Positions 1 through 64,000 of a stretch of DNA of 64,000 nt are shown here, piece after piece. The stretch is from Aureibaculum flavum. Its GTDB lineage: Bacteria > Bacteroidota > Bacteroidia > Flavobacteriales > Flavobacteriaceae. The stretch is taken from positions 1 through 64,000 of the forward strand of contig NZ_JAEHFJ010000011.1 of assembly GCF_016406085.1 (NCBI RefSeq). The letters run 5' to 3'. Under the pieces are notes generated by a model. That model saw only the letters and a program-made list of their open reading frames with translations, searched no databases and had not been told where the DNA came from. Both the position numbers and the translations under genes were made by a program. How positions within the stretch are numbered: position 1 is the stretch's first letter; each line of letters begins with the position of its first letter.

Positions 1-109
1 CCCAATAACTAACTGTTGGTTCTAAAGTAAGCGTGTATGTTAATAATGCTATTGCAAATGTTACCCAGCCTAAAATATTATTCCACTTTTTAAAATTGAA
101 AGACATCAT
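1..109 (-). CDS. DUF2723 family membrane protein, N-terminal fragment (runs off the window)
   Basis: The reverse strand opens with tandem ATG codons (107-109 and 104-106), and 36 codons can be read before the window edge. The peptide has a short basic, aromatic start (FNFKKWNNILGW), a first hydrophobic membrane segment (VTFAIALLTYTLTLEPTV) and ends in SYW. This matches the N-terminus of the large Bacteroidota DUF2723 proteins (GT117 / O-mannosyltransferase-like multipass proteins), in which a conserved WDCGEF-type motif follows directly. Only the first membrane helix is visible, so the family call rests on this short stretch and the function is inferred. Confidence 0.6.
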   Translation of the reverse strand, partial: MMSFNFKKWNNILGWVTFAIALLTYTLTLEPTVSYW

Positions 110-299
110 CTATGATTAGTTATTTGTGGGCGAATTTACTAAATTATTATTGATATTCTTTTGAGATGGACTGATGTTAAGAAAGAATTGATATTAAAAA
201 TATGTTAAAAAGGCATGTTTGTTTTAGTATTTGAATCTAGACGTTATACATCGTATATAGAAGTAAAGAATTTTTGATGCAAAATTTCTTAAAAAAAAC

Positions 300-329
300 T
301 TGTCAATTTAAAAGTTTGGTTTAAATTTG
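300..329 (+). promoter_or_regulatory. Promoter of tRNA-Gln
   Basis: TTG at 300-302 and TAAATTTG at 322-329 are separated by exactly 19 nt, an ideal Bacteroidota primary-sigma promoter (TTG-N19-TAnnTTTG). The predicted start near 335 lies about 25 nt before the tRNA. Confidence 0.75.
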
Positions 330-359
330 CACCTGCTTTTAAAGAAGCAAATAGAATTT

Positions 360-431
360 TGTCCCATGGTGTAATTGGTAACACACCGGTTTTTGGTACC
401 GACATTCAAGGTTCGAGTCCTTGTGGGACAA
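360..431 (+). tRNA. tRNA-Gln (anticodon TTG)
   Basis: The acceptor strands 360-366 (TGTCCCA) and 424-430 (TGGGACA) pair over seven bases. A D-arm with GTGT/ACAC stem, an anticodon loop TTTTGGT with anticodon TTG and a T-arm CAAGG-TTCGAGT-CCTTG follow in the correct order. The discriminator is A431, and CCA is encoded at 432-434. The outermost anticodon-stem pair is a C-A mismatch. The gene is convergent with the LacI-type gene downstream. Confidence 0.95.
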
Positions 432-433
432 CC

Positions 434-478
434 AAAACGTCTTTTAATCTATTGATTATTAGGCGTTTTTTTGTTTTT
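434..478 (+). terminator. Intrinsic terminator after tRNA-Gln
   Basis: A hairpin with stem ACGTCT..TAATC / GATTA..AGGCGT and loop TATT is followed by a run of T from about 466, right behind the encoded CCA of the tRNA. Confidence 0.7.
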
Positions 479-540
479 ATAATCAGCAGTTATCCAAAAA
501 AAATCTTAAAATGTATATTTCGTGTTTGAATTTAAATAGG

Positions 541-1554
541 TTAAGTAGTCTCCCTAACCAATAAGTCTGTTTTAACAACCTGTGTTTTAAAAGCTGTAGT
601 TGATTTTTCTGCAAGCCTAGAAATTAGTGATTCTACTGCTTTTTTACCCATTTCAAAAGCATTTTGATCTATTGTACTTAGTTTTGGGTGAGATAATCTA
701 GAAATTTGATCGTCAGAAAAACCAATAACTGAAATATCTTTAGGTACTTCATATCCATTCAGTTGAGCCATTTTTAATGCAGTTACAGCAGAAACATTAT
801 TCGTAGTTAAAATGGCGTCTATATTTTTATGTTCTTTAAATAGATCACTTATCGTACTTTCATATTTAGTCTTGTCCGTAATAGGAACAACAATAGCATC
901 ATTTTGATAATTCTGATATTTTTTTAATGCCTCGGTATAACCATCAGTTCGTTGTTTTCCAATATCTAAATTACTGACGGTACTTATGAGTGCTATTTTT
1001 TTACGACCTTGTTTTAATAGGTAGTTTGTTGCATTAAATGTTGCTTCAAAATCATCAATAACAACTTTGTCACAATTTACATTTTCAGAAACACGATCGA
1101 ACATTACAATGGGGTAGCCTTCTTTTATTATTTTATTAAAATGGTTATGATGTTTTTCGCGTTGCGTTTCTCTTGCAATTGAAAGAATGAACCCATCAAC
1201 ACTACCATCACTTAATAATTCTAAACTTTGTAGTTCTTTTTCATATTTGTTGTTAGAAAGACAAATAATTATTTGATAGCCATTTTTATTAGCTTCGTCT
1301 TCAATACCTAAAAGTACTTTAGAGAAAAAATAATTTAAGATGTTGGGTATAATTACACCAATAGTTTTTGTTTGATTGTTTTTCAAGCTTAACGCCATTC
1401 TGTTAGGGCGGTAATTGTGTTTTTTAGCTAATGCCTGAACCCTTAAAATTGTTTTGTCATTTATTTCATAACTATTTTTTAAAGCCTTCGATACTGTGGA
1501 GATCGATAGGCCTAACTCTTTGGCTAATTGTTTTAAGGTAACATGGTTGTTCAT
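541..1554 (-). CDS. LacI/GalR-family transcriptional regulator
   Basis: This 337-residue protein has the full LacI architecture. Residues about 5-30 form the helix-turn-helix (TLKQLAKELGLSISTVSKAL) followed by the hinge. A periplasmic-binding-protein-like effector domain runs from about residue 62 (TIGVIIPNILNYFFSKVL) to the end. The ATG at 1554 directly precedes the HTH, so the start is secure. It would bind DNA in the cytoplasm and respond to a sugar or sugar phosphate. No sugar-use gene is adjacent: tRNA-Gln is convergent on one side and universal stress genes lie on the other. Its targets therefore cannot be read from the neighbourhood. It is a different subtype from the LacI protein at 56890-57909. 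Confidence 0.9.
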   Translation of the reverse strand: MNNHVTLKQLAKELGLSISTVSKALKNSYEINDKTILRVQALAKKHNYRPNRMALSLKNNQTKTIGVIIPNILNYFFSKVLLGIEDEANKNGYQIIICLSNNKYEKELQSLELLSDGSVDGFILSIARETQREKHHNHFNKIIKEGYPIVMFDRVSENVNCDKVVIDDFEATFNATNYLLKQGRKKIALISTVSNLDIGKQRTDGYTEALKKYQNYQNDAIVVPITDKTKYESTISDLFKEHKNIDAILTTNNVSAVTALKMAQLNGYEVPKDISVIGFSDDQISRLSHPKLSTIDQNAFEMGKKAVESLISRLAEKSTTAFKTQVVKTDLLVRETT

Positions 1555-1719
1555 AAAGTAAATTCCGACTTATAATTTATTCAAAAATAGTAAAATACAA
1601 GGACTTTGATGATATAGGATGAAATAAGATAATTAAATCTGTATTTTAGTGTAAATATCGGACCTTGATCACCAATAATTTGTGATTAATATAATTAATA
1701 GGTTCAGCGTATGGGGTTT

Positions 1720-2550
1720 TTATATTTTAAAAGTCACAACTGGTCTAAGAGCATGATTGGCTAATTCTTTACTGATGCTTTCATTGAATAGTTGTGATAA
1801 GCCACTTCTTCCGTGAGTGTTTATGGCGATAACGTCTGCATCTATTTCTTTACCATAGTTTAATATGCCTTCTTCAATACTCGTGTCATTATAAATGTTA
1901 GCAGTGTAATCTTCTAGATTAAAAGATGAAATATAGTGGTTTATTTTTTCTCTTGAATCTCTAGTAGACTCAAAATTATGAATGGTGTTTATGTAAAGAA
2001 AATGAATTTTAGCGTTAAAAAGTGTAGCAAAGTCAATCACTTTTTGGAAATTCTTCTTACTATTTTCGCTAAAATCTGAAGCGAAGATCATGTTTCTAAT
2101 TTTGAAATTCTCAATATCTTGTTTGATAACCAAAACAGGAATATCAGATTGTCTCACAACTTTTTCAGTGTTAGAACCCACTAGCATCTCTTTGATTCCC
2201 GTGGCACCTTGTGACCCCATAACAATAAGTTCCACTTTATTTTTGCTGCTTTCTTCAATAACACCTTGAAAGGCTTTTTTAAATATAACCGACTCAATCA
2301 CCTTTATACCATCAAAAAAAGAAAACGCTTTAAATTCTGCGAATTTTTTGTGAATCGTTTTCATATAAAAGATCGTTTGTGCTCCACCCCCCAAATTGCT
2401 TTCAGTCATTGGATCAACTGAGGTAGACGGGATGTCTAACATGTGTAGTAAGATAATTTGACTATTAGTTTGTTTTGCAATTGAGGCTGCAACTTTACAT
2501 GCGTATTTCGCTTCTTCAGAAAAATCGATGGGTACAAGAATTGTTTTCAT
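1720..2550 (-). CDS. Universal stress protein, tandem UspA domains (paralog 1)
   Basis: The 276 residues hold two UspA domains (about 1-145 and 150-276). The first keeps the nucleotide-binding pattern G-x2-G-x9-G(S/T) (GSQGATGIKEMLVGSNT). The second has a degenerate version (HGRSGLSQLFNES), suggesting one functional ATP site per chain. It is cytoplasmic, with no signal or membrane segment. Family members bind ATP or AMP and help survival in starvation or oxidative stress. The gene follows a close paralog on the same strand, but a terminator at 2608-2638 separates them, so it probably has its own promoter. The last 24 residues of the two paralogs are identical, pointing to a recent duplication or gene conversion. 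Confidence 0.92.
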   Translation of the reverse strand: MKTILVPIDFSEEAKYACKVAASIAKQTNSQIILLHMLDIPSTSVDPMTESNLGGGAQTIFYMKTIHKKFAEFKAFSFFDGIKVIESVIFKKAFQGVIEESSKNKVELIVMGSQGATGIKEMLVGSNTEKVVRQSDIPVLVIKQDIENFKIRNMIFASDFSENSKKNFQKVIDFATLFNAKIHFLYINTIHNFESTRDSREKINHYISSFNLEDYTANIYNDTSIEEGILNYGKEIDADVIAINTHGRSGLSQLFNESISKELANHALRPVVTFKI

Positions 2551-2607
2551 AGGTAGTGGTTAATGGATCAATTATAATTCTCTAATTTAATCAATTTTTC
2601 TCAATTA

Positions 2608-2638
2608 AAAAAGGCTCCTTTTATTTAAAAGAGCCTTT
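2608..2638 (-). terminator. Intrinsic terminator of the upstream universal stress gene
   Basis: On the reverse strand the stem AAAGGCTC / GAGCCTTT closes an A/T-rich loop and is followed by a run of T. It lies 24 nt beyond the stop codon of the gene at 2662-3492. Confidence 0.8.
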
Positions 2639-2661
2639 CATAAATAATATGTAATTTATAT

Positions 2662-3492
2662 TTAAATTTTAAAAGTAACTACTGGTCGTAATGCATGATT
2701 CGCCAGCTCTTTACTGATACTTTCATTAAATAATTGTGCTAACCCACTTCTTCCATGTGTGTTTATAGCTATAATATCTGCGTTAATCTTTTTACCATAA
2801 TTTAAGATACCTTCTTCAATAGTGTAGTCATTATAAGTATTTAAGGTAAAATTTTTAATTTCAAAATCGGTTACAAAATTTTTCAATTTAGTGTTCGTAA
2901 CTTCTGTTGGTTCAAAGTTTCGAGCAGTGTTGATAAAAAGTAAATGTAATTTTGCTTTAAACATATTTGCAAAATCAATTACATTTTGAAATGATTTTTT
3001 ACTGCTTTCCCCAAAGTCTGAAGCGAAAATAATATTATTAATTTCAAAATTTTCAATATCTTGTTTAATAACCAATACTGGAATGTCTGATTGTCTAACA
3101 ACTTTTTCAGTATTTGAGCCCACTAACATTTCTTTTAGACCTGTAGAGCCTTGAGATCCCATTACAATTAGATCAACATCATTAGCTTTACTTTCTTCAA
3201 TTACGCCTTCAAAAGCCTTATGAAATTTAACATTTTCATTTATTTTAACACCATCAAAGAAAGGTTGTTTTTTTAATTTTTCAAAACGTCTGTGAATACC
3301 TTTCATAAAAAGGATGGTTTGAGCACCACCTCTGGTAATGTCTGATTCAAGAGGGTCAATAGCATCTGTTGGGATGTCTAACATGTGCAATAAAATTATT
3401 TCACTTCCTGTTTTTTTAGCTATCGAAGCGGCTACTTTACAGGCATATTTTGCTTCATCCGAAAAGTCGATAGGAACAAGTATTTTTTTCAT
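2662..3492 (-). CDS. Universal stress protein, tandem UspA domains (paralog 2)
   Basis: Same length (276 aa) and two-domain layout as the neighbour at 1720-2550. The G-x2-G-x9-G(S/T) motif is intact in domain 1 (GSQGSTGLKEMLVGSNT) and decayed in domain 2 (HGRSGLAQLFNES). Sequence similarity runs over the whole length and is highest in the last third of each domain. The ATG at 3492 follows an A/T-rich leader without Shine-Dalgarno, as usual in the phylum. The gene is divergent from rimP, and the two share a roughly 110-bp promoter region. The role in stress survival is inferred from the family; the ligand is not known. Confidence 0.92.
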   Translation of the reverse strand: MKKILVPIDFSDEAKYACKVAASIAKKTGSEIILLHMLDIPTDAIDPLESDITRGGAQTILFMKGIHRRFEKLKKQPFFDGVKINENVKFHKAFEGVIEESKANDVDLIVMGSQGSTGLKEMLVGSNTEKVVRQSDIPVLVIKQDIENFEINNIIFASDFGESSKKSFQNVIDFANMFKAKLHLLFINTARNFEPTEVTNTKLKNFVTDFEIKNFTLNTYNDYTIEEGILNYGKKINADIIAINTHGRSGLAQLFNESISKELANHALRPVVTFKI

Positions 3493-3558
3493 TAGAATAG
3501 GATTTAAATTGTGTTAAGCTTAAAGTTATAACTTTATAACGATAAAAAACGCTGATTC

Positions 3559-3589
3559 TTGTCATTCTGAGTTAGAATTTATATATTTG
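3559..3589 (+). promoter_or_regulatory. Promoter of rimP-nusA-infB
   Basis: TTG at 3559-3561 and TATATTTG at 3582-3589 are 20 nt apart, matching the Bacteroidota consensus. Transcription would start near 3595, only about 20 nt before the hairpin at 3617. Confidence 0.7.
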
Positions 3590-3616
3590 CAGTCGAAAAC
3601 AGAGATAGTTTGGAAT

Positions 3617-3643
3617 GGAGGGGACGAAAAGTCCCCTCTTTTT
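3617..3643 (+). promoter_or_regulatory. Terminator-like attenuator hairpin in the rimP leader
   Basis: AGGGGAC (3619-3625) pairs perfectly with GTCCCCT (3631-3637) around the loop GAAAA, and the stem extends through a G-C and a G-T pair. A run of five T follows (3639-3643). This is a textbook intrinsic terminator placed between the predicted start site (about 3595) and the GTG start of rimP at 3655. Because the operon encodes NusA, a termination/pausing factor, feedback attenuation is a natural inference. No alternative antiterminator pairing is obvious to me. Confidence 0.7.
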
Positions 3644-3654
3644 ATATAAAAAAA

Positions 3655-4113
3655 GTGAGAGAACAAGTCGAAAAACTAGTTGAAGAAGCAATTCAAGAAA
3701 ACCCTAAATTGTTTTTAATTGATTTAAAAATCTCGCCAGATAATACAATAACTATTATTGTTGATGGAGATGAAGGCGTGTCGATTAAGGAGTGTATGAG
3801 GATTAGTCGAAGTGTTGATAGTAATTTAGATAGAGAAACTACAGACTTTTCATTAGAAGTGTCTTCACCAGGACTGTCAGAACCATTCGTTAATAATAGG
3901 CAGTACAATAAAAATTTGGGTAAAAATTTAGAGGTTCTAACAGAAACTGATAAATTTGAAGGCAAACTTTTAGAAGTTAATGACGAAGCGATTAACTTAG
4001 AATGGAAAGTTAGAGAGCCAAAACCAATTGGTAAAGGGAAGGTTACTGTTGTTAAAACAGCAGTTTTACGATACGAAAGTATAAAACGAGCAAAAGTGAA
4101 ATTAAAATTTTAA
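3655..4113 (+). CDS. rimP: Ribosome maturation factor RimP
   Basis: The protein of 152 residues needed for 30S subunit maturation, read from GTG 3655. It shows the RimP N-domain (NPKLFLIDLKISPDNTITII), the signature DREIxDFxLEVSSPGL-like stretch (DRETTDFSLEVSSPGLSEP) and the C-terminal SH3-like barrel (GKLLEVNDEAINLEW). An open frame reaches back to a TTG at 3610, but those 15 codons are the leader hairpin and do not resemble RimP, while starting at GTG gives the usual family length. It is first in the conserved rimP-nusA-infB operon, with nusA 10 nt downstream. Confidence 0.93.
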   Translation: MREQVEKLVEEAIQENPKLFLIDLKISPDNTITIIVDGDEGVSIKECMRISRSVDSNLDRETTDFSLEVSSPGLSEPFVNNRQYNKNLGKNLEVLTETDKFEGKLLEVNDEAINLEWKVREPKPIGKGKVTVVKTAVLRYESIKRAKVKLKF

Positions 4114-4123
4114 TTGAAAGAGG

Positions 4124-5371
4124 ATGGAAAACATCGCATTAATAGAGTCTTTTTCTGAGTTTAAAGATGATAAAAGTATTGATAGAGTAACGCTTATGGC
4201 GATACTGGAAGATGTATTTAGAGCTGCCTTAAAAAGAAAGTATGGTTCTGATGATAACTTTGATATTATTATAAATCCCGATAAAGGAGATTTAGAAATT
4301 TGGAGAAACAGAATCGTTGTTAATGATGGCGAAGTAGAAGAGCCAAATGAGGAGATTTCATTATCTGATGCTCGTAAAATTGAGCCTGATTTTGAAGTTG
4401 GGGAAGATGTATCCGAGGAAGTGAAATTAGAAGATTTAGGTAGAAGAGCAATTTTAGCTTTACGTCAAAATTTGATTTCGAAAATTCATGAGCATGACAA
4501 TACAAACATCTTTAAACAATTTAAAGATTTAGAAGGTGAAATTTATAGTGCGGAAGTGCATCATATTAGACATAATGCTGTAATTTTACTCGATGATGAC
4601 GGAAATGAGATTGTGTTGCCAAAGAGTGAGCAGATAAGGTCTGATTATTTTAGAAAAGGAGAGTCTGTTCGTGGTATCATAAAATCAGTTGAGTTACGTG
4701 GAAACAAACCAACTATTATAATGTCTAGAACGGCACCTGAATTTTTAGTTAAATTATTTGAACAAGAAATTCCGGAAGTTTTCGATGGTTTAATAACTAT
4801 TGAACGTGTGGCTAGAATACCAGGTGAAAAAGCAAAAGTAGCGGTAGATTCTTATGATGATAGAATAGATCCTGTTGGAGCTTGTGTCGGAATGAAAGGA
4901 TCTCGTATTCATGGTATAGTACGTGAATTAGGTAATGAAAATATTGATGTTATCAATTACACTAAGAACGATCAAATATTTATTGCAAGAGCATTAAGTC
5001 CAGCTAAGGTTACTTCTATGGTAATTAAAGAAGCTGTTGAAGGTGAAAAACCTAGAGTTGATGTGTTTTTGATGCCAGATCAGGTATCAAAAGCAATTGG
5101 TAAAGGTGGTGTAAATATCCGTTTAGCAAGTCAATTGACCGGTTATGAGCTAGACGTACAACGAGAAGGTATTGCAGATGAAGATGTTGAATTAACAGAA
5201 TTTTCTGATGAAATAGAAGCTTGGGTTATTGCTGAATTTAAAAATATTGGTTTAGATACAGCGAGAAGTGTATTAGACTTAGATGTTAGTGACTTAGTAA
5301 AAAGAACAGATTTAGAAGAAGAAACTATAATCGACGTTCAAAAAATATTAAGAGAAGAATTTGAAGATTAG
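4124..5371 (+). CDS. nusA: Transcription termination/antitermination factor NusA
   Basis: This 415-residue protein binds RNA polymerase and modulates pausing, termination and antitermination. Domains in order: N-terminal RNAP-binding domain (1-125); S1 domain (about 130-200, GEIYSAEVHHIRHNAVILL); two KH domains (about 205-345), including GACVGMKGSRIHGIVREL and IGKGGVNIRLASQLTGYEL; and a C-terminal helical extension of about 65 residues that is acidic. The length is usual for Bacteroidota, which lack the second C-terminal acidic repeat of E. coli NusA. It is co-transcribed with rimP and infB, and its own activity could act on the leader hairpin at 3617-3643. Confidence 0.97.
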   Translation: MENIALIESFSEFKDDKSIDRVTLMAILEDVFRAALKRKYGSDDNFDIIINPDKGDLEIWRNRIVVNDGEVEEPNEEISLSDARKIEPDFEVGEDVSEEVKLEDLGRRAILALRQNLISKIHEHDNTNIFKQFKDLEGEIYSAEVHHIRHNAVILLDDDGNEIVLPKSEQIRSDYFRKGESVRGIIKSVELRGNKPTIIMSRTAPEFLVKLFEQEIPEVFDGLITIERVARIPGEKAKVAVDSYDDRIDPVGACVGMKGSRIHGIVRELGNENIDVINYTKNDQIFIARALSPAKVTSMVIKEAVEGEKPRVDVFLMPDQVSKAIGKGGVNIRLASQLTGYELDVQREGIADEDVELTEFSDEIEAWVIAEFKNIGLDTARSVLDLDVSDLVKRTDLEEETIIDVQKILREEFED

Positions 5372-5433
5372 CATTAGAATAATGTAGTAATCGGTTTAAC
5401 GAATAAAAGTAAAGTAGTAATTTAAATAATTGT

Positions 5434-8253
5434 ATGGCTGAAAATAAAACATTGAGGCTTAATAAAGTTTTAAGAGAATTAAACATCTCATTAGATAGAG
5501 CTGTAGAACATCTTGCCAGTAAGGGCTTTGAAGTAGATGCAAGACCTACAACTAAGATTTCTGGTGAGGTTTATTCTGTGCTGTTGGACGAATTTCAAAC
5601 CGATAAGAGTAAAAAAGTAGCTTCGAAAGAAGTGGGTGAAGAAAAACGTAAGGAGAAAGAAGCGTTGCGTGTTGTTCAAGAACAAGAGCAAGAGAAAAAA
5701 CGTTTACAACAAGAAGCGAAAAGGGAAATTTTTAAGACCGAGTCTGAAAAATTAGCTGGTGTAAAAACAGTTGGTAAAATAGATATTGAGGGCAAAGAAG
5801 TTAAAAAAGCGGTAAAAGTAGTTAAGGAGGAAGCTAAAGTTGAAAAAGTAGTGGAAGAACCTGTAGCTAAAAAAGAAATTCCGAAAAAGGCAGAGCCGGA
5901 AGTTATAAAGAGAGAGAAATTATCAGGTCTAAAACAAGTTGGTAAAATAGATATTGATAAAATAGGAGGTAAAAAGAAGCCTGTTAATAAAGAAGAGCCT
6001 AAGGTTGAGAAGAAAGTTGAAGATGTTGTTGTAGAGAAGGTTGTAGAAAAGATTGAGGATAAGGTAGTTGAACCTATTAAAATTGAAACTAAATATCAAA
6101 AATTAACAGGTCCGAAACAGGTAGGGGAAAAAATTGATTTAAAGCAATTTGAAAAACCTAAAAAGAAACCTGAGAAAAAAGAAAATACAGTAAGAAGACC
6201 TGTTGGAGACGCTAGTAAAAGAAAGCGTAAGAGAATCAATAAACCTACAACTGGTAGTGGTGGAGCTGCACGTTCAGGAAGTGGTAGCACAGGTTTTAGA
6301 CCAGGTGCAAAAGGTAGAGGTAGAAAAGCGGTTGTAAAAGCTGAGCCTACAGAAGAAGACGTACAAAAACAAATTAGAGAAACCTTAGAGAAACTTCAAG
6401 GTAAATCTAAAAAAGGAAAAGGAGCAAAATACCGTAGAGAGAAACGAGATCAGCACCGTCAACAAACAGAAATCGATCAAGAAATTGCTGCAGCAGAAAG
6501 TAAAACAATTAAAGTTACTGAATTTGTAACAGCAAGTGAGTTGGCTACTATGATGAATGTTTCAGTAACTAACATTATTTCGGCATGTATGTCATTAGGA
6601 ATGATGGTAACAATGAATCAGCGTTTAGATGCTGAAACGCTTACTATTGTTGCTGAAGAATTTGGTCATGAAGTTGAATTTGTAAGTGCTGAGGTTGAAG
6701 AAGCTGTTGAAGAAATAGAAGATAATCCTGAAGATTTAGAGCCTAGAGCTCCTATCGTTACGGTGATGGGTCACGTAGATCATGGTAAAACATCTTTACT
6801 TGATTACATTAGAAAGGCAAATGTTATTGGAGGAGAATCAGGTGGTATAACACAGCATATTGGTGCATATAGTGTTACACTTCCTAACAAACAAAAAATC
6901 ACATTTCTAGATACACCAGGTCACGAGGCATTTACTGCCATGCGTGCACGTGGTGCTCAAGTAACAGATATCGTAATTATTGTTATAGCTGCGGATGATT
7001 CTATAATGCCACAAACAAAAGAGGCAATTAGCCATGCTCAAGCGGCAGGCGTTCCTTTAGTGTTTGCAATTAACAAAATAGATAAACCGGATGCTAATCC
7101 TGATAAAGTTAAAGAAGAATTAGCTCAAATGAATCTTTTAGTTGAAGATTGGGGAGGTAAAGTACAATCTCATGATATTTCGGCTAAAGTTGGTACTGGT
7201 GTAGATGATTTATTAGAAAAAGTAATGTTAGAGGCTGAATTATTGGAGCTAAAAGCAAATCCTAATAAAAATGCAATTGGTACTGTTGTTGAAGCTTTAC
7301 TAGATAAAGGTAAAGGTTATGTGTCTACAATTTTAGTAGAATCAGGTACATTAAAGATTGGAGATTACCTATTAGCAGGTAAGCATAGTGGTAAAATTAA
7401 AGCCATGCATGATGAACGTGGTAAAAACCTTAAAAAAGCAGGACCATCAACTCCAGTTTCTATTTTAGGTTTAGATGGAGCTCCACAAGCAGGTGATAAA
7501 TTCAGAGTATTTGATGATGAACGTGAAGCGAAACAAATTGCATCAAAAAGAGATCAATTACAACGTGAGCAATCTGTAAGAACACAACGTCATATTACAT
7601 TAGATGAAATTGGACGTAGAATTGCATTAGGTGACTTTAAAGAGCTTAATATTATTCTTAAAGGTGATGTAGATGGTTCTGTAGAAGCATTAACTGATTC
7701 ATTACAGAAATTATCGACCGAAGAAATTCAAGTTAACATTATACATAAAGGTGTTGGTGCAATAACAGAATCTGATGTATTATTGGCTTCTGCTTCTGAT
7801 GCTATCGTTATTGGATTTAATGTAAGACCTTCAGGAAATGCTAGAATTTTAGCAGATAGAGAAGAAATAGATATCAGAAATTATTCTATTATTTATAAAG
7901 TAATAGATGAAATTAAAGATGCTATGGAAGGTATGCTTTCTCCTGAAATGATTGAGGAAGTTACGGGTAACGCTGAAATTAGAGAAACCTATAAAATTTC
8001 TAAAGTAGGTACAATTGCTGGTTGTATGGTTACTGATGGTAAAATATTTAGAAATTCTAAAATTAGAATCATTAGAGATAGTGTAGTAATTTTTGACGGT
8101 GAATTAGCTTCATTAAAACGATTTAAAGATGATGCTAAAGAGGTAGCTAAAGGTTACGATTGTGGTATTCAAATTAAAAATTATAATGATATTCAAGAGT
8201 TGGATGTTATTGAAGCCTACCAAGAAGTAGCAGTTAAAAAGAAATTAAAATAA
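5434..8253 (+). CDS. infB: Translation initiation factor IF-2
   Basis: The 939-residue GTPase that places fMet-tRNA on the 30S subunit. An N-terminal IF2_N motif (residues 5-30) is followed by a long lysine/glutamate/valine-rich linker (60-340) containing three imperfect copies of a KLxGxKxVGKIDI-like motif. A second IF2_N region (about 365-410) precedes the G domain. The G1 motif GHVDHGKT is near residue 445, then DTPGH (G3) and NKID (G4), then domains II-IV. The internal LxGxKxVG repeats (around 5745, 5920 and 6100) are a low-complexity feature of the linker. The gene ends the operon, followed by a strong terminator. Confidence 0.97.
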
Positions 8254-8285
8254 ATGTTTAGTTTCTTTTAGCATAGATATAAACG

Positions 8286-8315
8286 AAAAAAATCCGCTTT
8301 TAAGCGGATTTTTTT
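8286..8315. terminator. Bidirectional terminator between infB and the lipoprotein gene
   Basis: The stem ATCCGCTT / AAGCGGAT is flanked by A-run 8286-8292 and T-run 8309-8315. It can end infB transcripts on the plus strand and those of the convergent gene (8335-8985) on the minus strand. Confidence 0.85.
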
Positions 8316-8334
8316 ATGCCTTATAGTTATGTAA

Positions 8335-8985
8335 TTATTTAAAGCGAGTTGTATTTAATACTTGCATTAATTTTTCTAATTGGTCATCTGAACCGTAGGT
8401 CGCCACATAAAGTATGGCAAATCCGTTTAAAATTGTTGACATGTAACGTTGTTTGATTTTTAGGCCCTGCATTGTTAAAACACCATCAAAATAGTGAAAT
8501 GTTTTCCCATCTATATCTATCGTTTTAGTGTCACCTTTTATTTCGATAGGAACATTATTATTTCTAAATTGTTTTTTACTCGCTTCTAAATAAGCATCTC
8601 CATCTTTTATAGCAGCAGATGAGATACCTAAATTTTCGGCTACTAATGTGAAATTTGAATTTAACACTGTAGGATCTTGATATGTAGCCAAATCAAATTG
8701 AGATGCCATTAACAAATTGGCAGAAGTAATTTCTGCAGCTTTAATAGCTTTTGCAAGCTTTTCACCACCAATAGCATTAGCACCTTCATTTTGCAATTGC
8801 TTTTGGGTTTCTTGGTCTTGTACATGCCATCCATCTGGAATTTCCATAGTTAACCCAAAAAAATCATTGGTATAGGTGTTTTTATCAACTTTTCCGTAAT
8901 CGAAATCAGTTGGTATTTCTCGTCCACAACTCATTAAAGAAATGGCACATACTGCAATAAATAAAAAGTGTTTCATTGTTTTCAT
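8335..8985 (-). CDS. Lipoprotein of unknown function, putative regulon member
   Basis: 216 residues with a lipoprotein signal (MKTMKHFLFIAVCAISLMSC, Cys at 20), so it should be anchored in an envelope membrane after processing. The mature part starts with an acidic/polar linker and a domain opening with NDFFGLTMEIPDGWHV, similar in style to PsbP-like or DUF1795-like envelope domains. I do not recognise a catalytic motif and give no function. The promoter region is notable: 46 nt upstream of a CATCTTTG -7-like element lies a 17-bp C/G inverted repeat (9079-9095), which also occurs upstream of 10240-11409 and, in variant form, 33462-34100. An alternative start three codons downstream is possible. 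Confidence 0.8.
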   Translation of the reverse strand: MKTMKHFLFIAVCAISLMSCGREIPTDFDYGKVDKNTYTNDFFGLTMEIPDGWHVQDQETQKQLQNEGANAIGGEKLAKAIKAAEITSANLLMASQFDLATYQDPTVLNSNFTLVAENLGISSAAIKDGDAYLEASKKQFRNNNVPIEIKGDTKTIDIDGKTFHYFDGVLTMQGLKIKQRYMSTILNGFAILYVATYGSDDQLEKLMQVLNTTRFK

Positions 8986-9078
8986 ACTGTTAGTTTTGTT
9001 AATGATTAATTGATTATTAAGTTACAAAGATGAGTTATTATGCAATGTATTTTTAAACTGAATTTGGTTAATTTAATG

Positions 9079-9095
9079 CCCCAGTATATAGGGGG
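9079..9095 (-). promoter_or_regulatory. C4/G4 operator-like site A, upstream of the lipoprotein gene
   Basis: On the coding (minus) strand the site reads CCCCCTATATACTGGGG. It agrees at 14 of 17 positions with site B at 11525-11541 on the plus strand. The near edge is exactly 46 nt from CATCTTTG (complement of 9025-9032), a -7-like box. No good -33 TTG is present, which fits an activator-dependent promoter. Binding factor inferred, not shown. Confidence 0.6.
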
Positions 9096-9102
9096 TAGCA
9101 AT

Positions 9103-9133
9103 AAAAAATGCCCTCAAGAAATGGAGGGCATTT
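9103..9133 (-). terminator. Terminator of the protease/partner operon
   Basis: AAATGCCCTC (9106-9115) pairs with GAGGGCATTT (9124-9133). On the minus strand a run of six T follows the stem. It lies 20 nt beyond the stop codon of the gene at 9154-10221 and just upstream of site A. Confidence 0.85.
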
Positions 9134-9153
9134 AATAGGGTTAACTTTGAGAG

Positions 9154-10221
9154 TTAAATTTTTGCTGCAATGGACATTTCACACCCATAATTGTCAACAA
9201 AAAAGTCATCTAACTCATCTGCTTTTAAAGCTAAGTTTTTAATATTTTCTTTTATTTCATTTGCATGGTCAGAATAGATATCAGACAAATGCGTACGGTA
9301 AGATAAAAAGATGGTGTTGTTATAGATTCCTAAAGAATATGGAGACACCTTATCTTGTAATAGATAATCCATTACTTCTTGTAGGTTTTGTTTTGGTAAT
9401 TTATTTAATGGTGACGTGGCAAATAAGTAATTTCTATTGTATACAAAAATGCGTATTTGTGCACTTCCTTGATGGAATTCCCAAAAGTCTCTTCCTGCTC
9501 TTCCGAGTACGGGGTCCATACCTAATTCAACCAAAGTAGATTCAACAAAATTGGCAAAATGCGATTTTTCAAATTCTTCAAATAATGAAATGTCAATATC
9601 GCTGCCACAGTTAACGCAAAATTCACTCTCTTCAATTGTATAGCTATCACAAGAGTTACATTTTACATGATAAGCAATGTCAGGACTAATAAAATCTTTT
9701 ATCTCTTTAATTACGTCTAAATGTCTAATACCAAAACCAACATTATCAGCGTCTGTAAATTTAGAGGTAGTTACTCCCATTAAATTACCTGCTTCATTTA
9801 GCATTGGTCCACCGGAATTACCAGGGTTTACAGCAGCGTCAGTTTGAATAAAGTGTCTGTTGCCCATTGGTTGACTTACAGAAGATACGATACCTTCAGT
9901 TACCGTATAAGGCATACCAAAAGGGTATCCATTGATATATATCTTTTGAGTATTTGAAATTTCGATATCTTCATCTAAAGTAATACCAACCTCTTTGTTT
10001 TCGTAACCCTCTATATATAAGAATGCAAGATCTACATCGCGATTTACCATAACTACTTTGGCAACGTAGCGGTCTTTTTTATAATCTTCTACAGCAACTG
10101 ATTTATTGCCTTCTATTACATGGTAATTAGTTATTATATGATTGTTTCCTGAAATGGTAAATCCACTACCCGTACCAGAACCTGTGATGATTTTATATAT
10201 TGATTTTTCTATATTTTGCAT
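9154..10221 (-). CDS. Cytoplasmic trypsin-like serine protease with zinc ribbon
   Basis: 355 residues without signal peptide or membrane helix. An HtrA/trypsin-type catalytic domain spans 1-180, with the triad His34 (TNYHV), Asp64 (RDVDLAF) and Ser136 (NPGNSGGP). A zinc ribbon of four cysteines follows (C188xxC191, C202xxC205). The C-terminal domain (about 210-355) ends in a region (VYNRNYLFATSPLNKLPKQ, then LSYRTHLSD) resembling YbjN/type III chaperone-like folds. Unlike DegP there is no PDZ domain and no export signal, so the substrate should be intracellular. It is the second gene of an operon, 18 nt after the partner at 10240-11409. Substrate and trigger are unknown. Confidence 0.85.
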   Translation of the reverse strand: MQNIEKSIYKIITGSGTGSGFTISGNNHIITNYHVIEGNKSVAVEDYKKDRYVAKVVMVNRDVDLAFLYIEGYENKEVGITLDEDIEISNTQKIYINGYPFGMPYTVTEGIVSSVSQPMGNRHFIQTDAAVNPGNSGGPMLNEAGNLMGVTTSKFTDADNVGFGIRHLDVIKEIKDFISPDIAYHVKCNSCDSYTIEESEFCVNCGSDIDISLFEEFEKSHFANFVESTLVELGMDPVLGRAGRDFWEFHQGSAQIRIFVYNRNYLFATSPLNKLPKQNLQEVMDYLLQDKVSPYSLGIYNNTIFLSYRTHLSDIYSDHANEIKENIKNLALKADELDDFFVDNYGCEMSIAAKI

Positions 10222-10239
10222 AATTTCTATCTTTTTATA

Positions 10240-11409
10240 TTAACTGAATAATTTTGAAAAAAGTCCTTTTTTAGCTTTTTTTCTAACAGGTGTAGCTGTA
10301 CCGTTTAATAAGCCATTATAAGTGTCTAATAATTTTGGACTAGCGACATCAGGTTCTAAACCAGATACTTTTTCAAGAACATCATAAATTGCATTAAGCT
10401 GACCTTCTTCCAGATTATAACTGTAAACTAAATGTAAGAATGAGAATTGTAAATAATAACAGAGCGAAAAATGGTCATTGTCTTTAACATAGTTGGTAAC
10501 TATGCTTTCTCTGTTTTTCATATTATCTTGAACAATTTCAGTAGAACTACGATATCTTAAAGAAACTAAAGCATCTGCATTATAAACATTTTTCAAGATT
10601 TCTTCTTTGGTCATTGCACATAGTTTTTTCATAAAATTTGTGCCTTTATCAATTCTGAACTGGAAATCAATATCGCCATTTAACATGTTGTTTACATACT
10701 CTTGTAATTTTGTTCTTAACGTACCATGTACATAAGGCATGTTGGATAATTTTAGAATAGAAATTAAAATAATATCCCACTGAAAATTGTCCCATCTTTT
10801 TTCTTTAAAAAATGCACTGTAGTTTTTATAATCTTTTAAAATATCTTCTATTTGTTGCCATGCTTTTTCTAGATTTTCAGGGGTTAGAGGTGTTGTTTTT
10901 GAATCTTGATAGAAAGAAGCTTTGTACTTTTCAACAAACTCATCATCATAATCATCAGCATATACGCAAACATCACGCAATACATCATATACTTTAAAAG
11001 GTTGACACAAACTTAATGGCATTTCATAACCAAACCACAACGTATCATCTTTTAAATGAATTTGAGCCAAGGTAAGTGGGCTAAAATTAACTTCACCTAC
11101 TTTTCTTAATAGGGCTATTTTGTTAGTGCCTTCTGTAATTTTTAGAAAAGGAGCTTTTATTTTAAATATATTATCTGTTACTTCTAAATGTATTAACGCG
11201 GAACCTTGACCTCTTTCAATTGAAAAATCACCATTGGTGTCGACACCCTCTAATAAGGTGCTGTTCATATAATTTAGTGTATGGGTTAAAGATTCATTAT
11301 ATTTTTTTTCGTCAAAAGCATCTAAGGCTTTGTCCCAATAAGAAACATTGGTTTTAGGATCATTAGAGTCTTTTAAAGGACGTTTAAATTTAGGAAGTAC
11401 GTTATTCAT
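10240..11409 (-). CDS. Uncharacterised partner protein of the trypsin-like protease
   Basis: 389 residues, cytoplasmic, no family that I recognise. The N-terminal part (20-165) opens with a helix-rich stretch (YWDKALDAFDEKKYNESLTH) and then strands (ALIHLEVTDNIFKIKAPFLK, TLWFGYEMPLSLC) reminiscent of the YbjN-like C-terminal domain of its neighbour. This suggests the two proteins share a fold and may pair through it. The middle is helical, and the tail is basic and hydrophobic (KKAKKGLFSKLF). It is first in the operon with the protease, behind site B. Possible roles are adaptor, inhibitor or substrate-recognition subunit; none can be chosen from the sequence alone. Confidence 0.75.
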   Translation of the reverse strand: MNNVLPKFKRPLKDSNDPKTNVSYWDKALDAFDEKKYNESLTHTLNYMNSTLLEGVDTNGDFSIERGQGSALIHLEVTDNIFKIKAPFLKITEGTNKIALLRKVGEVNFSPLTLAQIHLKDDTLWFGYEMPLSLCQPFKVYDVLRDVCVYADDYDDEFVEKYKASFYQDSKTTPLTPENLEKAWQQIEDILKDYKNYSAFFKEKRWDNFQWDIILISILKLSNMPYVHGTLRTKLQEYVNNMLNGDIDFQFRIDKGTNFMKKLCAMTKEEILKNVYNADALVSLRYRSSTEIVQDNMKNRESIVTNYVKDNDHFSLCYYLQFSFLHLVYSYNLEEGQLNAIYDVLEKVSGLEPDVASPKLLDTYNGLLNGTATPVRKKAKKGLFSKLFS

Positions 11410-11524
11410 AATTTGATAGGTTATTTAAATGATTAAATTTTTAACGTGATGTTTAATGATTTATTTGATACAAAGATGAATAGTTTTTGAAAGTGTTTGA
11501 TAACCGAATTTAGTGAAAATGCCT

Positions 11525-11541
11525 CCCCCTGTAAATTGGGG
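11525..11541 (-). promoter_or_regulatory. C4/G4 operator-like site B, upstream of the protease operon
   Basis: On the plus strand the site reads CCCCCTGTAAATTGGGG, an imperfect inverted repeat. The near edge is exactly 46 nt from CATCTTTG (complement of 11471-11478), the same -7-like box at the same distance as for site A. The sequences around both -7-like boxes also share TCATCTTTGTA. Confidence 0.6.
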
Positions 11542-11550
11542 TACAAAGAA

Positions 11551-11590
11551 AAACCCATCTTTTTAATTTTTAAAAGATGGGTTTTTTGAA
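11551..11590 (-). terminator. Terminator of the M1 aminopeptidase gene
   Basis: AAACCCATCTTTT (11551-11563) pairs with AAAAGATGGGTTT (11572-11584). The hairpin lies downstream of the aminopeptidase stop codon on the minus strand, between it and site B. The T/A runs allow function in either direction. Confidence 0.75.
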
Positions 11591-11615
11591 AAGGTGTTTA
11601 GCTAAAGTTGTTGTA

Positions 11616-13442
11616 TTACAAACCGAAATTGTTATTGGTATCATCAATGTCTGCCATAAGGTGACTTGGGTCTATTTCTACTGATTTAACCGCTTTTTTT
11701 GCACTAAAAGAGTAGGTAGGGGCTGTCCAAGACCAACTACTTAAAGGGGTTGCTGTAGTCGGTTTTGAGCCTAACATCATTTTTAGCGGAATATAAAAAT
11801 TTTCATCAGTTCCATCAGTATAGGTCACTTTTAAATCTATAGGCATTGGCATTTTTCCAATACGTTTTAAAGTTATTTGATTCGTGTCAACGTTATCAAC
11901 AGCATAATCTATTGTTGCCGTTGTTTTGGTAAAATAGGTCAAATACCAGTCTAACTGTATACCAGATACTTTTTCAGCCGTACGCTTAATATCATTTGGC
12001 GTAGGGTGCTTAAATTTAAAGTCTTCAAAATATTTTTTTAAGGTTTTTTCAAGATTTTCTTTACCAATTATATAACCTAATTGTGCTAAAAACACGGCTC
12101 CTTTACTATAGGCAGAATTACTATATGAATAGTTAAAAGTATAATGATCAGCCAATGTAGTTAATGGTTCTTCTACACCAGATTTTGCTAATCTGATATA
12201 ACCTCTATAAGAACCCGCATTGGGATTTTCTTTATCTTGATTTAAAATTTCGTTCATGGCTTGGCTAGAAATATATGAAGTAAAACCCTCATCCATCCAT
12301 TCGTGCTTAGTTTCGTTGGTTGCCAATAAAAATTGAAACCATGTATGAGCAAATTCATGAGCTGTAACGCCAACTAATGATCCAAAATTACGGCCACCGG
12401 TTATTAGCGTACACATAGCATATTCCATTCCGCCATCACCACCTTGAATAACTGAATATTGTTTGTATGGATATTGTCCTATATGCGTGTTATAATAAGA
12501 TAATAATTCGGCAGTTTTCGGTTGTAATTTCTTCCAATTCTCAATAATTTCTTTATCATTTTTATAGAAAAAATGTAAGGTAACATCATTTTCACCTTTA
12601 ATTTTATCATGAATGTAATCAGGATCAGCAGCCCATGTGAAATCATGCACGTTTGGTGCTTTGAAATGCCAAGTTAATTTTTTTACTTTCTTTTTATGTT
12701 TCACTGGAGTGTCTGAATAACCATGACCAATTTCGTTAGGGTTTTGTAAGTACCCCGTTCCACCTATCGTATACTCTTTATCAATCGTAATTTTTACATC
12801 AAAATCGCCCCAAACACCATGAAATTCTCTGGCAATGTATTGATTTGTTTGCCATCCTTCGAAATCATATTCGGCTAATTTTGGATACCATTGTGTCATC
12901 GATAACGCTATACCTTCTTCGCTGTTTCTTCCAGAACGTCTAATTTGTAAAGGTACTTGACCTTTGAAGTTCATGTCTAAAACAGTTTTACCACCAGGCA
13001 TTATTGGTGTGTTTAATTTTACCTTTAAAAGAGTACCAATTACTTCGTATTTCACAGTAACTCCATCTTGCTGAAGTGAATTTATTTTTATATATCCAAT
13101 TTCATCTGGCTTTAATTTAGCAATTCTACTTTCGTAAATTGGAGCTTCCCTAGTACCAAGATTATTGACCATTCTTCGGTCAGGGTCTTTTATGTTTTGT
13201 AGCCTAATATCCATATCACTACCTGGTTGAAAAGCGTTAAATTGTAAATGATAAAAAACTTCACCGAGTGCATCAGGGGAGTTGTTCGTGTAAATTAATT
13301 TCTGCGTACCATCATATTGATAATTTTCTACATTCATATCAATACTCATAGTGTAATCAACATGTTGTTGCCAATACGAAGTGTTTTGTGCTGAAATAGA
13401 AAAGGTAATCAGTATCCCAATAAAAGATGTAATTTTTCTCAT
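11616..13442 (-). CDS. M1-family zinc metallopeptidase (aminopeptidase N-like), exported
   Basis: An exported peptidase of about 608 residues. A signal peptide (MRKITSFIGILITFSISAQ) is followed by the M1 N-domain, the exopeptidase motif GGMEYAM and the zinc site HEFAH, with the second glutamate in WMDEGF 18 residues later. All catalytic residues are present. The open frame extends nine codons further upstream (to 13469), but ATG 13442 begins a clean signal peptide, so I use it. The M1 family removes N-terminal amino acids, and here probably acts on peptides in the periplasm or outside. The subtilisin-like gene upstream on the same strand is separated by its own terminator. Confidence 0.93.
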   Translation of the reverse strand: MRKITSFIGILITFSISAQNTSYWQQHVDYTMSIDMNVENYQYDGTQKLIYTNNSPDALGEVFYHLQFNAFQPGSDMDIRLQNIKDPDRRMVNNLGTREAPIYESRIAKLKPDEIGYIKINSLQQDGVTVKYEVIGTLLKVKLNTPIMPGGKTVLDMNFKGQVPLQIRRSGRNSEEGIALSMTQWYPKLAEYDFEGWQTNQYIAREFHGVWGDFDVKITIDKEYTIGGTGYLQNPNEIGHGYSDTPVKHKKKVKKLTWHFKAPNVHDFTWAADPDYIHDKIKGENDVTLHFFYKNDKEIIENWKKLQPKTAELLSYYNTHIGQYPYKQYSVIQGGDGGMEYAMCTLITGGRNFGSLVGVTAHEFAHTWFQFLLATNETKHEWMDEGFTSYISSQAMNEILNQDKENPNAGSYRGYIRLAKSGVEEPLTTLADHYTFNYSYSNSAYSKGAVFLAQLGYIIGKENLEKTLKKYFEDFKFKHPTPNDIKRTAEKVSGIQLDWYLTYFTKTTATIDYAVDNVDTNQITLKRIGKMPMPIDLKVTYTDGTDENFYIPLKMMLGSKPTTATPLSSWSWTAPTYSFSAKKAVKSVEIDPSHLMADIDDTNNNFGL

Positions 13443-13492
13443 TTGTTTAAGTGGTTTTATAAAATGCAATATACTAAGATCAAGGGTGAAAC

Positions 13493-13540
13493 CAAAAAAA
13501 AAGAGAAATCAATAAATATTATTATTAATTTCTCTTTTTT
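13493..13540 (-). terminator. Terminator of the subtilisin-like protease gene
   Basis: AAAAAAGAGAAAT (13497-13509) pairs with ATTTCTCTTTTTT (13528-13540) around an A/T loop. It sits between the stop of the S8 peptidase at 13567 and the M1 gene start. Confidence 0.75.
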
Positions 13541-13566
13541 AGTAAGTAATTTTAAGTACTCTAAAA

Positions 13567-15258
13567 TTAATTAGACATATTTTCTGCCATTACAAGGGCA
13601 TTGTAAGCATTTAATATTTTACCAGAAACTGATAAGTCTTTAAATGGGACTCTGTTTGATTCAGTTCCAGGTTTTATAACGGGGTTGTTAAACTCTATAC
13701 CAGAATCCATTATAATTTTTTTAACTTGACTAGCTGTTAATTTTGGATAATATGATCTTACCAAGGCCGCAACACCTGCAACTTCTGGAGCAGCCATTGA
13801 AGTACCTTGTATTGATTCATATTCATCTTTAGGTACTGTAGAGTATATTTCTAAGCCTGGTGCAAATATGTCTACATTCTTTTTTCCGTAATTTGAAAAG
13901 GAAGCTGCAAGTTTATCATCATAATGTCTCGTCATAGCACCAACTGTAATTACATTATCTGCATATTCCACTAATTTATCTTTAGAATCATTAGGAAAAT
14001 TTTCAGCAACATCGATATCACTTCCATCATTACCTGCTGCATGTACTAATAATACATCTTTCTCTTCAGCATATTTTATAGCATCATATACCCACTTTGC
14101 ATTAGGTGAATAACTTTTACCAAAACTCATGTTTACTACTTTAGCTCCGTTATCAGCTGCATAACGTATGGCTAAAGCAACATCTTTATCATACTCATCA
14201 CCATCAGGAACGGCTCTAATTGACATGATCTTTACATTGTGTGCTACACCATTCATACCAACACCATTATTTCTTTCAGCTGCTACAATACCAGCAACAT
14301 GTGTTCCGTGCATTTCACCATCTTTAGACCCTATCGTATAAGCATTACCATACTTAGTATCTGTAATATCATAAGGATCATCTCCAGTTACACGACCATT
14401 AAATTCAAGGTTGTATTGAGAGTTTAATTGAGTGCTATAGTGGTCTACAATATTGTTTAATTGTTTTTCAGCACCTTCAACGGTATCTCCACTGCTTATA
14501 ATTCTCATAATAGTGAATTTACCTTGTTGTAGCATTTGATCATCAAGTTTTACTGAATTTATGTTATCTAAATTCATTTCTTTACCCACTAATAATTTAG
14601 AAAGTGTATCATTAGCTTTGACAATCAAATCTTTTACTGCCTTATATTGATTTACTTGAGCTTCTGCACTCTTATTTTTTTCATCTATAGTTTTCTTGAG
14701 TTTGGTAAATAATTCAAAATCTGCTTTATCTGACTCAGCAATTTCTTCAGCTGATTTTCCATCAAATTTTGGCATCCATTTTTTTACCATTCTAGTCATC
14801 TCTAGTTGTTCAGGAGCAGTTGAACCTTTTTCACCACCTAAGAAGTTCCAACCATGAATGTCATCAACATATCCATTGTTGTCATCATCTTTTCCATTAC
14901 CCGCTATTTCGTCTTCATTTACCCATGCAACATCATTTAAATCTTCATGCTCAATGTCAATACCAGAATCGATAATACCAACAATTACCGTTTTACCTTT
15001 TTTGTTTTTTACAAAATCATAGGCTTTATCTATACTCATTCCGGGAATAGAATCCTTAAAAATGTCCATATGTGGCCATCCTTGTATTTCAGCCTCGGTC
15101 ATTTCGGCAGTTTTAGGAACTATGCTATCCGTAGTTACCTTAATTATAGTTTCTGTTACTGAATTAGAAGTTGTGCTAGTCGTTGTTTTTGTTGTACCAC
15201 AACTTGTAATTAGCATTGCAGCAATTGCTACAAAAGAAAATGGTTTTAAAATTCTCAT
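13567..15258 (-). CDS. Subtilisin-family (S8) peptidase lipoprotein
   Basis: 563 residues with lipoprotein signal MRILKPFSFVAIAAMLITSC (Cys at 20), so it is probably membrane-anchored and facing outside the cytoplasm. The catalytic Asp is in GIIDSGIDIEHEDL (near 98), His in HGTHVAGI (near 318), oxyanion Asn in HAAGNDG and Ser in GTSMAAPE (near 483). Asp and His are about 220 residues apart instead of the usual 40 or so. The insertion (about 140-300) is rich in charged residues and helices, and may be a specificity or pro-like element folded into the domain. It is the second gene after the MBL hydrolase, with only 10 nt between, and so probably co-transcribed. Confidence 0.93.
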   Translation of the reverse strand: MRILKPFSFVAIAAMLITSCGTTKTTTSTTSNSVTETIIKVTTDSIVPKTAEMTEAEIQGWPHMDIFKDSIPGMSIDKAYDFVKNKKGKTVIVGIIDSGIDIEHEDLNDVAWVNEDEIAGNGKDDDNNGYVDDIHGWNFLGGEKGSTAPEQLEMTRMVKKWMPKFDGKSAEEIAESDKADFELFTKLKKTIDEKNKSAEAQVNQYKAVKDLIVKANDTLSKLLVGKEMNLDNINSVKLDDQMLQQGKFTIMRIISSGDTVEGAEKQLNNIVDHYSTQLNSQYNLEFNGRVTGDDPYDITDTKYGNAYTIGSKDGEMHGTHVAGIVAAERNNGVGMNGVAHNVKIMSIRAVPDGDEYDKDVALAIRYAADNGAKVVNMSFGKSYSPNAKWVYDAIKYAEEKDVLLVHAAGNDGSDIDVAENFPNDSKDKLVEYADNVITVGAMTRHYDDKLAASFSNYGKKNVDIFAPGLEIYSTVPKDEYESIQGTSMAAPEVAGVAALVRSYYPKLTASQVKKIIMDSGIEFNNPVIKPGTESNRVPFKDLSVSGKILNAYNALVMAENMSN

Positions 15259-15268
15259 GTTTATTAAA

Positions 15269-16129
15269 TTAATTAAAAATATCGTTAAAAGTAAAAGTTT
15301 GATCTAATCGTACACCTTTTTCTGTATGTTTTACGGTACAGATTTCATTATGTGCATCATGCTCCAAAAACAGCATATATTTATTATCAGCCGCACTATT
15401 CAAAAAGGCTTGTTTTTCGTCTAAAGTTAATAGGGGTCTAGTGTCATAACCCATAACGTAAGGTAAAGGTATATGCCCTACAGTAGGAAGCAAATCTGCC
15501 ATAAAAACTAAAGTCTGTCCCTTGTATTTAATATGAGGAATCATTTGTTTATCAGTATGTCCATCAACAAATAGTATGTCAAAATCTAATTCAGAATTTT
15601 CACGAAAATTTGAATTAGGCATTTTAATAAATTCTAATTGACCACTTTCTTTTATAGGATTTATGTTTTCTTTAAAAAAAGAAGCTTTTTCTCTTGCGTT
15701 AGGTTCAGTGGCCCATTTCCAATGGTCTTCATTGCTCCAGAATTTTGCATTTTTAAAGGCAGGCTCGTAACCCGTTTTATCTTTATTAAATTGGATGCTT
15801 CCACCACAATGGTCAAAATGTAAATGGGTCAAAAAAACGTCAGTTATGTCATCTCTATGAAAGCCATATTTTGCTAACGAAGATTCAAGTGTGGCATCTC
15901 CATATAAGTCATAATAGCTAAAAAATTTATCAGACTGTTTATTTCCTAAACCGGTGTCAATCAATGTTAATCTTTCTCCATCTTCAATTAACATACTTCG
16001 CATACCCATATCAATAAGGTTCTTAGCGTCAGCAGGATTTGTTTTTTGCCATAACGTTTTTGGTACAACGCCAAACATGGCTCCGCCGTCTAGCTTAAAA
16101 TTTCCGGTCTCAATTGGGTAGATTCTCAT
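15269..16129 (-). CDS. Metallo-beta-lactamase-fold hydrolase
   Basis: 286 residues, no signal peptide. The zinc-binding motif HxHxDH is seen as THLHFDHCGG, followed by further metal ligands in VDGHTDKQ, FMADLLPTVGH and LEHDAH. The overall layout matches the AHL-lactonase/PqsE-like branch of the family (quorum-quenching-type or general lactone/ester hydrolases), but the substrate cannot be read from sequence. It precedes the subtilisin-like gene by 10 nt on the same strand, so the two are likely one operon. Between it and tRNA-Cys upstream lies the 88-bp repeat array. Confidence 0.88.
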   Translation of the reverse strand: MRIYPIETGNFKLDGGAMFGVVPKTLWQKTNPADAKNLIDMGMRSMLIEDGERLTLIDTGLGNKQSDKFFSYYDLYGDATLESSLAKYGFHRDDITDVFLTHLHFDHCGGSIQFNKDKTGYEPAFKNAKFWSNEDHWKWATEPNAREKASFFKENINPIKESGQLEFIKMPNSNFRENSELDFDILFVDGHTDKQMIPHIKYKGQTLVFMADLLPTVGHIPLPYVMGYDTRPLLTLDEKQAFLNSAADNKYMLFLEHDAHNEICTVKHTEKGVRLDQTFTFNDIFN

Positions 16130-16268
16130 TTTTATTGATAAAAGACTACAAATGTCTTAAAAATAAGTCAGATAAATGTTAAATAAATGAGAAAAAAGAG
16201 GTTGAATTGTAGGTGTATTAATTAGCACTTACAGCTACTATTTTTAATCGTTAGAATAATGATTTTTC

Positions 16269-16709
16269 ATGAAATCAAAAAGAGGCGTCGAGCGTCCCGA
16301 AGTGTCGGGAGAACCGCTGTATGAATATTGATTAAAAAATAAATATATTGTTTAGGATGAAATCAAAAAGAGGCGTCGAGCGTCCCGAAGTATCGGGAGA
16401 ACCGCTGTATGAATATTGATTATAAAATAAATAGATTGTTTAAGATGAAATCAAAAAGAGGCGTCGAGCGTCCCGAAATGTCGGGAGAACCGCTGTGTGA
16501 ATATTGATTATAAAATAAATAGAATGTTTAGGACGAAATCAAAAAGAGGCGTCGAGCGTCCCGAAGTATCGGGAGAACCGCTGTATGAATATTGATTATA
16601 AAATAAATAGATTGTTTAAGATGAAATCAAAAAGAGGCGTCGAGCGTCCCGAAATGTCGGGAGAACCGCTGTATGAATATTGATTATAAAATAAATAGAA
16701 TATTTTGGG
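16269..16709 (-). repeat. Five tandem 88-bp repeats derived from the tRNA-Cys 3' end
   Basis: Units start at 16269, 16357, 16445, 16533 and 16621 (88, 88, 88, 88, 89 bp). Each starts, on the plus strand, with the 26-bp stretch that includes and follows the tRNA-Cys 3' end (acceptor strand and half of the T-stem). It then has a perfect hairpin, TCCCGA-tetraloop-TCGGGA, in place of the T-loop, then AACCGCTGTA (the other T-stem strand), then about 37 bp of A/T-rich spacer. The intact tRNA follows in phase at 16710. The rest of 16130-16268, up to the MBL gene, holds nothing I recognise. Confidence 0.9.
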
Positions 16710-16723
16710 ATGAAATCAAAAAG

Positions 16724-16794
16724 AGGCGTCGAGCGGATTCGAACCGCTGTACAAGCTTTTGCAGAGCTCTGCCTAGCCACTCGGCCACAACGCC
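16724..16794 (-). tRNA. tRNA-Cys (anticodon GCA)
   Basis: Read on the minus strand, the acceptor GGCGTTG pairs with CGACGCC. The D-arm, the anticodon stem GAGCT/AGCTT with loop CTGCAAA (anticodon GCA) and the T-arm AGCGG-TTCGAAT-CCGCT are all intact. The discriminator is T, as expected for Cys. CCA is not encoded (CTT follows). The 3' flank TCTTTTTGATTTC is copied in every unit of the neighbouring repeat array. Confidence 0.95.
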
Positions 16795-16849
16795 TTTTAA
16801 TTAAGGCTACAAATCTAAACAAATAAATAGTGATTTCACAAAATAATAA

Positions 16850-17206
16850 CTATTTTTTCTTAGACATTATAATAGTTACCAAAGCTACGTTACCACCAAT
16901 GGGTGGATTCACTTTTGAAACTTCTACTGTTGCCTTTTTAACGATAGGTATTTCATCAATAATTCGTGTAAGAATTCTATCCGCTACAGTTTCCAATAAC
17001 TTTGTTCTTACACTCATTTCTTCTTTCACAATCCGATTAAGATGAACATAATCTACGGTATCTGCTAAATTATCTGTTTTGGCTGATTTTGAAAGGTCAG
17101 TTTTAACAGCGAGGTCAACTCTATATTCAGAACCAATTTTCCCTTCTTCATCTAAGCATCCATGGTAGGCATAGACTCTTATATTCCTCACTTTTATAAT
17201 TCCCAT
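16850..17206 (-). CDS. folB: Dihydroneopterin aldolase
   Basis: 118 residues, the usual length of FolB. The enzyme splits 7,8-dihydroneopterin to 6-hydroxymethyl-7,8-dihydropterin and glycolaldehyde in folate synthesis. Typical stretches are IRVYAYHGCLDEEGKIGSEY at the N-terminus, the TVDYVHLN segment, LLETVADRI, and VSKVNPPIGG near the C-terminus. It is cytoplasmic. The gene precedes tRNA-Cys on the same strand and is divergent from the glutamate-synthase-like gene at 17291, so the roughly 85 bp between them hold both promoters. No other folate gene is nearby. Confidence 0.93.
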   Translation of the reverse strand: MGIIKVRNIRVYAYHGCLDEEGKIGSEYRVDLAVKTDLSKSAKTDNLADTVDYVHLNRIVKEEMSVRTKLLETVADRILTRIIDEIPIVKKATVEVSKVNPPIGGNVALVTIIMSKKK

Positions 17207-17290
17207 AAAATAAATATTTTGGTAAATATAAAATATTATTGTTTCTTGTTCAATTGTAAAATCAACTATTTATTTTTCTAATTTTTTACT

Positions 17291-18877
17291 ATGAAGGCTC
17301 GTAAATATTTTATACTAATTAGTACTATTCTAGTCGTTTCAATTTTGTTAATTGCACTTGTTTGGCCAGGAATTTTATGGAGTTTTATTCTTGTAGCTCC
17401 GTTAGTTTTAATGGGTGTATTTGATATGCTTCAAAAGAGTCATACCATAAGGAGAAATTTTCCTTTGATAGGTCGTTTTAGATATGTTTTAGAGTCTGTT
17501 AGACCTGAAATAATGCAATATTTTGTTGAAACAGATACGGAAGGCCGACCCTTAAACCGAATTTTAAGATCATTAATATATAGACGTGCTAAAAAGGTAA
17601 ATGATACGGAACCTTTTGGAACGCAAATGAATTTATACCATTCAGGTTATGAGTGGATGGAACATTCAATGTATGCAAAACAAAATCCTCAAGAAATTGG
17701 TAAATTTCCTAGGTTAGTAATAGGTGGTGATGATTGTAAACAGCCTTACTCAACTAGTTTATTAAATATTTCGGCCATGAGTTTTGGATCCTTAAGTACC
17801 AATGCTGTCATGGCATTAAACAAAGGAGCAAAAATGGGCAATTTTGCACACAATACTGGTGAAGGAGGAATAAGTCCATATCATTTGAAGCATGGAGGTG
17901 ATCTAATTTGGCAAGTTGGTACTGGCTATTTTGGTTGTAGAAATAATGATGGAACATTCAATGAGGAAACATATAGAGATAATGCCATAAGATCTGAGGT
18001 TAAAATGATTGAGATAAAATTGTCTCAAGGAGCTAAGCCAGGCCATGGAGGTATTTTGCCAGCTTCAAAAAATACAGAAGAAATTGCAGCCATAAGACAT
18101 GTGGAACCAGGTGTTGCTGTACACTCTCCACCGTCTCATTCTGCCTTTTCAGATCCAATAGAGTTTATGCATTTTATAAAAAAATTAAGGGATTTGAGTG
18201 GTGGTAAGCCCGTTGGATTTAAGCTTTGTATTGGTAGAAGACAAGAGTTTATGGATTTTTGTGAAGCGATGATTAGTACTGGAATAAAACCGGATTTTAT
18301 AACCGTTGATGGTGGTGAAGGAGGCACAGGTGCGGCTCCTGTAGAATTTTCAAATTCAATGGGTATGCCATTACGTGAAGGGCTTGTTTTTGTACACGAC
18401 ACCTTAAGAGGATTTAACTTACGAAAAGATATCAAAGTAATAGTTGCTGGTAAAATTATAACAGGATTTCATATGGCTAGAGCCTTAGCTTTAGGAGCAG
18501 ACGCGTGTAATAGTGCACGAGCAATGATGTTGTCTATTGGTTGTATCCAGGCATTGCAATGTAATACAAATACTTGCCCTGTTGGTGTTGCTACTCAAAA
18601 TAAAGCCTTGGTAAAAGGACTAGATGTTGAAGACAAGTCAAAAAGAGCACATAATTATCATGATGCTACCATACACAGTTTTTTAGAGCTCATAGCGGCT
18701 GCCGGTCTTGATAGTCCTAAAGAACTTAGACGTGGGCACATTAATAAAAGAGCTGGGATGTATAATGTTTTAACATATGATGAGATTTACCCTACAGTGG
18801 AAGAGGGATGTCTTCTTAAAATAGAAACAATTCCAGATAATTATCAGAAGTTTTTTAAGCTTACGAGAATGAGATAA
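17291..18877 (+). CDS. FMN-binding glutamate-synthase-like protein, membrane-anchored
   Basis: 528 residues. Two hydrophobic segments at the N-terminus (7-50: YFILISTILVVSILLIALVW and following) should anchor the protein. The rest is the alpha-subunit FMN domain of glutamate synthase: ISAMSFGSLSTNA, GHGGILPASK, VDGGEGGTGAAP and the iron-sulfur cysteines in GCIQALQCNTNTCPVG. The glutaminase domain and the C-terminal beta-helix of true GltB are absent, and no gltD is adjacent. The reaction is therefore unknown: it is an oxidoreductase with FMN and probably a 3Fe-4S cluster. The family is widespread and usually annotated only as FMN-binding glutamate synthase family protein. Confidence 0.88.
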   Translation: MKARKYFILISTILVVSILLIALVWPGILWSFILVAPLVLMGVFDMLQKSHTIRRNFPLIGRFRYVLESVRPEIMQYFVETDTEGRPLNRILRSLIYRRAKKVNDTEPFGTQMNLYHSGYEWMEHSMYAKQNPQEIGKFPRLVIGGDDCKQPYSTSLLNISAMSFGSLSTNAVMALNKGAKMGNFAHNTGEGGISPYHLKHGGDLIWQVGTGYFGCRNNDGTFNEETYRDNAIRSEVKMIEIKLSQGAKPGHGGILPASKNTEEIAAIRHVEPGVAVHSPPSHSAFSDPIEFMHFIKKLRDLSGGKPVGFKLCIGRRQEFMDFCEAMISTGIKPDFITVDGGEGGTGAAPVEFSNSMGMPLREGLVFVHDTLRGFNLRKDIKVIVAGKIITGFHMARALALGADACNSARAMMLSIGCIQALQCNTNTCPVGVATQNKALVKGLDVEDKSKRAHNYHDATIHSFLELIAAAGLDSPKELRRGHINKRAGMYNVLTYDEIYPTVEEGCLLKIETIPDNYQKFFKLTRMR

Positions 18878-18939
18878 ATAAAATAAAAAGTAGTTATAAC
18901 CTCACTTTAAATTGAGACTTATATACTATATTTTAATAA

Positions 18940-19959
18940 TTAATATTCCGCAGTAGCAGGGTAGTTTTTCATAAACCGCTCAGCAACATCAATCATATTG
19001 GTACTGCCACAGAAAAATGGCACACGTTGGTGCAATTCTGTTGGTTTAATATCCATAATTCTCATATAACCATCAGATGCTTTTCCTCCTGCTTGCTCCG
19101 CTAAAAATGCCATAGGGTTGCATTCATATAGCAAACGCAATTTCCCTTTAGGGGCTTTGGTACTTGTCGGATAAATATAAATGCCACCTTTTATCATGTT
19201 TCTATGAAAATCAGAAACTAACGAACCAATATAACGTGAAGTGTAAGGTCTATCTCCCTCTTCCATTTGGCAATATTTCAAATAATCTTTCACACCTTGT
19301 GGAAAATGGACATAGTTCCCTTCATTGATAGAGTAAATAGTACCATCTTCAGGAAACATCATATCAGGGTGTGATAGATAAAAAGTTCCAATAGCTGGAT
19401 TCAACGTAAATCCATTTACACCATGCCCAGTAGTAAATACCAACATGGTTGACGTTCCGTAAACAATATATCCTGCAGCAACTTGTTTGTTGCCTTCTTG
19501 TAAAAAATCTTCTAATTGAACTGGGGTTCCAGATTTGGTAACACGTCTATAAATAGAAAAAATGGTTCCAACAGATACATTTACATCTACGTTCGAAGAT
19601 CCGTCAAGTGGATCAATCAATACTACATATTTATTTTCGTTCGAGTGGTCATTACCAGAAATGGTAACAAAATCATCTTCTTCTTCACTTGCAATACCAC
19701 AAACAATTTCTCTATTGGTAAGGGTTTCCATAAAGATAGTGTTTGCATAAACATCTAATTTTTGTTGGTCTTCACCTTGAATATTAGTTTCTCCTGCTTT
19801 ACCCAATATATCGACTAAACCTGCTTTGTTTACTTCGTGATTTACCACTTTTGCCGCTAATCTTATTGAATTTATTAATCGAGATAACTCTCCTGAAGAA
19901 TATTTAAACTGTTTTTGGTTTTCTATAATAAACTCACCTAATGTACTGTGCTGTTGCAT
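18940..19959 (-). CDS. fbp: Fructose-1,6-bisphosphatase class I
   Basis: 339 residues. The enzyme hydrolyses fructose 1,6-bisphosphate to fructose 6-phosphate, the committed step of gluconeogenesis. Metal-binding and active-site stretches are visible: [32 protein letters not shown] and [17 protein letters not shown]. The start at ATG 19959 gives the standard N-terminus ([21 protein letters not shown]). It is convergent with the preceding flavoprotein gene, and its 5' end overlaps the upstream region of the divergent acetyltransferase. No strong terminator is evident in the 60 nt between it and 18877. Confidence 0.96.
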
Positions 19960-19985
19960 TTGTGTTGATTTTGTTAAACCCTAAC

Positions 19986-20015
19986 TTGTTATACCTACAA
20001 ATAACGTTAAATTTG
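19986..20015 (+). promoter_or_regulatory. Promoter of the GNAT acetyltransferase gene
   Basis: TTG at 19986-19988 and TAAATTTG at 20008-20015 are exactly 19 nt apart. The predicted start is about 12 nt before ATG 20034, which supports that start over the longer upstream open frame. Confidence 0.75.
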
Positions 20016-20033
20016 TGCAAACATTATTATAAT

Positions 20034-20516
20034 ATGAGTTTTAAAATAAGAAAAGCCGAGCCAAATGACATGGAAGCGGTACTAAAGTTGATTAATGAAT
20101 TAGCCGTTTTTGAGAAGGAACCTGACGCCGTTGAAATTACAATTGACGACTTAATTGAAAATGGATTTAGAGAACATCCTGCGTTTTATCTTCATTTAGC
20201 TGAATTGGATAATAAGGTTGTTGGGATGGCTCTTTTTTATCATAGGTTTTCAACGTGGAAGGGTTCTTCATTACATTTAGAAGATTTAATTGTTACCCAA
20301 AAGCATAGACAAGAGGGTATTGGTAAAGCATTATATGATAGTGTTCTGAAGTTTGCCTTAAATAATAATATAAACAGAGTAGAGTGGGTTGTTTTAGACT
20401 GGAATACACCAGCCGTTAATTTTTATAAAAGTACAGGAGCAACAGTTTTTGAAGAATGGAATATTTGTCAAATGCCTCGTGAAAAAATAGTTGAGTATTT
20501 ATCTAAAGAAAATTAA
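20034..20516 (+). CDS. GNAT-family N-acetyltransferase
   Basis: 160 residues from ATG 20034. The frame is open back to 19941, but those 31 codons overlap the promoter and the fbp start and do not resemble the family. The GNAT fold is clear: FKIRKAEPNDMEAVLKLINE (beta1-alpha1), VVGMALFYHRFSTW, LEDLIVTQKHRQEGIGKALYD (acetyl-CoA-binding Q/RxxGxG/A as RQEGIG), and the C-terminal VVLDWNTPAVNFYKSTGA. This layout is that of the diamine/thialysine N-acetyltransferase (SAT-like) branch, so a polyamine or amino-acid amine is the likely acceptor, by family inference. It is followed by the aspartokinase 26 nt downstream. Confidence 0.9.
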   Translation: MSFKIRKAEPNDMEAVLKLINELAVFEKEPDAVEITIDDLIENGFREHPAFYLHLAELDNKVVGMALFYHRFSTWKGSSLHLEDLIVTQKHRQEGIGKALYDSVLKFALNNNINRVEWVVLDWNTPAVNFYKSTGATVFEEWNICQMPREKIVEYLSKEN

Positions 20517-20542
20517 TTTACCATGTGTAACAGATTTAATAA

Positions 20543-21793
20543 ATGAAGGTATTTAAATTTGGAGGAGCATCTGTAAAAGATGCTGAGGGTGTAAAAAACA
20601 TTGTTAAAGTTTTAAACGATGTTGATTACCAAGATCTACTTATCGTGGTATCAGCGATGGGCAAAATGACGAATGCCTTCGAGAAAATTGCAGACGCTTA
20701 TTTTTATAAAAAGGAAGAATTACCAGTTTTTATAAAAGTAGTTAGAGACTATCACTACGATATAGTAAACGAATTATTTGAGAATAAAGAGCATGATGTT
20801 TATTCAGAAATACAAAATCTATTTATTGGGTTAACAGGTTTTATGATACAAAATAAATCAACAGATTTTAATTTTGTTTATGATCAAATAGTTAGTGTTG
20901 CTGAGCTAATTTCGACAAAAATTGTCAGTTTTTATTTAAATATATCCGCCATTGAAAATACTTGGTTAGATGTTAGAGAGTGCATTAAAACAAATAGTGA
21001 TTTCCGAGATGCTAAAGTGGATTGGAAACTGACCGAAAAATCAATTGTAACTAAAGTTAATCCACAAATATTATACATCACTCAAGGTTTTATTGCGGCG
21101 AATGAACATGGTAATACTACTACTTTAGGAAGAGAGGGCTCTGATTATTCGGCAGGTATATTTGCGTATTGTCTTAATGCCGATAGCTTAACGATTTGGA
21201 AAGATGTAGAGGGTGTTTTAAATGCCGACCCTCGTTATTTTAACGAAACCCAATTGCTTGAACAAATATCATACACAGAGGCTATAGAATTGGCTTTTTA
21301 TGGTGCTTCTGTAATACATCCTAAAACCTTACAACCTTTGCAGAATAAAGGAATTCCTTTACTTGTTAAATCATTTTTAAATCCTAAAAAAAAGGGAACA
21401 CATGTAAGTGACGGTAAGAGATTAGTCCCTGAAACACCTTGTTTTATCGTTAAAAAAAATCAATTATTTCTTTCTATATCCGCTTTAGATTTTTCTTTTG
21501 TCGTTGAGCATAATATTAGTGAAATATTTAATTTGTTTCATCGATACAAAATGAAAGTGAACTTGATTCAAAACTCAGCAATTAGCTTTTCTATTTGTTT
21601 AGAAGATAATTTTAATCTGATTAAAAATCTTTTAGCGGAGCTTAGTAATACCTATAAAGTAGTGTGTTTTGCAAATGTTTCATTATTTACAGTTAGACAT
21701 TTTCAAAATAAAGATATTGAGGAATTAGAAAAAAATAACAAAGTATTGTTAAAACAATTAACTCAAGAAACGGTGCAGATCGTTGTTCAATAA
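20543..21793 (+). CDS. Aspartate kinase (first of two)
   Basis: 416 residues, monofunctional. The enzyme phosphorylates aspartate at the entry to lysine, threonine and methionine synthesis. The kinase domain starts with KVFKFGGASVKDAEGVKN and has TTTLGREGSDYSAG (substrate/ATP site) and VLNADPRYF. An ACT regulatory region fills the last 120 residues (LFLSISALDFSFVVEHNISE onward). It is shorter and more diverged than the second aspartokinase 3 kb away (24687-26018), so the two probably answer to different end products. It follows a GNAT gene and precedes the olsF-like gene by 33 nt, so it may be in one transcript with both. Confidence 0.93.
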   Translation: MKVFKFGGASVKDAEGVKNIVKVLNDVDYQDLLIVVSAMGKMTNAFEKIADAYFYKKEELPVFIKVVRDYHYDIVNELFENKEHDVYSEIQNLFIGLTGFMIQNKSTDFNFVYDQIVSVAELISTKIVSFYLNISAIENTWLDVRECIKTNSDFRDAKVDWKLTEKSIVTKVNPQILYITQGFIAANEHGNTTTLGREGSDYSAGIFAYCLNADSLTIWKDVEGVLNADPRYFNETQLLEQISYTEAIELAFYGASVIHPKTLQPLQNKGIPLLVKSFLNPKKKGTHVSDGKRLVPETPCFIVKKNQLFLSISALDFSFVVEHNISEIFNLFHRYKMKVNLIQNSAISFSICLEDNFNLIKNLLAELSNTYKVVCFANVSLFTVRHFQNKDIEELEKNNKVLLKQLTQETVQIVVQ

Positions 21794-21826
21794 ATTACCT
21801 ATATTTGAGGCTGTCAAAAACCCAAC

Positions 21827-23635
21827 ATGGAATTAGTATCTTCTAAAGAAATTGCCAAAGTAATACACCTAGAAAAATATGGTTTTTTAGGAACATTTTT
21901 CGGCTGGATATTAATGAAAGTTCTGCGGTTATCAAAACTCAATAGGGTTTACCAGAAACATAAAGAGAAGAAAGATGTTGTATTTTTAAATGCAATATTA
22001 GATGAGTTACAAATAAAATTTGAAATACCTAAAGAAGATTTAAAACGCATACCGAAAGATGGAGCTTTTATAAGTATTTCCAATCATCCATTAGGAGGTA
22101 TAGACGGTGTACTCTTATTAAAGTTATTAGTCGAAAAAAGGCCTGATTATAAAATAATTGGAAATTTTTTATTGCATAGAATTGAACCATTAAAGCCCTA
22201 TGTAATGCCTGTCAATCCTTTCGAAGATCGCAAGGACGCAAAATCAAGTATTACAGGACTGAAAAATGCTTTACAACATTTAAGAGATGGCAATTCCTTG
22301 GGCATTTTTCCTGCAGGGGAAGTTTCAACGTACAAGGATGGAAAATTAATTGTAGATAAACCTTGGGAGGAAGGAGCTATCAAATTAATTTATAAAGCAA
22401 ATGTACCTGTTATTCCTATTTATTTTCACGCGAAAAATAGCCGTTTGTTCTATTTTCTTTCCAAAATAAATAGTGTTTTAAGAACGGCAAAACTACCATC
22501 AGAAGCCTTACGTCAAGGAAGCAGAATTATAAAGGTTAGGATAGGGAAAGTGATTTCGGTAAAAGATCAAAAAGAGCATGAAGATATTGACGATTTTCAT
22601 AATTTTCTTCGAAAGAAAACATACATGTTGGCGAATCCGTTCGAGGTAAATAATAGACTTATAAAAACACCATCTTTAAAAATTCCAAAACAACCTAAAG
22701 AAGTTATTCCACCGGTTTCAATTGAAAAAATTAATAAAGAAATTGAAAAATTAAGAAATGGAGAGGCTCGTTTGTTAGAAAGTAAGAATTATGAAGTTTT
22801 TTTAGCAGAAAGTGATCAAATACCATATATATTACGTGAAATAGGAAGGCTAAGAGAAATTACCTTTAGAGAGGTAGGTGAGGGGACGAATAATGATATT
22901 GATATTGATGTTTATGATAAGTACTATCAACATATGTTCTTATGGGATAATGAGGCAAAAATAGTTGCAGGAGCTTATCGGATGGGCTTAGGTAAAGAAA
23001 TTTTTAAAAAGCACGGCATAAAAGGGTTTTACATTAGTACATTGTTTAGAATGGAGCCAGAATTGTTTAAGATGATGGAGAAAACTATTGAAATGGGGAG
23101 GGCTTTTATTATAAAGGACTATCAGCAAAAGCCAATGCCTTTGTTCTTACTATGGAAAGGAATAGTGCATGTAACGTTAAGATTTCCCGATCATAAATTT
23201 TTAATGGGTGGAGTTAGTATTAGTAATCAGTTTTCAAATTTTTCTAAGTCATTAATGATTGAGTTTATGAAATCTAATTATTACGATCCGTATTTAGCTC
23301 AATATATACATCCTAAAAAAGAATACAAAGTAAAATTAAATGATGTCGATAAAGATTTTGTTTTTGATGAAAGCAAATCTGATATGCAGAAATTTGATAA
23401 AATTATTGATGAACTAGAGCCAGGTGCTTTGCGTTTACCCGTATTATTAAAAAAGTATGTAAAGCAAAACGCGAGGTTAGTTGCTTTTAATGTAGATCCG
23501 AAATTTAATAACGCTATTGACGGGTTAATGTACATTAGAATTGCCGACTTACCTGAAAGTACGGTAAAGCCAGTTATGGAGGAATTTCAAGCGGAGTTAG
23601 AAAGAAAGCTTTCCGAGAATGAAAATCAATTGTAA
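21827..23635 (+). CDS. Fused lysophospholipid acyltransferase / GNAT-like N-acyltransferase (OlsF-type)
   Basis: 602 residues with two enzyme halves. Residues about 70-270 are a PlsC-type O-acyltransferase with the block SISNHPLGGIDG (His and Asp five residues apart instead of the usual four), FPAGEVS and VPVIPIYF. Residues about 320-600 are a GNAT/hemolysin-like N-acyltransferase (LREITFREVGEGTNND, GAYRMGLGKEIF). This order matches the bifunctional OlsF known from Flavobacterium johnsoniae and Serratia. There the C-terminal half makes lyso-ornithine lipid and the N-terminal half adds the second acyl chain. The likely product is an ornithine or related aminolipid at the membrane. The next gene, gpsA, starts at the base after its stop codon. 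Confidence 0.87.
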   Translation: MELVSSKEIAKVIHLEKYGFLGTFFGWILMKVLRLSKLNRVYQKHKEKKDVVFLNAILDELQIKFEIPKEDLKRIPKDGAFISISNHPLGGIDGVLLLKLLVEKRPDYKIIGNFLLHRIEPLKPYVMPVNPFEDRKDAKSSITGLKNALQHLRDGNSLGIFPAGEVSTYKDGKLIVDKPWEEGAIKLIYKANVPVIPIYFHAKNSRLFYFLSKINSVLRTAKLPSEALRQGSRIIKVRIGKVISVKDQKEHEDIDDFHNFLRKKTYMLANPFEVNNRLIKTPSLKIPKQPKEVIPPVSIEKINKEIEKLRNGEARLLESKNYEVFLAESDQIPYILREIGRLREITFREVGEGTNNDIDIDVYDKYYQHMFLWDNEAKIVAGAYRMGLGKEIFKKHGIKGFYISTLFRMEPELFKMMEKTIEMGRAFIIKDYQQKPMPLFLLWKGIVHVTLRFPDHKFLMGGVSISNQFSNFSKSLMIEFMKSNYYDPYLAQYIHPKKEYKVKLNDVDKDFVFDESKSDMQKFDKIIDELEPGALRLPVLLKKYVKQNARLVAFNVDPKFNNAIDGLMYIRIADLPESTVKPVMEEFQAELERKLSENENQL

Positions 23636-24634
23636 ATGAAAAAAAAATATCCTAAAATAGCAGTTTTTGGTGGCGGTAGTTGGGCCACGGCTATTGTGAA
23701 AATGTTGAGTGAAAATATTGATGAAATAGGTTGGTATATGCGAAGTGCCTCAGCCATTGAGTATATTAAATCTGACCAACATAACCCAAAATACCTTAGT
23801 TCAGTTGAGTTTGATACTGAGCAATTACTATTGAGTAATGACATTAACGAAATGGTTACTTATGCTGATTATTTGGTTTTTGCCATACCTTCGGCATTTT
23901 TAAGTCAAGAGTTAGATAAACTGAACGTTTCACTTGATGGGAAAATTATATTTTCTGCAATTAAAGGAATTGTTCCAGAATCAGGATTGATCGTTGGAGA
24001 GCACTTTCATGAAAAATATAATATACCTTTTGAAGATATAGGTGTTATCACTGGGCCTTGCCATGCAGAAGAGGTTGCTTTAGAACGCTTGTCCTATTTG
24101 ACCTTAGCTTGTAAGGATAGAAAAAAGGCGAACGTAATGAGTAAATTATTGGCCAGTCATTATATCAAAACCAAGACTTCTGATGATATTGTGGGTACAG
24201 AATATGCTGCCGTTTTAAAAAATATTTATGCCATTGCCGCTGGAGTAGCTCATGGTGTTGGTTATGGAGATAATTTCCAAGCAGTACTTATGTCAAATGC
24301 CATTAGAGAAATGAAACGATTCATTAAAAAAGTACATAAAATGAAACGTAATATTAATAATTCAGCCTATTTAGGCGATTTATTAGTTACCGGATATTCT
24401 GTATTTAGTAGGAACAGAATGTTTGGTAACATGATTGGTAAAGGCTATACCGTAAAATCTGCAATGCTAGAAATGAGCATGGTGGCCGAAGGGTATTATG
24501 CTACAAAAAGTGCTTATAAAATTAAGCAAGAAAATGGTGCTAAAACACCAATAATTGATACCATTTATAAAATTCTTTACGAAAATAAAGATCCTAAAAA
24601 GGAGTTTGAAAAATTGTCAGATATCTTGGACTAG
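23636..24634 (+). CDS. gpsA: Glycerol-3-phosphate dehydrogenase [NAD(P)+]
   Basis: 332 residues. It reduces dihydroxyacetone phosphate to sn-glycerol 3-phosphate, the backbone of phospholipids. The Rossmann motif is KIAVFGGGSWATAIVKML, with the substrate/catalytic stretches FSAIKGIVPES, GPCHAEEVA, EYAAVLKNIYAIAAGVAHG and the GYSVFSRNRMFG region. It abuts the OlsF-type gene with no spacing (TAA followed directly by ATG), so the two are surely co-transcribed and probably coupled in translation. This joins phospholipid precursor supply to aminolipid synthesis. It is convergent with the second aspartokinase. Confidence 0.96.
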   Translation: MKKKYPKIAVFGGGSWATAIVKMLSENIDEIGWYMRSASAIEYIKSDQHNPKYLSSVEFDTEQLLLSNDINEMVTYADYLVFAIPSAFLSQELDKLNVSLDGKIIFSAIKGIVPESGLIVGEHFHEKYNIPFEDIGVITGPCHAEEVALERLSYLTLACKDRKKANVMSKLLASHYIKTKTSDDIVGTEYAAVLKNIYAIAAGVAHGVGYGDNFQAVLMSNAIREMKRFIKKVHKMKRNINNSAYLGDLLVTGYSVFSRNRMFGNMIGKGYTVKSAMLEMSMVAEGYYATKSAYKIKQENGAKTPIIDTIYKILYENKDPKKEFEKLSDILD

Positions 24635-24686
24635 CTAAAATATCAAATCGAAAATTCATAATAAAATATCAACTACAAATTTTATA

Positions 24687-26018
24687 TTAAGCTTCTTGAG
24701 GTTTGTTTTGTTGTACAAACAATCCTTCATTTAATAAATTTAAAGCCCTAATCTTATCGTTCTTTTCAACGAGTAGTGAAATGTTATATTGGCTTCCGCC
24801 GTAGGAAATCATACGAATAGCTACATCAGTTAAACAATTTAACACGGCTGCACTTATTCCTTTTCCACTATGTGAAAAGTTACCGGCAAGGCAGATAATA
24901 CTCATGTCAGTATCATATTCTACTTTTCCAATCGTATTTAGTTCTTCAACAATTTCTTTCAGATATTTCTGATTGTCAATGGTAAGTGAAACCGCAATTT
25001 CTGAAGTGGTAATCATATCAATTGGGGTATGGTATTTTTCAAATACTGCAAAAACATTATTTAAAAAACCATAAGCCATAAGCATTCGGTACGATTTTAT
25101 TTTTATTGCAATGATACCATCTTTAGCAGCAATAGCTCTAACGCCAGTGCTATTATGGCAATTTTTAATTAAAGTTCCTTTGGCTTCGGGATTAAAGGTG
25201 TTTTTTAATAGAACGGGAATGTTATTTTTTTGAGCAGGAATTATACTTTGCGGATGTAAAATTTTAGCTCCGAAATACGCTAACTCTGCGGCTTCGTCAA
25301 AAGAGATTTCTCCTATTGGAAATGTGTTTTCAACATACCGAGGGTCGTTATTATGCATCCCGTCAATATCTGTCCAAATTTGTATTTGTTCTGCGTTAAT
25401 AGCGGCACCAATTAAAGAGGCACTATAATCACTACCTCCTCTTTTTAAATTATCAACCTCGTTATCGGGGTTCAAGCAAATAAATCCTTGAGTAATAATT
25501 GTTTGAGCTTTGTTATTAGCTAAAATAGCAGTTAATTTTGTTTTTATTTTCTCATTTTCAGGTTCTTCATTCATATCAATTGACATAAAATCAAGAGCTG
25601 AAATTAATGCAGTCGAATTTCCTAACTGTTTTTGGTACATTTGAAACAAATTGGTAGAAATAATTTCTCCTTGAGCCAAAATAATTTTCTCGTTTTTAGT
25701 CGCTTCAGTAGTCAAAGATCTTAATTCTTCGAATTTCGTTTTAATGAATGGCTGTGCATCTAAGTGGTGACTTTCTACACTAAATAATTCTGAAATCAAT
25801 TCGTCATAACTTAACTCTAGTTTGTTAATTATGGCAAGAGCATCTTCTTTTTTATCATTGGCTAGGCAGTTATTTATTGCAACCAAGCTATTTGTGGTTC
25901 CTGAAACTGCTGATAAAACAACTATTTTATCACGGTCACAGTCATTTATAATGGCTGCTACTTTTTTTATATTTTCAGCACTTCCAACTGACGTTCCTCC
26001 AAATTTAAAAACTATCAT
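24687..26018 (-). CDS. Aspartate kinase (second)
   Basis: 443 residues. The kinase domain (1-300) has IVFKFGGTSVGSAENIKKV, LKRGGSDYSASLIGAAI and IDGMHNNDPRYV. The C-terminal 140 residues form two ACT domains (IIAIKIKSYRMLMAYGFLN and IICLAGNFSHSGKGISAAVL), as in lysine-sensitive monofunctional enzymes. It resembles the aspartokinase part of the ThrA type, and the final FSHSGKGIS block is typical of that branch. The gene is divergent from the unknown ACT-like protein at 26116, sharing a 97-bp regulatory space. Confidence 0.94.
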   Translation of the reverse strand: MIVFKFGGTSVGSAENIKKVAAIINDCDRDKIVVLSAVSGTTNSLVAINNCLANDKKEDALAIINKLELSYDELISELFSVESHHLDAQPFIKTKFEELRSLTTEATKNEKIILAQGEIISTNLFQMYQKQLGNSTALISALDFMSIDMNEEPENEKIKTKLTAILANNKAQTIITQGFICLNPDNEVDNLKRGGSDYSASLIGAAINAEQIQIWTDIDGMHNNDPRYVENTFPIGEISFDEAAELAYFGAKILHPQSIIPAQKNNIPVLLKNTFNPEAKGTLIKNCHNSTGVRAIAAKDGIIAIKIKSYRMLMAYGFLNNVFAVFEKYHTPIDMITTSEIAVSLTIDNQKYLKEIVEELNTIGKVEYDTDMSIICLAGNFSHSGKGISAAVLNCLTDVAIRMISYGGSQYNISLLVEKNDKIRALNLLNEGLFVQQNKPQEA

Positions 26019-26115
26019 AATCTAAAATTTTACACAAAAGTTGCTTAGTTCGCATTGTTATGCAACTTTTTAATTTATTTTTACAAATTATAACAAATAG
26101 TTTAAATTTAAACAA

Positions 26116-26775
26116 ATGAAAACCATTCAAGAAGCTGTTACTGCAATTATAAATAAAACGCCCTTTATTGAAGAGGCTCTTTATGATAAATTAATTAACG
26201 TATCGTCATTGGCTAGAGTTATAAAACCAGAAGTTGAAAAAATATTAAAGAAAGAGATTAAAGAAGGTGCTATAATGATGGCAGTTAATAGGTTGTCGCC
26301 ATCAAGTGTTTTAAAAGTTAGAAAAAATATTAAACGAATAGCCTTGTCTTCTGGCGACTTTATTATGCGGTCGGACTTGTGTGATTATACCTTTAAAAAT
26401 ACAGCAACCTTGGTTTCGAAAATAACCAAATTACTAAATGATATTGGTAATGATAGTGATAATTTCTTTACCATATCTCAAGGTGTTTTTGAAACAAGTA
26501 TTGTAATAAGTAAAAAATTAAAACAAAAAGTTGAAAAAATATTTGATGGTGAAGAGGTGCTTTGGGCGGCTTCAAATTTGGCTTCATTAACTATAAAATT
26601 ACCCAAAACAAATGTTGAGCAGTCTGGTATTTATTACTTTATTTTAAAACAATTGGCTTGGGCAAATATTTCAGTACAAGAAGTGATTTCAACGACAAAT
26701 GAAATTACTATTGTAGTTAAAGAAACAGATATTAAGCAGACATTCTCGATATTGATGGATATGAAGTTGTCTTAG
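26116..26775 (+). CDS. Conserved hypothetical protein with ACT-like C-terminus
   Basis: 219 residues, cytoplasmic, no membrane segment. The N-terminal 75 residues are helical with a winged-helix-like character (IINKTPFIEEALYDKLINVS, then KKEIKEGAIMMAVNRLS). The last 70 residues (NLASLTIKLPKTNVEQSGIY and ANISVQEVISTTNEITIVVK) follow the beta-alpha-beta pattern of an ACT domain, with a G-containing first turn. A helical/winged N-domain plus ACT suggests an amino-acid-responsive regulator. Divergent placement beside the aspartokinase supports this. It is an inference only; I do not recognise a characterised homologue. Confidence 0.8.
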   Translation: MKTIQEAVTAIINKTPFIEEALYDKLINVSSLARVIKPEVEKILKKEIKEGAIMMAVNRLSPSSVLKVRKNIKRIALSSGDFIMRSDLCDYTFKNTATLVSKITKLLNDIGNDSDNFFTISQGVFETSIVISKKLKQKVEKIFDGEEVLWAASNLASLTIKLPKTNVEQSGIYYFILKQLAWANISVQEVISTTNEITIVVKETDIKQTFSILMDMKLS

Positions 26776-26797
26776 GCTAAGTTGGGCATTTCTTATA

Positions 26798-27631
26798 TTA
26801 GAGCTTTTCAGAGTGTTTTGGGCTTATTTTTATAAAGATCAATATAAGTCCAACAATAATAAAAGGAATACTTAAAATTTGTCCCATATTGATGGTCATG
26901 GTATCTTCAAACCCCACTTGGTTTTCTTTAAAAAATTCAATCAAAAATCTAGCAGAAAACACTAAGACTAAAAGTAGTCCAAAAATTTGTCCGTTCGATA
27001 ATTTGTTGGCCATTTTCTTATAGGTAAATAGTAAGATTCCAAATATTAAAAGGTATGAAAATGCCTCATAAAGTTGAGTTGGGTGTCGTGGTATTAAATC
27101 ATCTCTTTGAAAAATAACACCCCAATTTCCATTTGTTGGTTTTCCATAAATTTCAGAGTTCATAAAATTCCCTAATCGAATGAAGACGGCGACTATTGGT
27201 GTGGCAATTGCGATCCTGTCTAAGACCCATAAAAAGTTGGTTTTATATTTTTTACAGTAAATTCCAATTGCAATTAATGCTCCAATAGCTCCTCCATGAC
27301 TTGCTAATCCTTGAAAGCCTGTAAATTGATAGGAACCTCCTATTTTTTGAATTGGCAATAAAATTTCGATAGGGTTTTGAAAGTAATAGGAAGGCTCATA
27401 AAAGAAACAATGTCCGAGTCTTGCTCCTAAGACGATACCAATAATAATGTAAAAAAATAACTTCTCTAAATTTTTAATGGGGACATTTTCTTTAATGTAA
27501 ATACGTTTGGCTACATAATTAGCTAAAAGAAGACCTGTTATAAAAAATAAACCATAATATTTTAATGGAAAAGAATCAGTTATCCAATAAATAACTGGAT
27601 CAAGATTCCATGTTACAATTCTGTCATTCAT
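26798..27631 (-). CDS. lgt: Prolipoprotein diacylglyceryl transferase
   Basis: 277 residues with seven predicted membrane helices. Lgt transfers diacylglycerol from phosphatidylglycerol to the lipobox cysteine of prolipoproteins in the inner membrane. Signature stretches are YYGLFFITGLL, ASHGGAIGALIAIG (essential His), RLGNFMNSEIYG (the Lgt signature) and RHPTQLYEA. Many predicted lipoproteins in this window depend on it. It follows two tiny membrane-protein genes on the same strand, 52 nt from the nearer one. Confidence 0.96.
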   Translation of the reverse strand: MNDRIVTWNLDPVIYWITDSFPLKYYGLFFITGLLLANYVAKRIYIKENVPIKNLEKLFFYIIIGIVLGARLGHCFFYEPSYYFQNPIEILLPIQKIGGSYQFTGFQGLASHGGAIGALIAIGIYCKKYKTNFLWVLDRIAIATPIVAVFIRLGNFMNSEIYGKPTNGNWGVIFQRDDLIPRHPTQLYEAFSYLLIFGILLFTYKKMANKLSNGQIFGLLLVLVFSARFLIEFFKENQVGFEDTMTINMGQILSIPFIIVGLILIFIKISPKHSEKL

Positions 27632-27683
27632 ATTTTAAATACAGTAATTATGATTTAACTGCAAAATGTTTAATACTTTAAAT

Positions 27684-27845
27684 TTATTTCTTTTTAGCTC
27701 TATGATACATGATATAGGCAATGACAACGAGTACAGCAAATGGTAAATAAGTACCAATTAAAATACCTATTTCATAGCCGTCGTCAGGAGCGTCTTTGAT
27801 TTTTTGTTCAATATTAGCTTGTTGTACTATGGATAAAAAAGACAT
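27684..27845 (-). CDS. Small single-pass membrane protein
   Basis: 53 residues from ATG 27845 (MSFLSIVQQANIEQKI...). The frame is open 10 codons further upstream, but that part overlaps the preceding small gene. A polar N-terminal half is followed by one strong membrane helix (IGTYLPFAVLVVIAYIMYH) and a basic tail RAKKK. Its ATG lies one base after the stop of the small gene at 27847-27990, so translation is probably coupled. Function unknown. It could be a small accessory subunit or an envelope stress peptide. Confidence 0.65.
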   Translation of the reverse strand: MSFLSIVQQANIEQKIKDAPDDGYEIGILIGTYLPFAVLVVIAYIMYHRAKKK

Positions 27846-27846
27846 A

Positions 27847-27990
27847 TTATTTTTTCTTTCTAATTCTTCGGACAATAAAATAAATTGCCACTACTAAAAT
27901 TACATACCAAAGATATTGGCCAACATTTTCACCAGCAGCTTCTGCTTGACTGATAAATGCCATTTTCGAAATTAAGGTAGTTAAGGTCAT
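27847..27990 (-). CDS. Small single-pass membrane protein
   Basis: 47 residues: MTLTTLISKMAFISQAEAAG, then one membrane helix (QYLWYVILVVAIYFIVRRI) and a basic end RKKK. It has the same layout as the next small gene (polar N-terminus, single helix, Arg/Lys tail). The stop codon is separated by one base from the next ATG. It lies 22 nt after the enoyl-CoA hydratase-like gene, so probably fabD, hydratase, the two small genes and lgt are one transcript. I do not recognise the family. Confidence 0.6.
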   Translation of the reverse strand: MTLTTLISKMAFISQAEAAGENVGQYLWYVILVVAIYFIVRRIRKKK

Positions 27991-28012
27991 ACTTTTAATT
28001 ATTTATTAGTAG

Positions 28013-28765
28013 TTATTTTTTAAATTTTTGAAGAGCTTTTTTAGTAAAATCTGACAATACCAATTGTCCACTAATTTCTGCTCTTTCTATTAATAAGGTG
28101 TTCCAATTTTCTGTACCTTCCCAAATTACTTTTTTCATTGCTTTTAAAGCATCTGGGTTATAGCTCGCTAATTTTTTAGAAAGACTTTCTACATATTCAT
28201 CCATATCTCTAGTGTTTTCAAAAACTCTAGCATATAAATTATTCTCTTTTGCCCAATAGGCAGAATGCCATTCGGTAGCATCTAAAGAAAGTTTACTAAA
28301 CGCTGCAATTCCGGTTTTACGGGTTACGGCAGGTTCAATAACAAAAGGACCAATACCAATGGTAAGTTCAGATAATTTAATATCAGCTTTTTCTGTAGCA
28401 AAACAATAGTCAGTTGCTGCAATAATGCCAACGCCACCACCCACTGCTTTTCCTTGAACTCTACCAATAATTGGTTTAGAGCAAGTCCGCATGGCATTTA
28501 TTAAGTTGGCAAATCCAGAAAAGAACTTTTTGCCTTCTTCCAAATTATTAATGGCAATTAATTCGTCAAAAGAAGCACCGGCACAAAAGGTTTTATCACC
28601 CTCGCTCTGTAAAATAATGACTTGAATAGAGGAGTCTCCACTTAATCGATTAATATTTTCTATCAGTCTATCTAAAAGTTCAGCAGGAAAAGAATTACTT
28701 GCTGGATGTCCAAAAGTAAGTGTTGCTATATTTTCTCTAATACTTGTAAGTACAGTACCTTCCAT
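28013..28765 (-). CDS. Enoyl-CoA hydratase/isomerase family protein
   Basis: 250 residues of the crotonase fold: ATLTFGHPASNSFP near the start, the CoA-binding loop CAGASFDEL and the oxyanion stretch GRVQGKAVGGGVGIIAATDY. The first catalytic glutamate of true hydratases is not obvious, because the ELTIGIGP region has E only in the SELTIG position, so isomerase or another crotonase reaction is equally possible. Its start codon overlaps the fabD stop (TAATG), showing translational coupling with fatty-acid synthesis. Confidence 0.88.
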   Translation of the reverse strand: MEGTVLTSIRENIATLTFGHPASNSFPAELLDRLIENINRLSGDSSIQVIILQSEGDKTFCAGASFDELIAINNLEEGKKFFSGFANLINAMRTCSKPIIGRVQGKAVGGGVGIIAATDYCFATEKADIKLSELTIGIGPFVIEPAVTRKTGIAAFSKLSLDATEWHSAYWAKENNLYARVFENTRDMDEYVESLSKKLASYNPDALKAMKKVIWEGTENWNTLLIERAEISGQLVLSDFTKKALQKFKK

Positions 28766-29658
28766 TAGTTGTTTTCTTCAAATATTGCTCCATTAGCGGT
28801 AACAGATCTGTCAATTTTTCGCATTAAACCTTGTAAAACTTTACCAGGTCCAACTTCGGTAAATTCAGTAGCACCATCTTTAATCATTTGCTGAATAGAT
28901 TGTGTCCAACGTACAGGAGCTGTTAATTGAGCTACCAAGTTCTTTTTAATATCAGTGGCATTACTTACTGCGTTAGCCGCTACATTTTGATATATAGGGC
29001 AATTAGGTTCGCTAAACAATGTGTTTTCGATTGCAGCGGCTAATTCTTCACGAGCAGGTTCCATTAATGGAGAGTGAAAAGCACCACCAACAGGCAATAC
29101 TAAAGCTCTTCTAGCTCCTGCAGCTGTTAAGGCTTCGCAGGCTAGGTTTATAGCAGAAACTTCACCTGAAATTACCAATTGGCCAGGGCAGTTATAGTTT
29201 GCGGCAACCACAATTCCAGGTGTTTTAGCACAAATATTTTCTACAATATCATCTTCTAAGCCTAAAACTGCAGCCATTGTAGAAGGTTGTATTTCACATG
29301 CTTTTTGCATGGCTAACGCACGTTGCGATACTAATTTTAATCCGTCTTCAAATGATAAGGTGCCGTTGGCCACTAAGGCAGAAAACTCTCCTAAAGAATG
29401 GCCAGCAACCATCTCTGGTTTAAAACGATCACCTAAAGTTTTTGCTAAGGCTACAGAATGTAAAAATATTGCAGGTTGCGTAACTTTGGTTTCTTTCAGT
29501 TGTTCAGGTGTGCCTTCGAACATAATATCGGTTATTGAAAACCCTAATATTGAATTGGCTTTTTCAAAATATTCTTGAGCAATGTTAGATTTTTCATAGA
29601 TGTCTAAACCCATTCCTGAAAATTGAGCTCCTTGACCAGGGAAAATATATGCGTGCAT
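28765..29658 (-). CDS. fabD: Malonyl-CoA:acyl carrier protein transacylase
   Basis: 297 residues. FabD loads malonate from malonyl-CoA onto ACP to start fatty-acid elongation in the cytoplasm. The N-terminal GQGAQFSGMG, the nucleophile motif GHSLGE, catalytic His in PVGGAFHSPLM and C-terminal EVGPGKVLQGLMRKI are all present. First gene of a probable operon with the crotonase-like gene, two small membrane genes and lgt. Confidence 0.97.
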   Translation of the reverse strand: MHAYIFPGQGAQFSGMGLDIYEKSNIAQEYFEKANSILGFSITDIMFEGTPEQLKETKVTQPAIFLHSVALAKTLGDRFKPEMVAGHSLGEFSALVANGTLSFEDGLKLVSQRALAMQKACEIQPSTMAAVLGLEDDIVENICAKTPGIVVAANYNCPGQLVISGEVSAINLACEALTAAGARRALVLPVGGAFHSPLMEPAREELAAAIENTLFSEPNCPIYQNVAANAVSNATDIKKNLVAQLTAPVRWTQSIQQMIKDGATEFTEVGPGKVLQGLMRKIDRSVTANGAIFEENN

Positions 29659-29775
29659 AAGTTGGTTTTAAAGTTGTTTTACAAAAATAGAAAATTTGAG
29701 CCTAACAAGTGTTGTGATTGCTAAGTTAGTTTTCTTACTACTTTCACAAATATTTTATACTTTCGTAATTGTACT

Positions 29776-30468
29776 ATGGATCACGAAAAAAAATTACTGG
29801 GCTACAAGATTTACTTAATTTTAGCAGCACTTTTTATTACCTCATTGGTAGTGTCTAATTTAATTTTTCTTAAATTTTTTCAATGGAGTCCCTTCGGACT
29901 ATTTAATTTTGAAATATCTGTAGGGATTTTGCCTTATCCACTAACATTTTTAATAACAGATTTAATTTCAGAAATTTATGGAAGGAAAAAGGCTAATCAG
30001 GTTGTTACTGTAGGTGTGTTTGCAGCTTTTTTTTCGATGTTAATTGTGTTAATAGCCAATTACGTTCCGGCCATTGAAACTTCACCAGTAAATGACAGAA
30101 CTTTTACAAGTGTTTTTGGGTTGTCACCTGTTGGAGTCTTAGCTTCTATGCTTGCTTATTTATTAGCTCAGTTTATTGATATCAGAATTTTTCATTTTTG
30201 GAAAGCATTAACTAATGGGAAACATTTATGGTTGCGAAATAATTTTTCTACATTTGCTTCGCAATTCATTGATACATTAACAGTTGTAACATTAATTTGT
30301 GCTTTTGGGGCAATGCCATGGGGAAAATTTAATATATTATTGTTAAGTGGTTTTTTATTTAAAATTGTGGTTGCATTATTTGACACTCCATTTCTCTATT
30401 TCTTTGTTTGGATTTTTAGAAAAAAATTTAAATTGAAAGAAGGAGAAGAGATTGATTTAGATACTTAA
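29776..30468 (+). CDS. Queuosine precursor transporter-like protein (YhhQ/VUT family)
   Basis: 230 residues with about six membrane helices. Typical of the family are the N-terminal LFITSLVVSNLIFLKFF, the segment LPYPLTFLITDLISEIYGRK and the later LRNNFSTFASQFIDTLTV. Members import queuosine precursors (preQ0/preQ1) in E. coli and other bacteria; the exact ligand here is inferred. The stop codon overlaps that of the convergent response-regulator gene by four bases, leaving no room for a terminator between them. Confidence 0.92.
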   Translation: MDHEKKLLGYKIYLILAALFITSLVVSNLIFLKFFQWSPFGLFNFEISVGILPYPLTFLITDLISEIYGRKKANQVVTVGVFAAFFSMLIVLIANYVPAIETSPVNDRTFTSVFGLSPVGVLASMLAYLLAQFIDIRIFHFWKALTNGKHLWLRNNFSTFASQFIDTLTVVTLICAFGAMPWGKFNILLLSGFLFKIVVALFDTPFLYFFVWIFRKKFKLKEGEEIDLDT

Positions 30469-31100
30469 ACCAATTCGTTTTTTAAAGCATAAACAACCAT
30501 ACCAATTCTGTTTTTTACTTGTAATTTTTTAAAAAGTTGCTCTCGGTAACCATCAATTGTTTTTGGACTTAAATGCATCACATCTGCAATCTCTTTATAC
30601 GTCATTTCTGTACTCGCCAATTTTAAAAATTCCAATTCTCTATCTAAAAGCTTTATTTTAGGTTCTTCAGTAGGATGTAGTGAATGTACTAAGGTATCTG
30701 AAACTCTTTTTGAATGGTAATAACCTTCATTAATTAAGGCTAACAATGCTTCTTTTAAAATGTCAGGATGGATGTCTTTGAGTAAATACCCTTTCGCCCC
30801 ATTCTTAATCATTTTTAAAATAGAACTTTCATTGTCGTCCATAGATAAAGCTAACACTTTTATACTTGGGTAATTTTCATTTAAAAACTTAGTCGTTTCT
30901 AAGCCGTCCATAATGGGCATATTTAAATCCATTAAAGCTATTTCGGGGAGGTTAGATTCGTTTTTTAGGTTGTCAATAAAAATCTTTCCATTTAAAGCAT
31001 GCTGTGTCACTTCAAATTCACTAAAAGTATTGATTAATCCTTTTAAAGATTTAGCGAAAAGAAGGTGGTCATCTATTATAGCAATGGTATGTTTAGACAT
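30465..31100 (-). CDS. NarL/FixJ-type response regulator
   Basis: 211 residues. The receiver domain (1-120) has the acidic pair DD10-11, phospho-acceptor Asp58 (MDLNMPIMDG) and Lys in GYLLKD. A LuxR-type HTH fills 145-205 (LLDRELEFLKLASTEMTYKE, then HLSPKTIDGYREQLFKKL). It overlaps the histidine-kinase gene by 8 bases and is the last gene of the lipoprotein-7TM-kinase operon. Site C, upstream of that operon, resembles sites A and B far away in the window. I infer that this protein binds them. NarL-family regulators bind inverted repeats as dimers, which fits the motif. Confidence 0.93.
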   Translation of the reverse strand: MSKHTIAIIDDHLLFAKSLKGLINTFSEFEVTQHALNGKIFIDNLKNESNLPEIALMDLNMPIMDGLETTKFLNENYPSIKVLALSMDDNESSILKMIKNGAKGYLLKDIHPDILKEALLALINEGYYHSKRVSDTLVHSLHPTEEPKIKLLDRELEFLKLASTEMTYKEIADVMHLSPKTIDGYREQLFKKLQVKNRIGMVVYALKNELV

Positions 31101-31878
31101 CTTTTTTTTGTTTTGGATATGTTAATGTTAGTGAAACTCCTTTGTCTTTTTCAGATTGTAAATCAAACTCGGTGTTAATCAATTTTGCACGGCTCTTCAT
31201 GTTGAGTAATCCAGAGCCTTTTTTTACTATATTTTCGTCAAAACCTATCCCGTAATCTTGAATTTTAATTTTTAAAAATTCATTAGTACAGTTAGCCGTT
31301 ATTTCAATTTTTTTTGATTTAGAATGCTTAATGGAATTGGAAAGAAATTCTTGAACAATTCTAAATAAAATAATTTCATCTTTTTGATTAATAGGTGTAA
31401 TACTACCTTTAACATCAAAGGTAGCGTTTATATAGTTTAGTCGGTTAAATCGGTCAATTTCAAGTTGAATGGCCTCATGTAAGCCAATATTTTTTACAAC
31501 TTCGGGATTTAACAATTTTGACAGTGATCTTATTTCTTGTAAACTTTTTGAAATAATATCGCCGGTGTCTTGTACTAGCGTTTTTTGCTCTTCAGTTAAA
31601 CTAGGTTGTACCATATTTAGCTGCATTCTTGCGACCGAAAGTAATTGCCCTACATTATCATGCAACTCCCAGCTTATATTTTGCAAGGTTTGTTCTTGCG
31701 TTTCTAATTTTGATTTAATAATTTCTTCATCAAAACGCTGCTTTGCTACTTCTTGGTCAAATAAAAATTTGACCTTTCTATTTTGAAAAATGCTAAAAAT
31801 TATTATGATAATAACAATTAATAAAACAATGGTAAGTGTTGTAATTAAAATAATGATAGTTATGTCTCCTTGCTCCAT
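31093..31878 (-). CDS. Membrane-anchored histidine kinase (HisKA_3 type)
   Basis: 261 residues. One N-terminal membrane helix (8-32) is followed by a short coiled-coil linker. The HisKA_3 dimerisation/phospho-acceptor domain has His73 in SWELHDNVGQLLSVAR, and an HATPase_c domain has GSGLLNMKSRAKLI. There is no extracytoplasmic sensor domain of its own. The neighbouring 7TM protein probably supplies the sensing, as is usual for such short kinases. It overlaps its response-regulator gene. Its first 40 residues are closely related to the 58-residue remnant at 32593-32769. Confidence 0.92.
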   Translation of the reverse strand: MEQGDITIIILITTLTIVLLIVIIIIIFSIFQNRKVKFLFDQEVAKQRFDEEIIKSKLETQEQTLQNISWELHDNVGQLLSVARMQLNMVQPSLTEEQKTLVQDTGDIISKSLQEIRSLSKLLNPEVVKNIGLHEAIQLEIDRFNRLNYINATFDVKGSITPINQKDEIILFRIVQEFLSNSIKHSKSKKIEITANCTNEFLKIKIQDYGIGFDENIVKKGSGLLNMKSRAKLINTEFDLQSEKDKGVSLTLTYPKQKKDV

Positions 31879-31893
31879 AATAGTATGACTAAT

Positions 31894-32574
31894 TTAATCA
31901 ATCTTTTCCACTCTTTTACTCCATATAAAACCAAATGTAAAGATTAGGTACATTGTTATAGCCAATATATAAATAATTAAATATAATTTGTGTATACCTG
32001 GAAAAACGGTGTAATCGTTGTACTTTAATGAAAACGGTATTGTGCCAGTATGAAATATTAGGAGTCCTACACTTATCCAGAATAATAATGTTTTATGAAA
32101 AATTATTATTCTGTCGGACTTTAGTAATTGTATAAAATAAAATATGATGGTAATAATAAGAAAAATTGAACCCGAAACATAGGGCAATTCAGACATTTCA
32201 AAAACAAAATTCTGTATAAAAGTCCAGTTTATTATAGAAATAATTACATAAGAGAATATAAATATTTTAATGTATTTTTTTTGTTTAGAATTATAAATTG
32301 ATTTTAAATAGATCATTAAAATTACAACAAATAGTACAAAATATAATAAGTTGAATAACCAGAGGTTGTAGTCGACACCATCTTTATCAAAAAAAACCAA
32401 AACACTGTTATTTCTTGCGTACCATCCAATACATTCGGTTACAGTAATGTACCAAAGTAAAAATAGAAAATACTTCAGGTGGGTGTGTTTATATTTATAA
32501 AAAAATAGTGTACCCATAATTGCTGACAATAATTCTGAATATATTATAAAATCCCTGAAAGAATCTATTGACAT
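31894..32574 (-). CDS. Multipass (about 7TM) membrane protein, putative sensor, copy 2
   Basis: 226 residues with about seven membrane helices and a short cytoplasmic end (IWSKRVEKID). It is similar along its whole length to the protein at 32751-33428 (shared YSELLSAI, FYKYKHT, LKYFL, LLWYIT, GTIPF, YILAITMYL and FTFGFIWSK), so the two are duplicates. It lies 15 nt before the full-length kinase gene and is presumably its partner. The ligand is unknown. No enzymatic motif is visible. Confidence 0.82.
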   Translation of the reverse strand: MSIDSFRDFIIYSELLSAIMGTLFFYKYKHTHLKYFLFLLWYITVTECIGWYARNNSVLVFFDKDGVDYNLWLFNLLYFVLFVVILMIYLKSIYNSKQKKYIKIFIFSYVIISIINWTFIQNFVFEMSELPYVSGSIFLIITIIFYFIQLLKSDRIIIFHKTLLFWISVGLLIFHTGTIPFSLKYNDYTVFPGIHKLYLIIYILAITMYLIFTFGFIWSKRVEKID

Positions 32575-32592
32575 TTTAAATTATTTTTGGAG

Positions 32593-32769
32593 TTAAATAT
32601 CAAAAGAAGATAGATTATCTTTAATTATATCATTTAAGGTTTTATTATCAATCAATAACTTGTTTTTTCTGTTTTGAAAAACCAGAAATAATGCTATCAT
32701 AGCAATGGAAAAAATCAAGACTATAATAGTTGTTATTAAAATGACTAATGTTACTCCTTCTTGCTCCAT
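32593..32769 (-). CDS. Truncated histidine-kinase N-terminus (duplication remnant)
   Basis: 58 residues from ATG 32769 (MEQEGVTLVILITTIIV...). The sequence follows the N-terminus of the intact kinase at 31093 (MEQGDITIIILITTLTIV..., FQNRK in both), covers the membrane helix and stops just after it, before the phospho-acceptor domain. So it is either a remnant of a duplicated kinase or a small membrane modulator of it. The start codon lies inside the end of the upstream 7TM gene (overlap 19 nt), whereas the intact copy has a 15-nt gap. A longer reading frame to 32868 is only a frame overlapping the 7TM gene. Confidence 0.65.
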   Translation of the reverse strand: MEQEGVTLVILITTIIVLIFSIAMIALFLVFQNRKNKLLIDNKTLNDIIKDNLSSFDI

Positions 32770-33428
32770 ATAAAACCAAATGTAAATGTTAAATACATAG
32801 TTATTGCTAATATGTAAAGGATTAAAAACAGTTCGTGAGTTCCACGAATTAGCATATATCCATTCCATTTTAAAGTAAAGGGAATTGTTCCTGTAAAAAA
32901 CAAAAGCAATCCTACACTAATCCAAAACAATAAAAGTTTGTGAAATACTACTATTTTTTCAGACCGAAGTAATTCAACGAAATAGAATATAATAGAAATA
33001 ATTAAGAAAATTGAACCGAGAATTCTCGGTAGTACAACACCTTCTTTAATGAAATTTTGAATAAAAAACCAGTTAAAGAAATTGACAATTAAAAATATAA
33101 TTAAAAATACTTTTATCCATTTCTTAAATAGTTGCGTTTTAAGATATTTATAATATATAATATAAACGGTGCTAAATAAAACAATGTACATTGTATTGTA
33201 AAGCCATTTATTATAAACTAATCCATTTTCGTCGATATAGGCCAAGTTTCCGGTAATTCTTATATACCAACCCAAAAATTCAGTTATTGTTATGTACCAC
33301 AGTAAGTAAAGAAAATACTTTAAGCAGGTGTGCTTATATTTATAAAAATATACTGTACCTACAATAGCTGAAAGTAACTCGGAATATCTTACTGAGCTTT
33401 TAATTAATGATATTGCGGTTTCAGACAT
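32751..33428 (-). CDS. Multipass (about 7TM) membrane protein, putative sensor, copy 1
   Basis: 225 residues with about seven membrane helices, paralogous to the gene at 31894-32574. It ends with FIWSKKE, where the last codons overlap the start of the kinase remnant. It follows the lipoprotein gene (33462-34100) by 33 nt and belongs to the same operon. It may sense a membrane or lipid signal or associate with the lipoprotein; nothing in the sequence specifies this. Confidence 0.82.
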   Translation of the reverse strand: MSETAISLIKSSVRYSELLSAIVGTVYFYKYKHTCLKYFLYLLWYITITEFLGWYIRITGNLAYIDENGLVYNKWLYNTMYIVLFSTVYIIYYKYLKTQLFKKWIKVFLIIFLIVNFFNWFFIQNFIKEGVVLPRILGSIFLIISIIFYFVELLRSEKIVVFHKLLLFWISVGLLLFFTGTIPFTLKWNGYMLIRGTHELFLILYILAITMYLTFTFGFIWSKKE

Positions 33429-33461
33429 AAATGCTTCTTAATATATATACTTTTTGTTGAT

Positions 33462-34100
33462 TTAGTTATTATCCATTGGGGGTGAATTGTCTCCATCATT
33501 AAATAATAAACCATGTTCATCACCATCTTGAGCCAATGAAAAGAAACTCGCTTTATCTACTTTTTGAGTTTGATTAGGAGTATAGTTTTTATTACTTAAA
33601 ATTGATTTTAAGTATAGTGGTTGTGTTTTGCCATCAATTAGTTCTAACGTATAACCAGATTGCACACCTTCATTTTTTGTAGTAGGTGCAATAAAAAAGG
33701 TTTGTTGGTTTTTTTGCTTACCTTCTTTATCGCTATAAACACTAAAGTAAAATTGAAGGCCCTCTGGAGAAATTTTATTTTCGGCAGATTTTTTTTCTAC
33801 GTAAGCAATGTAATTTTTCAATGTTTCTAGGTCAAACCAAACACGACGGGTGTCTTTAAAGTCATTACCATACAAAGTGTTTAGCGTGTCCTTTAAAATA
33901 TCAATTCGTTCCTTTTCATAATTTTGATACATGTTAACGGCCTTTTCAGGTTTTATAATATGGGCTAACATATCTTTACTGGCACCCTCATCCACTTTAT
34001 GTGGTTTTTTTTCATCGCATGAGATTAACAACATGCATGCGGCAAAAAAAAGAGTAATTGTTGCCTTTAACTTCTGCTTCAATAATTTAAAATACTTCAT
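33462..34100 (-). CDS. Lipoprotein opening the 7TM/two-component operon
   Basis: 212 residues. A lipoprotein signal (basic start MKYFKLLKQKLK, hydrophobic core, lipobox MLLISC, Cys at 28) is followed by an unfamiliar domain with a conserved-looking stretch RRVWFDLETLKNYIAYVEKK. The tail is acidic and ends in DNSPPMDNN. No catalytic motif is recognised. As first gene before two membrane proteins, a kinase and a regulator, it may be the envelope part of the sensing complex. Regulatory site C lies 104-120 bp upstream of its ATG. Confidence 0.8.
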   Translation of the reverse strand: MKYFKLLKQKLKATITLFFAACMLLISCDEKKPHKVDEGASKDMLAHIIKPEKAVNMYQNYEKERIDILKDTLNTLYGNDFKDTRRVWFDLETLKNYIAYVEKKSAENKISPEGLQFYFSVYSDKEGKQKNQQTFFIAPTTKNEGVQSGYTLELIDGKTQPLYLKSILSNKNYTPNQTQKVDKASFFSLAQDGDEHGLLFNDGDNSPPMDNN

Positions 34101-34145
34101 AGTTAGTGTTTTAAGTTTAATTCAGTTTTATGTAACGGCAAATTA

Positions 34146-34220
34146 CAAATAAATATGTTTGGATTAAAAGGGGGTTTTCCCCCTTTTTTGTTTAGGGGAA
34201 AAACCCCTGTAATTTTAGGG
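34146..34220 (-). promoter_or_regulatory. Regulatory region with C4/G4 operator-like site C
   Basis: Site C (34204-34220) reads CCCCTGTAATTTTAGGG on the plus strand, close to site B. Two further inverted repeats adjoin it: GGGG-N5-CCCC at 34195-34207, sharing its CCCC, and GGGGG-TTTT-CCCCC at 34170-34183 within a 9-bp A/T-extended stem. A -7-like TTTATTTG (complement of 34146-34153) lies 50 nt from site C. The region 34221-34540 otherwise shows only A/T-rich sequence, with one near-palindrome ATTACA-N6-TGTAAT at 34512-34529. Confidence 0.55.
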
Positions 34221-34540
34221 TTTTGCCTCTTGCTCGCTCTTTACTAAAAGCTCAAATTTGTAACAGAAAAATAGTTGAAAGGAAAATTCTTAGACAATGT
34301 AAACAAAACTTTCTATTTGCTATGAAAGTAGTTGCTGTGAAGATAGTGACTATTTAAAGTTAAAACGGGAAAATTGCTATGAAAAGCCCATTTTAGGATG
34401 AATTTAGTTAACGAGCTTTAAAATTTGACTAAGGTTAATAGGTTAGAAGTTTTTTACTTTATTGGAAAGTTGTTTACAGTCTGAGAATTTTTATTAAAAA
34501 TGAATTTATTAATTACATTATAGTGTAATTGTCAACATAT

Positions 34541-34584
34541 AAAAAACTTGCACAACTCATTATTTAAGAGTGTGCAAGTTTTCT
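34541..34584 (-). terminator. Terminator of the CMD/DoxX operon
   Basis: AAAACTTGCACA (34543-34554) pairs with TGTGCAAGTTTT (34571-34582), extended by an inner CTC/GAG. On the minus strand a T run follows. It ends transcription coming from the DoxX gene at 34605. Confidence 0.85.
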
Positions 34585-34604
34585 TTTTATGATTAAAATT
34601 TAAT

Positions 34605-34994
34605 TTAAGAATTCTCTTTTTCATTTATAGCTAAGCCAGCTAATGTAGTAATAAGCATCATATGAATCATTATATTCATCCAGTTACCTGAAGGTATATG
34701 CACCAAAACCAAGGCCATTAGCATTATAAAAGCCAAAAAGGCATACGCAAACAATAGCTGTTTGTTTACTAATACTAAAATTCCTGCTATTAGTTCTAGA
34801 GCTGCTAATAACGCTCCTAATGCATAAGTTCCTGTATCTCCTAAAAATGCAAGACCACTTCCTTTTAAAAAGTTAGCCATGTTTTGTAAGCCAACACCTC
34901 CAAGAAAACCTTCAAAAAATTTTTCTAATCCACCCCAAACAAATAAAAGTGCAATACCTATTCTAATTACTAAATTACCTATGTTCATGTCCAT
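34605..34994 (-). CDS. DoxX family membrane protein
   Basis: 129 residues with four membrane helices; the family fold is clear from GNLVIRIGIALLFVWGGLEK and LGALLAALELIAGILVLVNK. DoxX proteins are small quinone-related or redox-linked membrane proteins of poorly defined function. The gene follows the AhpD-like carboxymuconolactone decarboxylase gene by 16 nt. This pairing, near an AraC regulator, suggests detoxification or redox stress. Terminated by the strong hairpin at 34541-34584. Confidence 0.88.
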   Translation of the reverse strand: MDMNIGNLVIRIGIALLFVWGGLEKFFEGFLGGVGLQNMANFLKGSGLAFLGDTGTYALGALLAALELIAGILVLVNKQLLFAYAFLAFIMLMALVLVHIPSGNWMNIMIHMMLITTLAGLAINEKENS

Positions 34995-35010
34995 ACCCTT
35001 TTTTAATTAA

Positions 35011-35553
35011 TTATAGTTCTGCGGCTATTGGGAAGTCAATTTCGAATCCCGCCAAGTTATGTATATAGTTACTAATTGTCTTATCTCCAATGATAATAAC
35101 GGCATCAATCATATTAGACTCTGTATAACCAGCATTAAAGAAATTATTTTTAACTTCTTCAGATACGTTACCTTTATTTGATGCTGCAGCTAATGTGAAT
35201 TCAGCCAATGCATTTAATTTTTCATCAAAAGATGCCGTTCCTTTTCTTAGCTCTAAAATTTGAGTATCATTAAAACCATTCATTTTACCCAATGCTGTAT
35301 GAGCAGATTGACAATAACGACATCCGTTATATTGACTCACAACTAAATTAATAACTTCACGTTCTTTTGCCTTTAACGTAGATTTTCTGTTTTGCAAAGC
35401 AAGATAATCAGGTAATGCAGTTTCATTTTTTGCATAGTAAGCATATAAATTAGGTACAAAACCTAAATTGCTTTTAAGAGTATCAAAAATTGCTTGGTTG
35501 TTTGAAGATACTTCTTCTCTTGTTGGTACTGTAAATTTTGTTGTTGTTTCCAT
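35011..35553 (-). CDS. Carboxymuconolactone decarboxylase family protein (AhpD-like)
   Basis: 180 residues. The AhpD/CMD motif NGCRYCQSAHTALGK holds the redox cysteine pair CxxC and the following His, typical of alkyl-hydroperoxidase-like proteins rather than lactone decarboxylases. It has a long helical core and no signal, so it is cytoplasmic. A TACATTTG box (complement of 35592-35599) lies about 39 nt upstream of the ATG and probably serves as -7. It forms an operon with DoxX. The AraC gene just upstream on the same strand may regulate it. Confidence 0.9.
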   Translation of the reverse strand: METTTKFTVPTREEVSSNNQAIFDTLKSNLGFVPNLYAYYAKNETALPDYLALQNRKSTLKAKEREVINLVVSQYNGCRYCQSAHTALGKMNGFNDTQILELRKGTASFDEKLNALAEFTLAAASNKGNVSEEVKNNFFNAGYTESNMIDAVIIIGDKTISNYIHNLAGFEIDFPIAAEL

Positions 35554-35662
35554 TTTATACTGTTTTTAATATTTATATTATTTTAACAGTACAAATGTAT
35601 GGCGAGGCTTAGGGCATTTAGTTATCTATAATTCCTAGTGTGTTGGCAATTATTCCTATTTG

Positions 35663-36490
35663 CTATTTATTTCTAAATTCAGAAGGTGAAAGGTGTTCAA
35701 TATTTTTAAAAAAGCGACTAAAAACCTGAACATCTGTAAAGCCCAGTTCATAACCTATTTCTGAAATGGTTTTATCTGTGTAGTTTAAGAGGCGTCTTGC
35801 TTCTAGCATTATTCTATGCTTTATATAATATAACGGCGTTTTGTTACCCGCTTGCTTAAATAGGTTTGCTAATGTTTTTGGAGACTTGTTTAACATTTCT
35901 GCATACATGGAAACGGAGTGCTTTTTCTTAAAATGAGTTTCAACTAAGTAATTATATTCTCTTATAATATCAATGCTACTCGTTTCTTTTTGAAAATAAT
36001 TACTTTGTAACTTATATATTCTTGTACATAATATAAGCATTCGTTTAACCATCATTTGCAGCATTTCGAGTTGCAAATTGTCTTTAGAGTTAAACTCTAG
36101 TTGTAACATTTTTAAAACCGTTTGTAATATTTCAATATTTTCATTATTAGGTTTTATTATGGGTAGGTTAGAGGCTCCGTAATACAAAATCCCTTTGCAG
36201 CCTACTTCGCTATCGTGATCTACAATACAATAAAAAGATCTATTCCAGCGTATAAGTTTTAATGTGTTAATCTTAACAACTTCAATCTTATGAAATTCTG
36301 TGAGACTAATTATATCATTTTTATTAAACGAATATGTAACAGCGTCTATAATAAGAATATTGTTGTCAGAATTAAACCACAATAGTGATAATTCACTATT
36401 CTTCGAGCTTTTTAATACATTGCAGTTGTCTGAAGTAATTTCATGTAGTTCAATAAACGCTCCATTCTGATTCAAATATTTCATAGGCAA
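35663..36490 (-). CDS. AraC-family transcriptional regulator
   Basis: 275 residues. The N-terminal half (1-160) is a cupin-like sensor domain with strand-rich sequence. The C-terminal 100 residues form the double HTH of AraC regulators (SVSMYAEMLNKSPKTLANLF and ISEIGYELGFTDVQVFSRFF, ending HLSPSEFR). The gene lies 109 nt upstream of the AhpD-like/DoxX operon on the same strand and is a natural candidate to activate it. This is inferred from position. The DUF2797 gene upstream ends 14 nt before it. Confidence 0.92.
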   Translation of the reverse strand: MPMKYLNQNGAFIELHEITSDNCNVLKSSKNSELSLLWFNSDNNILIIDAVTYSFNKNDIISLTEFHKIEVVKINTLKLIRWNRSFYCIVDHDSEVGCKGILYYGASNLPIIKPNNENIEILQTVLKMLQLEFNSKDNLQLEMLQMMVKRMLILCTRIYKLQSNYFQKETSSIDIIREYNYLVETHFKKKHSVSMYAEMLNKSPKTLANLFKQAGNKTPLYYIKHRIMLEARRLLNYTDKTISEIGYELGFTDVQVFSRFFKNIEHLSPSEFRNK

Positions 36491-36504
36491 TGTCTCTGTG
36501 AGTT

Positions 36505-37302
36505 TTAGCCTAAATTTAGACGTATATAATATCCTTCACTACTTCTAATATTAAAGACTGTATTGTCTTCAAAAATAACATATTGCCCTTTTATTCCTTT
36601 TAAAACACCTGAGAAATTAGGAGTTTTACTAAGATTAAGACTTTTTACTTTTGTTGGATATTGTAATACCGGAAATTCAATATTTGTTTCTTTGCTGTGG
36701 TTTTCTAAATAATAAGGCTTGGCTTCCTCAGGAATATAAACTGCTAGTTTTTCTTTTTCTTTAAGCAAGTCCACATCAGTTATGTCATTGGTTAACATTT
36801 TACGCCAATTGGTTTTGTCAGAAACATATTCTTTTAAAGCTATTTCTGTAATTCCTGCCAGATATCTATTTGGTACTTCTACAATTTCTATAGCCTCATG
36901 AGCACCTTGGTCAATCCATCGTGTGGGTATTTGACTTTTTCTGGTAACACCAACCTTTACGTTACTTGAATTTGCTAAATAAACAATATGAGGTTGTAGT
37001 TGTGCCTTTTTTTCATATTCTAAATCGCGATCTTCTTTGCCTAAATGTGCCGTGCTTAATTCTGGCCTCATAATCCAATCTGCAGCTTGTGGCACTTCAA
37101 AAAAGCAACTTTTACAAAAGCCCTGTCTGAAGATAGGTTTATCTAAATGACAATTCAAACATTCGTACTTAACAAAAGAAATTTCTAATGTTTTATTAAG
37201 TAGTTGATTGACATTTAAAAAATCATTTTCTAATTGCAAATAGTATTGAACAGGTGATCCTAATTCAGTCATCATTTTTCGTAAAACACCTTGGTATTCC
37301 AT
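36505..37302 (-). CDS. DUF2797 family protein
   Basis: 265 residues, cytoplasmic. A zinc-binding block with two CxxC pairs (YECLNCHLDKPIFRQGFCKSC, separated by about 14 residues) is followed by the DUF2797 core, including HIVYLANSSNVKVGVTRKSQ and RWIDQGAHEAIE, which resembles a GIY-YIG-like nuclease core with YLAN-KVG and R as its marks. The family is uncharacterised, and a nucleic-acid role is only suggested. It is 33 nt after purK on the same strand. Confidence 0.88.
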   Translation of the reverse strand: MEYQGVLRKMMTELGSPVQYYLQLENDFLNVNQLLNKTLEISFVKYECLNCHLDKPIFRQGFCKSCFFEVPQAADWIMRPELSTAHLGKEDRDLEYEKKAQLQPHIVYLANSSNVKVGVTRKSQIPTRWIDQGAHEAIEIVEVPNRYLAGITEIALKEYVSDKTNWRKMLTNDITDVDLLKEKEKLAVYIPEEAKPYYLENHSKETNIEFPVLQYPTKVKSLNLSKTPNFSGVLKGIKGQYVIFEDNTVFNIRSSEGYYIRLNLG

Positions 37303-37335
37303 AAGTTCAATTTATTTACTTTAAAGGTTTAAGAT

Positions 37336-38511
37336 TTAGCTGTTATTTGTTTCTTTAGAGCTAATTACTCGAATGGTATTCTTAACTGTTTCCGCAACTT
37401 TTCTGGCTTCATTGATGTCTTTATGCACGATAGTGACGTGTCCCATTTTTCTGAAGGGCTTTGTTACTTTTTTACCATAAATATGAGGAGTTACACCATC
37501 CATTTTTAAAATGGATTCCATGTTTTCGTACAACACATTTCCTGTATAATTTTCATCACCAACTAAATTGACCATTACACCTCCAACCTTGCTTGAAGTA
37601 TCACCTAACGGCAAGTTTAAAATGGCTCTAATGTGTTGTTCAAATTGACTGGTGTATGATGCTTCGATACTATAATGTCCGCTGTTGTGAGGTCTAGGAG
37701 CAACTTCGTTTACAAGAATTGCATCATTTTCAGTCAAAAATAATTCAACGGCTAATAAGCCAACATGTTTAAAAGCTTCTGCAACTTGTAAAGCAATGCG
37801 TTCTGCTTTAATTGCAACTTCTTCAGTAATACGAGCTGGACAAATTACATATTCCACTTGATTAGCTTCTGGGTGAAATTCCATTTCTACAACAGGATAT
37901 GTTTTTAAGTCGCCATTAACATTTCTAGACACAATAACCGCCAATTCATTTTTAAAAGGAATCAGTTTTTCTGTAATGCATTCCACATTTGGAAGCGTAT
38001 CTAAATCGGCTTGTGTTCTTACAATTTTTACACCTGTACCATCATAACCAAATTGAGCACTTTTCCAAACAAAAGGAAAATGAATAGATTCATGATCTAT
38101 AGCGGTCTTGATTTCATCCGAATAAGCAAAACGTGAAAATTCAGCTGTTGGAATGTTATGGTCGACATAAAATAATTTTTGTTTTGCCTTATTTTGTATA
38201 ATTCTGATCGTTTTAGAGCTCGGATAAACTTTTATGCCCTCGTGCTCTAGCTTTTCTAAAGCATCAACATTAACATTTTCAATTTCAATAGTTAACGTGT
38301 TTACTCGTTTTCCGAAATTATAAACAGTGTCAAAGTCAAGCAGACTGCCCACATGAAATTCATCGCAAATATTGGCACATGGAGCATCTTTCGCCGCATC
38401 TAAAACACAGGTGTAAATATCAAATTTTTGTGTTTCGGTCAATAGCATTTTACCCAACTGTCCGCCACCGAGTATGCCTAATTTAAAATCTGAAGAAAAA
38501 TAATTTACCAT
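37336..38511 (-). CDS. purK: N5-carboxyaminoimidazole ribonucleotide synthase
   Basis: 391 residues. PurK uses ATP and bicarbonate to carboxylate AIR in purine synthesis. The N-terminal KLGILGGGQLGKMLL, ATP-grasp segments (FVWKSAQFGYDGTGVKIV, LIPFKNELAVIVSRNVNG, AVELFLTENDAILVNEVAPR) and NSGHYSIEA are all typical. The lipoprotein gene upstream ends exactly where purK begins, so the two are co-transcribed. purE is not within the adjacent 1 kb, so it must lie elsewhere. Confidence 0.96.
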   Translation of the reverse strand: MVNYFSSDFKLGILGGGQLGKMLLTETQKFDIYTCVLDAAKDAPCANICDEFHVGSLLDFDTVYNFGKRVNTLTIEIENVNVDALEKLEHEGIKVYPSSKTIRIIQNKAKQKLFYVDHNIPTAEFSRFAYSDEIKTAIDHESIHFPFVWKSAQFGYDGTGVKIVRTQADLDTLPNVECITEKLIPFKNELAVIVSRNVNGDLKTYPVVEMEFHPEANQVEYVICPARITEEVAIKAERIALQVAEAFKHVGLLAVELFLTENDAILVNEVAPRPHNSGHYSIEASYTSQFEQHIRAILNLPLGDTSSKVGGVMVNLVGDENYTGNVLYENMESILKMDGVTPHIYGKKVTKPFRKMGHVTIVHKDINEARKVAETVKNTIRVISSKETNNS

Positions 38512-38946
38512 TTAGAAATTTTGAATTAATAAGGTTTGACCATTATTCACAACTTTGTATTCCTTTGCTCCGTATCTAGTGCCACTTTGCGGAGCACCTC
38601 CCAAAGCCAAAGCATATTTAGAGTCATCGCAAGAGCAGATCATATTTAATCCATCCACCGTCATTTTCGAACAATCACCTAGTGGTGAATTGGGACAGGC
38701 CAAATCGAAAGCATAATACAAATCACTATTGCCACGATAAACCACAATACCTTTAATACCGCCAGGAATTTCTACATAACCACCTGTAAATAAAAGGCTA
38801 TTGTTAGAAGGATTATTTAAATAAACCGTTTGATTAACGGCCACATCTCCTAAATAAGGATTGCTTTCAGTTCCAGAGTCTGTACAGTTTGTTAATGTGA
38901 ATATTAATAAAAAAGCAACAACTATATTTTTAATATGATTTTTCAT
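38512..38946 (-). CDS. Small lipoprotein with Cys pairs, upstream of purK
   Basis: 144 residues from ATG 38946. The open frame begins at a TTG four codons earlier, but that TTG is the end of a TATATTTG promoter box, so the mRNA must be nearly leaderless. A lipoprotein signal (LLIFTLTNC) is followed by a beta-rich domain with Cys in FDLACPNSPLGDCSK and MICSCDDSKYAL. The spacing of Cys and the loops resemble Rieske-like folds, but the His ligands are not visible. Function unknown. Confidence 0.8.
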   Translation of the reverse strand: MKNHIKNIVVAFLLIFTLTNCTDSGTESNPYLGDVAVNQTVYLNNPSNNSLLFTGGYVEIPGGIKGIVVYRGNSDLYYAFDLACPNSPLGDCSKMTVDGLNMICSCDDSKYALALGGAPQSGTRYGAKEYKVVNNGQTLLIQNF

Positions 38947-38975
38947 AATTGGATACAAATATAAGGCATCCTATG

Positions 38976-39003
38976 TTGAAATAATAAATATTTTGTATGT
39001 TTG
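38976..39003 (+). promoter_or_regulatory. Putative promoter of greA
   Basis: TATGTTTG at 38996-39003 fits the -7 consensus. TTG at 38976-38978 is 17 nt away, shorter than the usual 19-21, so the -33 assignment is weak. The predicted start near 39009 is right at the leader hairpin. Confidence 0.5.
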
Positions 39004-39009
39004 TAGTTG

Positions 39010-39050
39010 AATCTCAACTCCGTTATATAGGGCTGGGATTTTTGTATTTT
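39010..39050 (+). promoter_or_regulatory. Terminator-like hairpin in the greA leader
   Basis: AATCTCA (39010-39016) pairs with TGGGATT (39034-39040, one G-T pair) and is followed by TTTGTATTTT. It is thus an intrinsic-terminator-like element between promoter and ATG 39069. It recalls the E. coli greA leader, where a terminator produces short GraL RNAs, but the sequence is unrelated. A weaker structure than the rimP hairpin. Confidence 0.5.
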
Positions 39051-39068
39051 ATTAAAAATGATAAAGTT

Positions 39069-39545
39069 ATGAGTAAAGTTTCTTATTACACCGCAGAAGG
39101 ATTAAAAAAATTAAGAGAAGAGCTAGATCAATTAGAAAGCGTTGAAAGACCAAGAGTTACTAATGATATTTCAGAGGCCAGAGATAAAGGTGATTTAAGT
39201 GAGAATGCGGAATATCATGCCGCAAAAGAAGAGCAGTCGTTGTTGGAATTTAAAATTGCCCAATTAAAGAATGTGGTTGCATCTGCACGATTGATTGATG
39301 AATCACAATTAGATACGTCAAAGGTGCTTGCATTGTCTACTGTAAAAATAAAAAATACTGCCAATAATACGGTAGTTAGCTATACATTGGTTGCTAATTC
39401 TGAAGCTGATTTTAAATCAGGAAAAATATCTGTAGATTCACCTATAGGTAAAGGATTGTTAGGTAAAAAGGTTGGTGAAATAGCTGAGGTAAATGTGCCT
39501 AATGGTATTATGAAATTTGAAATTTTAGAAATTACAAGGTCTTAA
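39069..39545 (+). CDS. greA: Transcription elongation factor GreA
   Basis: 158 residues from ATG 39069. The frame is open to 38997, but those codons overlap the promoter and leader hairpin. GreA binds the secondary channel of RNA polymerase and stimulates cleavage of backtracked RNA. The N-terminal coiled coil has YYTAEGLKKLREELDQLE, the tip motif DISEARDKGDLSENAEYHAA with the essential acidic pair, and the C-terminal FKBP-like domain ends SPIGKGLLGKKVGE. The HIT gene follows by 2 nt, so they share a transcript. Confidence 0.97.
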   Translation: MSKVSYYTAEGLKKLREELDQLESVERPRVTNDISEARDKGDLSENAEYHAAKEEQSLLEFKIAQLKNVVASARLIDESQLDTSKVLALSTVKIKNTANNTVVSYTLVANSEADFKSGKISVDSPIGKGLLGKKVGEIAEVNVPNGIMKFEILEITRS

Positions 39546-39547
39546 AA

Positions 39548-39937
39548 ATGTCAATATTTTCGAAAATAATAGCCGGTGAAATACCAAGTTATAAGGTAGC
39601 TGAAAATGAAGAGTATTTTGCGTTTTTGGATATTAACCCGAATACGATAGGGCATACATTGGTTGTGCCTAAAAAGGTAGTGGATAAAATCTTCGATTTA
39701 GATGAAGATACTTATGGAAAACTAATGCAATTTTCTAGAAAGATTGCTATTGCCATTGAAAAAGCAATTCCTTGTAAAAGGGTGGGTATGACTGTAGTTG
39801 GATTAGAAGTGCCCCACGCACATGTTCATTTGATTCCTTTGAATGAGATGAAAGATGCTACTTTTCAGCATAAAGTGAGTTTAAGTAAAGAAGAATTTGA
39901 AGAAGTGGCCGCTAAAATAAGACAAGAATTATACTAA
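39548..39937 (+). CDS. HIT-family protein
   Basis: 129 residues. The histidine triad is HAHVHLIP, preceded by the N-terminal SIFSKIIAGEIPSYKVAEN and DINPNTIGHTLVVPKK typical of Hint/HinT-like proteins. These hydrolyse nucleoside phosphoramidates or dinucleotides; the substrate here is inferred from the family. It starts 2 nt after the greA stop and is therefore in the same operon. Convergent with the sensor kinase, with a short inverted repeat TAAACAAT-ATTGTTTA at 39962-39979 between them. Confidence 0.94.
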   Translation: MSIFSKIIAGEIPSYKVAENEEYFAFLDINPNTIGHTLVVPKKVVDKIFDLDEDTYGKLMQFSRKIAIAIEKAIPCKRVGMTVVGLEVPHAHVHLIPLNEMKDATFQHKVSLSKEEFEEVAAKIRQELY

Positions 39938-39976
39938 TTTTTTTAGTCCTGTCACATGTAGTAAACAATGGATTGT

Positions 39977-41176
39977 TTATAATTCTTTTAGCATCACAGT
40001 CATAGTAGTTCCCACACCAATTTCTGACCTTTCCACAATTATTCTACCATCGTGGTAATCTTCCATAATTCTTTTGGTGAGCGATAATCCTAAGCCCCAA
40101 CCACGTCTTTTTGTAGTGAAGCCCGGTTCAAATATTTTACGGTAAATATTCTTTGGTATTCCTTTACCAGTATCACTTACTTGAACATGAACATATTTAC
40201 CATCTTTCGAAAATACTCTAATTCTCAAGGTGCCTTTCCCTTGCATGGCATCAATAGCGTTTTTTACTAAATTTTCTATTACCCATGAAAATAATTGCTG
40301 ATTAATCATAGCATAAATTTTCTCATCTTCATCAGTATCAAAATGATAATCAATCAGTTTTGAGCTTCTTGAAGAGTAGTAGTCAAAAGATTTTTTTGTT
40401 TCTAAAACGATGTTGTGTCGTGTTAATTTAGGGATAGATCCAATTTTAGAAAATCTGTTGGCAATAGTGTTTAGGCGTTCAATATCCTTTTCAATTTCCG
40501 TTACCGTTGTTTCATCGGTGTTGTCCATTCTTAGAATTTCTACCCATCCTAATAATGAAGAAAGTGGCGTACCTATTTGATGTGCTGTTTCTTTAGCCAT
40601 ACCCGCCCAAAGTTTATTTTGTTCAGCTACTTTGGATGACTTAAATACTAAATAAATAACAATGCCAAAAAGACATAAAATAAGTAATAAAGCTAATGGG
40701 TAATATCTTAATTTGTATAAAAGGTCAGAGTTTCTATAATAAATATAATCAATTGCTGGACCTTCATTAGAAATTCTAGGTACAATCAACTGATTGTTCT
40801 CTTGTTTCATTGTTGCCAGCTGATCGGCAAGGTACATTCTGTCTTTGTCTGGTAAGTCGTTATATGAAGTATTTTTATCTTCTACCTTTAAATTTGCCCA
40901 ACCTTTTATCAGATTATCTTCTGTGGTAAAGATCATTGGAATGTTCTTATTGCTTTGGATAATTTCATTTTCCAAAGAGAAATCTGCATCCAAATCCTCT
41001 AGATCCATTGCATTCAATTTCTCAAGAGCCATTGCCAAAATTTCCATCTTGTTACGCTCTTCTTGCTTAAAGTTTTTGAAGAAAGTATTAGTGTTCCATA
41101 AAATAAGAGCAACCAATAAAAAGGCTGCTATTATTAATATCCATCGAATGATATTCTTACTGAAGGGGAGATTCAT
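39977..41176 (-). CDS. Sensor histidine kinase (orphan)
   Basis: 399 residues. One N-terminal membrane helix (10-30) is followed by an extracytoplasmic region of about 120 residues and a second helix (LALLLILCLFGIVIYLVF, near 160). The kinase core then has the phospho-acceptor in GMAKETAHQIGTPLSSLLGW and HATPase_c motifs VIENLVKNAIDAMQGKG and VSDTGKGIPKNIYRKIFEPG. The regulator gene is not adjacent, so its partner is unknown. A TATCTTTG box (complement of 41182-41189) just upstream of the ATG is a good -7. Confidence 0.93.
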   Translation of the reverse strand: MNLPFSKNIIRWILIIAAFLLVALILWNTNTFFKNFKQEERNKMEILAMALEKLNAMDLEDLDADFSLENEIIQSNKNIPMIFTTEDNLIKGWANLKVEDKNTSYNDLPDKDRMYLADQLATMKQENNQLIVPRISNEGPAIDYIYYRNSDLLYKLRYYPLALLLILCLFGIVIYLVFKSSKVAEQNKLWAGMAKETAHQIGTPLSSLLGWVEILRMDNTDETTVTEIEKDIERLNTIANRFSKIGSIPKLTRHNIVLETKKSFDYYSSRSSKLIDYHFDTDEDEKIYAMINQQLFSWVIENLVKNAIDAMQGKGTLRIRVFSKDGKYVHVQVSDTGKGIPKNIYRKIFEPGFTTKRRGWGLGLSLTKRIMEDYHDGRIIVERSEIGVGTTMTVMLKEL

Positions 41177-41272
41177 TATAACAAAGATAAAATTATCTGT
41201 CGATATAACTCAAAAATTTAACTGTTATTATGTTTGTTAATTGAGTATTTTTGTTTTTTTATTAACAATGTG

Positions 41273-42133
41273 ATGATAACTATAAACGTAAATAATATAC
41301 CAACAGCTAAATTGCATGCATACTTGTTAAGTGCGGTTGCACCTAGACCCATAGCTTTTGCGAGTACCATTGATGCTGATGGCCATCCGAATTTGGCTCC
41401 TTTTAGTTTTTTTAATGTATTTAGTGCTAATCCGCCAATACTTATTTTTTCACCTGCACGACGGGGAAGAGACAATACGACCAAACATACGTATGAGAAT
41501 TTAAAAGAGGTAAAAGAAGTGGTTATTAATGTGGTAAATTATGCTATTGCTCAGCAAATGTCTTTATCAAGTACTGAATATGCAAAAGGAGTAAATGAAT
41601 TTGAAAAGGCGGGATTTACAATGCTACCATCCGAAGAAATAAAACCATTTAGAGTTGCAGAGTCACCGGTGCAATTTGAATGTAAGGTGAATGAAATAGT
41701 GGAGCTAGGTTCTGAAGGTGGAGCAGGTAACTTAATAATTTGTGAAGTTTTAAAAATACACATTGACAAAAATGTTTTGGATGAAGATGGTGCGATTGAT
41801 CAAGAAAAACTTGATTTAATTGCTCGGGCAGGAGGGAGTTATTATTCTAGAGCCAAAGATGGTTTTTTTGAAATACCCAAACCGTTACAAAATTTAGGAA
41901 TTGGGGTAGATCAAATTCCTGATGAGGTTAAAAAAAGTAACATCCTGACAGGGAATAATTTGGGAATGTTGGGTAATGTAGAATCCATACCTAATCAACA
42001 CGATGTTGATAACTTTGTCGCCGATAATCCAAATTATATAGGTTTAGAAACAGAAGAAAAACATAAATTTGCACAAGAATTTTTAGAAAAAAACGATGTG
42101 TTTAGTGCTTGGAAAGTACTTTTAATTAAATAA
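41273..42133 (+). CDS. Flavin reductase-like (FMN-binding split-barrel) protein
   Basis: 286 residues from ATG 41273; the open frame back to 41234 begins at a TTG that is the tail of a TATGTTTG promoter box (41229-41236). The flavin-reductase-like domain (1-200) shows LLSAVAPRPIAFASTIDADG and LAPFSFFNVFSANPPILIFS. The Flavobacteria-specific C-terminal extension of about 85 residues has no assigned function. It should reduce or bind FMN with NAD(P)H, acceptor unknown. The DUF3127 gene follows by 11 nt. Confidence 0.9.
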   Translation: MITINVNNIPTAKLHAYLLSAVAPRPIAFASTIDADGHPNLAPFSFFNVFSANPPILIFSPARRGRDNTTKHTYENLKEVKEVVINVVNYAIAQQMSLSSTEYAKGVNEFEKAGFTMLPSEEIKPFRVAESPVQFECKVNEIVELGSEGGAGNLIICEVLKIHIDKNVLDEDGAIDQEKLDLIARAGGSYYSRAKDGFFEIPKPLQNLGIGVDQIPDEVKKSNILTGNNLGMLGNVESIPNQHDVDNFVADNPNYIGLETEEKHKFAQEFLEKNDVFSAWKVLLIK

Positions 42134-42144
42134 TTACGAAAAAA

Positions 42145-42519
42145 ATGGAGGTTACAGGAAAAATTAAAAAAATTGACGAAACAAAAACTTTCGGATCTAG
42201 CGGTTTCAGAAAACGTGAAATGGTTGTTACAACAGATGAGCAATATCCTCAGATGATAATGATTGAATTCGTTCAAGATAAGACCAGTTTGTTAGATGCT
42301 TATAATGAAGGTGATGATGTAAAAGTAAATATCAATTTACGAGGTAGAGAGTGGATTAACCCAGAAGGAGAAGCGAAATATTTTAACTCTATTGTAGGAT
42401 GGAGAATAGAAAAAGCACAAGCAGGAGCTCCAAATGCAGTTCCTCCAGTTGAAGCTGTTGATTCTTTTCAACCAGCAGATAATGTGTCTAGTGATGAACC
42501 AGATGATTTACCGTTTTAA
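42145..42519 (+). CDS. DUF3127 family protein (single-strand-binding-like)
   Basis: 124 residues. An N-terminal OB-like strand set (EVTGKIKKIDETKTFGSSG, FRKREMVVTTDEQYPQMI) is followed by a proline/acidic tail ending in DDLPF, like the C-terminal acidic tips of SSB proteins. The family is common in Bacteroidota and is thought to bind single-stranded DNA or another protein. The acidic tail suggests a partner-recruiting role. Both are inferred. Confidence 0.88.
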   Translation: MEVTGKIKKIDETKTFGSSGFRKREMVVTTDEQYPQMIMIEFVQDKTSLLDAYNEGDDVKVNINLRGREWINPEGEAKYFNSIVGWRIEKAQAGAPNAVPPVEAVDSFQPADNVSSDEPDDLPF

Positions 42520-42561
42520 GGAGTTATTGATTCTTTAATAATAAAGACATTACAACTTTAT

Positions 42562-42600
42562 TAAAAAAAAAGCCTTTTAGTATTTTACTAAAAGGCTTTT
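42562..42600. terminator. Bidirectional terminator between DUF3127 and the 147-aa gene
   Basis: AAAAGCCTTTTAGTA (42568-42582) pairs with TACTAAAAGGCTTTT (42586-42600). A and T runs on both sides let it serve both converging genes. Confidence 0.85.
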
Positions 42601-42606
42601 CTTATT

Positions 42607-43050
42607 TTAAAAAACAATGCGTGACTCAAAAGGAGCTGACCATTTTGAAGCTCTTCCAATTGCAGGTGCAATGGTGGCAAATACTTCTAACTTTCTTGAA
42701 TTATAGGTATTTCTTTGCTCAAATCTCCCCAATTTTAAGGTCAAGGGTATTTCCATAGTTTCATTTTTGTTTTCAGCAACTATAACTTTAGAGGCTGAAC
42801 CTAAAAAATCGTCTTTCCTATCTGATGAGATCGAAATTACAGTACTTTCATCCCAGTTGGGAATAACCAATGGTGAATCTACTTTGCCATGAATATCATA
42901 AATGAAAATATGTAAACAGTATTCCATTTGTAGTTTAATATCTAAATCATGAAATTCAATATCTAAAATAACAGTTAAGTCGCTAATGTCGTCTCCAGCA
43001 TTAATAACTTCGGGTATTGATAATAATTCTACAGATTGTATTTTTGCCAT
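42607..43050 (-). CDS. Hypothetical protein, 147 aa
   Basis: The protein is all-beta in character (SVELLSIPEVINAGDDISDL, then VILDIEFHDLDIKLQMEYCL and IPLTLKLGRFEQR). It resembles an immunoglobulin-like or C2-like domain rather than an enzyme. No signal, no membrane segment, no metal motif. The ATG at 43050 follows an A/T-rich leader. It is convergent with DUF3127 and divergent from aat. I do not recognise the family. Confidence 0.75.
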   Translation of the reverse strand: MAKIQSVELLSIPEVINAGDDISDLTVILDIEFHDLDIKLQMEYCLHIFIYDIHGKVDSPLVIPNWDESTVISISSDRKDDFLGSASKVIVAENKNETMEIPLTLKLGRFEQRNTYNSRKLEVFATIAPAIGRASKWSAPFESRIVF

Positions 43051-43203
43051 TATGTTACCATTTTTAAATATACTTTTCTCTAGCTAAGATAACTTAAAAT
43101 TTAGCCAATAGGTATACTTGAAGTATTATAATTTATATTCTTAACTATATTTATTTTTAATCTAGATTTTGTTATATTTTTAAAAAAAATATAAAACTCA
43201 TTA

Positions 43204-43833
43204 ATGATTTTATTATCAGATAAATTATGGTTTCCACCCGTTGAAACGGCTTCAACCGAAGGTGTGTTAGCTTTTGGTGGCGATTTGTCTCCAAAACGAT
43301 TATTGCTTGCTTATAATAGTGGGATTTTTCCTTGGTTCAATAAAGGAGAACCAGTGGTTTGGTATAGTCCAGTTGAAAGAATGGTCTTATTTCCTAATGA
43401 ATTGAAAATATCAAAAAGTATGAAACAAATTCTAAAAAAGGATCGTTTCAAAGTTACTTTTAATCAAAATTTTAAGGAAGTAATTCGTTGTTGTAAAACC
43501 ATTTATAGAGAAGGGCAGGGTGGAACATGGATAACAGATGAAATGGAACAGGCTTATAATAAACTTCATGAATTAGGGCACGCAAAATCGGTTGAAGTTT
43601 GGTTAGATCACAAATTAGTTGGTGGACTTTACGGTATAGACTTGGGTAACGTTTTTTGTGGTGAAAGTATGTTTAGTACTGTTTCTAACGCATCTAAAGT
43701 TGCATTTATACATTTGGTTCAAAAGCTAAAAAGAGAAAATTATAAATTAATAGATTGTCAAGTCTATAACGATCATTTAGCTAGTTTAGGAGCGAGAGAA
43801 ATACCAAGAAACGAATTTTTAAAGTATTTATAA
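43204..43833 (+). CDS. aat: Leucyl/phenylalanyl-tRNA--protein transferase
   Basis: 209 residues. Aat adds Leu or Phe from aminoacyl-tRNA to the N-terminus of proteins with Arg or Lys, marking them for ClpAP via the N-end rule. Typical stretches: GVLAFGGDLSPKRLLLAYNS, GIFPWFNKGEPVVWYSP, ITDEMEQAYNKLHELGHAKS, VGGLYGIDLGNVFCGESMFS and IDCQVYNDHLASLGAREIPR. It is a complete, canonical member and cytoplasmic. Confidence 0.97.
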   Translation: MILLSDKLWFPPVETASTEGVLAFGGDLSPKRLLLAYNSGIFPWFNKGEPVVWYSPVERMVLFPNELKISKSMKQILKKDRFKVTFNQNFKEVIRCCKTIYREGQGGTWITDEMEQAYNKLHELGHAKSVEVWLDHKLVGGLYGIDLGNVFCGESMFSTVSNASKVAFIHLVQKLKRENYKLIDCQVYNDHLASLGAREIPRNEFLKYL

Positions 43834-43924
43834 TGTTTACTGTATATGTATAGAAGCTCTAAGAATAATGAAGATTCATCTAGAAATTGTTTAATTTTGA
43901 ATCTTCAATCTCGAATTAAAAGTC

Positions 43925-44251
43925 ATGGATATACAAAACGCACAACTAGAAGTTGATAATTGGATAAAAGAACATGGGGTTCGTTATTTTAATGAGCTTA
44001 CCAATATGGCCCAATTAACTGAAGAGGTTGGTGAAGTTGCTCGTATTATTGCTAGGCGTTATGGAGAGCAAAGTGAAAAAGAATCAGATAAGAATAAGGA
44101 TTTAGGTGAAGAACTGGCAGATGTTTTGTTTGTGGTATTATGTTTGGCCAACCAAACAGGTATTGATTTACAAGCCTCTTTTGATAAAAAATTAGATTTT
44201 AAAACAAAACGTGACCATGACCGTCACCACAATAATAAAAAATTAAAATAA
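43925..44251 (+). CDS. MazG-like nucleotide pyrophosphohydrolase
   Basis: 108 residues. The all-alpha NTP-PPase motif is visible as LTEEVGEVARIIARRYG (ExxE) and DLGEELADVLFVVLCLANQ (ExxD). Such small MazG/RS21-C6-like enzymes hydrolyse (d)NTPs to monophosphates and remove damaged nucleotides. The substrate is not evident. Its stop codon overlaps the start of the small membrane gene at 44251 (TAATG), so the two are coupled. Confidence 0.92.
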   Translation: MDIQNAQLEVDNWIKEHGVRYFNELTNMAQLTEEVGEVARIIARRYGEQSEKESDKNKDLGEELADVLFVVLCLANQTGIDLQASFDKKLDFKTKRDHDRHHNNKKLK

Positions 44252-44499
44252 TGACATTCTTAGAAAAAATAAAAACCGCTTTTTTTTGGAAAAGGGCGTT
44301 AATGATAATAATTCCTTTCTTTATTGTTTTGGTAATTATATCATTGTTGTTTAATAGCTTTTCAGCAATCATTAATGCTGACATAGCTACGGTTATGGAA
44401 CAAAATTTTAATCAAGGCAAATGGAAGGATTTCTTTTTAACAAAATCTTTTGTAAGTGTTTTATATGGCGTGTGGATTACCAGTAGAAATATTAAATAG
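44251..44499 (+). CDS. Small membrane protein of unknown function
   Basis: 82 residues with one clear membrane helix (ALMIIIPFFIVLVIISLLF) and a weaker hydrophobic stretch near residue 65. The N-terminal MTFLEKIKTAFFWKR is basic. The gene is translationally coupled to the MazG-like gene upstream. I do not know the family and assign no function. Confidence 0.72.
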   Translation: MTFLEKIKTAFFWKRALMIIIPFFIVLVIISLLFNSFSAIINADIATVMEQNFNQGKWKDFFLTKSFVSVLYGVWITSRNIK

Positions 44500-44544
44500 T
44501 TAGATATAATATTTTAACAGCCGACTATTAATAAATACGCTGAG

Positions 44545-44565
44545 AATCAGTAATGCTGATTTTTT
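44545..44565 (+). terminator. Terminator downstream of the small membrane-protein gene
   Basis: AATCAG (44545-44550) pairs with CTGATT (44556-44561) and is followed by TTTT. Its tail overlaps the stop codon of the convergent deoC gene (44564-44566). Confidence 0.55.
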
Positions 44566-45271
44566 ATTCGTTTACAGCAGAAACAATAGCTTCTGTCGCT
44601 GTAGCACCTATTCTTGTAACGCCCCATGATTTAACCTTTAAGGTGTCTTCTAAAGTACGCACGCCACCTGCTGCTTTTACTTCAATTGAAGTATCTGTAT
44701 GTCTACGCATTAATTTTAAATCATGCTCTGTTGCTCCCTTGTAATTGTAACTACCATCAGGTTGTTTTACCATACCATATCCTGTTGAAGTTTTTACAAA
44801 ATCAACTTTAAGTTTACTACATAATTCACAAAGCTTTATTTTATGAAGGTCTTCTGGTAAAAAGTCATTTTCAAAAATTACTTTTAAAGCAGCATTTCCT
44901 TTTTTGCAAGTAGTGTGAATTTGTTTTATTTCATTCTCTATATATGTCCAGTCTTCGCTCAATACTTTGCCAATATTAACAACCATATCAATTTCTACAG
45001 CTCCATCTTTGATTGCTTCTGCAGTTTCAAATACTTTTACATTTACAGTATTACTACCATGAGGAAAACCAATTACCGTTCCCACCATTACGTCTGTTCC
45101 TTTTAAAATTTCAGTTGCCATTTTTACAGCATAGGGCTTTATACAAACTGAAGCTACATTATATTTTTTTGCAATTTCACATCCCTCCATTAGTATTTTA
45201 TCATCCATGGTGGGGTGTAAAAGAGAGTGATCAATCATTTTGGCAATTTCTAATTTTGTTACGCTAATCAT
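44564..45271 (-). CDS. deoC: Deoxyribose-phosphate aldolase
   Basis: 235 residues. The enzyme cleaves 2-deoxyribose 5-phosphate to glyceraldehyde 3-phosphate and acetaldehyde. The Schiff-base lysine is in VDFVKTSTGYG, and other conserved parts are IDHSLLHPTM, GFPHGSN, DMVVNIGKV and IEVKAAGGVR. It is convergent with the small membrane-protein gene. No other deo gene is nearby. Confidence 0.95.
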   Translation of the reverse strand: MISVTKLEIAKMIDHSLLHPTMDDKILMEGCEIAKKYNVASVCIKPYAVKMATEILKGTDVMVGTVIGFPHGSNTVNVKVFETAEAIKDGAVEIDMVVNIGKVLSEDWTYIENEIKQIHTTCKKGNAALKVIFENDFLPEDLHKIKLCELCSKLKVDFVKTSTGYGMVKQPDGSYNYKGATEHDLKLMRRHTDTSIEVKAAGGVRTLEDTLKVKSWGVTRIGATATEAIVSAVNE

Positions 45272-45310
45272 TTTTGTACTATTTTAATTGATATATGTAT
45301 TTGTTAAGTT

Positions 45311-48300
45311 TTATTCTCTTGTTTCTGTGGATGGTTGAGGTGAGGCAAGCTGAATTAAATCAATTTCGCTCGTTTTCACCTTTTTGTTGAGTTCAGATAC
45401 ATCGTTTTTAAAGATTTGATATAATGCGTTTAACTCCTTATCAATGGCTATTGTAATTTCCTTTTTAAATTGAACTTCTTGGTCTGTTGGTCGGTAACTT
45501 CCCATAGAAGTTAATGCGTTTAAGTGTCCTAACTTATTATTAAGCTTTATTGGAAAATTTAAAGGGTCTTGATTGCTTTTGCTTTTTGTTTGATAAAGAT
45601 TATTTTCAATAACTGTTACTTCTTTCGAAATTTTGTTTGCAAAATCTAGAAGTACTTTATGCTTATCCTTATCAGTAATTGACTTTTTTAATACAGTAAT
45701 CTGATCTTTTACCTTCTTAACATTTTTTAAGGCTTTATGTATTTCAGTCAATTTATCGCGGACTTCAATAATAAAATCGAATTGAGCTTGTAAATCTTCT
45801 TGAGTAGATTCGCTTCTAGGATCTTTTAAAATTGTAAAATCTTTGGTTTCAGTCTTATTATTTTTTGACAATACTACATTGTAATTTCCTGGTATTGCTT
45901 GTGGTCCATTTAGAGATGCCCACCATAAAATCATACCGTCTACTTTTTCAGCACCAGCATACATCATATTCCAATTGAAGATGTTGTTACCAGGGTTAAC
46001 TTTTAAGGTTTCTTCCTTTTTCTCTTTGTCTGGGTGTGTACTGTATTTTTTTATCAATTGCTTGTTGTTGTCAAAGAATGATAAGGAAATGGTATCTGTT
46101 TTCGCTGTATCTTTTACATAAAAATTGATAGCGACACCTCCATAATGATTTTGCCCATTGGTTTTAGATTTGGATCCTCTACCGCCACCCATTTTATAGC
46201 TGTCCATTGGTTTGTATAGATAGAAATCTTTTGATATTATATTTTTATCTAATTGATGCAGCGGTGTTAAATCATCAATAATCCAAAAAGAACGACCTTG
46301 TGTAGCAGCAATTAAATTGTCATTTTTAATGGTTAAATCTGTTATCGGAACAATAGGTAAATTCAATTGAAATTGAGTCCAATTATTACCATCATCAAAA
46401 CTGATATACATTCCGCGTTCGGTACCAGCATATAACAATCCTTTTCTTTTAGGATCGGCACGTAAAGCTCTAGTAAAAGATTCATTTCCAATTCCGTGGG
46501 TTAATTTTGTCCAAGTCACCCCATAATCAGTAGTTTTATAGATATAAGGGCTGTAATCTCCAGTTTTGTATTTTGTACCTACGATGTAAGCACCACCCTT
46601 TTTAAATGGGTCAATTTCTATACAGTTTATCATCATCCATTCAGGCATAATCTTAGGCGTAACATTGTTCCAAGTTACTCCACCATCTTTGGTAATATGT
46701 ACCAATCCGTCATCAGAACCCGTCCAAATCAATCCATTTTCTATTGGAGATTCTGCTACGGCAAATATAGTTGCATAATATTCTACACTTGTATTGTCTT
46801 TGGTGATTGGTCCGCCTGATGGGCCTAATGTTTTAGGGTCATTTCTGGTTAAATCAGGACTTATAATTTCCCATGATTGACCTTCATTTGTTGTGGCATG
46901 TAAGTGATTTGAGGCTGCATATAATTTTTTAGGATTATTAGGAGAAAACAACACTGGGAAATTCCATTGGAAACGATATTTAAAATCTTCAGCACCATGT
47001 CCCATAGGGTCGTCTGGCCAAACATTTACGGCTCTTCGTTCGTTCGTTTTATGGTTAATTCTCGTTAAAAAAGCACCATAACTTCCACCATAAACAATGT
47101 CGTCATTAGTTGGATCAACAGCGATATGAGCACTTTCACCACCTGCAGTACTTTCCCAATCACTTTCTGTAATATATCTGCCGTCGGTTCTGTGCGAAAT
47201 ACGTACAGTCGAATTATCTTGTTGAGCACCATAAATTCTATACGGAAAGTGATTATCTGTAACCACTCTATAAAATTGTGACGTAGGCTGATTGTGATAT
47301 GTAGACCAATTTTCGCCAGCATCAAAACTAATTTGTGCCCCACCGTCATCACCAATAATCATACGTTGATTGTCATTCGGATCCATCCATAAGTCATGAT
47401 GATCTCCGTGTGGAGCTCCATAGGTTTTATATGTTTTACCGCCATCTTTAGATTGATGATAGCTTACATTTAAGACATATAATCCGTTTTCATCTTGAGT
47501 GTCAGCATATATCCGCGTATAATACCACGCACGTTGACGTAATTTTCGCTCTTTATTTATAAGTTTCCATGTTTTACCAGCATCTGTAGATTTATAAACA
47601 CCGCCATCTTTGTTTTCTATTAACGCCCAAACAATATCAGAATTTACAGGAGAAACTGTTACGCCACTAATACCCCATATCCCTTTTGGTAATCCTTCAT
47701 TTGCACTGATGTTGGTCCACGTTTCGCCTTCATCTGTACTTTTATACAACGCAGAACCTTCACCTCCACTAGATAAGCTGTAAGGTGTTCGTCTGGCATT
47801 CCAAGTAGAAGCATAAATGATACGTGGATTGTTAGGGTCGAGTATTAAATCTATTGCTCCAGCGTCGGCATTGGCAAAAAGTACTTTTTTCCAATTTTCA
47901 CCACCATCGGTAGATTTATAAACACCACGTTCTTCGGAAGACTTATATAAATCTCCCAAAACAGCAGCATATACAATATCAGGGTTTTTTGGATGAATTC
48001 TTACTCTAGGTATGTGTCTCGAATTTTTTAACCCCATATGTTTCCATGTTTTTCCAGCATCGACAGATTTATACATACCATCACCAGAGGAGACATTACC
48101 ACGAATAGTTTTTTCGCCCATACCCACATAGATTACATTATTATCCCACTCAGAAACAGCTACAGCACCAACAGAACCTCCAAAAAAACCATCTGAAATG
48201 TTCTCCCAAGTATTACCGGCATCGGTAGTACGCCAAACACCGCCACCTGTAGCTCCAAAATAATAAAGGTTGGCCTTACCTGGAACGCCAGTTACCGCAG

Positions 48301-48469
48301 CACTTCTACCGCCACGAAATGGACCTATATTTCGCCATTGCATAGCATCATAATATTTTTCAGTAAAGAGAGGTTCTTGCGTTTTTTGTTTTTTTTGTCT
48401 TTTTTGTGCGTTAACTTTGTCAGCAGTTACAAATAATAAGCAAAGTGCAAGGAAGAATATTTTTTTCAT
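45311..48469 (-). CDS. Exported sortilin/VPS10-like beta-propeller protein
   Basis: 1052 residues. A signal peptide (MKKIFFLALCLLFVTADKVNA) is followed by a basic stretch KRQKKQKKTQ-like and then repeated BNR/Asp-box units, such as SVDAGKTWKHMGL, STDGGENWKKVLF, STDEGETWTNISA, STDAGKTWKLINK and TTDYGVTWTKL, forming a ten-bladed-type propeller to about residue 730. The last 320 residues are a separate beta and coiled-coil domain. Such Bacteroidota proteins are secreted or cell-surface; the ligand is unknown. It is divergent from aroA. Confidence 0.9.
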   Translation of the reverse strand: MKKIFFLALCLLFVTADKVNAQKRQKKQKTQEPLFTEKYYDAMQWRNIGPFRGGRSAAVTGVPGKANLYYFGATGGGVWRTTDAGNTWENISDGFFGGSVGAVAVSEWDNNVIYVGMGEKTIRGNVSSGDGMYKSVDAGKTWKHMGLKNSRHIPRVRIHPKNPDIVYAAVLGDLYKSSEERGVYKSTDGGENWKKVLFANADAGAIDLILDPNNPRIIYASTWNARRTPYSLSSGGEGSALYKSTDEGETWTNISANEGLPKGIWGISGVTVSPVNSDIVWALIENKDGGVYKSTDAGKTWKLINKERKLRQRAWYYTRIYADTQDENGLYVLNVSYHQSKDGGKTYKTYGAPHGDHHDLWMDPNDNQRMIIGDDGGAQISFDAGENWSTYHNQPTSQFYRVVTDNHFPYRIYGAQQDNSTVRISHRTDGRYITESDWESTAGGESAHIAVDPTNDDIVYGGSYGAFLTRINHKTNERRAVNVWPDDPMGHGAEDFKYRFQWNFPVLFSPNNPKKLYAASNHLHATTNEGQSWEIISPDLTRNDPKTLGPSGGPITKDNTSVEYYATIFAVAESPIENGLIWTGSDDGLVHITKDGGVTWNNVTPKIMPEWMMINCIEIDPFKKGGAYIVGTKYKTGDYSPYIYKTTDYGVTWTKLTHGIGNESFTRALRADPKRKGLLYAGTERGMYISFDDGNNWTQFQLNLPIVPITDLTIKNDNLIAATQGRSFWIIDDLTPLHQLDKNIISKDFYLYKPMDSYKMGGGRGSKSKTNGQNHYGGVAINFYVKDTAKTDTISLSFFDNNKQLIKKYSTHPDKEKKEETLKVNPGNNIFNWNMMYAGAEKVDGMILWWASLNGPQAIPGNYNVVLSKNNKTETKDFTILKDPRSESTQEDLQAQFDFIIEVRDKLTEIHKALKNVKKVKDQITVLKKSITDKDKHKVLLDFANKISKEVTVIENNLYQTKSKSNQDPLNFPIKLNNKLGHLNALTSMGSYRPTDQEVQFKKEITIAIDKELNALYQIFKNDVSELNKKVKTSEIDLIQLASPQPSTETRE

Positions 48470-48531
48470 GGTTTAGGTTTGTTGATAGTAGCTAAAATTA
48501 AGGATAATAAATTAAATTAGAAACGAGTTAG

Positions 48532-49749
48532 ATGGATTTATTTTTAGATTATACTGATAAACAAATAGTTACTAGTTCAATTAAAATTTCAGGTTCTAAA
48601 AGTGAATCGAACAGGTTGTTGATTTTACAACAATTTTTTCCTAATTTAGAATTAGAAAATGTATCTGACTCTGATGATTCTGTCCATTTAACACATGCCT
48701 TGCATGCTACAAAGAAGTTAGTAGATATTGGGCATGCTGGAACTGCCATGCGTTTTTTAACAGCATATTTTGCTGTAAAAGAGGGTAGAGAAGTGGTTTT
48801 AACGGGTTCTGAACGTATGCAAAATAGACCTATTAAAATTTTGGTTGATGCATTGCAAATGTTGGGTGCAGATATTGCGTATGTTAATAAAGAGGGCTAT
48901 CCACCAATAGCAATTAAAGGGAAAAAACTGTCAAAGCATAAAGTGGCTATTAACGGGAATGTAAGTAGCCAATATATTTCTGCTTTGGTATTGATTGCTC
49001 CTAGTTTAGAAAACGGACTCGAAATAGAATTGTTAGAAGAAATTACTTCTAGACCTTATTTAGAAATGACGTTAGATTTATTGAATCAATTGGGGGGTTC
49101 AACGATTTGGGAAGGTAATACCATTGTAATAAAACCACAAAAAGCCATAAAAGATAAAACAATTACAGTAGAATCTGACTGGAGTTCTGCATCTTACTTT
49201 TATAGTTTAGTTGCGTTGAGTGAAGTTGGTAAATCCCTGACGTTATCTTCATACAATAAAGAAAGTCTTCAAGGCGATAGTTGTTTGTCTGCTATATACC
49301 AAAAATTGGGTGTACTAACGGAATTTGAAAATAATTCAATAACAATAACCAAGGTAAATACACCTACTTCTGAAATTTTAACGCTAAACTTGCAGGAAGC
49401 TCCAGATATTGCTCAAACCATTGCAGTAACGTGTTTTGGTTTAGGGATGGGTTGTGATTTATCTGGATTGCACACCCTGAAAATTAAGGAAACGGACCGT
49501 TTAGTTGCTCTGCAAAATGAACTAGGTAAGTTTGGTGCTGCCGTTGTAATTACAGATAAAAGTTTACGACTAACCGCTTCAGCAAATCCCTTTAATAGAG
49601 ATGTTACTTTAAAAACATATAATGATCACAGAATGGCAATGGCATTTGCTCCGTTGGCACTAAAAGTTCCTTTTACGGTTGAAGATGCAGATGTGGTTAC
49701 TAAATCTTATGTTAGCTTTTGGGAAGATTTTGAAAGCTGTATCCAATAA
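48532..49749 (+). CDS. aroA: 3-phosphoshikimate 1-carboxyvinyltransferase (EPSP synthase)
   Basis: 405 residues. AroA joins phosphoenolpyruvate and shikimate 3-phosphate in the shikimate pathway. Typical stretches are SGSKSESNRLLIL, GHAGTAMRFLTAYFA, LTGSERMQNRPIKILVDAL, VNGNVSSQY-like (INGNVSSQYISAL), ESDWSSASYFYSLVAL, LKIKETDRLVALQNELGKFG and YNDHRMAMAFAPLAL. It is complete, with Bacteroidota-typical length and no transit or signal segment. Confidence 0.96.
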   Translation: MDLFLDYTDKQIVTSSIKISGSKSESNRLLILQQFFPNLELENVSDSDDSVHLTHALHATKKLVDIGHAGTAMRFLTAYFAVKEGREVVLTGSERMQNRPIKILVDALQMLGADIAYVNKEGYPPIAIKGKKLSKHKVAINGNVSSQYISALVLIAPSLENGLEIELLEEITSRPYLEMTLDLLNQLGGSTIWEGNTIVIKPQKAIKDKTITVESDWSSASYFYSLVALSEVGKSLTLSSYNKESLQGDSCLSAIYQKLGVLTEFENNSITITKVNTPTSEILTLNLQEAPDIAQTIAVTCFGLGMGCDLSGLHTLKIKETDRLVALQNELGKFGAAVVITDKSLRLTASANPFNRDVTLKTYNDHRMAMAFAPLALKVPFTVEDADVVTKSYVSFWEDFESCIQ

Positions 49750-49848
49750 GAATGGATACAAAGTTAAAGTAAAGTTAAATAAGGGCTATTTGATTAATTA
49801 CGAGCAATTTGCTTAAATATATTTCGTTAAAATAGTATTCCTTTTATT

Positions 49849-50283
49849 ATGACCAAAAAAATTCTACTCGTTTGTCTGGTAATTAGCCTTTCTTTCAAGG
49901 CTACAGCTCAAGAGTGGCAATCAGATTTGCAAGAAGCAAAAAAAATAGCCACTGTTGAAAATCAAAAAATAATTTTAGTATTTCAAGGATCAGATTGGTG
50001 TGCCCCATGCATAAAATTAGATAATGAGATTTGGAGTTCAGATGAATTCAAAGCCTATTCAAAAGGGCATTACGTAATGTTACTTGCTGATTTTCCTAGA
50101 AAAAAGAAGAATAAATTAAGTAAATCTCAACAAGAAAAAAACAACAAATTAGCCGAAGAATATAATAAACAAGGTTTTTTTCCTTTTGTAGCTGTTTTAG
50201 ATAAGAACGGTGTATTGTTAGGTTCAACTGGTTATAAAAAAGTGAGTGTGACCGATTATATCGAGATCCTTAATTCAATTTAA
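49849..50283 (+). CDS. Exported thioredoxin-fold protein
   Basis: 144 residues. A signal peptide (MTKKILLVCLVISLSFKATA) exports it to the periplasm. The active site WCAPC in FQGSDWCAPCIKLDNE marks a reductive or disulfide-exchange thioredoxin of the DUF255-like/thiol-disulfide subgroup. It is first of the cluster with ApbE, DUF4266 and DUF3570 genes and lies 8 nt before apbE. A role in keeping cysteines of the DUF4266 lipoprotein reduced is plausible, by inference. Confidence 0.92.
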   Translation: MTKKILLVCLVISLSFKATAQEWQSDLQEAKKIATVENQKIILVFQGSDWCAPCIKLDNEIWSSDEFKAYSKGHYVMLLADFPRKKKNKLSKSQQEKNNKLAEEYNKQGFFPFVAVLDKNGVLLGSTGYKKVSVTDYIEILNSI

Positions 50284-50291
50284 AATAATAC

Positions 50292-51272
50292 ATGCCCAAG
50301 TATATCTGTATAGGTATTTTTCTTCTGGTGTTTTCAACGCTAGAGGCACAGACTGCTTACCGACAAACCTTAAAATTAATGGGTAGTAGGTTTGATATTT
50401 CTGTCATCGCGAATGATTCCCTTGAAGGGAATAGTTACATTACCACCGCTATAAAAGAGATTAAACGTATTGAGCAATTAATTTCCTCTTGGGATGCTAA
50501 TTCACAAACTTCTGAAATAAATAGAAATGCAGGAATTAATCCTGTTAAAGTTGATAAAGAATTATTTGATTTAATTGAAAGGGCTTTGGCAATTTCTAAA
50601 CTAACTGATGGAGCTTTTGATATTAGTTATGCGTCTATGGATCATATATGGAAATTTGATGGTCTAATGACTAAAATGCCTTCCGAAGAGAGTATCAAAG
50701 CTTCAGTTGCGAAAGTTGGGTATCAGAATATTGTACTCGATAAAAATAAGCAAACGGTATATTTAAAATTAAAAGGAATGAAAATTGGTTTTGGTGCTAT
50801 CGGTAAAGGTTATGCAGCTGATAAAGCCAAGCAATTACTTATAGACAAAGGTGTTAAAGGTGGTATTATCAATGCCTCTGGAGATATGAACACATGGGGT
50901 AGACAACCTAATGGTGATTATTGGAAGGTTGCAATAACAAACCCGTTAAATAAAAAAAATGCGTTCGGTTTATTACCTATAAAAAACGGAGCTGTGGTTA
51001 CTTCAGGTAATTATGAAAAGTTTGTGGCTATAAATGGTAAAAGATATTCGCATATTATTGATCCGCGTACTGGTTATCCATCAAGTGGCGTAATTAGCGT
51101 TACTGTTTTTGCACCCAAAGCTGAATTAGCCGATGCATTGGCAACTTCTGTTTTTGTAATGGGTATTGAAGTGGGGTTAAATAGGATCAATCAATTGCCA
51201 AAAATAGAGTGTATCATCATAGATGATAAAGGAAGTATTCATAAATCAAACCATATAAATATCAATAAATAA
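50292..51272 (+). CDS. apbE: FAD:protein FMN transferase (ApbE)
   Basis: 326 residues. A signal peptide (YICIGIFLLVFSTLEAQT) places it in the periplasm. ApbE transfers FMN from FAD to a threonine or serine of target proteins. Conserved parts are LKLMGSRFDIS, ISSWDANSQTSEINRNAG, FDISYASMDHIWKF, GAIGKGYAADKAKQLL, NASGDMNTWG, and HIIDPRTGYPSSGVISVTV followed by DALATSVFVMG (Mg-binding). The stop overlaps the start of the DUF4266 gene. No typical flavinylation motif (D-G-x-S/T-G-A-T) is visible in the nearby proteins, so the target is unclear. Confidence 0.95.
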   Translation: MPKYICIGIFLLVFSTLEAQTAYRQTLKLMGSRFDISVIANDSLEGNSYITTAIKEIKRIEQLISSWDANSQTSEINRNAGINPVKVDKELFDLIERALAISKLTDGAFDISYASMDHIWKFDGLMTKMPSEESIKASVAKVGYQNIVLDKNKQTVYLKLKGMKIGFGAIGKGYAADKAKQLLIDKGVKGGIINASGDMNTWGRQPNGDYWKVAITNPLNKKNAFGLLPIKNGAVVTSGNYEKFVAINGKRYSHIIDPRTGYPSSGVISVTVFAPKAELADALATSVFVMGIEVGLNRINQLPKIECIIIDDKGSIHKSNHININK

Positions 51273-51484
51273 TGTTAAAAAAAATTGCCCTTTTAGTCTT
51301 AGTAATGATGGTTTTTAGTTCTTGTGTTGCTGTAAAGGAATATGAAAAAATCAATTTGAATGATCCTGACATGGTATTGTCAGCTAATAAAATTGACCGT
51401 TTTGAAACCAATTTTCAATTGTATAGAGAGTCGGCTTCTGGTGCTAACGGAGGAAAAACAGGTGGAGGTTGTGGTTGTAATTAA
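51272..51484 (+). CDS. DUF4266 small lipoprotein with C-terminal Cys motif
   Basis: 70 residues. Lipoprotein signal MLKKIALLVLVMMVFSSC (Cys at 18) followed by VAVKEYEKINLNDPDMVLSA and a glycine-rich end GGKTGGGCGCN. The family always lies beside ApbE and DUF3570 genes. The two terminal cysteines could bind a metal or be a target of the cluster's thioredoxin; neither is shown. It overlaps apbE by one base (TAATG) and precedes the DUF3570 gene by 9 nt. Confidence 0.9.
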   Translation: MLKKIALLVLVMMVFSSCVAVKEYEKINLNDPDMVLSANKIDRFETNFQLYRESASGANGGKTGGGCGCN

Positions 51485-51493
51485 ATTGAGTTT

Positions 51494-52954
51494 ATGAAAA
51501 AAATAGTTTTACTAGTTGTCAGTTGCTTTGCATCCGTTTTAGTTTTTGCTCAAGAAAAAATACCAGAAACATCTTATAAAAAGAGGGTGTTAGAAAACGT
51601 TGAAGTAGATATCTTATCTAGTTATTATAGTCAAGATGGTGATAATGCTGCGGTTACTGGAGGTATTGGTACGGAGAAATTGACCGATTTTACACCAACG
51701 ATTACAATTTCAATTCCTTTAAATGATGACGATGTGTTGACTATCGATGCTGGAATCTCAGCTTATACGTCGGCATCTTCAAGTAACTTAGATCCTTTTG
51801 ATAGTTCTGGAGCCTCACAAGGAGGTGATGACGACGACGATGATGATGACGATGATGAAAATTTTCCTACAGAGGCGAATGGTAGCCCATGGGTTGCTTC
51901 ATCAGGAGCTTCTCAAAAAGACACATGGATTAATCTTAATGCAAGCTATAGTCATAGCTCTGATGATAGAAATAAAATTTGGGGAGCTAATGTTAGTTTG
52001 GCCAAAGAATATGATTACTCCTCTATTGGGTTTGGCGGGAGTTATGCACGACTTTTTAATGAGAAAAATACGGAAATTAGTGTCAAAGCAAATGCGTTTT
52101 TCGATACATGGAAACCTGTTTATCCAACTGAAATTGATTCATATAATGAGGCAAATCAAAATCTAAATAATGGTTTTTTCTCAAATATTGATATTTTAGA
52201 TCAATTCGGTGATGTTATAGATAAAAATAGTTCAAACAGTTGGAGTGCTTTTAACACTACATTAGTCGATGATGAAAAACGAAATACCTACTCCTTGTCA
52301 TTAAGTTTTTCTCAAATTTTAAGTAAAAATGCTCAACTATCGGTATTTGTAGATGTGGTTAAGCAAGAAGGATGGCTTTCAAATCCAATGCAGCGTGTTT
52401 ATTTTGGTGATAGAGCCAATTATTATATCGGAAATGCCAGTAGTATTGATAATTATACCTCTAAATCAAATAAAGATGTTTTTCAGTTGGCCGATGATAT
52501 TGAAAGATTACCCAATTCACGATTTAAAACCCCAATAGGAATGCGGTTTAATTATTACTTAAATGAATTTTTAACAGTACGGACTTATTACCGTTATTAT
52601 TCTGATGATTGGGGTGTTTCATCTCACACGGCTAGTGTTGAGTTGCCTATAAAAATTGGAGATAAGTTTACGCTGTACCCCGCATATAGGTATTATAATC
52701 AAACAGCAGCAGATTATTTTGCTCCTTATGAAGAGCATTTTTCTACGCAAACCTATTATACTTCTGACTATGATTTGTCCGAGTTTAATGCGAATCAGTA
52801 TAGTTTCGGAATTAAATACACAGATATTTTCACGAAACTAAAAATTCAAAAATTTGGATTAAAAACTATTGATTTGAGATATAGTTATTACGAAAGAAAT
52901 ACAGGTTTACAATCTGGTATAATTTCGGCAGGTTTTAAATTTGTGATGGATTAA
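51494..52954 (+). CDS. DUF3570 outer-membrane beta-barrel protein
   Basis: 486 residues. A signal peptide (VLLVVSCFASVLVFAQ) is followed by an N-terminal region and many amphipathic strands ending in an aromatic residue, as in outer-membrane barrels (RYSYYERNTGLQSGIISAGF near the end). Residues about 112-123 are an almost pure aspartate run (GGDDDDDDDDDDEN), coded by GAT/GAC repeats that could slip. It closes the thioredoxin-ApbE-DUF4266-DUF3570 cluster. Suspected roles are metal- or electron-related transport, not established. Confidence 0.92.
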   Translation: MKKIVLLVVSCFASVLVFAQEKIPETSYKKRVLENVEVDILSSYYSQDGDNAAVTGGIGTEKLTDFTPTITISIPLNDDDVLTIDAGISAYTSASSSNLDPFDSSGASQGGDDDDDDDDDDENFPTEANGSPWVASSGASQKDTWINLNASYSHSSDDRNKIWGANVSLAKEYDYSSIGFGGSYARLFNEKNTEISVKANAFFDTWKPVYPTEIDSYNEANQNLNNGFFSNIDILDQFGDVIDKNSSNSWSAFNTTLVDDEKRNTYSLSLSFSQILSKNAQLSVFVDVVKQEGWLSNPMQRVYFGDRANYYIGNASSIDNYTSKSNKDVFQLADDIERLPNSRFKTPIGMRFNYYLNEFLTVRTYYRYYSDDWGVSSHTASVELPIKIGDKFTLYPAYRYYNQTAADYFAPYEEHFSTQTYYTSDYDLSEFNANQYSFGIKYTDIFTKLKIQKFGLKTIDLRYSYYERNTGLQSGIISAGFKFVMD

Positions 52955-53220
52955 AAAATGTTTGGTCTGTAAGTAATTTATTAGTGTTTTTTGAATTTTA
53001 AATAAAAATATAATTCGTATTAATAAGTGATTTTATTGATTAAAATTCTAATCAACATCGCTTTGAGGTGATAATAGTGATGGTTTTAGTAATTTTATTT
53101 GAATATAACACACTTGGTCTTTGTGTTAAAAACTATGGATTCAAATGTTAAAGTTTGTAACACATTACAATTTTCATCGTCTATAATACATAGAAGAGTT
53201 TATTAATCAAAAATCCAATT

Positions 53221-53724
53221 ATGCTATCATACATGCCAACTATTACTGAAGACGCAATATCTAATAGATTTAGTGCTATTAAATTTTTAGTAGGTAGTTA
53301 TAGCATTGATGTTTTTAGTTACATACATGCAAAAGGTTGGGTGAAGTCCGGAGAAGGAAATTCTGAATTTGTAATCGAGGATACATTTATTACTGAAAAA
53401 GTAAAGTTGAATAAAGAAAATTACGTTATTAATTTAACTAATACTATTGGTAGTGATGAATGTGATAAAGCATTTCGTTTATTATCGTTGGATATTCCTG
53501 TGGGTAGTATAGAAATATATAAAGGCGAATTTGATAATGAAAGCTTAGTATTTACGAACTTAGAATCGGAGACTAAGGTCAAAGATAAAGTGGGTGAAGA
53601 AGTTTCTTTCAAATTGATTTATAAACCACTTTCAGAAAATGAAAATGAATTGATTGTCGGTTATACCAAGAATAATGGTAAGACTTGGAGACCTTATGTA
53701 AAGAATATTTATAGAAGAAAGTAG
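53221..53724 (+). CDS. Hypothetical protein, lipocalin-like (DUF1579-like) layout
   Basis: 167 residues; a second in-frame Met four codons downstream (53233) is an alternative start. It has no signal peptide and is mostly beta: NRFSAIKFLVGSYSIDVFSY, AKGWVKSGEGNSEFVIEDTF, GSIEIYKGEFDNESLVFTNL, FKLIYKPLSENENELIVG. The layout and the ending resemble DUF1579 domains. Function unknown. The 266 nt before it hold no gene that I can see. Confidence 0.75.
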   Translation: MLSYMPTITEDAISNRFSAIKFLVGSYSIDVFSYIHAKGWVKSGEGNSEFVIEDTFITEKVKLNKENYVINLTNTIGSDECDKAFRLLSLDIPVGSIEIYKGEFDNESLVFTNLESETKVKDKVGEEVSFKLIYKPLSENENELIVGYTKNNGKTWRPYVKNIYRRK

Positions 53725-53751
53725 AGTTATATATCTAAAGATATATAACTC
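53724..53751 (+). terminator. Perfect 12-bp hairpin after the hypothetical gene
   Basis: GAGTTATATATC (53724-53735) pairs exactly with GATATATAACTC (53740-53751) around TAAA. It overlaps the stop codon. There is no T run, so it may be a stability element rather than a terminator. Confidence 0.4.
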
Positions 53752-53811
53752 CACAAGACTTTTGTTATTTGTATTTTACTAATAAGCTATAAGTTTCTAT
53801 TCAGGATCGTG

Positions 53812-55740
53812 TTAAAAATGATATCTAACAAATGCTTCCATAGCTGCGTAATGTGACAATCCGAGCACATCGTATAAGCTAGCAGTCTCTTTATTTCTAT
53901 CTTCTGCACGTTGCCAAAACTCTCTACTATCTGCTCCTTGGAAAACCACACCATCTTTTTGAGATTGATGTTTAAAGATACCTTTACGTTTTTCTAAAAC
54001 CTGATCCGGTCCCATAGGCACAGCCATTTCTATCTCGTCAATACCCCATTCTTGCCATGCTCCTCTATATAACCAAACCCAACAATCTTCCATGAATTTT
54101 TTAGGTTTTAATTCTTTTAAGGCAGCAAAAACAGAATCTAAACATACTTTATGAGTGCCATGTGGATCTGCTAAATCACCAGCAGCATATATTTGATGTG
54201 GTTTAATTTTTTCAATTAAATCAGAAGTAATTTTGATATCAGCTTTACCTAGCGGATTTTTTTCTACGGTACCTGTTTCATAAAAAGGCAATTCCATAAA
54301 GTGAATTTGCTCATCTGGAATACCGATGAAATGACAAGTCGCTCGTGCCTCACCTTTTCTAATGATCCCTTTTATATATCTAACTTCTGGCGTGTCTATT
54401 TCACTAGATTTCTTATTTTTTAAAAATTCTGCAGCTTTTTTATAAATATTTTCCGCCTCTTTGTTTTCAATATTAAACGTATCGTTATAGTCACATACAA
54501 AACGAGCAAAACGTAATGCCTCATCATCTGCAACAGCAATATTTCCTGAGGTTTGGTAACCTACATGAACTTCGTGTCCTTGCTCATGTAATCTTTTAAA
54601 TGTACCACCCATACTAATAATATCATCATCAGGGTGTGGACTAAAAATTAGTACACGTTTTTTAGCAGGTTCAGCACGTTCGGGTCTTTTGCTATCATCT
54701 GCATTGGGTTTACCACCTGGCCAACCAGTAATGGTGTTTTGTAGTTTGTTGAATATTTTAATGTTGATATCATATGCAGGACCAGAATCTGCTAATAAAT
54801 CACTCATACCATTCTCTATATAATCGGCATCAGTTAACATTAAAATTGGTTTCTTTAAGTATAGAGCAAGACTCAGTACTGCTTTTCTAATAAGTCTATC
54901 CGTCCAAACAATTTTTTCAACTAACCAAGGTGTATTGATTCTTGTTAATTTAGAAGCCGCTTCTTTGTCTAAAACAAAAGTAGCATTATCATGTTCTTGC
55001 AAAAATGATGCAGGTACACTGCTGGTCACTTCACTTTCCGTAGAAGCCTTTATTATATTAGATTTTCTCTCACCCCAAGCTAAAAGAATAACTCTTTTGG
55101 CCTCCATTATTTTTTTAACCCCTAGTGTAATTGCTGTTCTAGGTGTGTTTTCTAATCCAGAAAAATCGCCACTAGCAGCAACTCTTGTAATATGGTCTAA
55201 AGCAACCAAACGTGTTTTAGAATTCTGAAGCGATCCAGATTCATTAAAACCGATATGCCCATTACCACCAATACCTAAAATTTGTAAATCAAGACCACCT
55301 AAAGCTTCAATTTTATTTTCATATTGATCACAATAATTAGCAATTTCAGCTTTAGACAAGGTGCCATCTGGAACATGATGATTTTCAGGTAAAATATCTA
55401 CATGATTAAATAAGTGCTCTTTCATAAAACGGACATAGCTATTTACAGAATCAGGTTCCATTGGGTAGTATTCATCTAAATTAAATGAAACTACATTTTT
55501 AAAACTTAAGCCTTCTTCTTTATGCAAACGTACTAATTCCGCATATAAACTTTTTGGTGAAGAACCTGTTGCTAGTCCTAAAATACAAGGTTGCTTTTGA
55601 GCTTGTTTAACACGAATTAGATCTGCTATTTCTTGAGCAACTGCCTTAGAGGCAGTAGTAGAATTCTCGTAAACAACGGTGCCTATGTTTTCAAATCTTT
55701 TTTCGAATCCTGTTGCTTTGTCGATACTACTTTTTAACAT
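53812..55740 (-). CDS. nagB: Glucosamine-6-phosphate deaminase fused to a PIG-L/LmbE-like domain
   Basis: 642 residues. The N-terminal 270 residues are NagB (FNLDEYYPMEPDSVNSYVRF, GIGGNGHIGFNESGS, AITLGVKKIMEAKRVILLAW), which converts glucosamine 6-phosphate to fructose 6-phosphate and ammonia. From about residue 365 follows a PIG-L/LmbE-type zinc deacetylase-like domain (FSPHPDDDIISMGGTF, DLADPHGTHKVCLDS). Single-domain NagB is 260-270 aa; the fusion is common in Bacteroidota. The second domain may deacetylate an amino-sugar substrate, which would feed the first. Last gene of the LacI-kinase-nagB transcript. Confidence 0.95.
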   Translation of the reverse strand: MLKSSIDKATGFEKRFENIGTVVYENSTTASKAVAQEIADLIRVKQAQKQPCILGLATGSSPKSLYAELVRLHKEEGLSFKNVVSFNLDEYYPMEPDSVNSYVRFMKEHLFNHVDILPENHHVPDGTLSKAEIANYCDQYENKIEALGGLDLQILGIGGNGHIGFNESGSLQNSKTRLVALDHITRVAASGDFSGLENTPRTAITLGVKKIMEAKRVILLAWGERKSNIIKASTESEVTSSVPASFLQEHDNATFVLDKEAASKLTRINTPWLVEKIVWTDRLIRKAVLSLALYLKKPILMLTDADYIENGMSDLLADSGPAYDINIKIFNKLQNTITGWPGGKPNADDSKRPERAEPAKKRVLIFSPHPDDDIISMGGTFKRLHEQGHEVHVGYQTSGNIAVADDEALRFARFVCDYNDTFNIENKEAENIYKKAAEFLKNKKSSEIDTPEVRYIKGIIRKGEARATCHFIGIPDEQIHFMELPFYETGTVEKNPLGKADIKITSDLIEKIKPHQIYAAGDLADPHGTHKVCLDSVFAALKELKPKKFMEDCWVWLYRGAWQEWGIDEIEMAVPMGPDQVLEKRKGIFKHQSQKDGVVFQGADSREFWQRAEDRNKETASLYDVLGLSHYAAMEAFVRYHF

Positions 55741-55776
55741 AATAATGTGGGTTGTTTTTAAAGATTAATTTTAGTT

Positions 55777-56847
55777 TTATAACTGTTCTGTTTTTTCGGT
55801 AAAACTTTGAATGAGTTTAAATTGATTTTTAGCACGATCTAAATTGTGCTCGGGATATTTTGTTTTGTAATAGATATCATTATTTAGATAATCTGTTAAA
55901 AAACGTAAGCCCATTATAAACATCATAGTTTTGGCACTTAAAGGCAAATATCGTAATTCTATTGCAGATAAAGAAGCTTTCATTTGTTTTAAAAAGCCTT
56001 TTTTATAAGCATTATAATAGTCTAGATTAAACGTAACTAGATCTAAATTAGTTTCATCTTCAGCAGCCGTATTACAAATGGTTCTAATAGCATCTCCAAA
56101 GTCATAATGTACAATACCTGGCATTACCGTATCCGTATCAATAAGACATAAACCTTTATTTTTTTTATTAAATAAAGCATTTGATATTTTTGTGTCATTA
56201 TGAGTAACTCTAAGCTTAATTTCTCCAGACTCTTTTAGCTTCTGAATAACATGCATTTCTTCTTTTGAATCTTCAACAAGTTTTATATATTTTTTGGCAT
56301 TTTCTAACCTTTCTGATGAAGCTATTTTAAAAGCGTCATTAAACTGTTCATAGCGAAACGACATATCATGAAATTTAGGAATGACTTCCACTAATTTTGA
56401 AGGATCAAAGTCGCTTGTAAGTGTCAGAAATTTTCCTAGTAAACGCCCGCCTTCATAGGCTATTTCTTTATTAGTAACTATTTCATGAGTTACGCTGTTG
56501 TCGATAAAATACATCAAGTTCCAGAAATTTCCTCCTTCATCTTTGAGGTAAGAACCTCCTGTTTTAGTTTTTGCGAACGTGAGCACACGACGTTTACGTT
56601 TTTTTGAAGAGAGGTCTTTCAATTTTTCTTGAATATGATTACTAACGGCAACTTTGTTTTCAATAAGACCTGGAACATCTTTAAAAACACCATGATTGAT
56701 ACGTTGTAAGACAAAATATGGCTTCTCTTTAGTTATCACTAAATAAGTGTCATTGATGTGACCAGATGCTAATTCTTTAAAAGATTGAAATTCGCCATTA
56801 TGTTGAAATTGTTCGAAGGTTTTTTTTATTTTTTTGACTAACAACAT
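55777..56847 (-). CDS. Phosphotransferase (APH/choline-kinase fold), probable amino-sugar kinase
   Basis: 356 residues. The APH-like kinase fold is seen in FQSFKELASGHINDTYLVI (glycine-rich loop), the catalytic HNDTKISNALFN and metal-binding CLIDTDTVMPGIVHYDFGDA. Members related to this include NahK, which phosphorylates N-acetylhexosamines at C1. The placement between the LacI gene and nagB (36-43 nt gaps) suggests an amino-sugar substrate. The exact substrate cannot be read from sequence. Confidence 0.88.
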   Translation of the reverse strand: MLLVKKIKKTFEQFQHNGEFQSFKELASGHINDTYLVITKEKPYFVLQRINHGVFKDVPGLIENKVAVSNHIQEKLKDLSSKKRKRRVLTFAKTKTGGSYLKDEGGNFWNLMYFIDNSVTHEIVTNKEIAYEGGRLLGKFLTLTSDFDPSKLVEVIPKFHDMSFRYEQFNDAFKIASSERLENAKKYIKLVEDSKEEMHVIQKLKESGEIKLRVTHNDTKISNALFNKKNKGLCLIDTDTVMPGIVHYDFGDAIRTICNTAAEDETNLDLVTFNLDYYNAYKKGFLKQMKASLSAIELRYLPLSAKTMMFIMGLRFLTDYLNNDIYYKTKYPEHNLDRAKNQFKLIQSFTEKTEQL

Positions 56848-56889
56848 ATTTTAGTTTTAGAGATAAAAGGTGGTACTGTAAAATTGCGA

Positions 56890-57909
56890 TTATTTTTGAG
56901 AAGATTGACGTTCTATTAAATTAGAGTCCATTATTAGAGTCTCCTCTCGTAACAAACCAGTTTCATTTTTTATATTTTTTATTAATAAATCTGTTGCCGC
57001 TTTTCCCATTTCAAATCCGGGTTGGTTAATTGTGGTTAAGGTGGGGTTAATAACTGTTGAAATAGGTTCATTGCTAAATCCCACAATAGCTACGTCATCT
57101 GGTATTTTAATTTCATTCTCAATTAAACATTTTATTGCTCCTATCGCAGCGACGTCATTTGCAGAAAATATGGCATCAAAAACGACACCTTTATCTAATA
57201 ATTTTTTAACATTATCAATGCCATCTTGCTCCATTAATCTAGAGCTTATTAAATATTCGTCTCGAAAAGGAATACCATTTTTCTTAAGAGCTTCTTTATA
57301 GCCTCTAAAACGGTTCTTGTAAATTTCGAGTTCTTGAGGCCCCGAAAAATGTACAATATTTTTACATCCTTTGGTAATTAAATGCTGAGTGGCATCATAC
57401 CCGCCTTTAAAATCATCAATAAGTACATTGTTAGTGCCGGGAATATTACAATGTCTATCAAAAAAAACCAACGGAATTCCTCTATTTTTTAAACCTTCTA
57501 AATGCTCATAGTCCATTGTTTCCATTGAAATTGAAATCAATACGCCATCTACTCTGTTGGCAGCTAAGGTTTCTAAAATGTTTTTTTCTCTTTCTAATTG
57601 TTCTAATGATTGACAAATGATAACACTGAATCCGGCTTGGTATGCCGTTTCTTCGATACCTTGAATTACAGAAGAAAAAAAATGACGTGATATTCTAGGT
57701 ACAACAACACCAATGGTGTTGGTTACGTTTTTACGTAAATTGGAAGCTAAGAGATTACGCTGATAGCCCATTTCTTGAGCTACTTTTAAAATTTTTTCCT
57801 TTGTTTTTTTGGTCACCCTTGGGCTGTCATTTAAAGCTCTTGAAACTGTAGAACTATTAATGTTCAAGGCTTTTGCGATATCATGTATTGTGACTTTATT
57901 TATATTCAT
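56890..57909 (-). CDS. LacI/GalR-family regulator of the amino-sugar and uronate genes
   Basis: 339 residues. HTH at about 5-30 (TIHDIAKALNINSSTVSRAL) followed by the hinge (VTKKTKEKILKVAQEMGYQR) and an effector domain of the periplasmic-binding type (IGVVVPRISRHFFSSVI to the end). It opens the minus-strand transcript LacI-kinase-nagB and is divergent from kduI. A perfect 32-bp palindrome (57955-57986) lies 45 bp from its ATG in the shared promoter region and is the natural operator, allowing control of both directions. The inducer is unknown; a uronate or amino-sugar intermediate is likely. Confidence 0.94.
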   Translation of the reverse strand: MNINKVTIHDIAKALNINSSTVSRALNDSPRVTKKTKEKILKVAQEMGYQRNLLASNLRKNVTNTIGVVVPRISRHFFSSVIQGIEETAYQAGFSVIICQSLEQLEREKNILETLAANRVDGVLISISMETMDYEHLEGLKNRGIPLVFFDRHCNIPGTNNVLIDDFKGGYDATQHLITKGCKNIVHFSGPQELEIYKNRFRGYKEALKKNGIPFRDEYLISSRLMEQDGIDNVKKLLDKGVVFDAIFSANDVAAIGAIKCLIENEIKIPDDVAIVGFSNEPISTVINPTLTTINQPGFEMGKAATDLLIKNIKNETGLLREETLIMDSNLIERQSSQK

Positions 57910-57954
57910 CTAGGATTAATCTTTCTCGGTTAAAGATATGACAAATGTAACAAT

Positions 57955-57986
57955 AATTAAAAATACAATCGATTGTATTTTTAATT
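57955..57986. promoter_or_regulatory. Perfect 32-bp palindrome, probable LacI operator
   Basis: The palindrome is centred at 57970/57971, with core ACAATCGATTGT and arms rich in A/T. The central CG and even symmetry are typical of LacI-family operators. It covers the -33 element of the kduI promoter, so bound repressor would block RNA polymerase. The next bases outward do not match. Confidence 0.8.
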
Positions 57987-58003
57987 GATTTTTTGTATGT
58001 TTG
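57973..58003 (+). promoter_or_regulatory. Promoter of kduI
   Basis: TTG at 57973-57975, inside the palindrome, and TATGTTTG at 57996-58003 are separated by 20 nt. The start of transcription near 58009 leaves a leader of about 17 nt before ATG 58026. Confidence 0.7.
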
Positions 58004-58025
58004 CATAACAATCAAATTATATAAA

Positions 58026-58868
58026 ATGAAAACACAATACACAACTAGGTATGCAGCATCACCACAAGATGTTAAATCTTATGACACTACTAGATTAAGA
58101 GAAGAGTTTTTAATTGACAATTTAATGCAGTCGGATAAGATTGAGTTAGTATATTCTCATTATGATAGATTTATAACAGGAAGTGCTGTGCCAACTAAAA
58201 CTCCTTTAAAATTAGAAACCATTGACGCTTTAAAAGCGGAATTTTTTCTTGCTAGAAGAGAATTAGGAATTATAAATATTGGTGCATCCGGAACAGTAAC
58301 TATAGACGGAACGGTATATGAATTAGATAATAAAGAAGCTTTGTATGTTGGTCAAGGAAATAAGGAGGTTATCTTTTCAAGTAAATCAGCTGAAAATCCA
58401 GCTATGTTTTATTTAAATTCAACGCCTGCACACAAAGCATTTCCAAATAAAAAAATAGGTATTAAAGATGTTGAGGTAGTAGAATTAGGTGCTCCAGAAA
58501 CTGCAAATGCACGTACGTTAAGAAAATACATAGTAAATAGTGTAGTAGATGTTTGTCAGTTACAAATGGGAATGACTACTTTAAAATCAGGAAGTTCTTG
58601 GAACACGATGCCAGCCCATGTACATGATAGAAGAATGGAAGTTTATTTTTATTTTGAAGTTCCAGAAGATCAAGCGGTATGTCATTTTATGGGGCAACCT
58701 CAAGAAACAAGACATATTTGGATGGGTAATAATGAAGCTGTAATATCTCCACCATGGTCTATTCATTCAGGTTCAGGTACAAGTAGCTATACTTTTATTT
58801 GGGGAATGGCTGGTGAAAACCTAGATTATGGAGATATGGATCATTGTAAAATAAACGAATTAAAATAA
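58026..58868 (+). CDS. kduI: 5-dehydro-4-deoxy-D-glucuronate isomerase
   Basis: 280 residues from ATG 58026. The open frame reaches back to 57993, but this overlaps the promoter. KduI isomerises 5-keto-4-deoxyuronate, released from unsaturated uronates, to 3-deoxy-D-glycero-2,5-hexodiulosonate. The cupin metal site is in PAHVHDRRMEVYFYFE; other typical parts are REEFLIDNLM, FFLARRELGIINIGASG and SGSGTSSYTFIWGMAGEN. kduD follows by 9 nt. Confidence 0.96.
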   Translation: MKTQYTTRYAASPQDVKSYDTTRLREEFLIDNLMQSDKIELVYSHYDRFITGSAVPTKTPLKLETIDALKAEFFLARRELGIINIGASGTVTIDGTVYELDNKEALYVGQGNKEVIFSSKSAENPAMFYLNSTPAHKAFPNKKIGIKDVEVVELGAPETANARTLRKYIVNSVVDVCQLQMGMTTLKSGSSWNTMPAHVHDRRMEVYFYFEVPEDQAVCHFMGQPQETRHIWMGNNEAVISPPWSIHSGSGTSSYTFIWGMAGENLDYGDMDHCKINELK

Positions 58869-58877
58869 AAATAAATT

Positions 58878-59666
58878 ATGTCAATTAACTTATTTGATTT
58901 AACAGGAAAAGTAGCTTTAGTCACTGGGGCCGTTCATGGTTTAGGAATGGCAATGGCCAAAGGATTGGGTAGTGCAGGTGCAACAATTGTAGTAAACAAT
59001 CATTCAAAAGATTCATTAGAAAATGCCGTTGCTGAATATAAATCATGTGGTTTTAATGCATATGGTTATGTGTTTGATGTTACTGATGAAAAGGCCGTTA
59101 TGGAAGCTGTTTCAAAGATAGAAGCTGAAGTTGGTCCTATAGATATTTTGGTAAATAATGCCGGAATTATTAAAAGAACACCTATTGTTGATATGGAAGT
59201 TGTCGATTTTAAAGCGGTAATTGATGTAGATTTAGTTGGTCCGTTTATAGTTTCTAAACATGTAGCTAAAGGAATGATAAAAAGAGGAGGTGGAAAAATT
59301 ATTAATATCTGTTCTATGATGAGCGAACTAGGTAGAGATACTGTTAGTGCATATGCCGCCGCCAAAGGAGGTTTGAAAATGCTAACTAAGAGTATGGCTA
59401 CGGAATGGGCAAAATTTAATATTCAAACTAATGGAATTGGTCCGGGTTATTTTGCAACCAGTCAAACAGCTCCAATTAGAGTTGATGGACATCCGTTTAA
59501 CGAGTTTATCATAAAAAGAACACCAGCGGCAAGATGGGGAGATCCTGAAGATTTACAAGGAACGGCCATCTTTTTAAGTTCAAAAGCGAGTGACTTTGTT
59601 AATGGGCATGTAGTTTATGTTGATGGAGGTATTTTGGCTACTATAGGGAAACCAGCTAATGAGTAA
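58878..59666 (+). CDS. kduD: 2-deoxy-D-gluconate 3-dehydrogenase (KduD-type SDR)
   Basis: 262 residues. A classical short-chain dehydrogenase: NAD(P)-binding VTGAVHGLGMAMA, NNAGI, and catalytic Tyr/Lys in YAAAKGG. KduD reduces the KduI product to 2-keto-3-deoxygluconate. The assignment depends on pairing with kduI, since gluconate 5-dehydrogenases have the same motifs. The DUF4861 gene follows 23 nt later. Confidence 0.93.
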   Translation: MSINLFDLTGKVALVTGAVHGLGMAMAKGLGSAGATIVVNNHSKDSLENAVAEYKSCGFNAYGYVFDVTDEKAVMEAVSKIEAEVGPIDILVNNAGIIKRTPIVDMEVVDFKAVIDVDLVGPFIVSKHVAKGMIKRGGGKIINICSMMSELGRDTVSAYAAAKGGLKMLTKSMATEWAKFNIQTNGIGPGYFATSQTAPIRVDGHPFNEFIIKRTPAARWGDPEDLQGTAIFLSSKASDFVNGHVVYVDGGILATIGKPANE

Positions 59667-59689
59667 TAATATTAAAACGATAATTTATT

Positions 59690-60874
59690 ATGCAAACTAA
59701 AAGATTATTAATTCTTTCTATAAGTTCAGCTTTATTGCTGATGTCTTGTGCAGAAAAAGAAAAGTCAACAACTATAGTTGTTAAAAATTCGCTTGATATT
59801 GAGCGTACACATGAAACCTTAGCTTTTAGTAAATCAGAATTAAAAGTTGATGATTTTTCTAACATTGGTATTAAAGATGTAAAAACAGGAGAGCTTCAAG
59901 TTACCCAATTGGTAGATAATGATGATGACGGAGTAATGGACGATATTTTATTCCAACCTAAGGTTGGCCCAAATTCCGAAGTTTCTTACGAAGTTGTCAC
60001 GGTAACAGAAGCCGAAAAACCAACAGCAGATGAATTGTGTTATTCTCGTTTTGTGCCAGAAAGAACGGACGATTATGCTTGGGAAAACGACAGAGTTGCC
60101 TTTCGAGTTTACGGTCCAACGGCACAAAAAATGATTGAGGATAACGTGCCTGGAGGTACACTTTCTAGTGGAGTGGATGCATGGTTAAAAAGAGTAGAAT
60201 ATCCAATTATTAATAAATGGTATAAGAAAGATCTTGAAACCGAAGGGTCTTATCATGTAGATACTGGAGAAGGTTTAGATAATTTTCATGTAGGTGTAAG
60301 TCGTGGTGTTGGTGGTATTGCTGCTAAGATTGATAGCACATATTATTACTCTAAAAATTATACTAAATGGCGTACAATTACTACTGGTCCAATAAGAACG
60401 AGTTTTTATTTGGAGGTTGCTACTTGGAATGCTGCCGGAAAATCGATAAAAGAATCTAAAGTTATTAGTTTAGATTTAGGTAATAATTTTTCAAAATTCG
60501 TGGTTTCTTTAGAAGGTCTTGATACTGTTTCAGTAGGTTTAACCCTACATGAAAAAGATGGTGTAGTTTCAGGTAATACTGATAATGGTTGGGTTAGTTA
60601 TTGGGAACCTCATGGTGATTCTGAAATTGGCACTGCTATTGTTGCTCCTAAAAGTACGTTTCTTAGTTTCGAAAAATATGATACAGAATTAATTGATGAA
60701 AGTAATGCATATGCAAACCTTAAAGTAAATAATAACGAAGTGACTTATTATGCAGGTTTTGGTTGGAAAAAAAGTGGTCAATTTAAAACGAAACAAGAGT
60801 GGGAAAGTTATCTAAACACTTTTGCTAAGCAAATAAATACACCCTTAGAAGTGGAGGTTCAATTGGCCAAATAA
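59690..60874 (+). CDS. DUF4861 family lipoprotein
   Basis: 394 residues. Lipoprotein signal MQTKRLLILSISSALLLMSC (Cys at 20). The body is the DUF4861 fold, beta-rich (AFRVYGPTAQKMIEDNVPGG, RGVGGIAAKIDSTYYYSKNY, GPIRTSFYLEVATWN, YYAGFGWKKSGQF). These proteins sit in polysaccharide-lyase and uronate clusters and may be carbohydrate-active or sugar-binding proteins. The function has not been established to my knowledge. The kduI-kduD-DUF4861 operon ends with the terminator at 60921. Confidence 0.92.
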   Translation: MQTKRLLILSISSALLLMSCAEKEKSTTIVVKNSLDIERTHETLAFSKSELKVDDFSNIGIKDVKTGELQVTQLVDNDDDGVMDDILFQPKVGPNSEVSYEVVTVTEAEKPTADELCYSRFVPERTDDYAWENDRVAFRVYGPTAQKMIEDNVPGGTLSSGVDAWLKRVEYPIINKWYKKDLETEGSYHVDTGEGLDNFHVGVSRGVGGIAAKIDSTYYYSKNYTKWRTITTGPIRTSFYLEVATWNAAGKSIKESKVISLDLGNNFSKFVVSLEGLDTVSVGLTLHEKDGVVSGNTDNGWVSYWEPHGDSEIGTAIVAPKSTFLSFEKYDTELIDESNAYANLKVNNNEVTYYAGFGWKKSGQFKTKQEWESYLNTFAKQINTPLEVEVQLAK

Positions 60875-60920
60875 GCGTTGAATAAATAAATTATCATTAG
60901 AGATTATTTCAAGAAATATT

Positions 60921-60950
60921 AAAAAACCTAGACATTCGTCTAGGTTTTTT
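60921..60950 (+). terminator. Terminator of the kduI-kduD-DUF4861 operon
   Basis: AAAAAACCTAGAC (60921-60933) pairs with GTCTAGGTTTTTT (60938-60950), loop ATTC. The remaining 140 nt to the GH20 stop codon show nothing distinct. Confidence 0.85.
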
Positions 60951-61090
60951 ATTCTTAAATATGAAACATATCATCTGTTCGTTAGATTTCAAGAATTTGT
61001 TTATATATAATTGTTTAGCGTATGTGAGTTATTCTCTTGTGTTAGTAAAATATTTTTATAGAATTATGTTTCCTTAATTAGTGAGAATTA

Positions 61091-62701
61091 CTAATCTAAT
61101 CCTTCATGATAATTAATACCTGATTGACGCCACCTTTCTTCAAGTTGAATTAAAGCTTGAGTAAAGTTTTTGTAATTTTTATTGGCCTTTTGTGTCCAAC
61201 CTACTTCAGCATATGCTGCTATTCTCGGATAAATTTGCTGCTCCATTTGTTTTACGGTCGGAATCCATTCACTCCACATTTGACAGCCAGAACCTAATAT
61301 TTTATTAGTGTATTTTGCATCTAAACCTTCAGGTATTGGGTCAAATGAATAGGCTTTTGAGAGCGGTAATGATTTATAATTATAGTCAAGATAGGTCATC
61401 GAATGCAAAGAGTTAACCACTTCATGTCCATTAGTCACCGCTTTATTAACCAAATCTAGGCTTCCTTTCCAAAAATGAATAATAGCAGTTTTCGATAGCT
61501 TCTCTTTAACTTCCATATTATTCTCTTTATCCCATTCATGCACATTATCTCCTAGTATCTCATTCCATCCCATCATACGATGGTCATTTTCTTCGATGAA
61601 TTTCGAAATTTGATTAGTGAAAAATATTTGAAGATCGGCGGGAGATACTAAGCCTTCTTTTTTAATCTTATCTTGTATGTCTTTTGATTTCTCCCAAGTT
61701 TCAAACTTTACTTCGTCACCGCCAATATGAACAATATTACTAGGAAAAAGGTCAAAGACTTCTGTTAATACATCTTTTAAGAATTCATTTACTTTAGGGT
61801 CTGCTAAATTGAAAGAATCATCCAATTTACCAAATTCTTGTGTAACTTCTGTTGTCGTTCCTAAAATACCAAGCCAAGGATAGGAAGCTATTGCTGCTGT
61901 AGCATGCCCAGGCATTTCAATTTCAGGTATAATTGTAATGTGTCGTTCCTCTGCATATTTAATGATTTCTTTAATTTGCTCTTGTGTGTAAAAACCTGCG
62001 TGTGGTTTACCAACTCTTTCTGGGCTTTTTCTACTTAATTGAGTATCCTTTCTATAGCTACCGATTTTGGTCAGGTTAGGGTATTTTTTTATTTCAATTC
62101 GCCAGCCCTGATCATCTGTTAAATGCCAATGAAAAACATTCATTTTTATAAGGGCCATTTGATCGAGTAACTTTTTTACGGGGTCAGAACCTTTAAAATG
62201 ACGCGACTCATCTAACATAAAAGCTCTCCAAGGAAAACGGGGCTTATCTTTTATTGCTACAACAGGAATTGCTACTGTTTTATTTAGAAATTTAGTTGTT
62301 TCAAAATTAGTAGGTAATAATTGTCTAAAAGATTGAATTCCGTAAAACAACCCAGTACTTGTAGCACTTTCAATCTGAATGTTTTTAGTTGTCGTTTTTA
62401 ATTGATAACCTTCCTTACCTAATTCTTTTTCAAGTTCTGGATTTATTATTAATTGAATACCATTACCTTTTTCTTTAAGCTTAGGTTTTTTATGAAAACC
62501 TTTTTCAAGAATAGAGGCAAGTAATACTGCTGAATTTTCACTGTCTTTACCATATACAATTTTAGTCTTACTTGTTAAAACGAAAGATCCTTCTCCAGTG
62601 GAGATTTCCATAGGACGAGGAATTATATTCATTTGAGCATTTGATACAGCAATAAAAAGAAGAAATAATGCAGTCGTAAATTTTATTTTTAATGTATTCA
62701 T
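61091..62701 (-). CDS. Beta-N-acetylhexosaminidase (GH20)
   Basis: 536 residues. A signal peptide (KIKFTTALFLLFIAVSNAQ) is followed by the GH20 N-domain (MNIIPRPMEISTGEGSFV) and the TIM-barrel catalytic domain, with the acid/base pair in HIGGDEV, the entry RHFKGSD, NVFHWHLTDDQGWRIEIKKYP, IIPEIEMPGH and NNSLHSM-like positions. It removes terminal GlcNAc or GalNAc residues outside the cytoplasm. It is 18 nt downstream of nagA in the same operon, so it produces the substrate for the pathway. Confidence 0.96.
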   Translation of the reverse strand: MNTLKIKFTTALFLLFIAVSNAQMNIIPRPMEISTGEGSFVLTSKTKIVYGKDSENSAVLLASILEKGFHKKPKLKEKGNGIQLIINPELEKELGKEGYQLKTTTKNIQIESATSTGLFYGIQSFRQLLPTNFETTKFLNKTVAIPVVAIKDKPRFPWRAFMLDESRHFKGSDPVKKLLDQMALIKMNVFHWHLTDDQGWRIEIKKYPNLTKIGSYRKDTQLSRKSPERVGKPHAGFYTQEQIKEIIKYAEERHITIIPEIEMPGHATAAIASYPWLGILGTTTEVTQEFGKLDDSFNLADPKVNEFLKDVLTEVFDLFPSNIVHIGGDEVKFETWEKSKDIQDKIKKEGLVSPADLQIFFTNQISKFIEENDHRMMGWNEILGDNVHEWDKENNMEVKEKLSKTAIIHFWKGSLDLVNKAVTNGHEVVNSLHSMTYLDYNYKSLPLSKAYSFDPIPEGLDAKYTNKILGSGCQMWSEWIPTVKQMEQQIYPRIAAYAEVGWTQKANKNYKNFTQALIQLEERWRQSGINYHEGLD

Positions 62702-62719
62702 ATTTTTTAGGCAAGATAT

Positions 62720-63877
62720 TTAGTTGTTATCAGAATTAGAAAAAACTAGTTTCCCAGATTTAATGGTTTTTATAATTTTTAAAGTGTCACCGTCTTTTTT
62801 AAAGACGACAAGGTCTGCAGGGTGTTCTATTTGTAAGTAATTTGTAGAGCTACCAAATAACAATTCGGTTGGTTTTAATGAGGCCATATTCCAAGCTTCA
62901 GGTAATGCTAAAATTTGCTTCTTTATTAATTGATTAACACACCAAAGTAAGGATTGAGCTGAACCTGCAAGCATTTTTGGACTGTTTTTCATAAACAATC
63001 TACCGTTAGAATCAAGTTCAACGTCACCACCAATATGAGCCTTATACGTTCCCGGTAAAAGGTCTGCATAAGATGTAGCGTCACTTACCAATATACTCTT
63101 ATTAGGTTTTGTTTTTATAAAGATTTTTAAAAGTGAATCTGGTAAATGAAAACCATCGGCAATTAATGATGACCAAAGATCATCTGAGGCCAATTGTTCC
63201 ATAACATAATTTGAATGACGAGGCAACATAGCGTGTGATGCATTACCTAAATGTGTAGACATGCTTGCACCTGCTTCAATAGCATCATTTATTTGTTTTG
63301 CAGAAGCAGCGGTATGTCCGATAGAAACAATAACTCCAGTATCTACGCATTTTTTAATAAAAGCAGTGGATTCTGACCATTCTGGTGATAATGTGATAAT
63401 TTTAATTCTATTTCCTGAAGCTTTTTGCCATTTAGAAAATAAGTCCCAGTCTGGAGCCTTTATAAACTCCTTTGAATGTGCACCTCTAGGACCATCTTCC
63501 ATAGATAAAAATGGACCTTCTAGATGTATACCACCAACACATGCATTTACATCCGTAAAGCTGTCACAAGCCTTCGCTATAACTTTCAATAATGATTCGG
63601 TAGCAATATTACTATTACTAATTACAGTAGGGTAGTAGGTGGTAATTCCTTTTTCAAGGAGAATTTGCGTTAATGTTTTAAGGTCAGCAATAGTTAATCC
63701 TATTGTATTAAAGTCGATTCCTTTAAATCCATTAATTTGTAGATCAACTAAGCCCGGGGCAATGTAATATGATGTGTCTAATTGCTCTTTACCTACCGTT
63801 ATATTGTCTATATATCCATTTTTTATATGAACACTAATAGGTTTGTTCGTTCTATAATCTAATGCTTCAATCGTCAT
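62720..63877 (-). CDS. nagA: N-acetylglucosamine-6-phosphate deacetylase
   Basis: 385 residues of the amidohydrolase superfamily. The metal and active-site parts are APGLVDLQINGFKGIDFN, GIHLEGPFLS, IGHTAASAKQI, STHLGNASHAMLP and ILVSDATSYADLLPG. NagA makes glucosamine 6-phosphate and acetate. It supplies NagB. Its start is 3 nt downstream of the stop of the transporter fragment, so the operon order is transporter, nagA, GH20. Confidence 0.96.
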   Translation of the reverse strand: MTIEALDYRTNKPISVHIKNGYIDNITVGKEQLDTSYYIAPGLVDLQINGFKGIDFNTIGLTIADLKTLTQILLEKGITTYYPTVISNSNIATESLLKVIAKACDSFTDVNACVGGIHLEGPFLSMEDGPRGAHSKEFIKAPDWDLFSKWQKASGNRIKIITLSPEWSESTAFIKKCVDTGVIVSIGHTAASAKQINDAIEAGASMSTHLGNASHAMLPRHSNYVMEQLASDDLWSSLIADGFHLPDSLLKIFIKTKPNKSILVSDATSYADLLPGTYKAHIGGDVELDSNGRLFMKNSPKMLAGSAQSLLWCVNQLIKKQILALPEAWNMASLKPTELLFGSSTNYLQIEHPADLVVFKKDGDTLKIIKTIKSGKLVFSNSDNN

Positions 63878-63880
63878 AAT

Positions 63881-64000
63881 TTACCCGTTTTTTGAACCTT
63901 TAATTAAGTTGGAATGTAAGTCCTTTACTTTTTGCGGCACAGCTTCTTTATTAAAAAGACCAATTACAATAAAAAGTACTAAGGAAGCCAAAATAGGGGC
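63881..64000 (-). CDS. Membrane transporter, C-terminal fragment (runs off the window)
   Basis: The last 39 codons of a minus-strand gene. A membrane helix APILASLVLFIVIGLFN is followed by a polar end that stops with KGSKNG. This is the usual end of a multipass transporter, probably a sugar transporter (MFS or sodium-symporter type) feeding nagA. The family cannot be told from this piece. Confidence 0.6.
   Translation of the reverse strand, partial: APILASLVLFIVIGLFNKEAVPQKVKDLHSNLIKGSKNG

Follow-up and report, generated by a model that had tools for sequence, protein, structure and literature searches.

Sites A and B of the Aureibaculum flavum DNA analysed here (64,000 nt, positions 1 to 64,000 of contig NZ_JAEHFJ010000011.1; hereafter the window) are real members of a conserved regulon. 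They are read as operators of a Flavobacteriaceae two-component regulon, with RR2, a response regulator encoded outside the window, as its most likely regulator, and this reading is given a probability of about 0.82. The operator consists of a palindrome near CCCTGWWWWCAGGG followed 24 nt downstream by a weaker box; a TAnnTTTG-type -7 box lies 46 nt after the palindrome. An eight-promoter regulon is thereby provided with an operator, with a defined promoter geometry and with a candidate for its regulator. To our knowledge, few regulators of the Flavobacteriaceae have assigned operators; searches of an open-access library listed no description of this regulon, subscription papers lying outside the search.

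Sites A and B and their promoters

Site A (9079..9095, minus strand, on which it reads CCCCCTATATACTGGGG) is the operator dyad of the promoter of a lipoprotein-like gene (8335..8985, minus strand, 216 aa), whose product was judged a lipoprotein by eye from its N-terminus and had no Pfam or NCBIfam match. Site B (11525..11541, minus strand, reading CCCCAATTTACAGGGGG) serves a gene pair encoding a TY-Chap1-domain protein of 389 aa (10240..11409, minus strand; Pfam PF22551, 31.0 bits against a cut-off of 27) followed by a trypsin-like (S1C/HtrA-like) protease of 355 aa (9154..10221, minus strand; Pfam Trypsin_2, 95.4 bits). A preliminary description of the window had assigned both, with a third site, C, to one shared C4/G4 motif; all three sequences are present where it had placed them, and A read on the minus strand does agree with B read on the plus strand at 14 of 17 positions. 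Its statement that A and B both lie 46 nt from the box CATCTTTG is exact for A (box at 9025..9032, minus strand), whereas for B (box at 11471..11478, minus strand) the distance is 47 nt from the C4-N8-G4 core and 46 nt if the fifth G of B is counted. The weaker second box, AC-N8-GT, a putative contact brought out by a 60-promoter alignment and a 69-promoter profile, lies at 9057..9068 in promoter A and at 11503..11514 in promoter B, both on the minus strand. The -7 box fits the sigma-A consensus, TAnnTTTG at -12 to -5, given in work on the sigma-factor motifs SM1-SM6 of Flavobacterium psychrophilum (PMC9723704); that work maps sigma-factor motifs, and the part of it considered here describes no upstream C/G dyad.

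Site B is identical at 17/17 positions in four species (G000, which is the own genome, G007, G009 and G011), and its flanks there diverge. At the place of site A, lipoprotein orthologs in 7 genomes keep the same dyad in other letter forms, down to 52-53% lipoprotein identity; an eighth lipoprotein match, in G012 (33-36% identity), is without a dyad at that position. A phage collection queried with the site A region gave no match.

It is this conservation and the context, not the literal motif alone, that make A and B significant. Taken alone, the motif as first described stays within chance expectation. When up to 3 mismatches are allowed it has 3 matches in the window; shuffled sequence gives 1.2 on average, and 13 of 100 shuffles also reach 3. 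Over the whole genome it matched 43 times forward and 30 times in reverse, the reversed control giving 30 and 31, and it was dropped as a genome scan for want of a clear excess. The proposed genome-wide scan for promoter enrichment thus comes out negative for the literal pattern and positive for the corrected one.

The operator across promoters and genomes

In the own genome the same operator stands at eight unlinked promoters and is conserved in orthologs, as a regulon under one factor would have it; these members score 34.7-54.2 bits by model R3 (A 46.4, B 41.7). Model R1, trained on 14 promoters, recovered three own-genome promoters outside its training set, each exactly 46 nt from the box. 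For the genus set, 64 further places were chosen from the matches listed and 60 of them were retrieved, the other four belonging to G011 (two), G012 (one) and G014 (one); R3 was trained on 60 sequences, namely 57 of 69 after a redundancy filter plus L104, L105 and L109, which were restored. All 69 profiled genus promoters have an NAnnTTT(G/A) box 45-47 nt away, and in 59 the distance is 46. Of 45 site placements examined outside the genus, all of them absent from training, 37 have the box at 46 nt, three at 47 and one at 45, and four have none in range; these are the placements in the retrieved stretches, which cover part of the weaker scan matches, and since the model rewards a 46-nt spacing, the spacing among its matches is not independent evidence.

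Several C4/G4 places were rejected. Exact C4-N8-G4 in L064, L065, L068 and L070, a near-match in L072, and the R1 matches L106, L107 and L108 lie inside open frames; the copy in L071 is terminator-like in appearance, and at the copy in L066, upstream of alanine dehydrogenase, a box at the required distance is missing. Several repeated CCCCTCTTGAGAGGGG-type places were set aside by eye, as were C1:557930, C12:244566, C14:1423, C27:441712 and C35:216222.

RR2 and its association with the operator

RR2 (L249:2842-3495, minus strand, equivalent to G000:C27:365341-365994) is a NarL/LuxR-type response regulator of 217 aa with Response_reg (72.5 bits) and GerE (62.9 bits) matches, both above cut-off. 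Directly before it lies the gene of a 634-aa kinase with HisKA_3, HATPase_c and TPR matches and a signal-like N-terminus. In the own genome RR2 is on a different contig from A and B; between it and its nearest site lie two genes.

Strong sites occur in 11 of the 17 genus genomes, and RR2 is found in 10 of these 11 versus 0 of the 6 motif-negative ones. In the family sample, the motif was present at E<=5e-5 in 26 of 299 genomes, and RR2 in 25 of those 26 versus 3 of the other 273; this cut-off was picked after the data were seen, and at the looser E<=1e-3 RR2 occurs in only 25 of 35 motif genomes. The association has p = 4.7e-32 at the first cut-off and 3.0e-25 at the second, both overstated because related genomes are not independent, and the stricter filters of the 299-genome scan make misses likelier there. 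RR2 and operator are also close together: in 22 of the 26 genomes outside the genus that have RR2, the surrounding stretch of roughly 10 kb contains a site of at least 21 bits, and in 14 of them a site lies within 450 nt after RR2. Exceptions run both ways, with many sites and no RR2 found in G001 (assembly 85% complete), one strong site and no RR2 in the complete genome G265, and RR2 without a genome-wide site at E<=1e-3, and with none close to the gene, in G027, G176 and G329.

Other readings of the sites

Co-occurrence was compared for two NarL-type regulators, RR2 and the 7TM-linked regulator of the window (30465..31100, minus strand; Pfam Response_reg and GerE). The preliminary description had favoured the latter as controlling A and B and, by way of site C, its own operon. 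It is of the NarL type, shares the window with A and B and has a site-like sequence before its operon. Its apparent orthologs (at least 57% identity), however, occur in 14 of the 17 members of the genus set, among them every one of the 6 motif-negative genomes; their distribution therefore does not follow the regulon, and that of RR2 matches the motif far better; the three genomes that miss it, G003, G014 and G015, are motif-positive and all incomplete assemblies. The recognition helix hardly varies among RR2 sequences and is unlike that of the 7TM-linked regulator. Site C (34204..34220) lies ahead of the 7TM operon in a conserved noncoding stretch rich in hairpins and was rejected as an operator of the A/B regulon: it scores at background with the promoter model (12.9 bits with E 0.55, which places it 15th of 45 in the own genome), the matching sequence of G009 is likewise at background (13.9 bits, E 0.28), and the site C core TTACAG is TTATAG in G007 and absent in G011. 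An Rfam search of this stretch gave no family at gathering and 20 sub-threshold matches at E<=5. Control by the 7TM-linked regulator is thus very improbable. What survives of the earlier proposal is that one regulator probably governs the lipoprotein gene and the TY-Chap1/S1C pair, through their shared dyad at a fixed -7 distance, and that the regulator family was probably named correctly; self-regulation through C is not supported, and RR2 is a better candidate than the gene proposed.

Alternatively, the regulon is real and RR2 is one of its targets or a neighbour, another regulator of the same distribution binding the dyad. RR2 is often itself inside the regulon, the kinase-RR2 operon being preceded by a site in at least 7 genomes, and its closeness to sites would arise from that alone; the sites without RR2 in G001 and G265 point the same way. 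Against this, the presence and absence of RR2 and of the motif go hand in hand within the genus and also within g4, g11, g41 and g111, and both RR2 copies of motif-less G176 have a changed recognition-helix histidine that 34 of 36 sequences keep, a pattern noticed afterwards. We consider this alternative unlikely. That the dyads are RNA hairpins, terminators or chance GC-rich patches of an AT-rich genome is scarcely credible for the regulon as a whole: own-genome C4-N-G4 pairs are indeed often terminator-like repeats such as CCCCTCTTGAGAGGGG, and the literal pattern is not enriched, but the distance from dyad to -7 box is constant in non-homologous promoters and other genera, six genus genomes have no dyad, and A and B sit past separate terminator-like hairpins and before promoter boxes. 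Spacing and co-occurrence contradict such an origin for A and B; for site C it may hold.

Proposed mechanism and related systems

With RR2 as the regulator, the TPR kinase would sense a signal, probably from the envelope, and phosphorylate RR2, a dimer of which would bind the palindrome, centred at about -66.5 from the predicted transcription start. A second, weaker contact at AC-N8-GT, centred at about -42.5, may join it, and the two contacts together would recruit housekeeping RNA polymerase at the TAnnTTTG-type box; we infer activation, not repression.

Several known systems resemble this one in part. The envelope-stress systems LiaSR and VraSR of Gram-positive bacteria likewise combine a HisKA_3 kinase with a NarL-type regulator, and they have envelope-type targets, as those of RR2 probably are. 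The catalytic half of the RR2 kinase reaches 93.7 bits with LiaS, short of the 450-bit LiaS cut-off, and no LiaF-like gene was noted here. The enterobacterial Cpx response, with a protease and an L,D-transpeptidase among its targets, is reminiscent in gene content alone, its regulator being of the OmpR type and RR2 of the NarL type. Within the Bacteroidota, the part considered here of a report on FimS/FimR of Porphyromonas gingivalis describes a two-component system with a TPR-repeat kinase sensor and a gene-activating regulator (PMC5706477), an arrangement like that of RR2. FimSR, however, controls fimbriae genes and none were noted among RR2-regulon targets, and the RR2 kinase reaches 51.9 bits against the NCBIfam FimS cut-off of 600.

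Target genes and possible role

Besides the lipoprotein gene and TY-Chap1/S1C pair of the window, the eight own-genome promoters serve two SIMPL genes, an L,D-transpeptidase gene, lipoprotein genes, a TANGO2 gene and a gene for an 848-aa protein. The targets are probably cell-envelope genes, as suggested by the L,D-transpeptidase (YkuD), SIMPL and S1C protease families and by signal-bearing proteins recognised by eye; several targets have no family. A conserved membrane protein of about 140 aa, termed MIxGI, had no Pfam or NCBIfam match. RR2 and the TPR kinase might form a lineage-specific envelope stress response of the Flavobacteriaceae, with the MIxGI protein as its dedicated output or as a feedback partner; the SIMPL, TY-Chap1/S1C and L,D-transpeptidase proteins would then act jointly as one envelope-repair module. 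We place this tentative picture somewhat below even odds. Grouping SIMPL/DUF541, TY-Chap1, the MIxGI membrane protein and the window lipoprotein as likely partners makes their role testable.

No dyad of this kind was present within 330 bases upstream of the TY-Chap1 gene starts in G003, G010, G012, G017 and G027; for G003 the genus-wide scan placed one further upstream (C174, L210). In G253 a homolog of the TY-Chap1 protein likewise lies downstream of a site.

Conservation of the candidate sites in the window

The preliminary description had placed one C4/G4 motif at three sites, and all three sequences are found at their positions: site A (9079-9095, minus strand) before a lipoprotein gene (8335-8985), site B (11525-11541, minus strand) before the genes for a TY-Chap1 protein (389 aa) and an S1C protease, and site C (34204-34220) before the 7TM operon. 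The window has a G+C content of 32%, and the motif pattern taken alone occurs at a frequency within the range of chance. Conservation sets sites A and B apart from site C. Site B (CCCCAATTTACAGGGGG) is the same in A. flavum (G000) and in G007, G009 and G011, while the terminator and spacer diverge, and G001 (protein identity 60%) carries ACCCTGTTTTCAGGGA at the same place before the pair; identity of the TY-Chap1 protein is 97% in Aureibaculum luteum and 90% in A. marinum. The site A dyad keeps its position with altered letters in 7 genomes, and all 7 lipoprotein promoters have a [CT]AnnTTTG box 45 or 46 nt past the dyad. The noncoding stretch containing site C (~340 nt) is almost invariant among three species, and its G011 counterpart, also before the 7TM operon, shows 75% identity over 254 nt. 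Site C was rejected as an operator: the C/G runs in G011 form hairpin arms with different spacing and lack the TTACAG core.

Promoter architecture and regulon

The genus profile, drawn from 69 promoters, has a dyad (A)CCCC-TRTTTT-CA-GGG(G/A) followed by four unspecified bases, ATTTT, a single further base, AC-N8-GT, ~24 bases and (C/T)AnnTTTGTA; outside the genus the dyad is closer to the palindrome CCCTGWWWWCAGGG. Placing the sigma-A box at -12 to -5 (PMC9723704) would put the centre of the dyad at -66.5 and that of the second box at -42.5, a distance of 24 nt. Such a layout of dyad, second box and -7 box is activator-like, and the bound factor would presumably activate transcription.

Exact C4-N8-G4 matches were used to look for further promoters in the A. 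flavum genome (4.75 Mb, 40 contigs) and yielded two, both with the 46-nt spacing: one (L067) precedes the genes for a 140-aa membrane protein and a SIMPL protein, the other (L069) another SIMPL gene. A sequence model built from 14 promoters (R1) recovered three promoters absent from its training set, each with a spacing of exactly 46 nt: L104, before a TANGO2 gene and a lipoprotein gene (E 1.3e-8); L105, before two small lipoprotein genes (E 2.5e-4); and L109, before an L,D-transpeptidase gene with YkuD and Scaffold domains (E 0.07), which ranked tenth, below open-frame matches, before the three were added to the model. Later models added an 848-aa gene (L218), lipoprotein-like as judged by eye, and the later model R3 gave 8 matches in this genome at E≤1e-3 (34.7 to 54.2 bits). 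The SIMPL proteins at several promoters, the L,D-transpeptidase, the lipoproteins and the S1C protease with TY-Chap1 point to a possible role of the regulon in the cell envelope.

Candidates for the regulator

Strong sites are present in 11 of the 17 genus genomes; G002, G004, G005, G006, G008 and G013 have none, their top matches being background (E 0.02-0.30). The NarL-type regulator of the 7TM operon (30465-31100), previously proposed as the factor, is encoded in 14 of the 17, including all six motif-negative genomes, and is thus poorly matched to the motif. The same search brought up a second NarL-type response regulator, RR2, which adjoins the motif and is encoded outside the window behind a TPR histidine kinase. 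Searched for directly, RR2 was found (≥287 bits) in 10 of 11 motif-positive versus none of 6 motif-negative genus genomes; the motif-positive genome in which this search did not find it is G001, whose assembly is 85% complete. The order RR2, site, MIxGI (a membrane protein of ~140 aa) occurs in G007, G009, G010, G011, G012, G014, G015 and G016, with one additional open frame in G016, and the kinase precedes RR2 in these eight as far as the contig extends. Two genes lie between RR2 and the site with MIxGI in A. flavum, and in G003 the contig ends past RR2.

RR2 is also the regulator favoured by a scan of 299 Flavobacteriaceae genomes with R3. RR2 scores were two-peaked, with 28 genomes at or above 220 bits and, among the matches listed, 193 as the next value. 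The motif was detected in 26 genomes at E≤5e-5, a cut-off picked after the list had been inspected, and RR2 occurred in 25 of these versus 3 of the 273 others (Fisher p 4.7e-32, relatives not being independent); at E≤1e-3 the figures were 25 of 35 versus 3 of 264 (p 3.0e-25, with the same dependence among relatives). Motif and RR2 vary jointly within genera: in g4, G276 has both and G019 neither, and the pairs in g11 (G026, G280), g41 (G060, G288) and g111 (G332, G130) also differ in the two jointly. Genus g104 is a misfit, G123 having both and G329 RR2 alone. Further exceptions are G265, with a single strong site before MIxGI and SIMPL genes and no RR2 found, and G027 and G176, with RR2 and no site found; neither RR2 copy of G176 has the recognition-helix histidine kept in 34 of 36 compared, a post hoc observation.

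Outside the genus, a site of at least 21 bits lies in the ~10-kb stretch around RR2 in 22 of 26 RR2 genomes (none in G027, G176, G181 and G329), and by match coordinates a site falls within 450 nt after RR2 in 14 of those genomes. In at least seven (G017, G274, G210, G190, G035, G286 and G123) a site precedes the kinase and RR2 genes, which suggests that this operon is under its own control. As judged by eye, 19 of the 45 non-genus sites, spread over 19 genomes, have MIxGI as the first gene behind them, and TY-Chap1 stands behind a site in G253 too.

The closest described system found was FimS/FimR of P. gingivalis (PMC5706477); the TPR histidine kinase falls below the curated FimS cut-off. 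Searches of the open-access literature found no paper on this regulon.

Additional observations

MIxGI (L067:1015-1437 and homologs in other genera) is often encoded after RR2 and had no match in Pfam or NCBIfam. Single dyads flanked by site matches on the two strands lie in L385 (G215) and L355 (G202), and perhaps serve divergent genes. Second RR2-like regulators (47-51% identity) are encoded in addition to RR2 in G015 (C25:3755-4384), G181 and G017.

Either strand of the noncoding stretch before the 7TM operon (34160-34500) could fold into a long stem (z -3.5 and -3.7). The stretch has C/G runs in a chain, and an Rfam search of it gave no family at the gathering threshold. Within it, 34318-34385 holds three direct repeats like TTGCTATGAAA, also present in G011, and a 24-base piece of this segment recurs identically within a tandem repeat of 453 bases, close to where contig C4 of the same genome ends. 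Two similar 7TM-like genes lie in tandem at 31894-33428, and a short open frame after the first (32593-32868) resembles the beginning, cut short, of the kinase encoded after the second.
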